NCBI RefSeq assembly: GCF_964355755.1
Contig: NC_092671.1
Span: forward strand, 19,742,001 to 19,806,000
DNA from: Antedon mediterranea
Taxonomy: Eukaryota; Echinodermata; Crinoidea; Comatulida; Antedonidae
Reading direction: 5' to 3'
Length of the DNA: 64,000 bases
The notes below the pieces were generated by a model. That model did no database searches. It saw only the letters and a program-made list of their open reading frames with translations, and had not been told where the DNA came from. A program made the position numbers and the translations under genes. Below, piece after piece: positions 1 through 64,000 of the stretch (positions within the stretch are counted from its first letter, which is position 1; each line of letters starts with the position of its first letter).

Positions 1-204
1 TCCTCTGAAATGTTATCAACAGTCGGTACGTTTGAAAAAATTTCGTCAACAAATACACTACTAAAAAAGGTGTTTAACAAATCAGCCTTATCTTTGTCAT
101 CAGACACATGTCTTCCATTCTATCAGTTAAGTTACCTCCAAAAAGAATTTTGTGAGATTTTATCTCATTTTTTTTTTATTTTCAAAGTCAGATTTACTAT
201 ATTG

Positions 205-415
205 AGTCAGACTAACTTAAGATCAGAAATATCATTTGAATTACGTGTGATAGTTTCATCAATACATTTTATGTCTTTGAGAAAATTTTCTTGTGTTTTA
301 CCAATCGTCGACAACGCTTTAAAAAAACCACAAGCAGACTTATTACAGGTACGACAATACCAATGAAGACCCTGTTCACCAGATGAAATAACATCAAATA
401 ATGACTTGCCTATGT
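205..415 (-). pseudogene. possible non-LTR retrotransposon ORF1 zinc-binding fragment
   Basis: On the minus strand this stretch encodes about 65 residues with the motif WYCRTCNKSACGFFKAL followed by a helical stretch, then a stop. A W-x-C-x2-C core leading into a coiled coil resembles the PHD-like domain at the start of ORF1 in CR1-type LINEs. The likely earlier half (a C-x2-C-x2-C run near 440-465) is in another frame with a stop between, so the copy is broken. It would lie in an intron of, or beyond, the neighbouring ORC4 gene. It could be a chance similarity. Confidence 0.3.
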
Positions 416-1055
416 CTTGATATGAACAAAAAATTTAAAACAAAACCCACACATGCCACACGTTACTTATTGATTATCAACAGCTTTAATACAACTACCA
501 CATAGGCCTAGATCAGGTACCGAATCATCCCCCATTGAGGCCAACGCCGACCTAAGCTTACAGTCTGCCTACCACCACCAACATAGCCTCCACTAGCCAT
601 CCTTAAAAATCACAACAATCTTTAGAACAGAAAGACTATCAGTCAAGCTATAATGATCAAAGATCAAATAGCGTTATGTTTTAATAATGATAGTAAAAAG
701 ATCTCCAGACTCCGAAATCACAAACATGACCAACCACCGTTAGTGAGCCCTCTATCATCGACAATCAACATCTATGATTTAGTGCATGTGATTGTCGGAC
801 TGAAACTAAATCTTATTCAAACTTTTGAGCTGACGGAACTGAAGTGAACCAGTGTGTGAGTGCTAATGTCGACATATGAAACTAATTTCTACTGGTACCC
901 AAACTGCACATTTTCGTTTATTTCCTTTCTGTAAAAGTGTTCAACTCAACATAACTCAACTGTCTGTTACTTTGCTCAGTTGCATTTAATTGCTTGCAGC
1001 ACTTATGTGGACATAGTTGAGTATAGATATAAGCCCACCTTTAAATCCCCCTTAC

Positions 1056-4000
1056 CAGTCTGCAAGTCAAGCCAATAACCACAATAGGCGTCTGTGCTGA
1101 TTGACAAATGTCAAATAGATTATATAACAATGTTTGGTTATGATGATGGGCGAACAGGTCAAATTCATCAAGTAAAAACAACACAGGCTTGCTTTCCTTG
1201 CTGCCTACAATTAAATATAATTATAAAAAGTAGTTTAGTTATATTTTTGGAACATTTTAGGTCGTTTTAATCAACTAAAAAACGTGCTAGTTGTGACAAA
1301 TTGTTATGGTACATTTCACAAATGGACAATTGTTTGTTGTTAAGGCCCAACCATTTTTTCCATGTGAAATCTATTCTTTCATTGAATAATAATACCAAAT
1401 CTGATTAGTGCCCTAAATATATCTTCAGAAAACTGAAACACATTTCACATGGTCTGGGTCTTTGGAAGGTGGTGGTGGGTGAATGCCACTAAATCACTAC
1501 CTCCAAAGATTTTGATATACTATAATATGCTAAAATGTTACCTATTATCTTATTTGGTTCTGAAGTTTAGGATTTTCAAATGATCAATATTGGACACTCT
1601 AATATTATAGTATATAACCTTGGTAAATTTCTGTTAAATATTTTAGTTTCAGTTAACTTTTTAAAAATTTTTGTAGAGACTATTAAACTTGGATAGACAC
1701 AGAATCTCATATCAATACTATTTGTTTCAACTAAGAAAGGCAGAAATGGATGAAGAATAATGGGACAGGTAAATACAATTTTTATCTGGTTTTGGTTATG
1801 TACGGTATGGCAACGACAAAATATTGATCTAATTTGTGTATGTTCATACACGTTGGGTTGCTTGCTTCAAATAAATTTTACAGACCAGGAGTCTAGGGAA
1901 GAATAATAAGTAAATTATAGGTGGCAGCAAACAGGTTATGAAAAATATCTTTTTATTAAAAGATTGTACAAACATACAAACTATTATTATATTTTTAGAA
2001 TAATTTTCATAAAAAATGTGTGTCAAGTTGTAGGCCTAGTCTGTTATGGAATTATGGTTTTTGGAAAACTCAACGAGCACATGTGCTCCTGTGATTTCAC
2101 ACAGATTGTAATACAGTACTGAATATGCAACAAACATCAGGAGATTTAAATTATTACAAACTGTAACTTTAATTAGTAAAATGTCAAGTTGTTTAGGATT
2201 CATACCTGCTTTCAGGGCATCTAGTAGAAAGGCAAGATTTTCAGAAAACGAACCCTAGATGCAAAATTAAAAAATGTGTTATTTTATTTACTGAAATCAT
2301 GACACTTTGGGGATGAAAAAATCTAGCAAAGAAAACTACAGTCAGGCCCAAATAAATCATAAAATAGACTTTATAAGATGATTACCATCACATTACAGGG
2401 TTCTCACGAGGCTGGTCGCCCCGTCCGGCACTTAGAATTTGCCACTGGCAGAAACAGGATTTCGATCGTTTGAAATTGTCATTAATAAAAAACATTATTT
2501 ATTATAATTTATTTGGTTTTATGTGCAAATCGAAGAATATCGTACAATTACCCACTTCCCCACCTTACAAGGCTGGCCGGCAATCCTTTCTTACTTTGAC
2601 TTTGATTGTATTATTCCGACGAATACATTTATATAGGTTATTATTAATAGGTGAAGATTAGAATAATGACGCTAAGGAGGATGTTGATGAAGGTCATACA
2701 CGGTTACAATCAAGAGCAAGTTTTGTTTTGGAAGAACGAACTTACAAAGACTTTATCACCAACTACATTATCCAGCTTTAGCTGCCTTGTGATCTCTTTT
2801 AGTGCAATTCTATCATCTGTTTGTAACAAACCATTCAAATGTACTTGTAACAGATTCTTACCAACATCAATGGCCGCATGTACCTCTTTGAGAGTATCCT
2901 TGATCAGCTAAAAGAAAACAAAAATTAACACAAAAACTGAGAAACAATTTTCCCATTATTTACCAATGGCGACCAAGTAATAAGGATGTAGGTGTGGGAT
3001 GATTAAAAATTTAAAGATAGCTGGGAAAATATAGTAATAATAGTACTTTGAGGTGGGTCCTGGTACGGTACTGTAAGTTAAAATTATGTTGAGTAGAACT
3101 TAGGCCTTGAAATAAGGGTGGGTGGGTGGCATGTCCCTGCACATCTCCACCAAGCACAATTACATCCATGAGTAAAACATTTTCTATTGAAATATGTATA
3201 CAACTTCATTCTTTATTCAATAAAATATTTAAAAATCATCAAGAATGTAAAATTTCCAGGTCATCGCCTGTTTTACCAGGCAAATGCAGGAATAATTCAT
3301 TAAACATTAAATATACTAATCAAACATATACAAACAAATATAAATTTTTGTTGTCATTAATTTTTATAGGAATACAAAAAAATAGAAATACGATTTTACC
3401 ATTGATTTGCCTGCACCTCTTGGGCCAATTAGCAAAGCAGAATTACTTTCACCAAGTTTGACACATCGTTTTAAAATTTCTAATAAATGTCTGAAAAGTA
3501 AGTATCATATTTATTGTTGTAGAGGGTTTTTATTTGAGGAAAGCATTTATTTGTGGGAGTTTATTATTGCTTTCATTCAAGGGAGGGGTAATAGTAGTGT
3601 ACCTCAGGAAGTAAAATAAAACTATTATTTAATTTAATTGAATGCATTTATTCTTATACAGTGCATTACATTAAAACATCTTTAAAAAAGGTATAGGCAT
3701 GAATTGTAAATATAATATCTGTTTAATTGTACATAAATCAAATATTTGTAATAGAAATAATGATGGAAATGAATTTCCCTTAAAATAGTCTAAATACAAA
3801 GTTTTGCTAAATTCTGCTATAAAAACCAGGAAGACTTTTTTCAGTAGTTTAACCTGATGTAATAACATGTCCGGTGACTCCCTAGAAGGTGAAAAAAGAT
3901 GGTGGAATATACGGTGGATAATTTTTGCCATAGCATGAAAATAAAACTCTGAAGTTAATAAAAATACTAGAAATGTAAAATTTATACTGTATTAAGTATT

Positions 4001-4734
4001 ATTATTTAGTCATTCTGTTTTTACCACACCGTTTATTTGTTATAGTTTTTTAAAAATGCCTCTCTCTTTCTTTACAACATTTGTGTACAAAAGAATAGAG
4101 ATTTTACTGTGTAATTTGAACTACTGTATCCCACACTGAAAGAAGAAGAAGAAAGTGCTTATTTTCAACAAGCTTGTGTAACACAATCCCAACAATTATG
4201 AAACATAAGGGAAGCAATTAATCTGAATGCAAATAAAACCTAAAAACATGTTAAACATCCCAATTTTTGTTAATAGTTTAAAAAAGATTGTGATTATTTA
4301 TTATAAAAAAAAACTTAGTGGCCATGTTTTTGTTAATATATTGACAATCATCAATTGAAATGTACCGCTTGACCGCTTAAATTTTGACTTTATTAATATA
4401 TCTGTGATAATTTTTTCTTACTTTGTCTGTTTTGTTAATTGAGTCTCTGAAAAAGCTTATTGCGTTGTAGGTGATGCCACAATTTTTGGAAATAATAATA
4501 ATATATATAATATCAAAACACAAAAACTATCGAACTACTATACTTTTTTTGTTCCTTAAATGCATGAGTTTCGGGTAGCTGATTGTCAAACAGTTTTTCT
4601 CTGATACTTTTTTGAAGGATGTCATAGTTTTCATCAGTGTTTTCTTGCTTGATTCTGATGCCTTCTTTACGAACCTTCACTGTTGACTCTTCTTTTTGTT
4701 TAGATACACGCTTTCTAGCTGGAGTTCTTGGCAT
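1056..4734 (-). CDS. ORC4: origin recognition complex subunit 4 (ORC4), N-terminal half
   Basis: Five coding exons were found on the minus strand: 4734-4544, 3490-3400, 2907-2746, 2254-2206 and 1204-1056. All have AG/GT borders and the phases join cleanly (642 nt, 214 residues). ORC4 is an AAA+ subunit of the complex that marks replication origins and loads MCM helicase in the nucleus. Exon 2 holds the Walker A loop ([12 protein letters not shown]), exon 3 the run [11 protein letters not shown]...ALKEITRQL, and exon 5 Walker B ([13 protein letters not shown]) then [11 protein letters not shown] and IGLTCRL. These match animal ORC4 in order and spacing. The first about 35 residues are basic and not conserved. 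The start chosen is the first ATG in the exon, preceded by an acceptor-like AATAG, so an upstream non-coding exon (perhaps near 4895-4960) is likely. The C-terminal half, about 215 residues by family length, is outside the window to the left. Confidence 0.94.
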
Positions 4735-5149
4735 GATGTGTTCAATTCTATTTTCAGAAACCAAGCCCCAAAAAAAAAAAAAATGTAAATTTATGAATAC
4801 AGTTATTTCAACAACATACCTTTTCATTTGCCAGTGACAAATTGCAAATTGAACAAAAATATAATATAAAATCTGTTGACATGTTTTATACCTCCTAACA
4901 TTTTTAGTCGCCAATGCTCCAGACACAAATTGTATATAGCACCCTCTACACTTAACTAACTCATGAAGTATGTGCTTGATGTTAAATTTTTCGCCAAATT
5001 GAGTTAGGCTTTCATTCCTGTACTACATCAACCATAAACTAGATTTGAACTCGTCACTACGGACGAGTTAGGTTATCAGCGTAAAAGCCACGTGCACGTC
5101 ATACGTTAGAATATTGCACAGAGAAAAACGATTATGCCATTGAAAATAT

Positions 5150-5760
5150 TTTAGTGTGCTCTCTATTTTGTGTCACGCCTAAGTATATACAGTATACACT
5201 ATCTGTATACATACTACATACAGTGCAGAATAGGTGAAAATAAGTGACCAAAGTTATTGACGCTTTTGCACATGATGACATCATAACAATTTTAAAAATG
5301 GTAAATCATGCAAAAGATAATTGATTGACCTAGACCAGGGAGTTTTAAAATAATTTATTTTACAACTCCCTGCCTAGACAATATAAAAAAATGGGGGAAA
5401 ATGGAATACGGATAAGTGGAGATGCGCTCTATTAAACGTGATGAGCTATGACGAATGAGACAAAAAGTGGCCATACGATGACGTCACAATGTCCGGTTAG
5501 CCATATTGATGCATGATTCGATACAACTCATCTACTTCCAGAATATGTAATTTAAAAAAAGTTCACCTCGTAGTTTAGAATCTATGACTGTTTAAAAAAT
5601 TTTCACAAATTTTAAAACTTTTTTTATCAAAACGCGCGCGAATTGTGCAATTCGACGTGCTCGTATGACGTGATTTTAAGTCGAAATTGTTTGAAAAGTT
5701 GATAAAATTACTAGAAAAGGCTGAAAAAACATAAACCACGCAAAAAAAATGTTGTTTGTG
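5150..5760. repeat. dispersed repeat, copy 1 (relative at 32.4-33.5 kb)
   Basis: Phrases here such as gagatgcgctctatt, ggccatacgatgacgtca and acgtgctcgtat recur in the same order at about 32600-33420. Part of the last phrase also appears inverted near 14610. No open frame of substance is present. The order of shared blocks shows a dispersed, diverged repeat rather than chance. Class unknown. Confidence 0.55.
5336..5372. other. short inverted repeat (hairpin)
   Basis: CAGGGAGTT at 5336-5344 is matched by AACTCCCTG at 5364-5372, and both arms are flanked by CCTAGA on the outside. A similar hairpin with a CAGGGAAGA arm is at 9587-9610. Probably the core of a small foldback repeat. No transcriptional role can be claimed. 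Confidence 0.5.
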
Positions 5761-6189
5761 CTACGTGCGCACAAGAAATGCTTAAAATGACATGAAACGA
5801 GTAGAAAGTGTCAATACAAAATTACTTTCGGTTTTTAATCTATGTTCAATCAATGAAATTCATAAAATCGTGCGTAACTTGCGCTGCGCGACTCGAAATT
5901 TAAAAACAAAGTTTCTTGCACATCTACAGCTACAGGTCAATCTTAATTCTTATGACAAAGTTATAGGCCTAGGCCTATAAGTATAATCATACGTTGGCCA
6001 GAATTAAATTAAAGATATGCGTGCAACAAAATTTGTGGAAAGAAAGAAGAAAATAGAAAAAAAAAGATCCCGACAATAACAAGGGGTTAATATCCGCCAA
6101 TACAAATAAACATACTGTTGAGTTGAGGACAAGTAGGTCGGCATGCGAAGTACATTAGCGCCGCCTATCTGGCTAATATAGGCAACCAG

Positions 6190-6335
6190 TAAAGTGTAGT
6201 GGAGGTCTAGCCTAGGTAGTTAGGGCCTAGCCTAGCCCTACTACTACTAGGCCTAGCCTACTAGTACTAGTAGGCCCTAGCCTAGGCCTACCTATGCCTA
6301 GCCTAGGGCCTAGGTTTAGGCTAGTACTATCATCA
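6190..6335. repeat. low-complexity AGGCCTAG/CTAG-rich tract
   Basis: The words GGCCTAG, CCTAGG and CTAGTA alternate almost without interruption. AGGCCTA also occurs singly throughout the window, as is common in echinoderm genomes. The surrounding 5.8-7.4 kb shows no gene: only short chance frames and poly-T tracts (about 6910-6950). Confidence 0.6.
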
Positions 6336-7483
6336 TCTAAACGCTCCAATAATATACGGGGGATTTATTATATTTAAAAATTTATTCACGGCTTAGTTTA
6401 TTTACGCATAATAATATTGTATTTTGACAAAAGATTACAACACCAAATAACCTAGCTAGGCCAGGCAACACACCAGAACTAAATAGGCCTACCCTTTGCT
6501 ACTACACCACCTGTGGTCACGTCAGACCTGGTATGATGAGAGTTGACGATTTTAGTCTTTTAGACTATAAAATATATGAAACGCCAAAACCGCCACCTAT
6601 TTGCACAATTTGTACCAATATCGATTTGTGTACTATAGTATATTATCTATTTATACAATGAATCAATCTTTATAATTTTTTAATTAAATTTAGAAGTGAA
6701 GTTGCCTGGTTTTAATATTATTGCTATATGAAATTTGCTACAGCCTATATTAACGTTTATTCTAGTTATAACACACAAATCTCAAACCAACTCTAGTACT
6801 CAAGCTCTACAATACAAAGTCTAAATTGGTTGAACTTAGATGAAAGATTATTATTATATAAATGAAGCTATTGTTATGCTTAAAATTATTATGTTTATTA
6901 TTATTATTGTTTTGTATTTTTTTTTTTTTATGTTGTTTTTTTTTCTTGCGATCGTCCCACTTTTATTATCATTCTCTGTTTTATATGTAGGCCTAGGCCT
7001 ATTATATATTTATGTACATTTGTGACAATTCAATATTTGTATGCATATTTTTCCCTTTCTATTGTATATTAATACGATTCTTACAGTGTTAAAAGTAGTT
7101 AAAATACAGGCATATTTACATAAAAAATGATTTGATTGATTTCAATATAAAACCATATTTGCTTTCATTTACCATTTTAAAGAAGATGTTAATTAAAATA
7201 TATAGATAAAACACGGTAATAAAAGACTATAAAAAGTAATTAAAATCGTACTTAAACTCTTGTTCGTGTTCGGGTAGAGAATATCCTCCCTTTTCACAAA
7301 GACAAAATGGATGAGATGAAAAAAGAGGAATGCAAAAGTTTGAAAATGTATGGATATTAACAGCCGAACAACGAAAAATCCAGGCATTGGAAATGAGATA
7401 CTTATACTAGAACCATCTTACTGTAGGAATCACATCAGACCACATCGTCAATGCTGCAGAAAGCGATATATTTCTGATGCTGA

Positions 7484-7750
7484 TTCAGCACTGTCGTATG
7501 ATGGTGGTATCACAGTTGGTAAAGAGGTTACGAGGTTCAGGGGGAATGCAGGAACTGACAGTGCGAATATTACTGCGTCGCGTTCTTGTTCGGCGTCTCT
7601 TCAAATAATATACGATACCACCAACTATGTGGCACCAACAAAACATACCATCGACAACATAACTGCAACCATAACTCCAATTAGTACACCGTTACTCATA
7701 CCTGTAGAAAAAACATTATCAACTCATAAGAACATCCGCAAATTGTTTGT
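7484..7750 (-). pseudogene. broken copy of receptor A transmembrane/tail exon
   Basis: This matches 10468-10745 almost base for base, from the PPSYD codons back through the basic region and the transmembrane codons to the splice acceptor and some flanking intron (with small gaps). Because intron sequence is retained it is a genomic duplication, not a processed copy. Two bases are missing just before the proline codons (TGTGATACC here, TGTGACATACC in the intact exon), which shifts the frame. A further change follows the basic stretch. The distal acidic tail is not recognisable and no LDLa exon was found upstream, so it is a dead fragment. Confidence 0.85.
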
Positions 7751-7870
7751 CAGAATTAGAAGATATAACTTGTGTAGTTTCTGAACATAAATTTAGGGCT
7801 TAAAAGCCCTAAATTTGTATATCTCCGATTAGTGGTTGCTGAGATATGATAAATCAAGGTTAGTAATGTT

Positions 7871-8132
7871 AGAAATAGCACCTTTTCATTAAAGTGAATA
7901 TAAAACCTTATATTATATTTACTACAATAAATAAATAAATGTTACAATAAATAAATAAATATTCTAACGATTTTGACACCATAATTAAGTATCTGTGACT
8001 AAGAAATAGCACCTTTTCATTAAAGTGAATATAAAACCTTATATTATATTTACTACAATAAATAAATAAATGTTACAATAAATAAATAAATATTCTAACG
8101 ATTTTGACACCATAATTAAGTATCTGTGACTA
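7871..8132. repeat. 131-bp direct tandem duplication
   Basis: Two adjacent copies (7871-8001 and 8002-8132) appear identical by eye. Each contains a pair of AATAAATAAATAAAT-like blocks. Such identity suggests a recent duplication. No coding content. Confidence 0.9.
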
Positions 8133-8389
8133 GCGGTTTCCAGGATACAGAGTAGGCCTACGTTATTAAAAATGGCCGCCATTTTTAATTATGCAAATTA
8201 GGCTACTTCCTGTTGTCGAAAAATGTCTTAACGTTGATAAAATGTGTTCGGTAGGGTCTAAAGAAGACATTTCATAAAAAAAAACATGTACTTGCAATTA
8301 GTTTGATTTAAAAGTCTAAATCCCATGGACTAATAGGCCAGTTTGAAATCTCATGACCACTGAAAATGGAAATGCTATGGCCATATCTC

Positions 8390-8585
8390 CAGAGCAATGA
8401 TCTGTCCACAGCCATCTTCCAGGGTACCACTTTAGGATTCAGAAGAGGCAGACAAAGACAAAATGGGTAGATAACATCACCGAATGGACTGGAAAATTGA
8501 ACTCAGAAGCACAAATAATGGCACATAAACAGAGACTTGTGAAGGAAACAGGTGATTGCGAAGTGATCCTACAACACCCGGTCAC
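8390..8585 (+). pseudogene. LINE reverse-transcriptase C-terminal fragment
   Basis: With a frame change near 8460, the plus strand reads TAIFQGTTLGFRRGRQRQ and then KWVDNITEWTGKLNSEA, followed by about 20 more codons. The series GRRRGRQ-x-K-R-W-x-D-N-I-x-E-W-T-G is the C-terminal signature of a widespread endonuclease/reverse-transcriptase LINE family. Only this tail is present, without the polymerase core, and the frame is broken, so it is a relic. Confidence 0.65.
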
Positions 8586-10266
8586 GGGAGCAGTAACATA
8601 ATTTAACTAGAATTAGAGGACACTCATATAATTTGTTTAATACGCAACTAGTTAAATCTTTCAGGTGCAGGAGTTCTTTTCGCAAAGAATCAATACTTTC
8701 TAGAATTTCTTTCCCTGAATATGCGGTATCCACTCTCTCTGTAAATACTAGTTTCAAGAACAAATTATATTCATGGCCATTAAAAAAAACAACCCCTTAC
8801 CAACATTTTTTCACTACTATCAAGTAATAATATAGAGGCGGATTCAGAATTCTTTGTCGAGAAAACATTTTAAAGCTTAAAGTTGATCAATCATAAGTAA
8901 GCGTTTGAATGGTCTACTACGGATGATGTACTACCACATTGCGTCGCGTCCTAGTGGAAACCAAGTTGTAATATTATTGTCTTTCATGATATGAACAGAA
9001 TGGTCTAAACATTGTGTGCAAGCGGAATTTTTCATAATGTCATCAGACCTGTTTCCTATTGGGCGCATTTATTGGTGCGCGAATCCAAAGTTTCGTAGGG
9101 AAAATCGCGCTACCGATTTCATTTCCATCGCGTGTCTGATGCAGATTTTCAATTCACATATGAGAGCTCATGAAAGACGTTATGATCGTTAGCTGAGCTC
9201 TGGTTGGTTGCGCAACTGTACGCTTTGTAAAGTTAGAAACAATTCAAATTGCCAATTTGGCAAAATGAAACAAAAAAAATCAAATAACAAAAAAGAAATT
9301 TGGAAGATGGAAAGATACGTATAAACTGACACTTTCGATTAGCGCGAACACATTCGCCTAGTGGAAAACAGGCTGCTTTATAGTAGATATCATTCCGACT
9401 TTCAGCGCATACAATTGTTAATATGACCGTTTTTCATTACACGTCTCATGAACAAGCCTCCCTTGCAAATAAACAAAAATAGCATGTAACCAGTTCAAGC
9501 AATACATGTGTACGTATAGCCATTGACTTTTCAGGATTAAATTAAACCACAAAACAATGATGCAAAATTAAAGTTGTTTATAATACCAGGGAAGATTTAA
9601 CTCTTCCCTGATAATACATTTTGTTATAAAACATTATGTAACCAAGGTACGCCTTTTAAATTTAGGCCAATATAAAAACACATCAAATAATATATAAAAT
9701 TATACAATAAACTATAAAAACAATGTGTACATCGTATATATTACATAAAACATAAAGTATATACACCATTAACTATGATTTCTGTTTAACTCTTTCTTTT
9801 TAAAATCAATATTTTACTGAGTAGTTATTGCTATCATTAAATGTAATAGAAAATCATTAAATTTGAAATAAGCATTACAATTTACCATTGACCCAATAAT
9901 CCTAATAATCTTAATCTGAATATTATGAAAATAGTTTATTTCTTAAAACCCTTCGTGATTATGATTTATCGTTGTGGTAGGCGTTACTTCCATAATTTCT
10001 TAAGTGATTATCTCTACCTGTGTTGAGAGGCACATCACTCCATTTTCAATAAAAACGAACTACCATGCAAGTATTGTAATATCAATACACCGTAAAAGAT
10101 AAATCAATGATAATATCAGAAACTAACATTATTAGCGATAATTAAAACTATGACAAACCGAAAGTGTGTATAGTAATTGTAGACAGACGCATATGGTCTG
10201 CCGCATACAAATAAATTATTTTGAACAGAATAAAAGCGGTTAAAATTAGTTGAGAAAGACTGTTGC
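8586..10266. other. intergenic, no gene recognised
   Basis: The stretch has only short chance frames. One minus-strand frame (8763-8569) encodes a leucine-rich helical peptide (ILESIDSLRKELLHLKDL), but no splice partner or family was recognised. A small hairpin lies at 9587-9610 (CAGGGAAGA/TCTTCCCTG). TTTATT at 9935-9940, which is AATAAA on the minus strand, could be the polyadenylation signal of receptor A, about 330 bases past its stop. Confidence 0.5.
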
Positions 10267-13200
10267 CTATTCCTTAATTTTATTTGTTGGGTCTGTCTTT
10301 GATATTTCGAATTCTGAATCTATGAGCGGCAGTTCATGAGAATCGTCAATAAATTCTTGATAGCCTGATCGATCATCGTGCGTATTCCCATTTTCTGTTT
10401 CTTCTGACGCTTTAACTTCTACTTTTTCATCAAGACTCTGCTTAACAAGGTCATCTTCATTGATCCCGACAGCAATGTCGTATGATGGTGGTATGTCACA
10501 GTTGGTAAAGAGGTTACGAGGTTCAGGGGGAATGTAGGCACTGACAGTGCGAATATTACTGCGTCGCGTTCTTGTTCGGCGTCTCTTCACAAAAATCGAT
10601 ACCACCAAATATGTGGCACTAACAAAACATACCATCGACAACATAACTGCAACCACAACTCCAATTAGTACACCGTTACTCATACCTATAGAAAAAAATA
10701 TTAAATTCAACTTAAGTCTTCAGAAGAACATCCGCAAATTAGAAGAGTCGCAGTAAAACAAGATGGTGGTAACCACAATTGTTAGACCTCCCTCCTTGTT
10801 TACGATACGGTATCATTTTCAGTGTTTTAAGCTTTATTGTATGGATATATAATTATAAACTCTTTGATTACAATAAATAGCCTACTCTTTCACCGCTGAA
10901 CAAAATATAATTGTTGAGCGTTAAGAATACAAACCAAAGTCTATATTATTTTGTAAAACACATTTTGCGGTGTTATATCATCATGTTCAATACTCAATTA
11001 GACTATTCAATTAGAAAATTAAAAGTAATGATTTAACATTCAGTATAATGTACTTACGACAATTAGTCTCATCAGATTCATCGGAACAGTCAATGTAGTT
11101 ATCGCAAACAAATTCCTTTGGTATACAATTGGAAACATCGCAACGAAATGCACCTTTACAATTGTCAATTACTATAAATAAATAGATTTTGTATTACATT
11201 TTTGCTCATTTTCGAACTTTGCCAAAATATTCTTTTTTTTTTTTTTTGACTTTCTTACACAGATAATATTTCACGATAATGTTTTCTTTTTAATAAATAA
11301 TGACATACGGTATGTGTTTTCTTTTTAACAAAAAGAAAACACATACCGTATGTTATTATTTATTAGAAAAACACCAGAGGAACAAGGATATTAACTTTGT
11401 CTTTAAATGAATTAAATGACGAAACTATTACTTTTCAACTGTAAATATAATCATAATTATTATAATAACTATAATTTAAAAATAGGAATTATACGGCAGT
11501 TACAGGCAGAGCATCACAAATTGTAACAGAGAATATCATACCATCCTGTACTGTAGTTGTTAAGCACTCTGTTTCATCATACGGGTTTAAGCAATTGGAA
11601 TAACCATCACATTTTATGGAGTTTGGTAAACACATCTTTTTTGAATAACACCAGAAATGATCGTCATCACACTGTTCTTCTGTTTAATATAGCACATAAT
11701 ACCGTATAATTAATGTTTAAGTACAGCTAATAATTACTGCTTCGTTCCCACGCGTAACCTTTCGTAGCCCACGCGTGGGGCATTGTTGAACCTACGATGT
11801 ATTGTCTTTTGATCGTGATCCCACGCGATCCCACGCGCTCCCACGAAGGCCATTGTTTTTTTTATCGCGATTCTAGTAGAGGTATTGTTCTTTGATCGCA
11901 TTCCCACGCGCTCCCACGAGCTCCCACGAAAGGCATTATATTTTGATTGTGATTCTACGAAACGAATTGTTTCTTGATTGCGTTTCCAAATGAGTGCAAT
12001 TACAGCATTATTACCTTGTTGGACGCAAACATTTTGCATCCTAGGATTGTTTAGTGGTTTTACGAAAATCTATAAACAAAATTCGTAGGTGTAGGCCAAC
12101 GTGGTACTCGTTCGGTTATTGTTTATCGGAGCTACGAAGCCTACGAGTGGTGACGCGTGGTAACGCATGGTACTTCGTGAGAACGCGTGGTACTTCGTAG
12201 GAACTGTTTATTGAGGTTACGAATTCCCACGCGTGGCCACGAAGTACCACGCGTTGCCACGAAGTACCACGCGTGGCCACGAAGTACCACGCGTGGCCAC
12301 GAAGTAGCCACGAAGCTAGAACGTGGGTAACGTTGCAGTAGTTTTTAGCTGTACTGTAGTTATCGCAAACAAATTCCTTTGGTATACAATTGGAAACATC
12401 GCAACGAAATGCACCTTTACAATTGTCAATTACTATAAATAAATAGATTTTGTATTACATTTTTGCTCATTTTCGAACTTTGCCAAAATATTTTTTTTTT
12501 TTTAAATTGACTTTCTTACACAGATAATATTTCACAATAATGTTTTCTTTTTAACAAAAAGAAAACACATACCGTATGTCATTATTTATTAAAAAAACAC
12601 CAGAGGAACAAGGATATTAACTTTGTCTTTAAATGAATTAAATGACGAAACTATTACTTTTCAACTGTAAATATAATCATAATTATTATAATAACAATAA
12701 TTTAAAAATAGGAATTATACGGCAGTTACAAGCAGAGCATCACAAGTTGTAACAGAGAATATCATACCATCCTGTACTGTAGTTGTTAAGCACTCTGTTT
12801 CATCATACGGGTTTAAGCAATTGGAATAACCATCACATTTTATGGAGTTTGGTAAACACATCTTTTTTGAATAACACCAGAAATGATCGTCATCACACTG
12901 TTCTTCTGTTTAATATAGCACATAATATACAAATAATGAATGTTTATGAGTGCAATGGTACAAATAATGGCACGAGGTGAATGATGAAAGGTTATATCAA
13001 CGAGGCAAAGCCGAGTTGATATAACCTTTCATCATTCACCAAGTGCCATTATTTGTACCATTACACGAATACAAAACATTCATTATTTGTTTTATATAAC
13101 ATCTAGACGTTTTTTTTTCGTACACAAAAATGTTTCAAAAAGTACTATTTAACGATCGTTGAATAGTGCGTACTATTGCACGCCATGTGACCCACATTCG

Positions 13201-16200
13201 TCCAATCAAATGACAGGAATTTATATAGGTGTTATATAATACCGTATAATTAATGTTTCATTATAATAATGATGTAGTATTTAAAACGTCTGCGAAACTT
13301 AACTGTTAATATTATGTTATGCCATAAAAATAGGACAATCATTAGGCCTAATAGGACAATCATTAGGCCTAATAGGACAATCATTAGGCCTAATAGGACA
13401 ATCATTAGGCCTAATAGGACAATCATTAGGCCTAATAGTCTAGTTTACGAAAATACATGTTACACAGGTATGAAAGTGAAAACAATTTAATTATTGTTTT
13501 TTTATTACTCATTATTATACAGGTTCTATTGTTTTTGAAAATACTATTAATAAATAAGTATGGAAAAAGTATGTAATAATAATCTGCGTGTAAGTCACGA
13601 TGCAATGCATGCACAAGATTGCTGGATACACAAGCAGAGCAATTGTAGATAAATAAATCAGGTTTTAATGGACAGTTTCATAATTGTATGCATTGTACTT
13701 TGTATTCAAAATTATTATTAATTATCAATTTGATGATTTTTTTCTACCATTAAATACCTCAATTTTTACTATTTGTTTAGATTTATTTTTAAATAAATAA
13801 ATGCGATATTTACCTGGTTTACAGTCGCATCCCCATTCATCAGTAGAATCCGTACAATCGGCATTACAATCACAAATCCAATCCTTAGGAATACACCGGT
13901 TACTACAATAATAATCCTGGCTATTGCAAAAAAGTTCACCTGTAAAAAAAGTAACAGATTATCAAGCATCTTGAACGTCTATATTTAGTGAACATCATTA
14001 CAATCGTTACCATAGCTAATTTGAGCGTAGTATGAATATGTTTTGTTTTTAGTCGTGTGGAAGCGACTCTATAGTTCACTATGTCGGTCGGTCGGTCTGT
14101 CGGTCTGTCGGTCTGACGGTCTGTCGGTCTGTCTGTCGGTCCGGTATCACTATGCGTTTTATCGCTTTCTGACCTTATCCAGTTTAATCTAGCTAGGCCT
14201 AAGTCAATTTTTCACAGTATATTCCTTATGGCCAGGAATCGATGTGGTTATGTTTTCACGGTGCGCAATAAAAAATTACGCGGTCTACGCACGATTTAAC
14301 GAAATCACGTTTGTAATCATATCTTCACAACCATGAATCACAATTAAATAAAATTTGGTACTCATAAATTTCAGGGCATAAATCATCCTATGGCAATACA
14401 ATTACGTGCGTAGCGCATGTAACGCATGCGTACGCGCGCTTAAAATTTTCAAAATTTATTTTCGATGAAATAAGAGTACGTTTCAGGAAATTTTAAGCGT
14501 TTACAAAATTGCCATGAGCGCGCATATTTTTGCGCGCGCACTGCACGTTAAATGTTATTGAGCACTCTTTTTGCCCGATTTCGCTTTTCTTGACTTACTT
14601 TTCAACTCGAAATTACGTTATACGAGCACGTCAAAAATGACATGCTACGCACGTGTAAATTAAATATAACTGTTTTTAAACATTTCAACATTTTTAAACA
14701 TGTTCAGTAATTTCGGTCAGTTGGTAGGTTGGTCGGTCGGTCGGTAAACACTAAGCACGCGACTGCAGCCATCTATATGGCCTTGTTTGATAATATAATA
14801 GCATACTATAGAGACGGTATAGTACACACGTTTCGCGTATAGTCCATGTCAATTACGTCAAAGCAATTTATTTACATACATTGTTCTGTTTCTAACTGTA
14901 CAGTACTCAATAATAAAAAAAGTGCTATTTGTTCTATTTAATTAAGTTTGCATGTAAGCTTACTTGGTTCATCGCTGCCATCTCCACAGTTATCGAATCC
15001 ATTATTATAAAGTAAAGAAGATATACAACCTCCATTAGTACATTGAAAGTCACATATATTAGGCCTATACCATGGGTATTCGTCTAAATAAAAAAAAACA
15101 TTAAAATATTGTTCATGTTTGTTTTTTAAGAGCGTCAAACCGTCAAATATTTTTCTTGTTATCTAATAGTGGTATGGATGGAAGTGAAAAGGGGCTGTAG
15201 GCCAATACAATAACTTAAGAAATGGCAATAAAACATTTGACCAGTGTATAGTCTAAAAAAAAAAGGATAGATGGACTTAAGTGTGGTTGGTGGTGATTGT
15301 GTTGGAGGGTTCACATATTGGTGGAAAGAGACAGCAACATTGTTTAATGTCATTTAGGAATGTGCACTCGTACAATAGCAGCCACAAACAACTATTACTT
15401 ACCACTACTGGAGAATAGAGATATTGAAATGATAAATCCTAGATGTTCGTCTTTAGGGTCCCCGTTCAGTTCCAAGTACAAATATGCATAACTATTTTGT
15501 ACTACATATGACTTTTGACTTTCAACTCCACCGCAAAGCTTTTCTTCATTGTTGATATTTAAATAGTTAAAGTCACAATTATTATGCATTCTAAACTCGA
15601 TTATATTCACCAGAATCTGATATCCAAATGGGGAGTAAAATTGGACATTACATTTTGCATAGGGTGGCATATATTTTGTGGATTGTGATTTCATCACAAA
15701 TGTTTCATCCGTGTCTAGATTAAAAGTGGTTGAGCATTCATCTAACATATATCTCATATCTATAAAAAAGAAAAATATAGAATAATGTTAACACTTGTAA
15801 ATCCTACATTCGGTAGGTCCCACCTAAATATTTTTTTTTGTGATTGGCCAAGTATTGGGAATTGTTGCGTTTGGATAAGGCTAATATTTACAAATAAACC
15901 CCTTTCTCATACCTTACTTTCTATACTAATCAACTCCTTTGCCGTTGTTGATATTGGAAAATGGAATAAGAAAGTTTAACTAGTCAAGGTTTCCGTTCTT
16001 AGGATGGCGAAGTTGAAGTTAGGGGAGGGGGATGTTGGTTGGTACGCGTCATAATATCTTGAACTTGGTTGTGTCTAATGTGTTGACATGTACACGCATT
16101 ATAATTACCTCCGCACGTTTAAGCTGATCCGAATCATATTATCCGAGTTACATCCGCGGTAAGTGCGCGTGTAATCAGTTAATTCTCTCGCATACCTCCG

Positions 16201-18049
16201 TGCTACTAACCCCTCACCTCTGATATACCATTATATTAATACGTGTCAACATCCGATGTAACATTTACCTCCGATATGTTTTATGATGTAGCAGAACAGC
16301 GCGTTTCATCGAGGACATATCAAAACCGGTGAACGTTATTTTTACTAACATGGCGATTTTTTTATATATTTTTTCCTTTCGGAGTTAAACAAGGGAGAAG
16401 AGATCTATACAAATTCATATTCGTTTAATATGAGTTGGACTGCAGCACTTGGAATTTGCTTAGAAACCTTTTGAGTGTACTCAACATAATTACAATTATC
16501 ATCAGCTGTCATAAAGATAACTCTATCTAAAAAGTATTAGTCGGTTTGTTCGGTATCTAAATCGTTATACAATCGCCGCCGGGACAATGGTGCACGTTTA
16601 TCATGTTTTATAGACTACGGCCACAATTTACTACCTGATGCCTACTCGAGTGTATTGTTATAATTTATGCAATCAGTGTATGAATCTTATGCCTCGTGTA
16701 TATTATGATCAAATAGTAAAAAATAATACCACCTTAAACTTACTAGTTTCACATCGTTCACCTCCAAACCCATATGGACAGATACATCGGTTTTTAGAGG
16801 TGTCGCAGTAACCCTCATTCATGCATGTAGCTTCATAACAGCTTCCCCGACCTTAAGGTAAAAATGATTTTTCAAAAGACAAGTTAAGTGTCGGTGCTAC
16901 AACATACGTTCCAAGAAAGGAGAAGTTAATGAAACCTAGTTCCATAACTCTTAAATATCTATCCAAATCTTACATTTCTTCTAAACCCCAGATTCGCAAT
17001 GTATGTAATTGGTAAATCGAACATAGCAGTTTGTAGTTGTAATATATCTGAAACGATGATTTATTAAAAGTTATTGAAACCTTTCTATAATTAGAACTAT
17101 CTGTTAAATAATTTTTATTGTGGAGTAGCTATAAACGAATTTGTGAAATTTAGTTTTGATACATATTCCGTCCAGTAGGCCTACCTTGATGATGAGGAAG
17201 TAAAAATACGAATTATTAAATGTTCGCAAAGCGTGAAACGCTCTTTATAACATGTTATTGTTACTATGCATTAGAGAATATGTGTCGAGAATGCATATAA
17301 TAAATCCTCTTTTCAGTAAATGTGACGTTTTGTATTTCTTTATAATATTAGCTGTTGTGTTAACAGTACAGAGCGAATAAAGTTTCACGGGGATTTCCCC
17401 CGCTTTTTAAAGAGCAATAATATTATCTTCCTTAAATTTACAGAGGATAACATCTCCATTAGTTGATGTATCTTTTATTCTTGTTGGTCGTTAAGTCACG
17501 ATGTTTAGGTCAAAAGACTTTGCAAAAAATGTGTTGACTCATCTTATGAGATATGGTGCAGTGTGCCGCATTCAAAAACCGTTTCCTCATAGTGATGTAT
17601 TTATCATAGTTTAGAATTGTATTATTAGCCGTTTTACATACATTTTACTAGACTATTATTATTATTATTGCATGCATATTTTTTACAAATTTAAACATAC
17701 ATAGTATGGTATATTTTTATATAGATGTCGTCCTTCTGCTTCTGGGTTATAAACCAGTCTTTATAACAATCTACGTTATAGTTTATATAATAAATATTAT
17801 TGATAAATATTCAATGTTGTAGACGAAAAACTTTGATCATCGTCCTGGAGAACAATATCTCACAACTTTCATCAAGCTAGTCAACACTAACACAAAAACG
17901 CCTATATTTGTTTTATGAAAAACGAAAACACAACAATTACTAAAATAAATGAATGATGATACAGCATAAATAAAAACAGTAAAATACTTACAGTAATTAA
18001 TAACGCAAAAAAGAAACGTGAAGAGCGCAATGAAAGAACGAGATACCAT
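10267..18049 (-). CDS. receptor A: EGF-CUB-LDLa5 single-pass membrane protein with PPxY tail
   Basis: Nine minus-strand exons: 18049-17992, 16851-16744, 15759-15403, 15083-14964, 13939-13814, 12905-12768, 11679-11542, 11171-11058 and 10685-10267. Every intron is phase 1 and the sum is 1578 nt (525 residues). Order: signal peptide ([15 protein letters not shown]), EGF module (20-55, ending [12 protein letters not shown]), CUB (56-174, four cysteines), LDLa modules (175-386), TM (about 391-415), a KRRRTRTRR stop-transfer run, then a tail with IPPSYD (PPSY 452-455) and an acidic end. LDLa1 has only four cysteines (the third-disulfide pair is missing). LDLa2 has eight. LDLa3 and LDLa4 come from sequence-identical duplicated exons. 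LDLa5 is canonical. PPxY motifs bind WW domains, so NEDD4-type ubiquitin ligation is a plausible partner (inference). Ligand unknown. Skipping either duplicated exon would keep the frame. Confidence 0.85.
11294..11366. repeat. 73-base near-perfect palindrome in receptor A intron
   Basis: The arm containing GACATACGGTATGTG and GTTTTC is mirrored by GAAAAC and CACATACCGTATGTT around a short AACAA centre. The second copy of the duplicated block at about 12550-12590 has only one arm. The difference is exactly the piece between two GTTTTCTTTTTA words, so copy 2 looks like a deletion between short direct repeats, or copy 1 a template-switch gain. Confidence 0.8.
11724..12351. mobile_element. TA-flanked TIR element (mariner/pogo-type MITE) carrying a minisatellite
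   Basis: The left end reads CAGCTAATAATTACTGCTTC. The inverse of the right end reads CAGCTAAAAACTACTGCAAC. Both are flanked by TA (11722-11723 and 12352-12353). Terminal CAG beside a TA target duplication is typical of Tc1/mariner/pogo elements. There is no transposase, so it is non-autonomous. The interior is built of CACGCG/CCACGAAG words. It sits exactly at the junction of the duplicated exon blocks of receptor A. Confidence 0.7.
12225..12312. repeat. 20-bp minisatellite, CCACGCGTGGCCACGAAGTA
   Basis: About four copies of CCACGCGTGGCCACGAAGTA stand in tandem, with degenerate CACGCG words on both sides through the enclosing MITE (11740-12215). CCACGCGTGG is itself a palindrome and carries two CpG sites per unit, unlike the AT-rich surroundings. 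Internal minisatellites are a known feature of some MITEs. Confidence 0.85.
12356..12432 (-). pseudogene. truncated second copy of the receptor A LDLa5 exon
   Basis: From its acceptor (after TATAG, first base 12432) the copy reads as far as [11 protein letters not shown], identical to the intact exon at 11171-11058. It then runs into the TIR element, losing the [11 protein letters not shown] calcium-site half and the donor site. It cannot be spliced as an LDLa exon. The gene model skips it. Confidence 0.85.
12927..13240. mobile_element. palindromic MITE inserted in receptor A (family also at 31.1 and 50.8 kb)
   Basis: Comparing the duplicated blocks gives an empty site: copy 1 reads CACATAAT|ACCGTATAAT at 11700/11701, while copy 2 has 314 extra bases between the same words. 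ATAAT stands at both junctions (12922-12926 and 13236-13240) and is the likely target duplication. The first half (12929-13090) folds on itself: ACAAATAATGAATG opposite CATTCATTATTTGT, with the arms continuing through AAAGGTTATATCAAC. The second half has an inverse pair TATATAACATCTA / TATAGGTGTTATATA. No coding capacity. Confidence 0.82.
13331..13436. repeat. 21-bp minisatellite, five copies
   Basis: Five perfect tandem copies of a 21-base unit that joins AGGACAATC to ATTAGGCCTAAT, lying in a receptor A intron. Perfect units mean recent expansion and probable length polymorphism. Confidence 0.92.
14045..14780. repeat. dispersed repeat bounded by CGGT/CTGT simple repeats
   Basis: The stretch begins with GCGACTCTATAGTTCACTATG and a (CGGT/CTGT)n run (14086-14148), and ends with another CGGT run (14733-14754) then ACTAAGCACGCGACTGCAGC. 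The interior has GTAGCGCATG and GCGCGC words shared, partly inverted, with the repeats near 5.6 and 33.4 kb. It lies in the intron between the LDLa1 and LDLa2 exons of receptor A. Class unknown. Confidence 0.45.
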
Positions 18050-18499
18050 GTTTATAACTGTTATATAAATGGCTGTCTGTTCCTTCTACCGAAGGATCTA
18101 ATTGTATGATCGAACGCTTGAATTGTTAAAGGTTTATGATGAATAAAACTAACCATAGATGTTTACAAATCAAACAATGCAGTACTCTGCTTCCATAGAA
18201 ATAGTTTCGGCCTTATTCTTCTGTGGTAATTCAAGGTGACGTCAATGAATTACGTTATAAAAGTGAACGCTGATTGGTTCGTCAAGACGAAGTATTTGCA
18301 CTGAAAGCATGTTGTGTAAATAATAATATATTATCAGTTATTATTAGTATAATTAAAGCAAATATTAATAGATGGCAGATGTGTCTTTGTTATTATGAAG
18401 ATAATGATAAAGGAATATATTCTTTGTTTATTCTAATTCAAGTAAATTAAATTTAAATTTGTTCAACGTACTCATTTTGCACAAAATGGACCAAATTAC

Positions 18500-18900
18500 A
18501 AATTAAAACAAGAATATTTCTTACAAAAAACGCTGCTCGCTTATTGTTATTGCTAAGGTCAAGTCTGGGGGTCACTTCATCACGCCTAGATACTTCAAGT
18601 ATCCTATTACAAACAAAAACTTCAATGGACTGTTTTGATAATAATTCAATGATTATCTGACAGCGAATTATATCATGGGACTCATAAATACCAGAATGCT
18701 TTGGGATTTGTCGTTAGACTCTTTTCTCAGCCGTTTTTGGATTCAACAGGTGGTACCAATAAATTATAGTGGAGTTTCCATTTTAACAAAAATGTCAAAG
18801 TGTAGTACTATAAAGCTGCTTGATTTCATCTAATGAATGAGTCATCTCGTGTGACGTAGCGGGCTAGAGCAGCAGCGTGAAAATAAAATCAAAATATAGT
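18500..18900 (+). mobile_element. non-autonomous element R1, copy 1 (short)
   Basis: TTCTTACAAAAAACGCTGCTCG at the left and GCTAGAGCAGCAGCGTGAAAAT at the right are imperfect inverted ends. Inside are phrases (CTCATAAATACCAGAATG, TAAATTATAGTGGAGTTT, CAGCCGTTTTTGG) that also occur at 62776-63500 and, inverted, at 44325-45557. This copy is shorter. No transposase is seen, so class remains open. Confidence 0.55.
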
Positions 18901-19029
18901 AGAACCCATGGTAGGCCCACCCAACAAAATTGTCCCCTTGAAGCTACGTTCCCTATTCAAACTATAAAATAAAGTATAACAAAAAAATTAGGGTTTAGAG
19001 GTTTCCGCGTGAAAAAAAAAAACAAAATA

Positions 19030-19545
19030 CAGTTGAACTTCTGTGAGCGGCCACCTTCTGTAAGCGGCCACCTCCCGTAAGCGGCCACCTCCCGTAAGCG
19101 GCCACCTCCCGTAAGCGGCCGCGGCCCATTACCTGTAGGCCTATATTTGTGTATGGTAAATTACCTCCGGCGGCCACCCGAAAATTTCGTATTGACTTTT
19201 GACTACAAAAATACAATTTTGATACTCATTGTGCTTTTATTTTAGCTTTATTTTCGAAGCTTGTGTGCGAAATCTTGTTGTTTTATTATTTTTAATCATT
19301 CTTGCATATATTATATATCCATTACTTGAAAGTTGAAATAAATACTACTGTAGATAATACCAGTAGGCCTATTTGACGTTTTTTTAATTATAAACAAATA
19401 CAATTAGCTGGAGAATTTAGAGGCCCATTACATTAAGAACACCAAAAAATATCGTGCATATAGCCATAGGTGATTTTGGACTACGATCGGCAAACTCTCG
19501 TAAGCGGGCACCTCCCGTAAGCGGCCACTTTTCCCCAGTCCCAAA
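19030..19545. mobile_element. pogo/Tigger-like terminal repeat fragment with internal 17-bp repeats
   Basis: TA followed by CAGTTGAACTTCTGTGAGCG opens a series of four 17-base repeats around TAAGCGGCCACCTCCCG (19040-19120). Two more units recur at about 19500-19532 in the same orientation. A TA|CAG start and GCGGCCAC words resemble ends of pogo/Tigger elements. The inverse end was not found, so this is a partial element or an amplified terminus. Confidence 0.45.
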
Positions 19546-19632
19546 GCCAACGTTTCACCAATGAAAAATGTCAAGCCAGAGAAAGTTATGGTATAAAATG
19601 AATATAATTTTTTTTTATCCTCTATTTTACAC

Positions 19633-20024
19633 ACTAAAAAATGACCCTGTCACCTCTTACGTATACCTATCCCATGAGATGTAGGGCATGAATAGACCCT
19701 CCTCTTAACGCCTCTCTCGAATTATAAACGACTAAAAAATGACCCTGTCACCTCTTACGTATACCTATCCCATGAGATGTAGGGCATGAATAGACCCTCC
19801 TCTTAACGCCTCTCTCGAATTATAAACGACTAAAAAATGACCCTGTCACCTCTTACGTATACCTATCCCATGAGATGTAGGGCATGAATAGACCCTCCTC
19901 TTAACGCCTCTCTCGAACTATAAACGACTAAAAAATGACCCTGTCACCTCTTACGTATACCTATCCCATGAGATGTAGGGCATGAATAGACCCTCCTCTT
20001 AACGCCTCTCTCAAACTATAAACG
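19633..20024. repeat. 98-bp satellite-like tandem repeat, four copies
   Basis: Copies start at 19633, 19731, 19829 and 19927 with an exact 98-base period, each beginning ACTAAAAAATGACCCTGTC. They differ only at one or two bases (CTCGAATTAT, CTCGAACTAT, CTCAAACTAT). No gene. Confidence 0.95.
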
Positions 20025-20054
20025 ACTCGATGTGTTTATTTTGACAATTCTAAA

Positions 20055-20164
20055 GTTCTGTCTACACGTCACTATCAAAATAGTTGAATATAAATAGTTA
20101 AATATGGTCCATATGGGCACATCACATTTTTGTCACATAAAGCTTGATAGTGTAGATATAGCTT
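20055..20164. mobile_element. short TIR element (family shared with 29.7 kb)
   Basis: TTCTGTCTACACGTCACTATC at the left is mirrored by GATAGTGTAGATATAG at the right. The interior CCATATGGGCACATCACATT matches, inverted, the element at 29672-29829. It is about 110 bases with no coding capacity, a MITE by structure. Confidence 0.6.
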
Positions 20165-21414
20165 AATATAAATACTTAATAGGTATCTTCTGTTTTCACT
20201 TTTTAATAATACAACATATAAAAAAAAGATATTATAGTAAATTTTACTATAACTTAAATTAAGCATTAATAATAGGTAACGGACAAAATACAGATAGGGC
20301 CTACCAACAGAGGGCGAGTTATTCAATATTGCTATTCTATTTACATAACAAAACTCGAGATTTTAATAGGCTTTTGTGACGTCATAAAAATCAAACAAAT
20401 GAATAAAACAGGAGGTTCGTAGTTTTTTTTTTTTACCTATTTCATGTTTTGGGCAAATATGTCTATGGATTATAATGTTAGATGGGAAGCTGGACACAAA
20501 AGTAATCTGAACAGTTGGACGAAAAGGTTGATTATAAAGCTGTTTTACGTCTTTCACATTGGGCCTTTGTCCATTGTCTGTAGGCGTATCACGAATTCAT
20601 CTTTAAGTGACTCTTATAAATCAACAATAACATTATTCTATAAATTGTCCGTTTATTGATTCATGTTTAAAATAATATATAAATCAAATGAAAAAAGGTA
20701 CTGAAAAAATTCTGTGGATGGATCTCAATGGAGATACAAATAAAATAAAACAAAACACAGCCACGAAGACATTGCAGAGCTGTGGTAGCACTAACCCTAT
20801 ATAAATACATTTATAAAAAAAAAAAGGATACTTCGTCTAAATTACTTTACATCGAAAAATAAAATTTTTTTAAATTTAAAGTCTACTACGTGTTGTACTA
20901 TTGAAAGATTCGGGTAAAAATGAATTTTGATATTTTGCGAGACGGATTCGTTGTACACATAGTCTATAGCCAGAACGAATAAAATTATATTGCACACAGA
21001 ACATGGTACTATCTTTCATAATACATTTACTTTTTACATGACACATTCATTGTAAAAATTCCCTCATCCTGCTCTCCCGACAAATGTGGCCAACATGAGA
21101 AGCCTCCACAACCAGGATAGGAAGGAAATCCCTAATGACATCACCCCTGTCTTGATTTTTAACTTATTGACATTACGAAGAACAACGAATAGAGCCTATT
21201 TACATAACGTTATATGTTAGTTCGCATGTTATTCTAGTGTAAGTAAGTTCATTAAAAACATTTAGTTAATGTAAGGTCATGGTAGGTGTAACCTGTTGAA
21301 TGTATAAGGAAATAATAACTAATACTTTAACTACAACTTTCATAACTCATAATCATGTTTAAACATAACGACCAACACGATTTTTCTATTGTAGTCCACG
21401 AGATGTGTTTATAT
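20165..21414. other. intergenic, no gene recognised
   Basis: Only short chance frames and A/T runs are present downstream of receptor B. A minus-strand polyadenylation signal for that gene was not clearly identified. Confidence 0.5.
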
Positions 21415-22044
21415 TCAGAAATAAGAAATGGGAAAGTTTAAATCTTCATAACATGGTGGGGTTGATACCATAGCAACGGCTACGTCATATGATGGCGGTT
21501 GATCGCTAAAGTATACTATTGAAGTTGAACGAACAAATCGAACGTTTCCATGTGATCGATCGCTGAGCACACGATTTGAGTCGCGATGTCTCCTCCTGTG
21601 ATTTTGATGAGTTGGGTTTTTAGATGACAAGTGGGCACAGTACGATGTTATTACTCCAATGATGAGAGTACCGATTACAATGCAGACAACCACATAGAAC
21701 CATGGATCAATTCCTATAACAACAAAACAAATATAAATACAAGTCATATGGGTATAGTCATGCAATGTTCCGTTTATTTTGGTGTACGTCAACTCTATTC
21801 GGTCCACCATCTTCACCAAGACACAATGTGTCCACTGTCCCTCGGACTGTTTTCATAATTACTTCAAAATTGTATTTCTTAATAATTAACGGAATAATAA
21901 TAGTATGTTTATAACAATGTTTACCACATTCAACTTCATCTGAACCATCTCGACAGTGTTGTACTCTATCGCAAACTTGATGCCAATAAATACATTCGAG
22001 TGCGTCTGACTTACATTGAAAGTCTCCTGAAGAACATTGTCCAT
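21415..22044 (-). CDS. receptor B: LDLa-TM-PPxY protein, 5' exons not found
   Basis: Two minus-strand exons: 22044-21925 (one complete six-cysteine LDLa, GDFQCKSDALECIY...CRDGSDEVEC) and 21713-21415 (TM then tail). Both are phase 1 with AG/GT borders and join in frame. The last exon reads GIDPWFYVVVCIVIG through a hydrophobic span of about 22 residues, then a basic His/Arg-rich stretch, then DQPPSYDVAV and STPPCYED: two PPxY motifs. PPSYDVAV is nearly identical to the receptor A motif PPSYDIAV. No signal peptide, EGF or CUB exon was found in the 8 kb upstream, which is full of retrotransposons. The gene may have lost its 5' part, use a distant exon, or be a short LDLRAD-like protein. One weak first-exon candidate (near 22365, MNALHFILFYYS) has the wrong splice phase. 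Confidence 0.7.
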
Positions 22045-22822
22045 CTAAAATAATCACACCTTTACATATTTTAGCTTAATTAACAATGCTGGTATAGTTT
22101 TCAAAAGAACTATAGGCAAAAGAGAATGTATAATAATAATAATAATAATACCTACTTGACATACTTGATACAATAAAAATGCAGGCCTACAATATGATGT
22201 GTTTTATCAAGATCCATATAGCATTAACATATAGGGCCTACAGGTAATTGAATTTACCTAAAGTGTACAGAATAATGATAATATAATCCTTACGATCCCA
22301 TACCACGGACAATTGTTCTTTATTATACTGTAATAGAATAATATAAAGTGTAGCGCATTCATTGTTTGCGATTACAATCACTTAGCAAACAAAGTCATAT
22401 ATGGTTAATGGAGGTTGATTTGTTTGTAAGCGGCAGTCTACGTTCAATATAAGCTACATCATAAAGATACATATCTATTATAATAAAACAGAGTGGGTGA
22501 TACAATTCTATAATAATAAAGTATCTGTAGTTACGAATATACCTTATAAATTAATCAATTCAAATGTCATTAAAAGTCTATATGAAATATCCGACTATAG
22601 ATAAAGGTTTAACCCAATGCACTGAGGAAGTTCATAATCAGATTAAAGAACCAATCAAAACGGTTGATTGGAAATTAAATTGCAAATAACAAAAAGTCAC
22701 AACAATGAATAAGAAGAGTCAAAGGTACATGAAATAGAAGGGTTTTTCAGAATGTCAAATTTCAGGGTCAAAGATCAAGGTCCACGAAAAAAAAAATTAA
22801 AAAATAATAAAAGAAAACAAAA

Positions 22823-22892
22823 CCTCAGCGGGAATTGAACCAGCGATCTCAACTGTGAGACGCTGGATATATAACCATCACACCAAACTCTC
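22823..22892 (-). repeat. tRNA-derived sequence (weak)
   Basis: On the minus strand TTTGGTGTGATGGTTATA looks like a tRNA D-arm/A-box, and GGTTCAATTCCCGC like a T-arm/B-box, about 35 bases apart. The middle (22840-22866) instead forms one long hairpin, CCAGCG...CGCTGG, and no acceptor stem pairs. Best read as a tRNA-derived repeat or tRNA pseudogene, not a working tRNA. Confidence 0.35.
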
Positions 22893-23003
22893 AACTACAA
22901 CTTTGTAGTGTGCAGTTAGCCTATTTACACTTAGAACTAATAACCAGAAATGTAAAAAATATATATATTTTCCAGGGGCATTTTATGTAGGGGAATTTTA
23001 CAG

Positions 23004-23817
23004 TAGGCGGAGGTTTTTTTTTTTTTGTCTTTTGTGAGATTCACTCACTTTTATTTCATTCTTTACAATTGTTACAATAATCTATATCAATTTTGTTTCA
23101 GTAGAAAACTATCTCTGCAGCTTAAAGTTTTTTTTGTTTTTCTTATTTTTAGTATTTTACATATATAAAAAGTTAAAGCATTTAAACAATAGACAAAAGT
23201 TATATAAAAGTATACATCACATAATATAGGTTCACAATTGCCATTACAACATCACAAAATAAAATATACTGTAACTCATATAGCACCAGTAAATAAAACT
23301 AGTAAGGTAGAAACCATACTAGAATACTAAGTATTGTGTCGTAATAATATTTTCTCGTGTTTTTAGCCTGTTATTGTTTAACAATTATACATTTTTACAT
23401 TGCTAAAATAATATGTTTTACCTTTTCCCATTTTTTTTATGCTTTCCTCTCTTTTATACACTATATCACATTCCATTCTGAATAGAATTCCTTGTTTAAA
23501 AGATTTCCATGAATTAAAATAACTTTGATTTGTAACATCAGCCAGTATCTTTTGTTTATAAACCGTGAAAGCAGCAAATGTATATATAAAATCAGTAAGA
23601 ATATTTCTTGTTCCAATTACCAGATTTTGAAAAGACATGTTTATATGATTGGTACCTTTTAAAACAATCTCTATTTTTGTCCAAAAACCTTGAATAAATT
23701 TACAAGTAAAAAACATATGCTCCTCATCTCGTACCTCTCCACATCTACCACATATTATATTAGTATCTTTTAGTTTCCAGATAAACAACCTTTTGTTTGT
23801 TGCTAGGCGGAGGTTTT
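23004..23817 (-). mobile_element. 5'-truncated L1-like LINE with 14-bp target duplication
   Basis: The word TAGGCGGAGGTTTT stands on both sides (23004-23017 and 23804-23817), and a poly-T run follows the first copy, i.e. a poly-A tail for a minus-strand insertion. The minus frame 23788-23378 encodes 136 residues with GRCGEVRDEEHMFFTCKF and QGFWTKIEIVL. C-x2-C-x7-H-x4-C followed by W is the zinc-binding C-terminal segment of L1/Tx1-type reverse transcriptases. The frame is open, so the insertion is fairly young. Confidence 0.85.
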
Positions 23818-24279
23818 GTACTCTCGGAGTACCCTATAGTTTTATCTGTATTAAAAAAAAGTCAAATATAGGCTAAGGTTTAACAGCATATTTTAGGTTG
23901 TTTTCTTTTTGTTTTGACCTTATTTACAGTTTTATTTGCAGCACTCTACTTTGACCGTATTGAAATAAATTGTGCTGTCGCACAACTTTATCATTTTCGA
24001 TATTTAATATAGTAGTTAATTCTATACCTAGTTTGTTACATGTACCCTTATTTGAAGGACACGACTGTGGGACGTTCAGAACAAATTTACAGCGTTTTAT
24101 GTGTACATTTTCAATAAATTTATATTTCTCTACCATACAATAATATTATTGGAATGGTTTGTCTATCAGAACGTTAAAGTGTTATTATTATGTTATAATT
24201 ATTTTTATTACAAGGGGAATTAACATTATCAGTTTTGGTAGCCGATATGTACTATTATTTAGAAGGAACAAATACTGTA

Positions 24280-24625
24280 GACCACGTTTATAAATCATGT
24301 GACCACATTTTGTATTTTGTTATTAAATGGTGATATTGAGCCCAATCCTGGACCATCATCTATTGCCAACATTTTCGCAGTCTGAAAAACAAGCTAGATG
24401 TGTACAGCTCGGAGCTCATATCACAATTAATTCAGAAGAATCTGGATATCGTAGCACTGACAGAGATCTGGTTGAATAGTCATGTTTTTGACGCTGAGTT
24501 ATCAATTGCGAATTACACACTATTCCGTGACAGAGATCTTGGGAATCGTGGTGGCGCAATTCACCAGCCTGTTTGGTTAATAACAAACTCAAACGTCATC
24601 GAGTTGATCGGTTGGTTTAATGGTT
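24280..24625 (+). mobile_element. CR1-type LINE, 2A-like peptide and endonuclease start (5' part)
   Basis: A plus-strand frame reads FCILLLN then GDIEPNPGP (24329-24355). That is the D-x-E-x-N-P-G-P 2A motif preceded by the usual hydrophobic run. After a +1 frame change the apurinic-type endonuclease begins: LKNKLDVYSSEL, NLDIVALTEIWLN (the T-E-x-W catalytic block), FRDRDLGNRGG. The next expected block (GDFNLP) appears at about 26410, beyond an oppositely oriented LINE, so the element was split by that insertion. Frameshifts and stops make it inactive. Confidence 0.75.
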
Positions 24626-26275
24626 TTAAATTTATATAGCGCAAAATACAAATAGTCTCTATGTGCTGTTTAGCACAAGTGTGAAAATAAAAATGTTGAT
24701 GTAAAATAAACCACGAAATAGCCTAAGAAAACCGAATAAATTGACCGAGACAAGAGAAAAAAAGTCCGAAAACGGAATCACACATCACCACACTGTTTCA
24801 CTAACTTGTCAAGACAAGCTACTATTTATTCACAAGTGTCATAGTGATGTGAGCATCTGACTGTCCTGCCTAAAAAACAATAAAATGAATAAAATGTATA
24901 TGAAAAAATAATGAATTTACACATTTAAACGAAACAAGTGAGTCTTCAAGTGACCATTGAAGATCGAAATGGACGGAGACTCACGAATCACCAAAGGCAG
25001 AGAGTTTCACAATTTGGGAGCAGCGACCACGAAAGATCGATCCCCACATGACTTCAATCTACACCGTGGATAGTCAAGAATGGTTATGTCAGACGTTGAC
25101 CGGAGGGAACGAGTACAGGTCGCCGAGCGAAACTTGATTAACTCTGAAATATACGATGGGGACACATGATGAATGGATTTGAAAACAAATAAAAGAACCT
25201 TGAAAACAATACGATTTTCAACAGGGAGCCGATGGAGACGACGGAAAAAAGGGGTGATATGTTAAAATTTAGGTTTCCGAGTGACGAGACGGGCAGCAGT
25301 ATTCACTAGTAGTTGAAGTCTTCTAATAGATGTTTGAGGCAATCCATAAAGAACTGCATTACAATAGTACAATCTGGATGTTACTAGGGCATGCACTAGC
25401 TTTAATGTAGCATCCACGTTTAAGAAACGTCTAACTACCCTGATGTTCGGGAGTTGAAAAGAGACTGCTCGGCTAATACTGGTGACATGCCTATTCATGA
25501 ATAAAGCAGAGTCAAATGTTACGCCGACATTACGTACCTCAGACGATGGAATGATATAGGCGTCTCCTACACGAATGGTTTCAATTATGGGCATGTTTGC
25601 ATGACGTTTATGTAAATGACTTCAGTCTTATCCGTGTTACAGCGAAGCATGTTGGAAGACAGCCACGAATGTACATCATCAATACATGCTTCTAGGATGC
25701 GGATTAAGTCAGTGGTATTCTCTGGATTGAAAGAAGTATACAGTTGAGTATCATCAGCGTAAATGTGATACTTGATTGCATGTTTGTGAATGATATCACC
25801 GAGAGGGTGCATGTAAATTAAGAACAAAATTGGCCCCACTTTGAGGGACACCAAAATCTATAGAAACAGGATCGGAGATAGCTGATTCCAATCTAACAGA
25901 CTGTTTTCTCGATGTTATGTAAGAGTTGAACCATGCCAACACTGTACCAGAAAGACCTAAGTCTGAAAGTCGACTTATGAGGATACAATGTTCAATAGTA
26001 TCGAAGGCCGCGGACAAGTCCAGGTATACAGACACTGTACAGTGTTCCTTGTCGAGGGCCTGCAAAATATTGTTATTTACTTTCAGTAGCCTACAGCAGA
26101 TTCCGTGCTGGTGTGCCTTTCTATAGGCTGACTGGTAAGGATCGAATAAATTATTTAGATTTAAAAATTTAACTAAAATTGAACAAACTACCTTCTCGAT
26201 AACTTTAGATACAAAGGCAATGTTAGTGACAGGCCGGTAATTAGCAAAAGTTGGAGAAGGAGCCATCCAAATTTA
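24625..26275 (-). mobile_element. CR1/L2-like LINE 3' half, inserted in the other LINE
   Basis: Minus-strand frames 26266-25796, 25854-25585 and 25594-25262 follow each other with frameshifts. They give a reverse transcriptase: YRPVTNIAFVSKVIEKV, motif A VYLDLSAAFDTI, motif B FGVPQ, motif C IYADDTQLY, then LYYCNAVLYGLP and LQLLVNTAARL at the C-terminus. A 3' UTR runs to the word CGCTATATAAATTTAAAAC near 24625, typical of the 3' end of such elements. The 5' side (endonuclease) is missing: a 5'-truncated copy. It interrupts the plus-strand CR1 element. Confidence 0.82.
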
Positions 26276-26394
26276 TGTGAATAGAGGTTGCACGCCGTAA
26301 AAGCCTACTGATTGTTTAACCGTCCATCTATTGAAGTGAGTCCTTCGTTGTTTCACTGCCTCCGCAGAATCTGCCATCTTACTCTATAAAAAAG

Positions 26395-28350
26395 GTTAAA
26401 GGTTTTTATTTTAGGCGGGTTTAACCTGCCTGAAGTCCAATTGAGATCATCCTTCAGCGCCTTCTAATTATATGGGTGAACATTTAATTGACGTTCTCTT
26501 GGACAGTTATGGCCTTTTACAGTGTAACACGTTTAGATAAGATTTTAGATTTGGTTATTGCTGCTATCAAGGACGTTGTTCCTAAAGTTAGAAAGAGAAG
26601 AGAAGAAACTACCTATGTATTTTTTATAAATAGATACTAAAGTATTGTATGAGAAAGAAAGGTGCTTCAACAAAAATCTACAAATAAAAGTAATTTTAGT
26701 TTTGCTCGACGCTCATTTAAGAACCATTATAAAAGAAAATATAATAAATCCCTTGTAGAACAAATCGGTTCGAATAAAAGGAGTTGGTTAAAATGTAAAC
26801 GCAATGATTATCCTTCAGTTATGTCACGGTGAAATATTTCTGTTGAATCTGACTCTGACAAAGCATCTTTATTTAATGGTGTTTTTTTTCATTCCTTTTT
26901 TAATGATCACTCTGTCCTTTATTTAGTTGATAATATGTCAAAATTATTAGTAGATCGGCATTCTGTAGAATAAGCACTTGGGTAATGTTAATATTTATAA
27001 AGCCATTGGATGATCAAATTAGTAATACTGTTCTTAGAGCAGCCGCATCTCCACTTTAATATCCTCTTTCCAAAATTGTCCAGCGGTCGATCAACTCTGT
27101 CATGGAAATTTGCCAATTTCTTACAAATCCACAAAAATGGCTCAAAAAAGGTAATAGTGTCTCTGTTGCCTACTTTATCGAAATTGTTTGAACGAATTGT
27201 TCCCGATGCGGTTTTTAAACATTTAAGTTCAGTTATTACTTCGGTTCAGCATGATTAATCCTTGGAAGATCGTGTCAGACCAACCTCGCATTGCTTTTTT
27301 CTACAGCATACAATGCTTTGAATAGCAAGAGGCAATGTGATGTCGTCTACGCTGATTTTTCTAGAGCATTTGCATTTGACTCGGACCCTCATTATTTACT
27401 TGTATTTAAGATTTCAAAGTTTGGTTTAAAAGGCAATCTTCTTAAACAGTGTTCAGATTATTTGACTGATAGAAAGCAGAGGATAGTCATCAGTGGAAAC
27501 TGTTCTGAGTGGCTTCCTGTACTTTCTGGGGTTCCGCAGGGTCAATCATTGGCCCCTTGCTTTTTCATTTGTATATTAAATAATTACCTTCCTTCTGTTT
27601 TTAAGTTTTCACCATCACTTATGTTTGCTGATGACCATAAGTTGTTTACAGTAATCTCTTCAACTGACGACGCTCTTCTACTGCAAGAGGATCTGAATTA
27701 TCTGGTGGGATGGGCTGAGACATTGAAACTTTCTTTAAAAATAAGAAAATGTAAATCTTTGTGTATCACCCTGAAGACAAAGACTATTGTAACCAAATAT
27801 AAGTTGAATGATCAGGAATAAGATTGTATTAATTTTCAAAGGGATTTAGGAGTTTTGATTGATAGTAAGTTAAATTTTTGTTTGCATGTTAATTATGTTG
27901 TATCTAAGGAAAATAGAATGCTTGGTTTGTTGTGGAGGAACTTGAGATTTATGAGCAATGGTGGAGCATTAACATCACTGTACCCGTTCAGTCGTGCGCC
28001 CCCACCTAGAATACTGTTAAGTCATTTATAATTCAATTTCTTGTACACAATCTCAGCGTATTTCTAAAGTTCAGAACATATTTATTAGATTCCTTACTCC
28101 TAATTATAATGTTTCTCTTATTTCTTAAAATAGTAGATTTGTTTTTGATATGGTATTTTTATACAACTCTTTCAATTCTGTTTATGATTGTCCTCTTGTT
28201 GCTCTCTTTAAGTTATATATACCAACTCGTACTCGCAGCTTCACGTTCTTTGTGGTCGTGTTGAATGCACAAAACGAGGTATTTTTCAGCGGTTACCTAA
28301 CACATTTAATAGTGTGCTTGTTACTTGTAGTAACAACTTTCTTTTAAATA
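26395..28350 (+). mobile_element. CR1-type LINE, rest of endonuclease and reverse transcriptase (3' part)
   Basis: It opens with a damaged GDFNLP block (GGFNLPEVQ) of the endonuclease. It continues with RT frames 27010-27258 (LPTLSKLFERIV) and 27291-27821: motif A VVYADFSRAFAFD, motif B SGVPQGQSLAP, motif C LMFADDHKLF, then KCKSLCITLK. In-frame stops and a frameshift separate the pieces. Orientation and domain order say it is the second half of the element that begins at 24280. Confidence 0.8.
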
Positions 28351-29671
28351 TTTGTTTGATAATAACTTGTATTTTTCCACATACAATAGCAAGCAATTAC
28401 TTTATATTCAACAAACATGTGACAAACAAACAAATTGGTGATTCAACAATTGATATCTTATGTAGAAAAGAGTTAGTATGAATAATACGGTGAATAAATC
28501 TAAATTGAAAGTTTTGAGGTTTTAATTGATTGTTCATTTATGCAATAGTGTGAATATCATGTTCCATTGCAATAGTGTATTTATCAATTTCTAGACTCGA
28601 TTCTATAGGCACTGATGTATATTTTTTTAACAAAGTGTTTACAACTTCTTTCAATTTGCATCAAAGTATTTATCTAAGGAATTTTCAATTATTAAATTTG
28701 ATTGGTTAAAGTTCACGCAATACATTGTTTACTTTGCCCATAGAGAAATAATGTTTTCACATTGCTTTGCCTAAGCATTGAAGTTATAAAATGGTAAAAT
28801 TGCAAGATTCACAAATAAAAACTGACAGATTATATATATTTAACTGTTAGTTATTCGACCATACACTAAATAAGCACACCGCTCTCTACGTCACCTACCT
28901 ACCGGTCGAATGATATAATTTGCATAATTCATATAGACTTTTTAGAAATAAAGAATACTCTTTTAAAACCTTTTAAAAGAATAAATAATAGGATTACGAA
29001 CCAATTACTAAAAGAGTCTATCTAGATCAAAGTATAATAGGGTAGGGAAATCCAGTTAATAGGGGGTGGGGGAGATATTCTCGTTGTGCATCTTCATTTT
29101 CACGTCCGCCGAATAGTATCCCGATATAAGGTTTAACCTGTTAATTTCACTTGATTCTGGTAGGTTATTAGTGTCAACATTTACCAAAAAGGGTGAGCTC
29201 GGATGAGGGGTGGGGAACGGTCAGCCTTTTAGGGGTCAATGGTCAGTGACCTAAAATGACTTGTTATGTGATACAATTGAATTTCACCAGCATTACAAAT
29301 TTAACAGGTAATCATTACACCTTGGTTATTACGAGTGTGTCAGCAGTTCTACTGTTTAAATCACATTTGTATTCATTTATCTTTTAAAATAAGTGATTAG
29401 TGATATCACATTTTAATGTATCACCTTTTAACATAAACATGGTATTGATTCATAAAAAAATATACGATTTTCAGAAATTAATAGGTGGTTGTTAACCACA
29501 CGAGAGAATACAAATGTGAAAATGTTGTTACAAACAGTAACAGAACCCACAGCAGTTGGTAAGTTGCAAGGGACAAAGTTCCAACAGGGATATGAACGTG
29601 TTGGCCGTACATTATACAGAGTTTGAGTGTACGTAAGTTATGTAAGGTTAGTTTAAAAGAAATGTATTTTA
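28351..29671. other. intergenic, no gene recognised
   Basis: AT-rich sequence with no frame of more than about 60 codons and no recognised repeat boundary, between the LINE nest and receptor C. Confidence 0.5.
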
Positions 29672-29829
29672 AGCTCTGTCTACACTATCAAAGTTTACGT
29701 GACAAAACAATGTGATGTGCCCATATATGGACACGATGATGTCATATCACTACCATATTTGAGCATATCACTACCATTTGAGCACATTCACTTTTGTTTG
29801 TCAAACTAGTTTGATTGTGTAGACAGAGA
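29672..29829. mobile_element. MITE with CTCTGTCTACAC terminal inverted repeats
   Basis: The left end CTCTGTCTACACTATCAAA is matched by the inverse of the right end, CTCTGTCTACACAATCAAA. Length is about 158 bases. The interior repeats ATATCACTACCAT and shares TGTGATGTGCCCATAT with the element at 20055-20164, inverted. No target duplication was clear. Confidence 0.78.
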
Positions 29830-30170
29830 TTTATAATTATGTTCAATACGTTACCGGATAAAAGACTATTCAGTTAATATTAAATTCTTTATTTGTAGAT
29901 AACATCAAATGAAATGTGAATTAAGCACTATTAGAATGGGATATCAAAACAGGTAAGGTTGTAAATCTCATTTAAAAGCGACAATTTCCTTGCACCTTTG
30001 CCCTAGTGTCCTATGTTACGTGCTCAATAAGGAAGTGGATTATTAATTATACCATAGTTCACAACTTCTAGGCGACGATTGAAACAAAGCAACAACACTA
30101 TTTATTATTCATTGATGGTATATATTTTCTGCAAGAACAAATTGCGTCAGTATAAAAACGCAGAGCAGGT

Positions 30171-33100
30171 ATGCATGTTTTAGGACAATTTTCTATAATA
30201 GTTTGGTTATTAATCGTTTGTAACGGAGAGGTATTAAATGAGAGACTATTGGTGGCAGATATTTACGAACAGCTAAGAAACCTTACAAATGATACTGTTA
30301 GGGAGCTCTGTAGGTAAGTAGCCTATAAACAGTATTTTCTACGTAGAACTTATTGGTTTTCGCACTTAATACGATTTTATTAAATGCTATGATTGATCAT
30401 AAATTGAAAACCAAAAAAAAAAATGTTTAATAAAACTTAACAAAAGTACACATTTTATCAAGGTTCATCTTCCTATATTACAAATGACATGTTGCACAAT
30501 AAATTACGCGCGCACGCGCACTCTAAAGTTAAAAATGCGAAAAATCAATTTCTAATCAACTTTCTGCACGCTTCTGGTTATTTTGAGCATTTCAAAATTC
30601 TGCGCACATTTTTTATCGCGCATTACACGTAAGTAACGTAGAAAGACCGTTTTTTACCTTGATTTCTGTTCTTCATACCTTTTGTGTTCAATTCTATTCA
30701 TTTCCATGAACTTCAAATGTATAATAGGCGCGCCTAACGAATTTAAAAACCGTTCGCTTGGAATTTATTGCGAATTTGTATCAAAATATAATGCCTGTTT
30801 TGGATCTATCAGCTCCTCGGGATGGAAGGTGGCCCCCAATGTTTGTAATTAATTATTTAACCTGATGAGTTGTAGATACAGTATTAATTCATTACAACAG
30901 CTTGGTCAATCGGATGTTATAACCGGGGTTATAACGTCATCATAACCACCGGAATTAACCAATATGATTTTTCTCTGTTTCTTCATAGATCACCACATTC
31001 AACAGAGCGCATCGCACTCATCATCTATCCCCTATTTTATTCCAAAATGTTTGATAATTATGTTTGTTAATCAATTATCTATTGTATGTGTTACTGTCAT
31101 TTATTTTAACGTTGTCATCATTGAATTTCAACTATAAAATATTACACAAATAATGAATGTTAAGAGTGACATGGGGTGAAATATAACCTTTGTACCATTA
31201 CACGAATAAAAAACATTCATTATTTGTTTTATATATAACATCTAAATTGATTCCAGTCATTTGAATCACATTGAATAAAAGATAGGCCTAGGCCTACATT
31301 TAATTCACATTGAAACAGTAACATTTATTTGTTTTTTTAGAAAATAATATATTATATACCTTGAAAATCTAGTAAGTGTGTAAAATGTGTTGTTTTTTAA
31401 AATAATAAATATCTAAAAAGGATTATACAAAGGATATTTATTCCTACAAAATCTTGTCCAAATTGAGGTATAAATAAATTACTACTAACAAAAATTATTT
31501 CTTTCAGACATGACGCTACTTCATTAATTGGTTGGTCTTTATATAATACATGTAAACAAGAGTGTTCAAGACGGAACTTGGACTGTAGGCAATGTAAGTA
31601 AAGGTCAACGTAAACAGGATGTCAGAGATGATAAAACATCATAGGCATAGCCTAATTGTGTTGATAACAATAAGGACAACATAGTAAATTAGTAGTAATT
31701 TTTCAATTTGTTTATAGAACTATATTCTGACTCTTGTCTAAGAACTTTTTGAATTATACTAATGTCACCTTTCCATCCCCATTAACATAGTTATATATTC
31801 TTTAGTATGTCCGTGTCGTAATGGTGCTAGATGTAAGCCAATGTTGGAAGTATGTGAATGTGCACCTGGTTGGTGGGGAAACTTCTGTCAATATCCATGC
31901 GAGGAAGGTTTCTTCGGCAACGAGTGTAACCAACGCTGTCGATGCAATTCAAACGAAAATTGTGATCACGTCACTGGAAAATGCGAAAAAGGGTAATGAA
32001 CATACACCAAATGTTGGTATAGTTGATCATAGGAATGTGTACTAATTGAGAGTTATAGATATGATGAAGTTGAAATAGTTTGTATTCATATGAAGTTATT
32101 GATTACTGTAAAGGTTTTCTCATGATCATTTTATAATAGCACTAACGCGAATGCCATCATGGTTTTCGGAAAATTCACTCTCGGGCTCCGGAAGTGAATT
32201 CAAATAATAACCATCTGTACTTACAATATATAATTGAATCACGCAATGTTAATTGATAGCATAAACATAGTAACACCCACATGTTTTGGATGACGTAGGC
32301 TGTAGGCTGTACAGAGTACAGTTCCAATTTAATAGATATCGCCTTCTGGTATTTGAGACTGTTTTCCACAAGTGAAAATATTCTTATTCTTTCCTACTTT
32401 TAATCAAAAACATCACAATAATAATTGATAACTAGAATTTAATTCGACACTTTGACGAATTATAGGTGATCATTTTATCATTTTAATAAAATTAACATTT
32501 TTTAAACATGCATGTACGTTAACATACGATCGTTAAAAGTTGATGTACGCCATCCTACGACATGATGCATACGCTTATAGTGCTGAGTTCTACCTATTTG
32601 TGTCATACAATATGTACAGTTACTGTATATCCATATACAGTGTAGCATAGGTGAAATTACGGGACACACATCATGTTCTAATTTTTTGGTATGATGGAAT
32701 TATCAAAATAAACTCAAATATGACAATTTTGAAAGATAATGAATTGAGCAAATAAATATAAGGATTGGAAGAAAATTTGAAATTTGTATAACTTTGACTA
32801 AAGAAATTTAAAAACTACTTTTTAACTTCAACTGGCCATTATGATAACATCACAACATCCGATAGGCTTAATTTTAATATGAATTCATATCTACATTTCA
32901 TCAGCTTTCATAATAAGTTATAATATTCAAGGTCACCTTTAATTCTGAAGAGCTATAAGATATTCAAATGTATGGTGTAGCTGAAATTACATGACCTAGG
33001 TTATTCAAGTTTTTACGCGTGATGACGTCATCAAAATAAAAATGTTGACAACTCATTAGAAGAATAATTAATTGAGCAAGCACATACTAAAAGTTGTGCG

Positions 33101-36100
33101 AAAATCGGGCTCAAATAACGGAGATGCGCTCTATTGAATGTGATAACCCACACAAAAAGATAAAAATTCCTAATTTTTAAATTCAAGTGGCCATTTGATG
33201 ACGTCATACCATTTTGTACGTCTAATGTGTATATACATTTGTATCTACAACTTATTGGCTTCCATAATAAGTTAAAAAAATTGGGGGTCATCTGCCATTC
33301 TGAAGAGTTATATTCATTTTAAAAAGTCCTTATTTTTTACCATTTTTAGCACTTTTGTACAATTAGTGTGCGCATTTTGTCATTTTTAACGTGCTCGTAT
33401 AGCGTTATTTTAAGTCGGAATGGACTCAAAATTGGTGAATGTACTAAGGATTGTGAGTAGAATGTGATTTATACATCAAATTTTATTTTTTACGCATTTT
33501 AAGAATCGTGCGTACAAAAACGCATTTTTGCGCAGTAATTTTTTGAAACGCGCAAATGGCCTAATTCATGCTCTAAATTGATCAAAACCTAATTTTGCGC
33601 GTTTTAAATTTTTAACGCATGATTTCATGTGCATGACCTTGAAACGCGCAACTTTTTATTTGCTAATATTTTTACCCTTGACCTGAAGTTTACCTGTAGT
33701 GAATTTCATTAATATGTCATAATGAATTATGGAGATATGATTGATAATGTGATTTCACAAAATGGCGTATAATTGACGTCACGGATGAGTGATCACGCTG
33801 GAAAGCTAATTAGGATTAAGTTATATTATTTGAAAATAAACAAAATAGTGTACAGAAACAATAAAAAGAAAAAAAAAATAATAATAAAGATTTCATACAA
33901 TAACAATAGGTGGTCATTTTATTCTAAATGATCACCTAATGATAAGGCTAATTTGGATTAATTTTTACTGTTATACTCTAGATATGGAAACACAATCAAC
34001 TGTCGGCAAAATCCATATAATTCTTTGTGTCGTGGAAGATGTGAATGTCCAAGCGGTCTAGTGTGTTCAGATGACGGTTCATGCAAATGTCCACTACCGT
34101 GTGCCAAGGAGCCGTCATGTAAGTATGGTGATGTTTTGATACAATTATCACAATAGATGGAGTCTTCAGTGATTTATAATACTTTTTTTTTTAACATTGC
34201 AATTTGTGCGAGATATTTTTAGGCCATATACATTATGCTTGGTTTATAAACCAACATTTCAGAAACGCATTTTATTTTATAGGCGGTATTCATGTTTTCA
34301 TTTATTTATTTATTTTTTATTTCATACGTATCCAACAGCGGGTAATTCGACAATTACAGGATGGATAAGCTATTTTATAATTTATCATGCTTACACACTC
34401 ACGGCGTTAAGGTAGCGTTATCTACGAAAGGCGTACGGTAATCCGTGGCGTTAAAAGCCAAAATGTTCAGACACAACGATCAACATTCTAATGCCTTGCG
34501 TTTAAAACACTCTGATTAGGTCAAACAGATAGAACTATATGCAATTCTTGCCATTTATATAACGCAACTATTAAAAGATAGATTGAATATGTCATTTGTA
34601 TGTAATCTGTATATCTGTATATAATACTGCTAATATATATATATTTTTTTTATATATTTTATATGTTACGATATATTTTTTATATTTTTGTCTTTTTGAT
34701 GTTTATTCGTATTTTTATAAGATCTTGTATTTTTGTATTCATGACTTTTATATATTTTTAATTAATTGTTTGAGAGCTTGTTAACGAAATGAATTTCCTT
34801 TTGGACCAATGAATTTCTGTATTCTGTATTATGTATTCATTCATGACAATGCATGGAAGTTTACATCGTAAAATTGTTTTTTTTTGTTATTTTTATTTAT
34901 ATAATGTTACATTTAAATATACTGATTTGTTCTTACTACTTGTAGAATTGCATTTTTATATTCAAAGTAATTTAAAAGGAATTTATTTATTTTATAAAAG
35001 TATCATATCACTGACGCCAACTTTACTGTTCTTTAAAATTGAAAACCAGAAAATACATTTGAAATAGCTATTTCGCTGTCGTATCTAGGGTACAAGTATG
35101 TAGTTGCTGTCTGCTAATCGTGGTCGTGTCTTTTCATTGGTTAAGGTTAAAATCACTGATGCATGACTGGATTAGCGTAAGGGTTATTAACGCCACTGGT
35201 GCGGCGTAACAGCTCCCTAACGCTAATCCGCGGCTCGGTCCAAACACAAAAATATGTACGCCACTTACATAACTCCACCGTAACGCCATGAGTCTGAACA
35301 TACCTCAGAAGTCTCATTTGAGGCTTAGGGAGTGGAGTTGCAAGAGTCGTAAGTTAAAACCCTGGTACTAGGTCAGGATTAAACCATGGACATTAGGATT
35401 GAAAGCATGTTAACCACCAAGCTGCAGCTCCACTAAGCTCCACATTTAAACCAATAATATACAGAAATGTATATTCTTTATTCAGTTGTATTGTATACTA
35501 TTTTTATATCTTCAGTTTCTTGTACCGATTGTCACATAAATGGGAACATCTGTGTTGCCTCTGGTACATGGAATGGAAACATATGTAGCCAGTGCAGTGA
35601 TGTTCAGAATGCAACTTGTCTACTAACATGTGACGAGGGTTGGGAGGGGTTACTTTGTCGTGCTTGTCAGTCCGGACGATATGGACGTAGTTGTCAACAG
35701 AGGTGTAAGTGCGGTGAAAGAGCAGTATGTGAACCAATAACTGGGCAATGCATATGCGAAGAAGGGTATGAGCGATTGTTATATATTATTCTGAAGATTT
35801 CTGCGACGTCTCATGCATAAATGCTCCACTCTGACATAATTAAAATTACTTTGCAAATTGTTTTCGAGTGGCAGGTATCCAAGGATAACTTTCGTTGACT
35901 AGGTTAACGTAAAATTACTATTTTCTGATAGGCTGTGTTCGGTCCGAATATAGTCAGTTTCTTCGAAGCAGTACCCTTCTAAAGTATCCACGGGGTTTGA
36001 TGTTAAACGTGCAAATGAAATTCTAAAAATGTGTAAATTATTTTAACAAATCAGTTTAATCAACATTAAGAAAATGTGTAATTTTAAAATGCGCAAGTAA

Positions 36101-39100
36101 ATCTTTTTTAGCTCAATCTCAATTTTAATAACTTGTTAATATTTTACTTTTATTTTTACAAATGTATGCGTAACAGATTTATATGAGCTTTGGTTTTAAA
36201 ACTAATGAAAATACATTGCACTGATATAATTAAGTAATTTTGATTCAAATTGCGCAAAGAAATCATCGCAATTTCAAATTGCATAAATTCGTCAAATCGA
36301 GCATGACACAAACACATTTTAAATATAATGTAGAAAGTCTAATGAACTGAGTTCATTATATTTTTTACATTTATTTAAAATAAGAAGACACTTCATTTTC
36401 AATGGTGTGGAAGTATACTGGCATCACAGCAAGCAGCTACCACGTGTCTTGCATCCTGGGACATCGTTGTGGTTTTTGTTTTGTAACAAAACAGATGATT
36501 TCATTTTTATGTTAGAAAAACATGTGGATACTTTAGAATTAGGTTATGACTTTAATTTTAACTAAACTGATTTTGGTTGAAGAAAATGATATGCACATTT
36601 GTAGAATTTATTTTGCACATTTATCGTCAAAACTGATAGTTTTTACATGTAACGGCGTAATGTTTGCACATTAGTGGATTATGAATTTCTACAGATTTGC
36701 ACATTTGAGGGTGCCATGTTTGCACAAATGTGGTTGTTTGCACATTTGAGTGCAAAATGTTTGCACAAATGTGACTTTTTTCACATTTCACGGCTTAATA
36801 ACCCTCCTCTAAAGTTTTCAGTAGATAGAGCATTATGGTGAGACGTCTTTGTTTCTTTGCATTTTTTTCATTATTTCTAAAAAATATATATTTGACAGCA
36901 TTCAATGTTTTATGTATGCTTAAATTCAATGAAAATGACAGTTTAAAATGTATTATTACGTGGTAGGTTTTATTAATATTCTGCATCAAACATTTTAAAT
37001 GATCAATACCTGACTTGAAACCTGTATTAATATTGTTAAATAATATGTTCGTTAACATTAACATATTTCAGATGTACTGAAAGATGCCGTAGTGGTTTTT
37101 ACGGTTCTAAGTGTGAATTAAGGTGTGACTGTCCATCAGGAGTGTCCTGTTCAGATGACATCGGCATATGTACTTGTCCAACTGCAAAGTATGGTCCAAT
37201 GTGCTTGCTCGATTGTACCTGTTCTGGGTTAGGTGAATGCGACATATTTTCCGGCGAATGTAAAAATTGTAAAGATTGCCAAAATGAAGGTAAACGCATC
37301 TTATTCCATTTATTACATTTAGTCGCATTTTGCTCATGTCAATATGCCAAGCACATATGCCTAGCTCAAACGTTGATAAAATGCATATTAAACTGTTATT
37401 AAAGGGGGGTTCCGGGTTTAAAATGAATAGTAAAAAATGTAAAATATATTTGTTTGTCTCTTGAACGGTAAAAGTTTCAATTTATATAAGCGCCCAGTGA
37501 AGCAGAACGAAGGCTGTGAAATCAGGCCAGATTACAAGTGCAGCTACGGCAAAATCACACTGTGGTTACAAAATAGGAAATTCGTGAAATGGTCCATCTT
37601 CCGACGACTCGTTATCATAAACCATATCAATTACTTTTGTAAAATTATACTTATCTGATGTAATTTTAGTCGGTCTTCCCATTTATAAAGTCAATTTTTT
37701 ATGAAAATTCATCAAAACAGTGAAAAATTAGATATGTTTGCACTTTACGTTTGCCGATTTTCGCACGGACTTAGGGAAAAATCAAAATCAATGAAGCGTA
37801 ACGTATACTGTACATTCCTGCTGAGGATCGAGCGAGACGACGATACACGTGCTCTCTCCCCTGCCCATGCCTGGCATCGTCACGTGATAAGCAGATACAA
37901 CAATACCAAACTGGTCGGGTCTAGTATACCCCGTCTATAATCACAACATGAACGATGTACAGTATTTGATTGAAGGTTGACTTGACCTACCGGAATGGTA
38001 TAGATAATATAGCTCGAATGAGAGAGTTGAAATATTTGTGTAGTGCAGCCTATAGTAAAAGGCCTGGTAGTATCAATTCGCATATAATAGGGTCTACTAC
38101 ACTAGCTAGCTCAATTTTTAACTGGGCCGGATCGGCTAGGTCTCCTTCCTACTACCTGGTCTACTTGCTTGATGCATGAGTATCCGCTTTTTTGGAGAGT
38201 AAACTAAGCCTATTTTATTTTAGGCCTACTTAGACGATCGGGACACCATACGTGTGGACGGCGATCGGACCTTGTTTTGCTTCAATATTTACAGCCGATT
38301 TTGTAGAACGTTTTAGGTTTAGATTGTTTAGGAGTTTGGTTGATAGGATGGGTGTTGTTATTTATGGGCCAATCGTCTAGTAGTAGGCTAGCTAGGCCCA
38401 TGGGCCCCATTGTTTTAACGTAGCCATCGTGGCATGGAATCCCTAGTCAGAATGGCTCTCGCCCATATTATTATTAGGCTAGGCCTAGAGTAGTATTGTA
38501 CGTGAAGCCGATAATACGATCTGTACTATAGAGGTATAAAAATAGTATAATTTATGACTCCGTATCTGTACTAAATTTTGTATTTCATTAAATGTCAAAT
38601 AAATATATGCTACTACTGTTATTATTACACTTTAGGCCTAGCTTAGAAAATCTACAAAAAATGTATTTCACAATGATCGGGTGGTCGTCGTTTGACAGGG
38701 GAGAGAGATGTAAATTAGTTGACAAACACAACGTACATGACGTCGCGAGTTTGGAATCCACTGGTGACGTGATTTTGTGAATATCTCATGAATATTAATG
38801 AGCTTCCCTAAGCTGCTGAAAAACAGACTTTCCATGAATTTACCCTAAAATGTATATGAAATTTAATTTTTTTAATTTCTCGTTATTACTTCTTCATTCT
38901 GACATGTCTATATTGTTATAATATTTTTTATTTAATAAATAAACGATATTTAAAAGCAATTTTAAACCCAGAATCCCCCTTTAAGCTAACGTTTCCTTTA
39001 TCTTATATATACTGTGGCCTTTCTTCCTTGATTATGTAGGCCTAATTGTGGTAAGTGTATGCAACCTGCCACTAACCAGAACTATGATTAACAAATGTTT

Positions 39101-40510
39101 TATAGGCCTAAGTGGTACCATACATAACTTAAATTCAAACATTGGCACGTATTATCATCACTGTCACGTTTTGATACCAGAACAGTATAGATAGGCCTAC
39201 TTTATAGAATACATGATAGACTAGCTTACGGCTTTGATTAGACTTCAAGTACAAATACATTATGTCATGGGTAACTTATATTCATAATTACTACGAAGGT
39301 CGTTAAATAATTCACCTAACATGGAATGAAAAGTATATTGAACCGTTTGAAAAAATCTGAACTTACATTAAACGGTTACATTTAACTAAAAAACTATTGT
39401 TTGACAGACAATGGGCTTCTATCTGCTTTAAGTTACAGGTTTTTTTTCAGGTAGTAAATAATATTTTTGATCACATTTTTGGTCAATTCAAAGAGAATAA
39501 GTATTATATCATGTGAAGTTAAAATGGTATATTAAACAACTGTACAAATGTAACAAAAATACAGGGGACAATACATCCGTAATTTTAAATGTAAATGCTA
39601 CAACCGTAATATTAGAATACAACAAAGTTAAACTTATAGAAGAAAAAGAAAAATATACGTAATGAAATTACTTTTCAAAAGCATCATGTTTGTTGTTGTT
39701 AAAAAATATTAAAATTCGTTTCCTTTCTTCTTTTGTTTACAAAAGGAACTTCCTCGAAGTCAGTGACGGTCGGTGGTATATTTTTAGGTATCGCAATTGC
39801 TCTGCTAGCTATGCTCGTACTCACCATTTTTATGCGATATAAAGGCGTAAAGGTACTGAACTTGAGGTAAGCCATTGTATACAGAAATCCTAACATTTTC
39901 TGTTAAATAATTTATCCAACCCCAGATTTAACTTTGCCCCAGCTTATTGAACCTTATGTGAATCTAAGTTTAGTATTGACACGCAATTCATGGAATTAAA
40001 GATAGCTTCACAGATGAACAGTTTTAAATCGCCTTAAAATAAAAAAAAATTATGCTTGCATTATTTCTCTCCAGGAAATTGGAAAAAAATGATTCAGTGA
40101 TTAGAAACACACGTTCCTTAAGCTACTTTGGTGAGACCAGTTCAGGTACTTCTAATCAGAGATTCAAATTTAGAGGACCTCATTATGAAAGATCAATTCG
40201 AAACTACACCTTGCCCCCCTTACCGAGCCCAATCCCTCACCTAAACCATACGGTTCCAGAAGTTACGCCTACAGTAGTGAATGTTAGCCAACAGGGTACA
40301 AGGCTATACGAGGATCCGGAAAGTATACATATGCCTAACGTTGATTCTGCTAACAAAGAAAGAAACGAAAACAATGGCGAAGACATTGAAGTGAGTTCGA
40401 GACCTGAAGATGAACAAGGCATTGATGCAGATGAGACAGATATAATTGCGGTTGAAGCTAACGAAAATCCAAAGTATTTTCAATTAGAACACCCAATAGT
40501 AGGGTATTAA
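30171..40510 (+). CDS. receptor C: EGF-repeat membrane protein with NPxY tail (CED-1/MEGF-like)
   Basis: Eight plus-strand exons: 30171-30313, 31508-31593, 31806-31992, 33982-34118, 35516-35765, 37072-37289, 39746-39866 and 40075-40510. All have AG/GT borders with matching phases (1578 nt, 525 residues). A signal peptide (MHVLGQFSIIVWLLIVC) is followed by a short acidic region and about eight cysteine-rich EGF/laminin-EGF-like repeats to about residue 340 (for example CPCRNGARC, CECAPGWWGNFC, GYGNTINC, CRSGFYGSKC). Next come one TM (348-370, GGIFLGIAIALLAMLVLTIFM) and a 155-residue tail. The tail is Pro/Asn/Glu-rich and ends NPKYFQLEHPIVGY, with NPKY at 512-515. Repeats of this style plus an NPxY are the plan of engulfment/scavenger receptors (CED-1, Draper, MEGF10), where NPxY recruits PTB adaptors such as CED-6/GULP. 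Shorter than those proteins and without a clear EMI domain, so a divergent member. AATAAA at 40813-40818 may end the transcript. Confidence 0.88.
31145..31227. mobile_element. short palindromic MITE in receptor C intron 2
   Basis: ACAAATAATGAATGTT at the left faces AACATTCATTATTTGT at the right, with ATATAACCTTTGTACCATTACACG inside. It is an 83-base, internally deleted relative of the hairpin at 12929-13090. Confidence 0.75.
32440..33680. repeat. dispersed repeat, copy 2, in receptor C intron 3
   Basis: It shares ordered blocks with 5150-5760 (a TACAGTATAC-like start, GAGATGCGCTCTATT, TGATGACGTCAT, ACGTGCTCGTAT). The same GATGACGTCAT and GGCCAT blocks occur twice inside it (about 32830 and 33010-33210), so it may be two tandem copies. 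CRE-like TGACGTCA words recur but no regulatory role is claimed. Confidence 0.5.
34338..34395. repeat. ATTCGACAATTACAGGATGG block, relative of the 52.6 kb hairpin
   Basis: GGTAATTCGACAATTACAGG and GGATAAGCTATTTT match the sequence at 52608-52672, where the same block is a perfect palindrome after seven 21-base repeats. Here it is single and unpaired. With the SINE-like piece at 35330-35434 it suggests the same composite repeat at two loci. It lies in receptor C intron 4. Confidence 0.5.
35330..35434 (-). repeat. tRNA-derived SINE-like repeat, copy 1
   Basis: On the minus strand GTGGAGCTGCAGCTTGGTGG then TTAACATGC resembles a tRNA A-box. A B-box-like GGTTTAATCC follows, then CCTGGTACCAGGG-like sequence and AACTTACGACTCTTGCAAC. 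A second copy with the same order is at 52700-52860. Two diverged copies with pol III box-like words support a SINE. It lies just before receptor C exon 5. Confidence 0.55.
37399..38984. mobile_element. 1.6-kb non-autonomous element with TTAA target sites (piggyBac-like)
   Basis: TTAA at 37399-37402 and 38981-38984 flank ends AGGGGGGTTCCGGGTTTAAA and (inverted) AGGGGGATTCTGGGTTTAAA. TTAA duplication is the hallmark of piggyBac-type transposition. The interior has short frames only, no transposase. It is inserted in receptor C intron 6 (37290-39745). Confidence 0.68.
39540..39580. repeat. solitary end of a GGGGACAATACATC-type repeat
   Basis: AGGGGACAATACATCC matches the right terminus of the TTAA-flanked MITE at 54371-54722 (GGGGACAATACATCT). 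The left end was not found nearby. It lies in receptor C intron 6. Confidence 0.35.
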
Positions 40511-42180
40511 AGACAGTGTTTACTTACTTCAGTTCAGGTAAAATCTGAGGACACGATCATTACTTGATATAAAATGCTTTAATTATTGATCCAAAATTAT
40601 GGTGTAGTGTACAAAATCGTTATCCCCGTTTCCCGCATGCGTTCTCTAAAATGAATGAATGAATGAAAACGGTATAAGTAGTAATCGGTAACATGTCCAG
40701 CGGATAGATGTATATTTGAAGTTGTGTATCTTTTCGTTAACTTCAGAGCCACGCAGCTTAACTTACGCGCGGTTTTATTTAAAAAAAAAATTTAAACGAA
40801 CTAACATTTCTAAATAAAAGTTGACACTAGTCTTTTTTGTATTAAGTGGTGAAAATAATGCTCAAATAAATTTAGAGCACGCGTTAGGCTTTTTTTTTTG
40901 CGACGCGCGGCGAGCAGCACTCGATACCGTATAATTTTACCATTTTCACCTGCTCTTTGTTCTTCACCCCCTATGTGATGCATGAATTACGTATAATATT
41001 TTCTCATCAACTGTGAATATAAAATATGAAGTATGTCAATGTCAAATGTAGCAAATCGTTTGGTCATCATTGAGGGAGAATTTTAAAACTATTATATAGC
41101 TCTTCGAAATTAAATATGAGCTTTAATGTAAACTGATGTACAATTTTATTGTAGGATATTGTGACGTCATCATATAAACGTTGTGTTTTATTCCTCGTTT
41201 ACTCGTTCTTTTTTAAAACATCCTTTCTTTCATTTATGCTACTTCCCATGACATTTTCCAGAACAAAGTAGGCCTAAAAAACCGTGACAATTAATTCCAC
41301 AGTATCTGATAATTGTCCGACCATTTGCACTACATAGGATTAAGGTATTTAACCGTTCTTTATTATCTTATCACGCGACGAGAATACCCTGCCAATAAAT
41401 AAAAGTAGGACAATTATTTCCACTAGGGACGTGACAGATTGTATATGAACCTACGTAACTGGATAGTTTTGCTTGGCTTACTTCCAATGAGAATGTCTTC
41501 AACTTGTATACCAAATCTTTAAAGTAATTTGATGTTACAGGTTTTCGCGCCGTGCCTTTGGGCAGTTATATTCAAGAAGTTGGAAGAATTAGGAAACTGT
41601 ATCACGCGGAAGTTTATAGTACTACGGCTGAAAAAATTGGTATTTGGAAACTCGGACTGGGCATGCGCAAATCCCTAAGCATGTCTGGGAGGAGAGTGTC
41701 TATATGTGATATATGCAAACAGTAGTCTGTAAGACCTGTTCAATCAGCAATGTTTTCGTTTTGGCTGTCAATTTATCATTGTCAAAACAATCCTATAACA
41801 ATATTTTTGGCGAATGGTGTGTATAGATGAACATTTTTTTGCAGGAAGCAAATTGGCAGGCGGATGATCTCATTTAGACAACGGCTGGCGGTTATCACAC
41901 AAATTTACGGGGCAACCCTATGTATCCCTGTAAATAAACTGTCACGTTTATACCTTCTGTTGGAACAGGTTGATATGAGGTCTAGAGGTGTGTGTCTGCC
42001 CTTTTCAATGCCTAGGCGCTCAGCGTCCAAATAATTATTATGACAAGATTATTATTAATATTTCTCAGCGACTGGTAACTCGGGAGTCACTCGTTACTCG
42101 GCAAGGTTCGCGTGCAAGGAAGGTTCGACCGGGTCGACACCCTGCTGCTTTTTCTTTTAGTTTAGTTTTATGATGCTGGG
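40511..42180. other. receptor C 3' flank and intergenic, no gene recognised
   Basis: It contains a candidate AATAAA at 40813-40818 and another near 40865, a (AATG)n stretch near 40650, and no convincing coding frame. Confidence 0.5.
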
Positions 42181-42182
42181 AT

Positions 42183-43130
42183 TTGAGCATCCGGTCTGAT
42201 AGAAACTCTAGTTTACCTAGAAAGTCTGTTGTTGTTGACCATGAACTCTCTCGTCTTGGAATTAATGTTGCAGGGGAACGGCTTACGGGAAACGGCTCTA
42301 TTCGGGAAGCAAACTACACCCTTTACTGGTGTGGTTATTCTGATACCACGAGACCTAAGTATGGAGTTGGTTTTACTGTTCATAACCAGTTACTTTCTTG
42401 CATTCAGCAACCCATTGCAGTATCACCCCGTTTCATGGCTATACGTATGTGTCTGAAAAATGGTTACATTACCATAATATCTGATGCTCCAATATTAATA
42501 GACAATGCTTAATCAAACGTGGAACCAATCTCAAACTCCATCTGGTGACTAGCACTCATTGGCGATTTGAACTCTAAAATTGGCCCTGATTATAACTCTT
42601 GGTGTAATGTGATTGGACATCATTGAGTTGGTAGAATGAATGAGAACGGGCAACGTCTTCTTGAATTATGTGCTGACCTCAGTCTTTGTGTTGCCAACAC
42701 CTACTTTGAAGGTCTTTTTTGTACCAAAACAACCTCGTTCTCGCTGCTGGCATTAACTCGACCATGTTATTGTGAGACGTCATCAGCTATGTGAAGTAAT
42801 CCATTGCCGTAGCTTAAAGTCTGCTGACTGCAACTCTGACCATGCTCTTGTAAGACTAAACTTACCATTTCTTCAGCAACAACAAATCTCCTGGACCTGA
42901 CGGTATTCCACCAGAGGTGGTAAAATAGGTGGGGATGTCCTGACAACTGAGCTTCTTGAAATATTTAAAACTTGTGGGGCATTCAAGGTGTAGGCTTATT
43001 CTACAAGACAGGACTCCAACATTATACACTCTACAAAAACAAGGGCAGCCGTCACGATTGCAATACTTATAGGGGCATCTCTTTGCTTAACATAGCCGGT
43101 AAGATCCTTGCACGTACTTCTGCTTAGGCT
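42183..43130 (+). mobile_element. RTE-like LINE, endonuclease and start of reverse transcriptase (broken)
   Basis: The frame 42183-42512 reads SVVVDHELSRLGINVAGERL, REANYTLYWCGYSD, YGVGFTVHNQLL and VSPRFMAIRM: the middle of an apurinic-type endonuclease of the type often annotated as craniofacial development protein 2-like. Further pieces in other frames give the RT start: NNKSPGPDGIPPEV and NTYRGISLLNIAGKILAR. The copy stops there, interrupted by about 2.4 kb of other repeats, and its RT core resumes at about 45575. Many stops: inactive. Confidence 0.75.
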
Positions 43131-43139
43131 TCACATTTT

Positions 43140-44320
43140 TTTTCCTATTAGGTTAAGGCAGAAATTATAGAGGGCCTGAATCCAAACATGAATATTCATG
43201 ATGTGACGGAAAACCCTGGAAATAGTTTCACTGTCGTCGCGCTGCTGCTGCGGTAGCTGCTGCAAAAACAATCACCAACCATGTAGCCGCATTGATTAAG
43301 AATTTGACACTAAAGCAACGCGACAACGCCAGGCTAGGCCTATAACTAGTGTACGATGTTCGTACGCTACCTCTCTTTACCAGCTAGACCTACCAACCTA
43401 AGCCCAACTAAGCTAGGTCTAGAAACGTCTACTAGAGAACTCTCGACGCGATCTACTTATCTTAGGTAGTGCATTGTTTTTCTCATAATTAACCTTAATA
43501 GATGTAATAAATTACCATTCCCTAACATATAGAGTAACATAGTATTTACATGAACATTATAGAATAAGGTGGTTTGATTTAAGAAACCATGTATAATTAA
43601 TAAAAACAATTAAGAAAATTCCAGAAGCACTATTAATAGAAACTGTAATCATGTAATAATGAGAAGTATAAAGAATGATCTAGAAGGATAGGAGCATCTT
43701 GTATATAAAGGGATGTAAACTATTGTAAGGTTGTTGGATTAGAGGTTGGATATTATATTGTAAAGTTATTGTGAAGCTGTTGTTTAAAGTGCTTACTGGA
43801 TTGTTAAAAGTTGAAGTTGATTGAAATTAAAGCTTTGTTTTGAGTTATTTTACAACTTTGTGGATTTTGTGTGTATACTTTTAAGTCACAAGGGAGTTCC
43901 TAAAGTATTTTCAACCGCTCGGAAACATACGTGAGAGGAGTTCGTGACAATAGAACGTACAGTTAAGACTAGAAATGACCAGAAATGATTTTAAAGTTAT
44001 ATATATGCATTATTTTTACCAAAATTGTTAACAACAACGTCGTGAAAAAATAGTACAGTAGTCAGTAGGTAGTTTAGTAGATCTGGTCTCTATTTTAAAA
44101 CATCTGAGCTGTCCCGATATTTTACTCTCATTATTGATTGGGTTTCACCAAGATATGAAAGCCACAGTTCAATTTAATGGCACCAGATTTGAGGCAATAT
44201 ATCAGCCGTGGTGTGAAAGAGAGCTGTGTCCTTGCACCCACGCTCTTCGAAATTTTCCTTTTTGTTCTTCTCAAATATGCTTTTCAAGAACATTCTGGTA
44301 TATGCTGCACTCTCGAAGCA
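43140..44320. other. unassigned repeat-like stretch, possibly a solo LTR
   Basis: There is no gene. Within about 43350-43955 a TATA-like TATATAAAGGG (43698) and an ATTAAA (43827) are spaced as in an LTR, with TGT at one side and ACA (TTCGTGACA) at the other. No target duplication, primer site or internal region was recognised, so this is only a suggestion. A (CTG)n-like patch is near 43240. Confidence 0.25.
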
Positions 44321-44324
44321 CAGG

Positions 44325-45557
44325 TGTTTTTCACGCTGCTGCTCTAGCCAGCTACGTCCCATGAGGACTACTAATTCAGAAGCTAAAGCAAGTAGCAGTT
44401 ATAGAATCTAAGGCCGACAATTTTGCGACTTTGTAAACTCGACTATAATTTATAGATCCCAGCTGATGGACCTAAAAAACGTCTGGGAAACGAGAGTCTA
44501 TGAGGGCTCACGGTTGAACGATTTGGATTCTCGCCCTTTAATTGGTTGACGCGAATCAACAGACTGGGAATAATTGCTCACTTGTACTGCACGTTGTCTC
44601 TAGAGGGTATTCAGTTGCATGTCTACAGGCTGAGGTCACACACACACACATACACTATTTTTAAATGGGCATGTGATTCATAATTAAAGAACTATCTTTG
44701 ATTTGTATGTATTTTTGCGATTAAAGGACATTTTTTAATAATTAATCATAAATATATCTTGAAAGAATTTCATTTAGCTTCGATTTTGTATAGATGACAA
44801 ATTTCGTTTTTGTAAAAGCACAAGTTAACGGAGTACTTACTCGAACGTTTCGATCTCTATCAGAGATCCTTCTCAACTGACTGCGGAGTGTTAATGCAGC
44901 TTGGTCATTCTTGACGTCATCTGTTGATGACGTCGTACGCCTCCGGTTGTATGTTGGAGGTTTACATTGGGGAAACAGGGAGGGCATTACAAACACGAAT
45001 TAATGATCACAAAAAAGATGTTACAACAAACACGGGGGGAGTAATGACTAGGGCCTCCAGAACATCCACATCTTCGATCATACACAAATCTGCCATTACA
45101 GAACATGTCATAAAACACAATCATGTACCGAACTGGGAGGCTACCATCTTAACCAAAGAGCCTAAACGCAAAGACAGACAGATTAGAGAATCATTACATA
45201 TAAGGAGAAATAAAGAGAAGACCATGAACCGGGACACTGGAGCCCACGAACTCTCGCATTTGTACAATGATTTGATAGACACATCACCTGGCCGAGCCCC
45301 GCACAACCTCCAACATACAACCGGAGGCGTATGACGTCATCAACAGATGACGTCAAGAATGACCAAGCTGCATTAACACTCCGCAGTCAGTTGAGAAGGA
45401 TCTCTGATAGAGATCGAAACGTTCGAGTAAGTACTCCGTTAACTTGTGCTTTTACAAAAACAAAATTTGTCATCTATATAAATATATCTGATAAAAAAAG
45501 AACAATGATCAATTTTAAAATGTCGATCAGCGTTTTTTGTAAGAAATATTTCTTGTT
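44325..45557 (-). mobile_element. non-autonomous element R1, copy 2, split by a Penelope-like insertion
   Basis: Read on the minus strand it follows the order of 62776-63500: TTTCTTACAAAAAACGCTG at one end, then (beyond the insertion at 44760-45477) the ACTGAATACCCTC, GAGCCCTCATAGACTC and ATAAATTATAGTCGAG phrases, and GCTAGAGCAGCAGCGTGAAA at the other end. It lies between the two halves of the RTE-like LINE. No transposase found. Confidence 0.6.
44748..45489 (+). mobile_element. truncated Penelope-like element with GIY-YIG endonuclease domain and opposed terminal repeats
   Basis: Frame 44924-45334 encodes the C-terminal GIY-YIG endonuclease: VYIGETGRALQTRINDHKKD, then SAITEHVIKHNHVPNWEAT and RQIRESLHIRRNK. 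VYIGETGR-x-L-x-x-R-I-x-x-H-K is the usual Penelope-like motif. About 170 bases at 45310-45477 reappear inverted at 44760-44950, so two terminal repeats face each other. The 12-base word ATAAATATATCT flanks it (44748-44759 and 45478-45489). The reverse-transcriptase part is missing. Each terminal repeat contains a hairpin GATCTC-TGATA-GAGATC followed by GAAACGTTCGAGTA. It is inserted inside element R1. Confidence 0.85.
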
Positions 45558-45559
45558 TA

Positions 45560-46170
45560 ACCTGTCTAGACTCCGTGCGAAGACAAAGATTAAGAAAGTT
45601 TTTTGTGCATGAACTCCTATATGCGGATGATGATGCTATTGTTACCCACTCCCAATCTGAATTACAGGCATCTTGCAGCTCCTTTTCCTTCTCGGATTTT
45701 GGAATGTTGATCAACATCGGGAAAACAGTAATCCTGGCTCAGGGCACAGATGAAAAACCATCTAACATTTTAATTTATGGTAAGCCCATGTAAGGAAATT
45801 CACATATTCTACGGTGACACTAACTCACTAGATTTTGAGCTTATATATGTACCATTTTTAGAAGACTTCGTGCTTGTGTATGGAACAACCATAACATTGC
45901 CATCAAATTGAAGACTCGCATCTACATTGCATGTGTGCTAAGTGTCCTGTTATATTGCTCGGATTCCTGGACCACGTATCGTCATCAGAAAAAAGACTAA
46001 ACTCTTTTTTCACTTTCGCTGTCTGCGCTCAATCTTAGCTGTTTCTTGGCATGATCGTGTACCCAATAGTGTTTTGCTCTCAATTACTGGTACAACTGAT
46101 ATATTTACAAGTCTTAGAAAACTAATTGCAGATGTTTATAAATTACTGTATACAAATATTTTAACAAATA
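45560..46170 (+). mobile_element. RTE-like LINE, reverse-transcriptase core to C-terminus (rest of 42183-43130)
   Basis: Frame 45575-45793 reads LLYADDDAIVTHSQSELQA and DFGMLINIGKTVILAQG, the Y-A-D-D catalytic motif and its follow-up. Later pieces in other frames read AIKLKTRIYIACVLSVLLY and CLRSILAVSWHDRVPNS. These follow on from the LINE at 42183-43130, although about 150 residues of the palm between GKILAR and YADD are missing. Frameshifted throughout. Confidence 0.75.
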
Positions 46171-46320
46171 AATGAACCCAACAGAAGTACTTAGCTTAGT
46201 TAAATTATATTTTTTTATATAAATCTAATAGCAAATTACTGAAAAAGAGACAATGCTGTGGGTATCAAAAAATTAAGCAAAAAGCTAAATAAAAAAGGAT
46301 AAAGTAAAACTGCCAGAAAA

Positions 46321-46358
46321 GTTAGCAGAGCTTTCGAGCAACACTAACCCTTCATCAG
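46321..46358 (-). other. Penelope-type terminal motif, hammerhead-like core
   Basis: The minus strand reads CTGATGAAGGGTTAGTGTTG and then CTCGAAAGCTCTGCTAAC. CTGATGA and GAAA are the two conserved boxes of a hammerhead ribozyme. Directly after GAA, AGC-TCT-GCT-A gives a perfect short stem III with the required T-A at the cleavage position. Stem II pairs only weakly (GGG/CTC with an extra A), and no stem I was found. Hammerheads are known in Penelope-like terminal repeats. This may be a decayed one. Confidence 0.4.
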
Positions 46359-47239
46359 TGCAAGTGAGCGTTCTTGATAATGTCCGGTGGCAGGAGGGGA
46401 GATATCACCACCCGAAAGGGGACAAATTGCCATCCAACTTTTCTAGACCAGAATTTTCCGTAGATTACGAATATGGAAGGTAATCGATCAGGATAGGAAG
46501 CGTTTTCGAGATATAAGGGGTCAAAGTTCAAAATTGACCAATATAAAAACATGCTATATCTCTGGAAATTCTGGACGTAGTGAGATAATTTTGGTGTCAA
46601 ATTGTTTACAATGTATATGTTTATATTAGCTCTAACAGAACTTTCTTTGAAAAATATACCGGAAACCCCATTGTTAGCAATTTTAACCTTTGACCTCTTT
46701 TTGCTATATCTAAGTAACGGCAGGTCGGAGAGAATTGAAAATAGGAGCAAATTGTTCCCAAGATATACATTTATATTCAGTATAACAGATGATATTGCTT
46801 GAAAATGACCGGAAGTGTGGTTATTAACCTTTGACATAATTGAATAAGGTTATAAAAACATAAATGAATAAATATTTGTCGTAAGGAGCCAATTTTGGTG
46901 TCAAATTGTTCACAATATATATGTTTATACTTGCCATAATGCAACATTTTTTTCAAAAAGTGACTGAAACACCTATTTTTCTGTAATTTTAACCTTTGAC
47001 CTGTTGTTCTCATCTAAATAATGACATGGCATAGAGATTTCTAACGGCAAATTGTTTATAATAGATATTTTTATTCAATCTAATAGATTATACTGTTTGA
47101 AACATACAAGTGTGATTATTGCATTAAAATCCTGTACATAAGAGCCTATCAGGGCGGATTTAATTCAAAGAGGTGTGGAAGGGGAATAATACTATTACTA
47201 TACAGTACAATGTCTTTCTTTTGAGCAATTTCAATCAGG

Positions 47240-48370
47240 TATCCATGTATCTCCAATAAACGGAATGTACGGCTCATAGAGAATTCAGAAGTTACCCTTG
47301 GTTCATTTTGGCAAATCCATATGGGTTCCTTTTAAAAGGATTGAGGTTGCACAGACAGGCTTTTCCCATGGCTTAATATTGGAACCTACAGTTTTAGTTA
47401 CCCGATATATTTCTATTACAGTAACTTATGTATCCAAATGCATTGATCTGATACAGGGGCCAAATGTAGAACTGAACATACAGTAGAGAACCACAGAAGG
47501 GTCTAAATAGATGACCTGCTGTTGTTTCATTTTAGGCAAAATCCAAATCGGTTCCTTAAGGATCGAGAGTGAACAGGCAGCTTTATTCCATGTGCCTGTC
47601 TATATAAACCCACATTGTCACCCCTTATATTTCCATTATGAGGCTTAATGTCCATGGATGACCGGCCCTTGGGTTAATTTGGGCAAATCCATAAGTGTTC
47701 CTTAAGGATCGAGAGTGCAAGGCAGCTTTATTCCATGGGCCCCGCCTGTCTATTATAAACCCACAGTGTCACCCATTATATTTCCATTATGGGGCTTAAT
47801 GTCCATCCATGGAGGACCGGCCCTTGGGTTAATTTGGGCAAATCCATAAGTGTTCCTTAAGGATCGAGAGTGCACAGGCAGTTTTATTTCATGGTTGTGC
47901 CTGTCTATATAAACTTACAGTGTCACCCATTATATTTCCATTATGGGACTTAATGTCCATGGAGAACCGGCCCTTGGGTTAATTTTGGCAAATCCATAAA
48001 TTTTTCTTAAGGATCGAGAGTGCACAGGCAGCTTAATTCATGGGCCACGCCTGTCTATATGAACTCACAGTGTCACCCCTTATATTTCCATTATGGAGCT
48101 TAATGTCCATCCATGGAGAACGACCGGCCCTTGGGTTAATTTGGGCAAATCCATAAAATGTTCCTTATGGATGATTGAGGGTGCACAGGGATATTTATTA
48201 TATCTCTATGAACCCACATTTTCACCCCACATACATTATTTCCAATATAGGGTCTCTTGTAGCCCCACATAGAGAACCCCGAAAGGTCCATGAAGGATCG
48301 GCCCTTGGGTTCATTTGGGCAAATCCATAAATATTATTTAAAGATTGAGGGTGCACAAATCCATATGGGT
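47240..48370. repeat. about 155-bp tandem repeats inside the foldback element
   Basis: The phrase ACCGGCCCTTGGGTTAATTT recurs at 47660, 47816, 47966 and 48123, and in altered form near 48297 and earlier, with periods of 150-174 bases. Each unit has CAAATCCATAA, TTCCTTAAGGATCGAGAGTG, TTCCATGG and a TATATTTCCATTATG block. Roughly seven units, the outer ones diverged. Confidence 0.85.
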
Positions 48371-48714
48371 TATTTTAGAATCCTTTGTATACAGGAAACT
48401 CTTTCCTATATGGACCAAACTATATAAAAATTGTGGTCTGTCTGTGTAGTGAGTTGTGGATTGAGTTTGGCCACCTGGATCTGCCTATGCCCTATCCTGT
48501 ACGAATTGGTATTCTCTGGTTCTGATGAATAGTTTATTTTCCAAAAACGAATATTGTGGCCCTAATAAATGCAACTGTATAGTGGCAAATCATTGAAGGT
48601 CAGCGCAACATTTTAACATCATAACTAAACATTTTAATCGTCATAATATTAATTATATTATTTATTTTACAGTATTATATTAATACATTTAAAATAATGC
48701 GCACTAGAAAAAAT

Positions 48715-49680
48715 ATAAAAATACCATAACTTCACTGATCAAATAACGTGATTACATTTATTTATGAACATCGATCTCATAGTTTGAATAACTTTGCATT
48801 ATTTAGTATATCATTTGTTCAAATGTTGACCTTTGACCCATGTCAACTTGTGTAATGATAAATGTGCTCTTTTGATTGTGTATGATTGATAAATGTCTTA
48901 ACAGAATGAGAAAACATAACATTTTGTCTTAAATGTTAGTTTTTATTAGGTTTTAAATGCAAATTGTGTGATTGGTCAATATTGACATTTGACCTTTAAT
49001 TGCAAAGTATTTGTTTTATAAGGCGACTGAATAACACCATACAATACCTATAACCATACAAATGTATTAAAAGACCAAATTGAACTTTAATAAATTGGTT
49101 ATAATACATATGTATATAATACATTGTTATAATTGGTAAATTTTGAACTTTGACCCCTTATCTCTTCCTATTCGCTTCCTATCCTGATCGAAGTCTGATT
49201 TGATTAAATACAGTATTATAATGAAATAACATAACTTTACTAATCAAATAATTTGATTACTTGTAAAACCATCAATAGCATAGTTTGGACAGCTTTGCAT
49301 TTATTTGTTAACTAATACGCGTATTAAAATGTTGACCTTTGACCTTATGTCAAGTGATGAAATTTACCTTATGTCAACTGATGAAATGATGTATTCGCTC
49401 TTTTACATTGCGTATGATTGATTAACAGGATGAGAAAACACCCAATTTTTATTAATTATATTAGTTTTTATTTGGTTTTATAGGTACGTTCTATGATTGG
49501 TCAATATTGACATTTGATTGAAGGTGATTGAATAGACACTTATAATCATAAAAATGTAATAAAAGACCAAATTGTGCTTCAATAAATTTGTTATAATACA
49601 TATACATAATACATTGTTGTAATTGGTCAATTTTGAACTTTGACCCCTTATATCTCGAAAACGCTTCCTATCCTGATCGA
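48715..49680. repeat. about 490-bp direct duplication inside the foldback element
   Basis: Blocks such as ATCAAATAA...TGATTAC, CATAGTTTG, GTTGACCTTTGACC, GGTCAATATTGACATTTGA and GAACTTTGACCCCTTAT appear in the same order at 48715-49195 and again at 49212-49680. The last block belongs to the terminal arm, so one arm end was duplicated with its inner flank. Confidence 0.7.
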
Positions 49681-49781
49681 TTACCTTCCATATTCGTAAT
49701 CTACGGAAAATTCTAGTCTAGACAAGTTGGATGGCAATTTGTCCCCTTTCGGGTGGTGATTCCCCCCTCCTGCCACCGGAC

Positions 49782-50130
49782 TACAATATAGAATAATAAG
49801 CAGACAGGCGCTGCCTGAGTGAACTGGAATAAAAGAAATAAGGCAAAGGAGGCTAGTGAATAGAGGGTGGAGAGAGTAAGAGTAGAAAACAAAGAAGATA
49901 GCTTGGTAGATATAAACAATTTTGGAACAGAACTTTATATGCATATGTCCTAACCATTAGACCACTGGGGCTTTCAATATATAAATCAATTGTGTTGCTT
50001 AGCACTGGGTAAATTGTATATATCATACTGTCAAATTATAGAAACAGAGCTCATATTCGAAACATGATCTCATAATCGCGTTCGGCATTGCTCATTGGCG
50101 AAAGTTCCGTATTTTTTAGTTGTATGAAAA
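49782..50130. other. flank of the foldback element, no gene
   Basis: No coding frame beyond a low-complexity minus frame that runs into the terminal arm. The purine-rich stretch near 49800-49910 could be Penelope-type terminal sequence continuing from the other side of the insertion, but this is uncertain. Confidence 0.3.
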
Positions 50131-50134
50131 AAAT

Positions 50135-50203
50135 GTCTCTGGCGGGATTCGAACCTGCCCTCTCGCTTACAGGGAGAGTATCATACCACTAGACCACAGA
50201 GCC
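50135..50203 (-). tRNA. tRNA-like gene or tRNA pseudogene
   Basis: The minus strand folds as a near-cloverleaf of 69 bases. Acceptor GGCTCTG pairs with CAGAGAC (6 of 7), the D-arm is GTCTAGTGGTATGAT, and the T-arm GCAGG-TTCGAAT-CCCGC has one mismatch. A-box (TGGTCTAGTGG) and B-box (GGTTCGAATCC) are excellent. The anticodon stem is imperfect (CTCTC against GCGAG) and the loop CCTGTAA lacks the universal U33, so the anticodon (TGT if read normally) is doubtful. Body resembles tRNA-Pro. Probably a pseudogene or SINE head. Confidence 0.5.
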
Positions 50204-50792
50204 ATATATGGTATTATCACAGATTTAACATTCTCTCATACAACAAACGCCCTCATAATCAGTGGAGGCCTAACTAGTCAGAATAAATTCCAACTTTAAT
50301 ACGCAACTGCTTTAAAAATAATATTGTGTATATGTAAATCAATGTGTTTTGTAGCACTGTGTAAATTGTATATAAATCATACTGATATAAGCTTTTAACA
50401 AAAATGTTATCTAATATGGTAGGCCTAAACAGCTATTTAAACTGTTTTCTATACTATCAACATACAGGTCAGCCATTCAACCATTAATATTAGATCTATA
50501 TAACTGTACATCATAACTTTTTCGGAGGGCAGACACCAACCTTTCTGGAGGCGGATGGTTCAAGTCAATGAGAAATATTTAAGTCAGTATAGTCTACTCA
50601 TCGCTTTAGGCCCACCATGAATGGGTCTAAGATGAGGATATAAACATTTTAAGAATATAACCTCGTTGCCTAAAAATCGCGTAAACAATTTCAGCCATAA
50701 TGTGCCATGGGGTGTGGTTAACAATATTGACGTTCAGCTTTCGGTAAACCTTAGTCTGACCATGAAGAGTTTCTTGAAAGCGTGAAACAATA

Positions 50793-51150
50793 TACAAATA
50801 ATTAATGTTTATGAATGAATTCGATGGTGAGAATATTTCAGAAAACTGACTGTTCTATTTAATGAGGCGGAGCCGAACAAATGAAATATTCTCTCCATTC
50901 AAAGTTGTTTTATACTTTTATTCAAGTTATTCATCGTAAATCGTTGACGAATGCTAGGCCAACAACGTCGCGTGGCAAAAAATCTCAAAATGTTTACAGA
51001 AAGCTAAACGTGCATTGGAGCCCGTTCATATAAACATTAGATACCACTTTTCCATGAGATGGGCTAACTCCAAATGACACGTGATGCCTAATTGACAAAT
51101 CAAATTGCAAATTAATTTTTCTTTTCTATAAAAGAGTTCATAAAGCTGAA
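50793..51150. mobile_element. diverged MITE of the ACAAATAAT(G/T)AATG family
   Basis: ATACAAATAATTAATGTTTATGAATG and the mirrored GAATATTTCAG.../GAAATATTCTC arms around GAGGCGGAGCCGAAC parallel the hairpin at 12927-13090 (ACGAGGCAAAGCCGAG centre). The continuation to TCTATAAAAGAGTTC is less certain. Confidence 0.5.
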
Positions 51151-52470
51151 CAAGAAGAAGCTTTGCTTGAATGAAGTTTGTGGCTTACAATGACTTGTAT
51201 GGCCACTAATCTTTCTTACACCGGAAGGTGAAAACATTCTGTAAATTATTCTAATGATGTTTATGTCTTGTTTACTTTTTCAACTATTATTACATACAAA
51301 TATTTTTGTTAGTATATAAGTGGTTTATTAACGACGTGTTTTTGTAATTCAGATCAGGATGTTTACAATGGTTGATATTCAATTTTGATTTATGTGTCCT
51401 GCTGCCTTAGTGTGATTTCTAGAAAAGGATTCTAGGATGCGCAGATGGTGGTAAGATGGTTGCGTCATTTACAACATATTCAGTACAACAACAATTTTGT
51501 TGGCAATCGTTTGGTATTATTTATTAACTTTGGATTCAAAATAGAATTGGTTAATTTTTAAATCAAACATTTTATGGCGTCAATTTGTCTAAACTGGCGT
51601 AAAATATGTTGCAACTGGAGAAATCTCTGTATCAAACAGTCAGTTGTTACGCGACTTAATACAGTTGTATTGTATTTGTATTATTATTGTCAAGGCTGTT
51701 AAGTGTAATTCCAATTTGAATATTAAAAAAAGATGTCCTTTATATTTCAAAAAATTACAACTATTACTCTAATATTTGCATTAGGTTTATAAATGATACC
51801 GTATGCGTAGTAAATAGGAATAAGGTCAACGTCTTTGTTTGTATGTGACATCAACGTTATACTTTTGGTTACATGTTACTGTATAATATATTTTGAATAT
51901 CTTCCAATTTTTGAAAGCAACGTTGGTTATTGAACTAAAGAAAGACATCTGGTCCAAAGCTAACGTCATTCAGCATTTTAAGATATAAATTGGGGCATTG
52001 GATCTTATTGACAGGAGAGCAATGAAACAATTGAACCATCAATATAGGGTATTGAAGTTAATGAAGCAAATTATTCAACGGTTGTCAAGGCGTGTCCGTT
52101 CAATAGGCTGATGGCATGGGTCAAGTATTACACAGTCTGCTAACTCCAATACACGTCACCTTGGCAATACGTTGCATTGCATTTACATCCATTTCAAATT
52201 GAGATTCAGTATTACTACACCCAAACTCCTACGATAAAGGAACTGAGGCCAGTCACCAATGACCGTATAATTTATTTAGGCATAGGACTATACGAGATTT
52301 ATTTATTCAAAAATAAAATTAAAGAGAACCGAAGTTGTTTCCCGCGCGTAAATTGGCGTTTGCCGAAGTGCTAAAACATTGGTCCTTGCCCCGGAAAGAT
52401 TACATTTAATAAAGGTGTCACAAATGAGGGGCTCTACTGTAGGACTATACAAATACATTTTATTTTATAC
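51151..52470. other. intergenic, no gene recognised
   Basis: Only short frames. The longest (52177-52374, 65 codons) shows no known domain, no compositional signal and no splice context. Confidence 0.45.
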
Positions 52471-52472
52471 GT

Positions 52473-52620
52473 CATCAAACAGCTAGTGATTCGCATCAAA
52501 CAGCTAGTGATTCGCATCAAACAGCTAGTGATTCGCATCAAACAGCTAGTGATTCGCATCAAACAGCTAGTGATTCGCATCAAACAGCTAGTGATTCGCA
52601 TCAAACAGCTAGTGATTCGC
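52473..52620. repeat. 21-bp minisatellite, seven copies
   Basis: Seven perfect tandem units of 21 bases, each CATCAAACAG plus CTAGTGATTCG. The unit end resembles the single ATTCGACAATTACAGG context at 34338, so one flank of a dispersed repeat was amplified here. Confidence 0.93.
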
Positions 52621-52672
52621 CAATTACAGGATTGATAAACTATTTTAAAATAGTTTATCCATCCTGTAATTG
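52621..52672. repeat. 52-base near-perfect palindrome
   Basis: CAATTACAGGATTGATAAAC runs into TATTTT, and the mirror AAAATAGTTTATCCATCC continues to TGTAATTG. The arms of 26 bases differ at one position. It directly adjoins the 21-bp array on one side and, 28 bases away, the SINE-like repeat on the other. Confidence 0.9.
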
Positions 52673-52699
52673 GAAATTAATACAAAAATAAAAACATAC

Positions 52700-52860
52700 T
52701 TGATGGTGCTTACGGGGGTGCTTATAAACTCTCATTTGAAGTTTTGGAGTGAAGTTGAAAGAGTCGTGAGTTACAACCCTGGCACTAGGTCCGTATATTG
52801 AACCCTGAACCTTAGGATTGGAAGGTAAGCACGTTAACCACCAAGCTACAGCTCCACTAC
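52700..52860 (-). repeat. tRNA-derived SINE-like repeat, copy 2
   Basis: The minus strand has GTGGAGCTGTAGCTTGGTGG then TTAACGTGC (A-box-like), AAGGTTCAGGGTTCAATA (B-box-like), CCTAGTGCCAGGGTTGTAAC and GACTCTTTCAACTTCACTCC. The same order is at 35330-35434 with about 15-20% visible differences. Confidence 0.6.
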
Positions 52861-54370
52861 TACAATTTCATTAAAGCATTATTTATTTGTTTGAAATTGT
52901 AAAATTATATACTTGTGAATGTAACTTTCATCCCTTCCGTGTTTTAGACTAATATTATTACTACTCTAAAAGAAAGAAACTTTTATAGATGCACATATGG
53001 ACCGGACGTCATTTTAAAGTGATATAATTTTGAATACTCTATGTATTAATTCCATATTGTTTTGTTGTTACTTTGTTATTGTTATCGTAAAATCATCGAT
53101 GTAATTTTGAATCGCACTGTTACCAATAGTAAGTATATATGAATGAAATGATTTGTATGTGTTAACATTACATAACACCGCATATGCCTACGCAACGACA
53201 CATTTAGATTTGATGATTATGGTTGGTAAAGGACTGAAACGGTTTTTTTCATCAGTGGAAATGAAAAGTCTCACTAAACGAATAAAGAATCAAATGAAAT
53301 AGTGATGTAAATATTCCATTCAGACATGTACTGAATGTCTAATCTGAATAAGTAGGCTGGGTTAAAACGGTCTTTTTTATACACTTTCTGACTTATGATT
53401 CGGGTTAACTGAACACCACATAGGGTCTCGATTTAATTCATTAATATATGGAATGCGCTCAGAACTAGTACAGTGTAATAGTTAATATAATAGTGTAGGT
53501 TATACTAACTACTGATTTGGGATTCTTTAATACGTGAGTCCTATTCCAATATAAATCTCATGCTAAAAGTTATAAAACGCCTATTGTCTCATAGTTAAGT
53601 GAACATGTTCTTTCTATTCAATATAAATGTCTTTTCGGATAGGTATGTTTTCTTGATTTCATGTTGAACCTAATTATTGTTTATATTATATTATTTTATA
53701 TATATTTGATCGAGGTAGATGGATTAGATAATACATTAGTTTTTTGCTAATGATAAAAATACAAACAAAATAATACATTTAGTCGAGTTTATTATATTTT
53801 CTGTATGTTACCAGGGGAAAAAACAATGATTATACATAACGGTCCATTGACTGCATTTATTTCATTCAATAATGTTTTATACAATAGGCCTATACACAGT
53901 GAATAATTATTATAGGAGTTCAAATACCCTTTATTTAAATTATTAGGAAAACAGAAAATCAGTCCTCATTTTCAGAACAACTAAGGGGTGATACATATTA
54001 ACTAATATAAATATTATATTGCATTTGTAAGTATATAAATTAATAATTTGAAATACGGTAGGCTACCTGTTATATTAAGCCATAAATCTAGAAAATTATT
54101 ACGACACCACGTGGTATCGTAAACGATGTAGGAGCTGGTTTCTACGAATTTGTGGGCCAACTAAATCCACCGTATAAAACAACTATCGACATTGTGGATT
54201 AATATTTATGAGTTAGCAAATTGAGGTACACAGTCAGTTCACGTTAAAATCTTCATACCTTCCGACCTATTTATCAAATATAATATGTTCATAATCATAT
54301 CCAGAATGATTAAATCAAAGTAAAGTAGATATATTTTCTAGAAGAAATTTGCAGTGCTGTGCTACTAACA
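52861..54370. other. intergenic, no gene recognised
   Basis: AT-rich, without frames of note or repeat boundaries that I could identify. Confidence 0.45.
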
Positions 54371-54722
54371 TTAAAGATGTATTTTACCCCAAAAACATGA
54401 AAAATGAAGATTAATGAAATCAGGCCTTGAATAGGTTATTTTGTAGTTTTAATAAAATGAATCACTTATGTAGGAAAAAAACGGAAAAAAATAATGTTTT
54501 CACTTGTAAAATGAGAAAATAAATGGTTAAATTCAACCAAAATTCCATTGGCTGGCAGCCAATTTGACAATTTTTTGCTTTAAATTCCATTTTTTCAGGT
54601 AAATAAATTTTTTTTCAATCCAATTTTTGGTAGAAGTCAATAACTATTATGTGACAAAATGGCATATTCAACAACAAAAATGTAAAAAAAAATATTTGTT
54701 TACGGGGACAATACATCTTTAA
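54371..54722. mobile_element. TTAA-flanked MITE with AGATGTATT ends
   Basis: TTAA at 54371-54374 and at 54719-54722 flank AGATGTATTTTACCCC and the mirrored GGGGACAATACATCT. About 350 bases and non-coding. The TTAA target parallels the larger element at 37399-38984, although the terminal sequences differ. A solitary matching end lies at about 39563. Confidence 0.7.
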
Positions 54723-55494
54723 GCCTATGAATGTAACGAACGTCCCGAAACAATCACCAAGCAGCCACTATGGCCTATGTAATAGGCTATGTATAGATAT
54801 TTCCTTCCATAGAAAAGGAGAGGAGAATTTAAAACAAAGTTAGGGTGAATTTTGTTTCAAAAGAAACTCTCCCTATGATTAGAAAGGGGAGTATTATTAT
54901 ACTTTGTGCTGTATATTGTTTGATCATTTTGTATTTACAGATAATAAAAAATATTGAGCTTAAAAGCTGAATTAATTAATCAATCTTAATTCTAGAAATT
55001 GTCTTGAAATATTTACTTATATTATACGGTACATCAGATAAAGAGTTCATCCGGTTCTCGGTACTGTAGCTGGATTTCTCAAGTATCATTCTTTACTATT
55101 ATTAATTACACTAAAATAATACATACTTTTACAACAGTAGGCTACTTTAACAGTATTAAACTATTACATTATACTACCTAATATTAGGATCTAATAATAC
55201 TTTTAATAATGCCGATGTACTTTTTGAAAAGAAGATTAAATAGATATATTGTATTGAATCGAATTAACAATTTAATTACTAAACGTCTAAGGGTTTTTTT
55301 AAACCACTGCACAGAGTGTAATTTAGAGGTATAAACTGTAATGTAATAGTATTGATGTAGTACTTCTCGATGCGCCCTCTAAAAACGGTTTAAACCAATC
55401 AAATAACCAGACGGATCTACTACGAACTTTCATAACAATAATAAACTTCTCTTCACAAAGAACTTCGTTCACTTACAGTAACCAGTCTACTAGG

Positions 55495-58400
55495 ATGAAG
55501 ACAATCATGTTGAATACTAGATGTTTAAAGCAATCTGCTATATTCATGTTAATTCAGTTATATTTCTTTATCAGCTTCGTATCTTCTAAAGGTAGGCATA
55601 ATTATGTATTAATATTATTTTGTCAAAACATGTTTTATTTTTGCATTTTCAATAGTGAATTTTAATAGCTGTAAAATTATGTATAACTAAGTTAATATAA
55701 TTATTTGCTCGTATTGTACCATGAAATCAAATAATATAGTATAAATTAATCATGATTATTTTTTATGAAACGTTTTCTGAAGGAAAAAAAGAGCTAATGC
55801 ATGTTACTAATAATTATATACACATATATATTAACTGTTAATTGACGATACATTATTGATTCATTTCAAAGGAAAATTTAAATGATTGTAATAAGCGGAT
55901 GTCATTGTCACATGTATTCATTCATGCTACTCAGCAGCTTGCAGACAATTTACGATAAAAATACTCGAATTTCTTGTACTCTTGGCATGCGACATTGAAT
56001 GTGCGGTCCCAGGTGCACTTCAACAAGTGAACACAATTTATAGACTTTCCACACAATAAAAGAATTAGTAATCGTAAGCGATATTTCTTACTATCCTGGG
56101 ACAAAGTGGTTTACCCTCGACGGTCTGTCTACCATACAAATATTGGAATGCTGACATTGAGGTCAATATTAGTCGAATAGTTAGCCCTGACTGGTTCTCA
56201 ATAAAATAAATTGATTAATATAAATACACCACATATAAAAAAACGTGTTTTTTAAATAACTATTTAAAATTATTATTTTTAAATTGTACAGTAATATATA
56301 ATATAGGCCTAATTATTTCCTCCAAAATAGATGTATATAAATAAAAAAACTAGATACAAGCTGAGGAACAAGTTCCTGTTACCTAAAAGGGTTTTGACTG
56401 CACCTTTACTAGAAACCTATTGTATGCAATAAGAACACAAAATACCATACATAGATGATTCACGAATAAGAACACCATTTTAAAACTTTTAAAGATGCAT
56501 TATTGTGACAATCACTACTAGTGTCAGTTGAAATAAAATGTGTGTATTTAATTTATTTCCACCAATTTTTACCTCATTTATTTACACCAGTCTGTGTGGA
56601 TTTTCAGGTACTAAGTATCTCAATCAAATAGGAAATCGTCATGTTTATTACCAAACTAAATCATCACTACTTATCAATTCACAAGAGGACACATTCTACG
56701 CATCTGGTATCAACACTAAAGTAACTATTATTGTGCCTAGTGGACATCAGGTGCGTCTACTAATTGAAGAATTGGTACTGGAATCTGGTTCTGGCAGTCA
56801 ATGCAACGATTTTGTTGAAATATTCGATGGAGCAGACGTCAACTCGAAGACTTTGACGGAGGTCTCAGGATTATGTGGTAACAAACAAGGAATACTTTAC
56901 ACGTCAACGCGAAACATAATCACATTTTTCTTTAGTACTGATGCTAATGTTCAGAATAAAGGTTTTGCAATTCTAGCAACATCAATTTCTACAGGTAATA
57001 ATACTACTGATTTCTTTTAACTTAAATCCAAAAAGGTTTATTTTCTTTTTCTAGTGATCCCTATCTATTCTTTTGATAATTAAGATTTTTTTTTAATATC
57101 GTAGTTTTTGAAATGTACAGAATCTAAAATAAATTCACTGTATTTATTACCAGTATTCAAACATTTTCCATTTAAAATGGATATTCCGATTTATCAGCTC
57201 AAGTCTTAGATTGTAGAGGCGTATATTGTGTTAAATTTGTATTTTATACATAAAATAATGTTCTATTGATGATAAATTCAGATTTGACATACATTATGTG
57301 GGCGCAACATCAACCAGATATATTTCACATTGTAAAACGATGATACATTGATCTTTAACTTAACCTGCTAAACTACCTACCATATTCGTTTATTTTGATT
57401 GCAATAAGAGCAGTCAGTGAACCGTGCTCCGTTAGACATGTAACAATAGACATTGAACATAAATTAGATATTGATGGTGAAAAGCCCTAGCTATATCTTC
57501 ACATTAATGTTATGTTCCCATTTAATATGTTTCTGAAAATACATTCACTGTTATACAATCAAAATTGTTTTAATTGTTAATGTCTTATATATATATCGGT
57601 TTTCAACGAAGGACAAACATTTCTAATCCTCAGGTGAATGCAGTACACAAGAAGAGTTTCAATGTGGCAATGGGGTATGTGTCAATAAATTATTGATTAT
57701 GGATGGACATGACAACTGTGCCGACAACTCTGACGAAATATGTAAGTTGGTATTGATTCTTAAATAATTCACTAATTTACATCAGAAGAAAATATGTGTT
57801 CACATTAATTAATAAAAAGAAACATTTTTATAGATGTGTACGGTACTATTCATTCGTTCGTTCGTTCATTCATTCAATCTTTACTGACTGACTGATTAAC
57901 TCTTGGCCTTTAATTCATATTTATGACAAACTACATGAATTTTGTAAAATTAAGCAATTCAGAATTATAATGCTAAACGGTTAGTTACATCATTATTTTA
58001 AGGTTCCTTCCATCACGAAGCTATAAGAATCTGTTTTAATCAATTACAAAATGTCTTTTTTTCTATTGTACTTTAGTTGCTGCAGTGGGTCATTTATTGT
58101 GCGAAAATGGTCAAACTGTTCCAGATCCCAATATATGTGATGGAAATGATGATTGTGGAGATTATTCTGACGAAACATCATGTGGTAAGTGATTAATGTC
58201 AGTAATTAATATCCTTCCTGACTATGAGACTCTAGAGTAACATTTTAATGTTCATGTAGTTCTACCTTGAAATTATGACATTTTTTCTGTTTTATAGGCC
58301 TATTTTTATGGTTACAACATTATAATGGTGTTATTCAATTTACAAAATCTATGGAAACCTTAACGAGATCACGCGAACATGAAATTATACTTTGTGATGT

Positions 58401-59636
58401 TATCAATCACATTACGCCCTACATAATATCTTCTTAATGCAAAAATATATACATGCCGTTGGTCTAGGTGGGTAAATGAATTAACTTTATTTTACAATAG
58501 ATTGTGTAGATTTACAATATGAGTGTCAAGAAGGTACATGCAAGACTGATGAAGGGAACTTGTGTTTAGGTGTTCCACAATCATTTAGTGATTTTGATAA
58601 TGAATCGTATTCAGGTAAGAACATTGAATAACTTTGGTCAACACATCATACACTAAAATGGTATTGCATCATAAACGCCATAATCCTGTTAAGAAAGCAT
58701 TTAATGAAATGATTATAATTTTATGATTATAATAATAAAATATATATACCTGTGAAATTCAAGGTTATTATGTACCAAAGTGTTAATCAATCATGATTAA
58801 TCGTAAAGTGGCCTATTAAAATATTGACCAATCATATATTAATCTAAAAATGTATAATTTCAGAGATAGGGCTACATTTATCTAAAACAGAGAAAAATGT
58901 TATGAAATCTGGGATGTTTTCTAAAATCAACTATTCGGGTTCGGATCTTCGCTTTATTTTTAAATGCATCTTCACTCGGTTCTTACCTAAGGGTTGAATC
59001 CATATTTTAGTCATCATTAATATGTCTACACAGTTTCACAAAGTATTGCGATTGGCCATTTCACTGCATGTGCTTTCTATTAACATTTTGGCGAATTCCT
59101 GTCAACAAATAACATTTCTTTATAAATAAACGATCTCTAAGTACAAAATAAAACGTAAAGTAATTGTCGTACTTGCTAACTCGACACATTACCGATGGTT
59201 GTTTACTTTAATTTATCATCTGTTCCGTACCAATGCTAATATATACGTAATTTTAATATTATCTGCAGATTTTCCGTACGTCTATGGTGGAATAGCTCTA
59301 ATTTTATTTCTAATGATAAGCTGCCCACTGTCATTTTTTATGAAACAAAGGAAAGCGAAATCGGATGACGAAATAACAGGTCCAAGGAGAGTGGTTGCCT
59401 CTGTGCGTTGCTCATTCTCTGGATGTCTACCTCAGCGACGAGATCAACAACATCCTCCAAACTACTTCGATATCATTAATGCTGAAGAGACACCACCGTC
59501 ATATGATTCTGCAATGTCTTCAGGTGTCTATATACCTCCACCATCGTACGAAGCAATTGTAGGTCTTTGTCATCACATTTGCCGCGATAATAACATAGAA
59601 ATGTTAAATCTTAATACACGATTTACCTACATTTAG
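55495..59636 (+). CDS. receptor D: CUB-LDLa3 single-pass membrane protein with three PPxY motifs
   Basis: Six plus-strand exons: 55495-55591, 56608-56994, 57634-57741, 58077-58184, 58501-58614 and 59269-59636. All introns are phase 1 with AG/GT borders (1182 nt, 393 residues). A signal peptide (hydrophobic AIFMLIQLYFFISFVSS) precedes CUB (33-161), three LDLa-type modules (162-197, 198-233, 234-271), TM (278-296), a KQRKAK stop, and a tail with PPNY (334-337), PPSY (347-350) and PPSY (362-365). The CUB has only the second cysteine pair (QCNDFVEIFDG, LCGN). LDLa1 lacks cysteines 4 and 6, LDLa2 lacks 1 and 3, and LDLa3 lacks 5 and 6. The tail motif TPPSYDSAM is kin to receptors A and B. WW-domain ubiquitin ligases are the expected tail partners, and the ligand is unknown. 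AATAAA at 59882-59887 is a candidate end signal. Confidence 0.88.
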
Positions 59637-59881
59637 ATTTAAAATAAGTTAAGTTATAAAGTGATTAGATAATTCTATAATGTTAACATTTTGACTCTAA
59701 TAATTTCCAGAAATTATTCTATTGATTATATTCATCTTAATACTATTACTATAAAGTGTCACTGGTATTCTTGGTAGCAATTTTCTTCGAACTGTATAAT
59801 CCTTGTTTGGTACTCAATGTTTATTTTTTTAGCGACTTTAGGTTCATGTTTTCTTTCGTCTTTCTTAATATTTCTTTTGGA

Positions 59882-59887
59882 AATAAA
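59882..59887 (+). terminator. candidate polyadenylation signal for receptor D
   Basis: AATAAA about 245 bases past the receptor D stop codon, the first such hexamer downstream. Choice by position only. Confidence 0.4.
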
Positions 59888-59899
59888 TTTTTTAATGAT

Positions 59900-60800
59900 G
59901 TACTATCACCGTGACTACTTGAGATATAGCAATCAGATGCACATAACATAATTAACTACTGTTTTTTCACTACCGGTATACTATAAGAATTATATCAATA
60001 ATAATAATAAAAATTCGGCATATTTTTACTGCAAAATTGCATGTATTAAACATGAAAAACATTATGTGATATTATTACAATATACATACCATTGGAAACA
60101 TATTAAAAATAATATACGTTGTCCTAAAAAAAACTTGAATAAACTTAGCAATAATTGATTTACATACTTACTATTGTATACCTTTGAATATATAAATACT
60201 TTTAATTTGATACGACATTTGAATAATTTATGTTAGAATGTTAATGTATAAATGTATATTTATTTGTAAGTACTGTACTGTAATATATTAGATTTTCATA
60301 CTTTTATAAAATAGATTTATATATTAATGTAACGTTATACGTGTTCAATGCAACATATTTGACATAATCTATATAAACAACATTAATGAATATAAAATTT
60401 ACTTAATGTGTTTCTAAAACTAGGTTGAATGTAAAATGCTTTTAACAATGCAAAGCCATCATTAATTGGTAACTTTGGTTTTGCTAGCATAAAGGGAATT
60501 GTATATTTTAATAAAACTGAATATTCATTTCATTTTGTGGTTATATTACGTGGTTTGTGGAAAACTCTATTCTGAACGATTCCTGATTCGTAGTCTGGGT
60601 GGTAATTGGATGGTATTTGATTTAGTGATACCCCATCTCTCTATTCTGCACCTGGACTAGATGCAAGTCACTGCCCATTCATTGCGTTCGTCTTAACTTA
60701 AAACACAAGTCATTAATTCATCTATGCAATAATAAAAAGGTTAAACTATATCTTGTTAGACAATATTGCAGATCAATTAAAGTAGAGTATTCATTTTGTT
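59900..60800. other. receptor D 3' flank, no gene recognised
   Basis: AT-rich, no frames of substance, no repeats recognised. Confidence 0.45.
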
Positions 60801-60818
60801 TTAATGGTATAAAATGTT

Positions 60819-60892
60819 GTGCTCGGTGTGTATAGACAAAGGCAGTGCAATTTGTGTGCTCGGTGTGTATAGACAAAGGCAGTGCAATTTGC
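60819..60892. repeat. 37-bp direct duplication
   Basis: GTGCTCGGTGTGTATAGACA plus AAGGCAGTGCAATTTG occurs twice in immediate succession. It causes the repetitive look of a short frame here, which I do not consider a gene. Confidence 0.85.
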
Positions 60893-62775
60893 CTAACTTA
60901 GATGGTCCACGTTTCATCAGAGTGCAGCTGTTTGAATTGTCTGGAAATAATAATGGTAACGTTCAATGTTTAAATTATTGTAGGTGTGTTCAACTGTTCC
61001 ACTTCCTCCATATTAATATTCCGTGGGACGTCTGTGGGATAACATTTATTTATGCAGCCATGGGTTAGGTTGAACAATTAGGTACACTTATACCTAATCA
61101 TCCTCTCCAAGCGTGATTTGTATACCCAATCCGCATTTAGAATTCAGATTGATGTTTTATTGATTCAAAGAGCGCCACCACTGTGCGATAAATTATTATA
61201 ATAAATCACAATTACAAAGCTATTCTTTAAATTATTAATAGTGGTGGTGTACTTTTTAATAGCTTAAACGTAACTCAGGTTCATAAATTAAATGTTATAC
61301 ACATAATATAATTATATAATTGAAACAAATCCAAACATTTTAAGCCCTGTTGATATATTTCAAATTAACCTATTAAGTAGGTCTACTGCCTTAAACAAAA
61401 ACAAAGAAAGACAAAATAAAACAACAAATAATGTGAATTAACTTCTTTAAAGAATTTAGATGAATTAGGAAACAAGATCTTTCTATACTTACTTTTTAAT
61501 AAGTGTGAAACCTTAATCAAAAGAAAAGAAACAATCAGGCAACATTATCATTAATATTGTGAGCGGTTGAAATAATCATAATCCTAAATTTGTCTATTTT
61601 AAGTTACCAGTGGTAATGTTAATATAGCGTTTGCTAATAATCGATTATATTATAGGCCTAGTTTTATAACTGGGAGTGCAGACATTTTATTGCATGTGAA
61701 ATGTGTTTGACGTATTTACACCTGTCTGCTACCACAAGGGTAGATCAGTGAATTATAATTGACCCAGAATGTGTAAATGGAACTTATAGTGTAAGTCAAG
61801 GCTAGCAAAATTTGTCTGGAATAATCCAATTTGATAATGGTAAACCATACTGATATTAATTTATGCAAATTGCTGCAAAGCATTTCCAAATATTTAAAAA
61901 CATATTGTAGGTGTAATATACGAAGTAAGTTATACGATTTTGAAGTTCAAACCCAGAATCTATGCTGATAAAAAATTCACTGTACACAACCAATGAAGAT
62001 TAAACATTTCCGGACAAAAAGTTTTTTGGTACTTTAATGAGTAAAACGTGGTGACAAAAAGACCCTAGATATGGCATAAATCGACTCACGTACTTTCTGT
62101 CCTCTTGTGAATAAGCAATAATGCTTGACTATGCGTACGACATTTTTGGTTTTACCCTTATAACAACTTCCAAGGTAATATTAACCTTTCTTTGAGATAC
62201 ATTTTTAAAACCTTTTTTGTAACCTCATAATGGCCAAGGAGAGGAATTTTGTACATGAACATATGAATATGTATATTATATGTGTATTATATGAATAAAT
62301 CGTAAAAAATATAAATATTGAATTTTGTCATTGCATTTCTTCAAAAAACAGACTAAACCTGTTGTCATATTTAAGCCTATTAGTCGGGTCAAAATATGAA
62401 AATATAGGGCCTAACCCCTCAAAAAATGCAAGAAAAGTTTTTTTTTTATGTATTACAATAAAATAAGGTCTCAAAAAACATATATCAAAAGTTTACTCAA
62501 ATTGGACTACCGCATACAGGTCAAATTAGAAATTGAAATGACGGGTACCTATCGCTTGTATGTTTAAAACAGTGAAAACTCATAAGGTATATTTTGCTAT
62601 GCAAACATGACGTCACATCACTTACAAAAATAGTCATAAATACAATTATTAGATTTAGAATTAAATTTCAATTAATATATCTCTTTTATACATGTTTTAA
62701 AATCCGTTAAATAATGAATGAAATAAGACAAGAGCAAGTTCCACAAATAATATTAAAATAAACTAAAATAAACAA
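60893..62775. other. intergenic, no gene recognised
   Basis: AT-rich sequence without coding frames, tandem repeats or recognised transposon ends. Confidence 0.45.
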
Positions 62776-63500
62776 GAAATATTTCTTACAAAAACGCCGC
62801 TCGACATTTTAAAATTAATAATTGTTCTTTCTTCAGATATATTAATAATTTATAAAAAATATGTTTTTGTTACCATGGAATCGTGCAAAAAAACACAAAA
62901 TCTAACATAGCTATTTAATTATAAATCACACCATGCCCATCTTGGTGGGTGTTAGTAATCTGGTTGTATTTCATTGAATAATTGATATTTCTGCTAATTT
63001 TCAACAGCATTTGAAAGAAGACATGTGTACCTTTCAACAATGTTATATTTGCCAATAAATATTAATCTACTAATTAAAAAATGGTATTTAAAAATGGTAA
63101 ATTTTGAACTTTAATGTGCTGTGTGTGTGACCTCAACATGTAGGCATGCAACTGAATACCCTCAAAGAACTTATAAGTTCTTTGATACCCTCTAGCATGG
63201 AGTTTATTCCATGCCTCTAGAGACAACGTGACTTCACGGTGGTACACAAGTGAGAAGTATGTTGGTTCGCGTCAACCAATCAAAGGACGAGAATCCAAAA
63301 TCGTTCAACCGTGAACCCTCATAGACTCTCTTTTCCCAGACGTTTTTTGGGTCCAGAGGCTGGGATCTATAAATTATAGTCGAGTTTACAAATTCCCCAA
63401 AACTGTCGGCCTTTATAGCTACCGCGATGATAAAGCTTCTTAATGAGTATGTCCTCTTGGGACATTGCTGGCTAAAGCCGCGGCGCGAAAAATACAAGAA
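62776..63500 (+). mobile_element. non-autonomous element R1, copy 3 (longest intact)
   Basis: It starts CAAGAAATATTTCTTACAAA then AACGCCGCTCG, and ends GGCTAAAGCCGCGGCGCGAAA, with imperfect mirrored ends. The middle has GCATGCAACTGAATACCCTC, TCTAGAGACAACGTG, TCAACCAATCAAAGGACGAG, CCTCATAGACTCTC and GATCTATAAATTATAGTC. All occur inverted in 44325-45557 and in part at 18500-18900. The minus frame 63497-63234 here is repeat, not a gene. Confidence 0.6.
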
Positions 63501-64000
63501 TCACGAAAAGCAACATATTTCATATGCTTCACATAATAATTAACTTATGTTTAGTAGTCTTTGTACGCACTACAATGTGACGGAAAAGTGGAGAATCTGA
63601 TTGGTAGCAATACATAAAGATACGGTGCCAGCCAAAAATAATGATAATTATCATTATTTAAATAACATTTAATATTCTTTTTCAAATTGCTCTAATCAAA
63701 TGAAAAAATGCATTCCATGAGCAAACTGACGTAGAATTAATTGGCCTAGGAACATGACTTATTTAAAAAAGTCAACATAGAACTTAGTATTATATTACCT
63801 ATAGTCTTAATAATTATTAATTAATATAAATGTTTAAAAAAAATATTTATGTTAATTATTCTTTCATGTCAACAAATGTAGTTGAGTTACTCTTTTGTGA
63901 TTTTCTTTCTATATAATTGACAAAAAAAGAAGAGTAAAACTGATATACCTAATATTATAGTGATATAATTAAAAAGAAACTTTCTACACAATAAAGAGTA
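63501..64000. other. right edge, no gene recognised
   Basis: AT-rich sequence with no frame or repeat boundary recognised before the window ends. Confidence 0.4.

Follow-up and report, generated by a model that had tools for sequence, protein, structure and literature searches.

The window analysed here, 64,000 nt in length, is C2:19742001-19806000 of a 354-Mb assembly in 18 contigs, whose gene content marks it as that of an animal. It contains two genes, A and D, whose exons can be spliced into open models of membrane proteins with LDLa repeats and a single transmembrane (TM) segment, a third gene, B, consisting of one LDLa exon and one TM/tail exon, and a broken duplicate of part of the last exon of gene A. 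Their coordinates are collected in Table 1. A further gene of the same kind, E, lies 5.4 kb past the window.

Table 1. Exons and exon duplicates of the genes in the window (positions count from the first nucleotide of the window).
Feature	Position	Strand	Basis or remark
Gene A exon 1, signal peptide	17992..18049	-	Spliced model, phase-1 donor; hydrophobic N-terminus judged by eye
Gene A EGF-like exon	16744..16851	-	Spliced model; Pfam below cut-off
Gene A CUB-like exon	15403..15759	-	Leave-one-out HMM; colinearity with D
Gene A LDLa 1, without Cys4 and Cys6	14964..15083	-	Spliced model, cysteine comparison
Gene A LDLa 2	13814..13939	-	Pfam LDLa 22.5 bits vs cut-off 24.1, exon alone
Gene A LDLa 3, copy 1	12768..12905	-	Pfam LDLa E 3.3e-6
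Gene A LDLa 3, copy 2	11542..11679	-	138 bp identical to copy 1; repeat family D2
Gene A LDLa 4 duplicate, first 78 bases only	12355..12432	-	Followed by short-unit repeat rich in CACGCGTGG
Gene A LDLa 4	11058..11171	-	Spliced model
Gene A last exon, TM and cytoplasmic tail with PPSYDIAV	10267..10685	-	Spliced model
Gene D exon 1, signal peptide	55495..55591	+	Spliced model; judged by eye
Gene D CUB exon, without first CUB cysteine pair	56608..56994	+	Pfam CUB E 3.6e-10
Gene D LDLa 1, without Cys4 and Cys6	57634..57741	+	Spliced model, cysteine comparison
Gene D LDLa 2, without Cys1 and Cys3	58077..58184	+	Spliced model
Gene D LDLa-like 3, degenerate	58501..58614	+	Spliced model
Gene D last exon, TM and tail with PPNY, PPSYDSAM, PPSYEAI	59269..59636	+	Spliced model
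Gene B LDLa exon, six cysteines intact	21925..22044	-	Pfam E 3.3e-8; spliced model
Gene B last exon, TM and tail with PPSYDVAV, PPCYEDL	21415..21713	-	Spliced model
Broken duplicate of part of gene A last exon	7486..7713	-	228 bp; frame interrupted

Gene A, on the minus strand, has eight exons, the internal ones all of phase 1, which splice into an open model of 479 aa in the order signal peptide, EGF, CUB-like domain, LDLa repeats, and TM segment with the PPSYDIAV tail. Adding the second copy of LDLa 3 brings the model to 525 aa; the length of 525 residues originally predicted for this gene therefore holds if both copies are used, and 479 aa if only one is. Pfam Ldl_recept_a was detected in four stretches of the whole protein (E 3.2e-17). 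With the EGF-like exon, Pfam gave E values of 0.0012-0.031 for seven models, EGF-type or related, none of which reached its cut-off. For the CUB-like exon, no Pfam match was obtained either with the exon at E≤0.5 or with the whole protein at E≤0.1, and phmmer against PDB returned 15 sequences at E≤10, the lowest value being 0.57, with no CUB protein among the names. Structure models of this exon were uninformative, with a pLDDT of 37.6 alone and 45.4 when aligned with D, and of the 57 matches that Foldseek gave with the latter model at E≤10, not one reached E≤0.001. A leave-one-out CUB profile built from D, E and a relative on contig C8 did find the exon at E 4.4e-5 in two partial stretches, as rank 12 of the 34 rows returned from 4,319 ORFs of the window and the fetched loci. 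The CUB domain predicted for A thus lacks a Pfam match but is backed by this profile and by a colinear BLASTP match with D.

Gene D lies on the plus strand, and its six exons with phase-1 joins reproduced the predicted 393-aa open model by splicing, in the order signal peptide, CUB, three LDLa, TM segment and three PPxY words. In the whole protein, Pfam reported CUB at 2e-9 and Ldl_recept_a at 3.8e-11; the domain predictions were in this way confirmed for Ldl_recept_a in A and D and for CUB in D. Gene E (C2:19811428-19813207, minus strand) was located via its CUB and not via its tail. It encodes 279 aa in four exons with phase-1 joins, in the order signal peptide, CUB, LDLa, TM segment and a tail ending in PPPVYAP, so that it still has a PPxY. 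Its CUB reached a Pfam E of 3.4e-12 and, like that of D, passed the cut-off; its LDLa scored 22.6 bits and stayed under the cut-off of 24.1 bits, which was passed in A, B and D. Hydrophobic signal and TM segments were visible by eye in A, D and E.

Pairwise BLASTP connected the ectodomains of these genes. D and E matched at 1e-21 over CUB and LDLa 1, and A and D at 4e-15 over CUB, LDLa 1 and LDLa 2 in the same order, the latter score coming largely from the LDLa repeats. The best CUB match of D outside itself was E, 6 kb past the end of the window (4.0e-7; 105 of 156 candidates scored), and the best match of E was D (9.0e-8; all 32 candidates scored). The three genes also have cysteine losses in common: Cys4 and Cys6 are missing from the CUB-adjacent LDLa 1 of A, D and E alike, with Cys1 of the E repeat encoded at the end of its CUB exon. 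LDLa disulfides pair cysteines 1-3, 2-5 and 4-6. The two cysteines absent from LDLa 2 of D correspond to another disulfide pair, and those lost from its third repeat do not pair. Loss of cysteines in pairs is the pattern expected from selection on a folded domain. In the CUB, A and the C8 relative retain the first pair of cysteines, which is absent from D and E. When an LDLa 1 profile was trained on any two of A, D and E and run over the same 4,319 ORFs, the third was the best non-trained match in all three tests, each time ahead of a C8 LDLa, by small margins of 4.4 and 3.0 bits in two tests and by 11.5 bits in the other. Judged by ectodomain sequence, A, D and E are paralogues. A local receptor family, as originally predicted, is therefore supported by the ectodomains of A, D and E, the last being an addition to the prediction, but not by the tails, and the membership of B is unproven.

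By its CUB sequences, the family extends past the cluster. The relative on C8, at 10.4835-10.4855 Mb, has a CUB, a six-cysteine LDLa, a TM segment and a short tail without PPxY. Its CUB was found by a profile of D and E with 57.9 bits, and the CUB of E is nearly as close to it (9.9e-8) as to that of D (9.0e-8). CUB similarity alone does not, on these scores, separate the cluster from the C8 gene; the cluster is distinguished by its shared cysteine losses, its location and its PPxY tails. Within the window and its flanks, CUB profiles lifted only the CUB exons of A, D and E above noise; as these three and the C8 gene had served for training, their own matches are circular. A genome-wide CUB search, in which 150 of 521 candidates were scored, is uninformative on absence.

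The three genes of the window were originally singled out by PPSYDxA words in their tails. These words are present as predicted in A (position 10480), B (21487) and D (59493), on two strands, in open frames past the TM segment. The predicted two PPxY words of B and three of D were also confirmed, the additional ones lying at 21448 in B and at 59454 and 59538 in D. The PPxY of all four genes, E included, follows the TM segment and basic residues and would, from this predicted topology, face the cytosol. A degenerate DNA pattern for PPxYDxA-like words, which was picked after the window had been seen, gave 15 matches in 354 Mb, compared with 3 for a reversed control. Four of the 15 fell inside the window, one of these being the broken tail copy; for 3 of 14 matches to lie within 49 kb, the probability by chance is ∼2e-5. 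All 11 matches outside the window were read, and a TM-like segment (19-residue mean hydropathy over 2) preceded the word in frame in one of them. Clustering of PPSYDxA would be expected from common descent of A and D, provided that their ancestor had a PPxY tail. Since A, B and D were chosen through their tails, their PPxY words are no test of a link between PPxY and the cluster, and E is the only independent one. For comparison, a human survey reports any PPxY in 11.7% of proteins (PMC8509885). A scripted test found no PPxY in the tail exons of two neighbouring CUB/LDLa/TM genes on C8, one of them the relative described above, and of a third gene adjoining them.

The reading towards which we lean, if only slightly, is that A, D and E are paralogous type I CUB/LDLa receptors under NEDD4-type PPxY trafficking control, with B probably a partial relative. 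A serious possibility, which we hold to be somewhat short of probable, is that these are ordinary CUB/LDLa receptors with PPxY words that arose independently as short linear motifs, are silent on descent and in each protein may or may not recruit NEDD4 ligases. The tails bear directly on this. With PPxY words masked and 500 shuffles per comparison, the tails of A, B and D aligned no better than shuffled sequences (A-B p 0.417, A-D 0.677, B-D 0.557). Nor was there similarity of the E tail to A or B, either masked (p 0.743 and 0.776) or unmasked (0.51 and 0.44), and the word of E differs as well (PPVYAP). Moreover, a gene on C8 (24.839-24.842 Mb) has a TM/tail exon with PPSYDVAV 10 residues before the stop. 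We infer that this exon is joined to SRCR exons located upstream on the same strand (E 6.1e-29 and 2.7e-14). Its word is identical to the eight residues found in B, and with SRCR exons upstream it is the motif alone that the two have in common. Unmasked, the tail of this SRCR-type gene scored 48, 50 and 41 with A, B and D, as high as these three among each other (40-49); masked, it gave p values of 0.705 (A), 0.479 (B), 0.631 (D) and 0.040 (E). The tails of E and of the SRCR gene are both proline-rich.

We therefore do not accept that the tails prove a gene family, and the proposal that a shared PPSYDxA marks this family did not hold. Given the unlike masked tails and the SRCR-type gene with PPSYDVAV, PPSYDxA is, at the level of sequence comparison, a recurring docking word and not evidence of descent. 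This is a caution of wider use, as such a word common to genes of one genome is no mark of shared descent. Against independent gain of the words stands E, which was found by its CUB and yet has a PPxY, in contrast to the three C8 tail exons. The masked D and E tails are, in addition, borderline similar (p 0.058), and fast-evolving tails could lose all likeness except for a constrained word.

It is also conceivable, though in our view doubtful, that the cluster is partly decaying. B and the A-derived tail would then be remnants of pseudogenes, and the repeated LDLa exons of A the outcome of a recent local duplication or an assembly artefact. The broken fourth tail had been predicted at 7484-7750 and proved to be a duplicate of the last exon of A; over 230 columns it is 94.3% identical to 10470-10697, which is the start of that exon and its acceptor, and reading it through gives stops in frame. 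In A itself, the LDLa 3 copies are identical over their 138 bp and the copy of LDLa 4 is truncated. Of the ectodomain modules predicted for B, one LDLa was found, but no CUB or signal exon in the stretches scanned: a CUB was not found by profile over ORFs of at least 25 aa across the window plus flanks totalling 40 kb (10 kb left and 30 kb right), and no phase-1 signal exon was seen on the same strand from 22.05 to 31.7 kb. An ORF for a reverse transcriptase is located upstream of the gene. B is probably a partial or 5′-damaged relative of A, D and E. None of the six cysteines is missing from its LDLa, however, its last exon has an open frame, and A and D are open throughout, which argues against decay.

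Returning to trafficking control by NEDD4-type ligases, WW domains combined with a HECT domain are the make-up of such enzymes. WW exons with HECT exons after them on the same strand are present at C8:7122336-7131174 (four WW), and likewise at C1:16.526-16.536 Mb and C11:5.669-5.683 Mb, with two WW each. From the PPxY of E, these loci and the precedents of LRAD3 and Lrp10, we infer that A, D and E are receptors or co-receptors sorted by NEDD4-type ubiquitin ligases. Through their CUB and LDLa modules they would engage a ligand outside the cell or, in cis, another membrane protein as partner, and the cytoplasmic PPxY words would bind the WW domains of NEDD4-type HECT ligases. Ubiquitination of the receptor or of this partner by the ligases may then follow and would in turn control endocytosis, sorting and turnover. 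Expression and splicing of the cluster genes are presumed in this scheme, as are, for their products, the binding of ligands and of NEDD4 and trafficking under the control of ubiquitin.

Commissureless and NDFIP are adaptors for NEDD4-type ligases, and the proteins of the cluster could likewise serve mainly to activate such ligases or deliver them to other cargo, without being turned over themselves. The several PPxY words in B and D are consistent with this role, as is a weak Pfam likeness of the A TM/tail to Commissureless (E 0.0055 and 0.019). LRAD3 offers a parallel in that it activates Itch and Nedd4 (PMC5331069). We regard a main role as adaptors as unlikely: the Commissureless matches are far below the cut-off (17.4 and 15.6 bits vs 27), and the modular ectodomains suggest ligand binding. 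Highly improbable, in our judgement, is a lineage-specific, locally duplicating set in which the CUB-adjacent LDLa, stripped of its Cys4-Cys6 bridge in each cluster member that has a CUB, and the PPxY tail form one evolved unit of ligand release and ubiquitin sorting, where the bridge-less LDLa would have a looser calcium site and let its ligand go in endosomes, and the tail would send the receptor to NEDD4-type ligases, with tails diverging except for the docking word.

Several described proteins resemble the cluster genes. Lrp10 has CUB and LDLa modules, a TM segment and a cytoplasmic PPxY, and suppresses IL7R post-translationally, the role of PPxY being left open there (PMC11315911). Its make-up of CUB and LDLa with a PPxY tail is that of A, D and E, which are predicted to be type I membrane proteins as Lrp10 is. 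The original prediction that no such family had been described was thus too strong, and holds only for the exact order with an EGF, which occurs in A alone and is outside the make-up of Lrp10. Lrp3, Lrp10 and Lrp12 are described with two CUBs interspersed with LDLa, compared with one CUB in each of the A, D and E models. LDLRAD3 (LRAD3) combines LDLa repeats, a TM segment and two PPxY and activates Itch and Nedd4 (PMC5331069, PMC11150648), the activation of Itch being via the PPxY motifs as cited in PMC11315911. It is described with three LDLa and no CUB, whereas A, D and E have a CUB and B has one LDLa. Like E, the Drosophila protein CULD (CG17352) has one CUB, one LDLa and a TM segment, and endocytic trafficking depends on it (PMC4732287); the main text of that paper does not contain the word PPxY, an absence that says nothing about the CULD tail itself. 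The CUB/LDLa family of NETO1/2, SOL-2 and LEV-10 has CUB, LDLa and one TM segment, like the models of A, D and E, but NETO and SOL-2 are described with two CUBs and LEV-10 with five, compared with one in each of these models, and NETO1 and NETO2 with PDZ-binding ends (PMC9083331). LDLRAD2 was considered as a precedent and set aside, as the available portion of PMC13105053 gives expression and nothing on domains.

A literature search under the literal terms CUB, LDLa (LDL receptor class A) and PPxY returned nothing, which says little, as Lrp10 is worded otherwise. The combination of CUB, LDLa, TM and PPxY is thus not new; what is new is a short, single-CUB local cluster with a disulfide-trimmed LDLa 1. 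Such a compact CUB/LDLa/PPxY set would be useful for following how control of receptor traffic by PY motifs is gained, and how it is kept as the tails diverge. Relatives outside this genome were compared among solved structures, where the CUB-LDLa stretch of D matched cubilin, enteropeptidase and NETO2, among others.

On chromosome C8 of the same assembly (G000), the locus at 24839-24842 kb contains SRCR exons and, downstream of them, a TM exon that encodes a tail with PPSYDVAV; we infer that these exons are joined as one gene. The putative docking word for WW domains is the same as in the window, but the ectodomain is unrelated.

CUB-bearing loci were also observed elsewhere in G000. Two adjacent CUB/LDLa/TM genes lie on opposite strands at C8:10483-10491 kb, together with a third tail exon whose upstream ORFs are weakly CUB- and LDLa-like; PPxY was absent from all three tails at this locus. 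On C2, the chromosome that also contains the window, CUB exons form a cubilin-like tandem array on the minus strand (20384-20484 kb).

Within the window, a near-identical PPTYNRRR...TKFVIY frame was present at 44949 (-) and 45307 (+), ∼360 bp apart. The pair is probably an inverted-repeat element and a false PPxY lead. The Cys-rich EGF-like gene between B and D, two of the window's receptor genes with PPxY tails, is separate from both, and no PPxY was found on the plus strand across its stretch. Upstream of B, retrotransposon-type ORFs occupy 23381-26272 (-) and 27255-27818 (+). Repeats were recorded at three other positions in the window.

Repeats and additional coding features in the window
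Feature	Window position	Strand	Evidence
Two identical 131-bp units	7871-8132		
Array, 98-bp period	19535-20122		
zf-RVT	23381-23833	-	Pfam, just under cut-off
RVT_1	25799-26272	-	Pfam, above cut-off
Reverse-transcriptase-like ORF	27255-27818	+	Judged by eye alone
EGF/laminin-EGF-like exons	31763-37399	+	Pfam EGF matches, sub-threshold
ORF built of HQTASDS repeats	52443-52688
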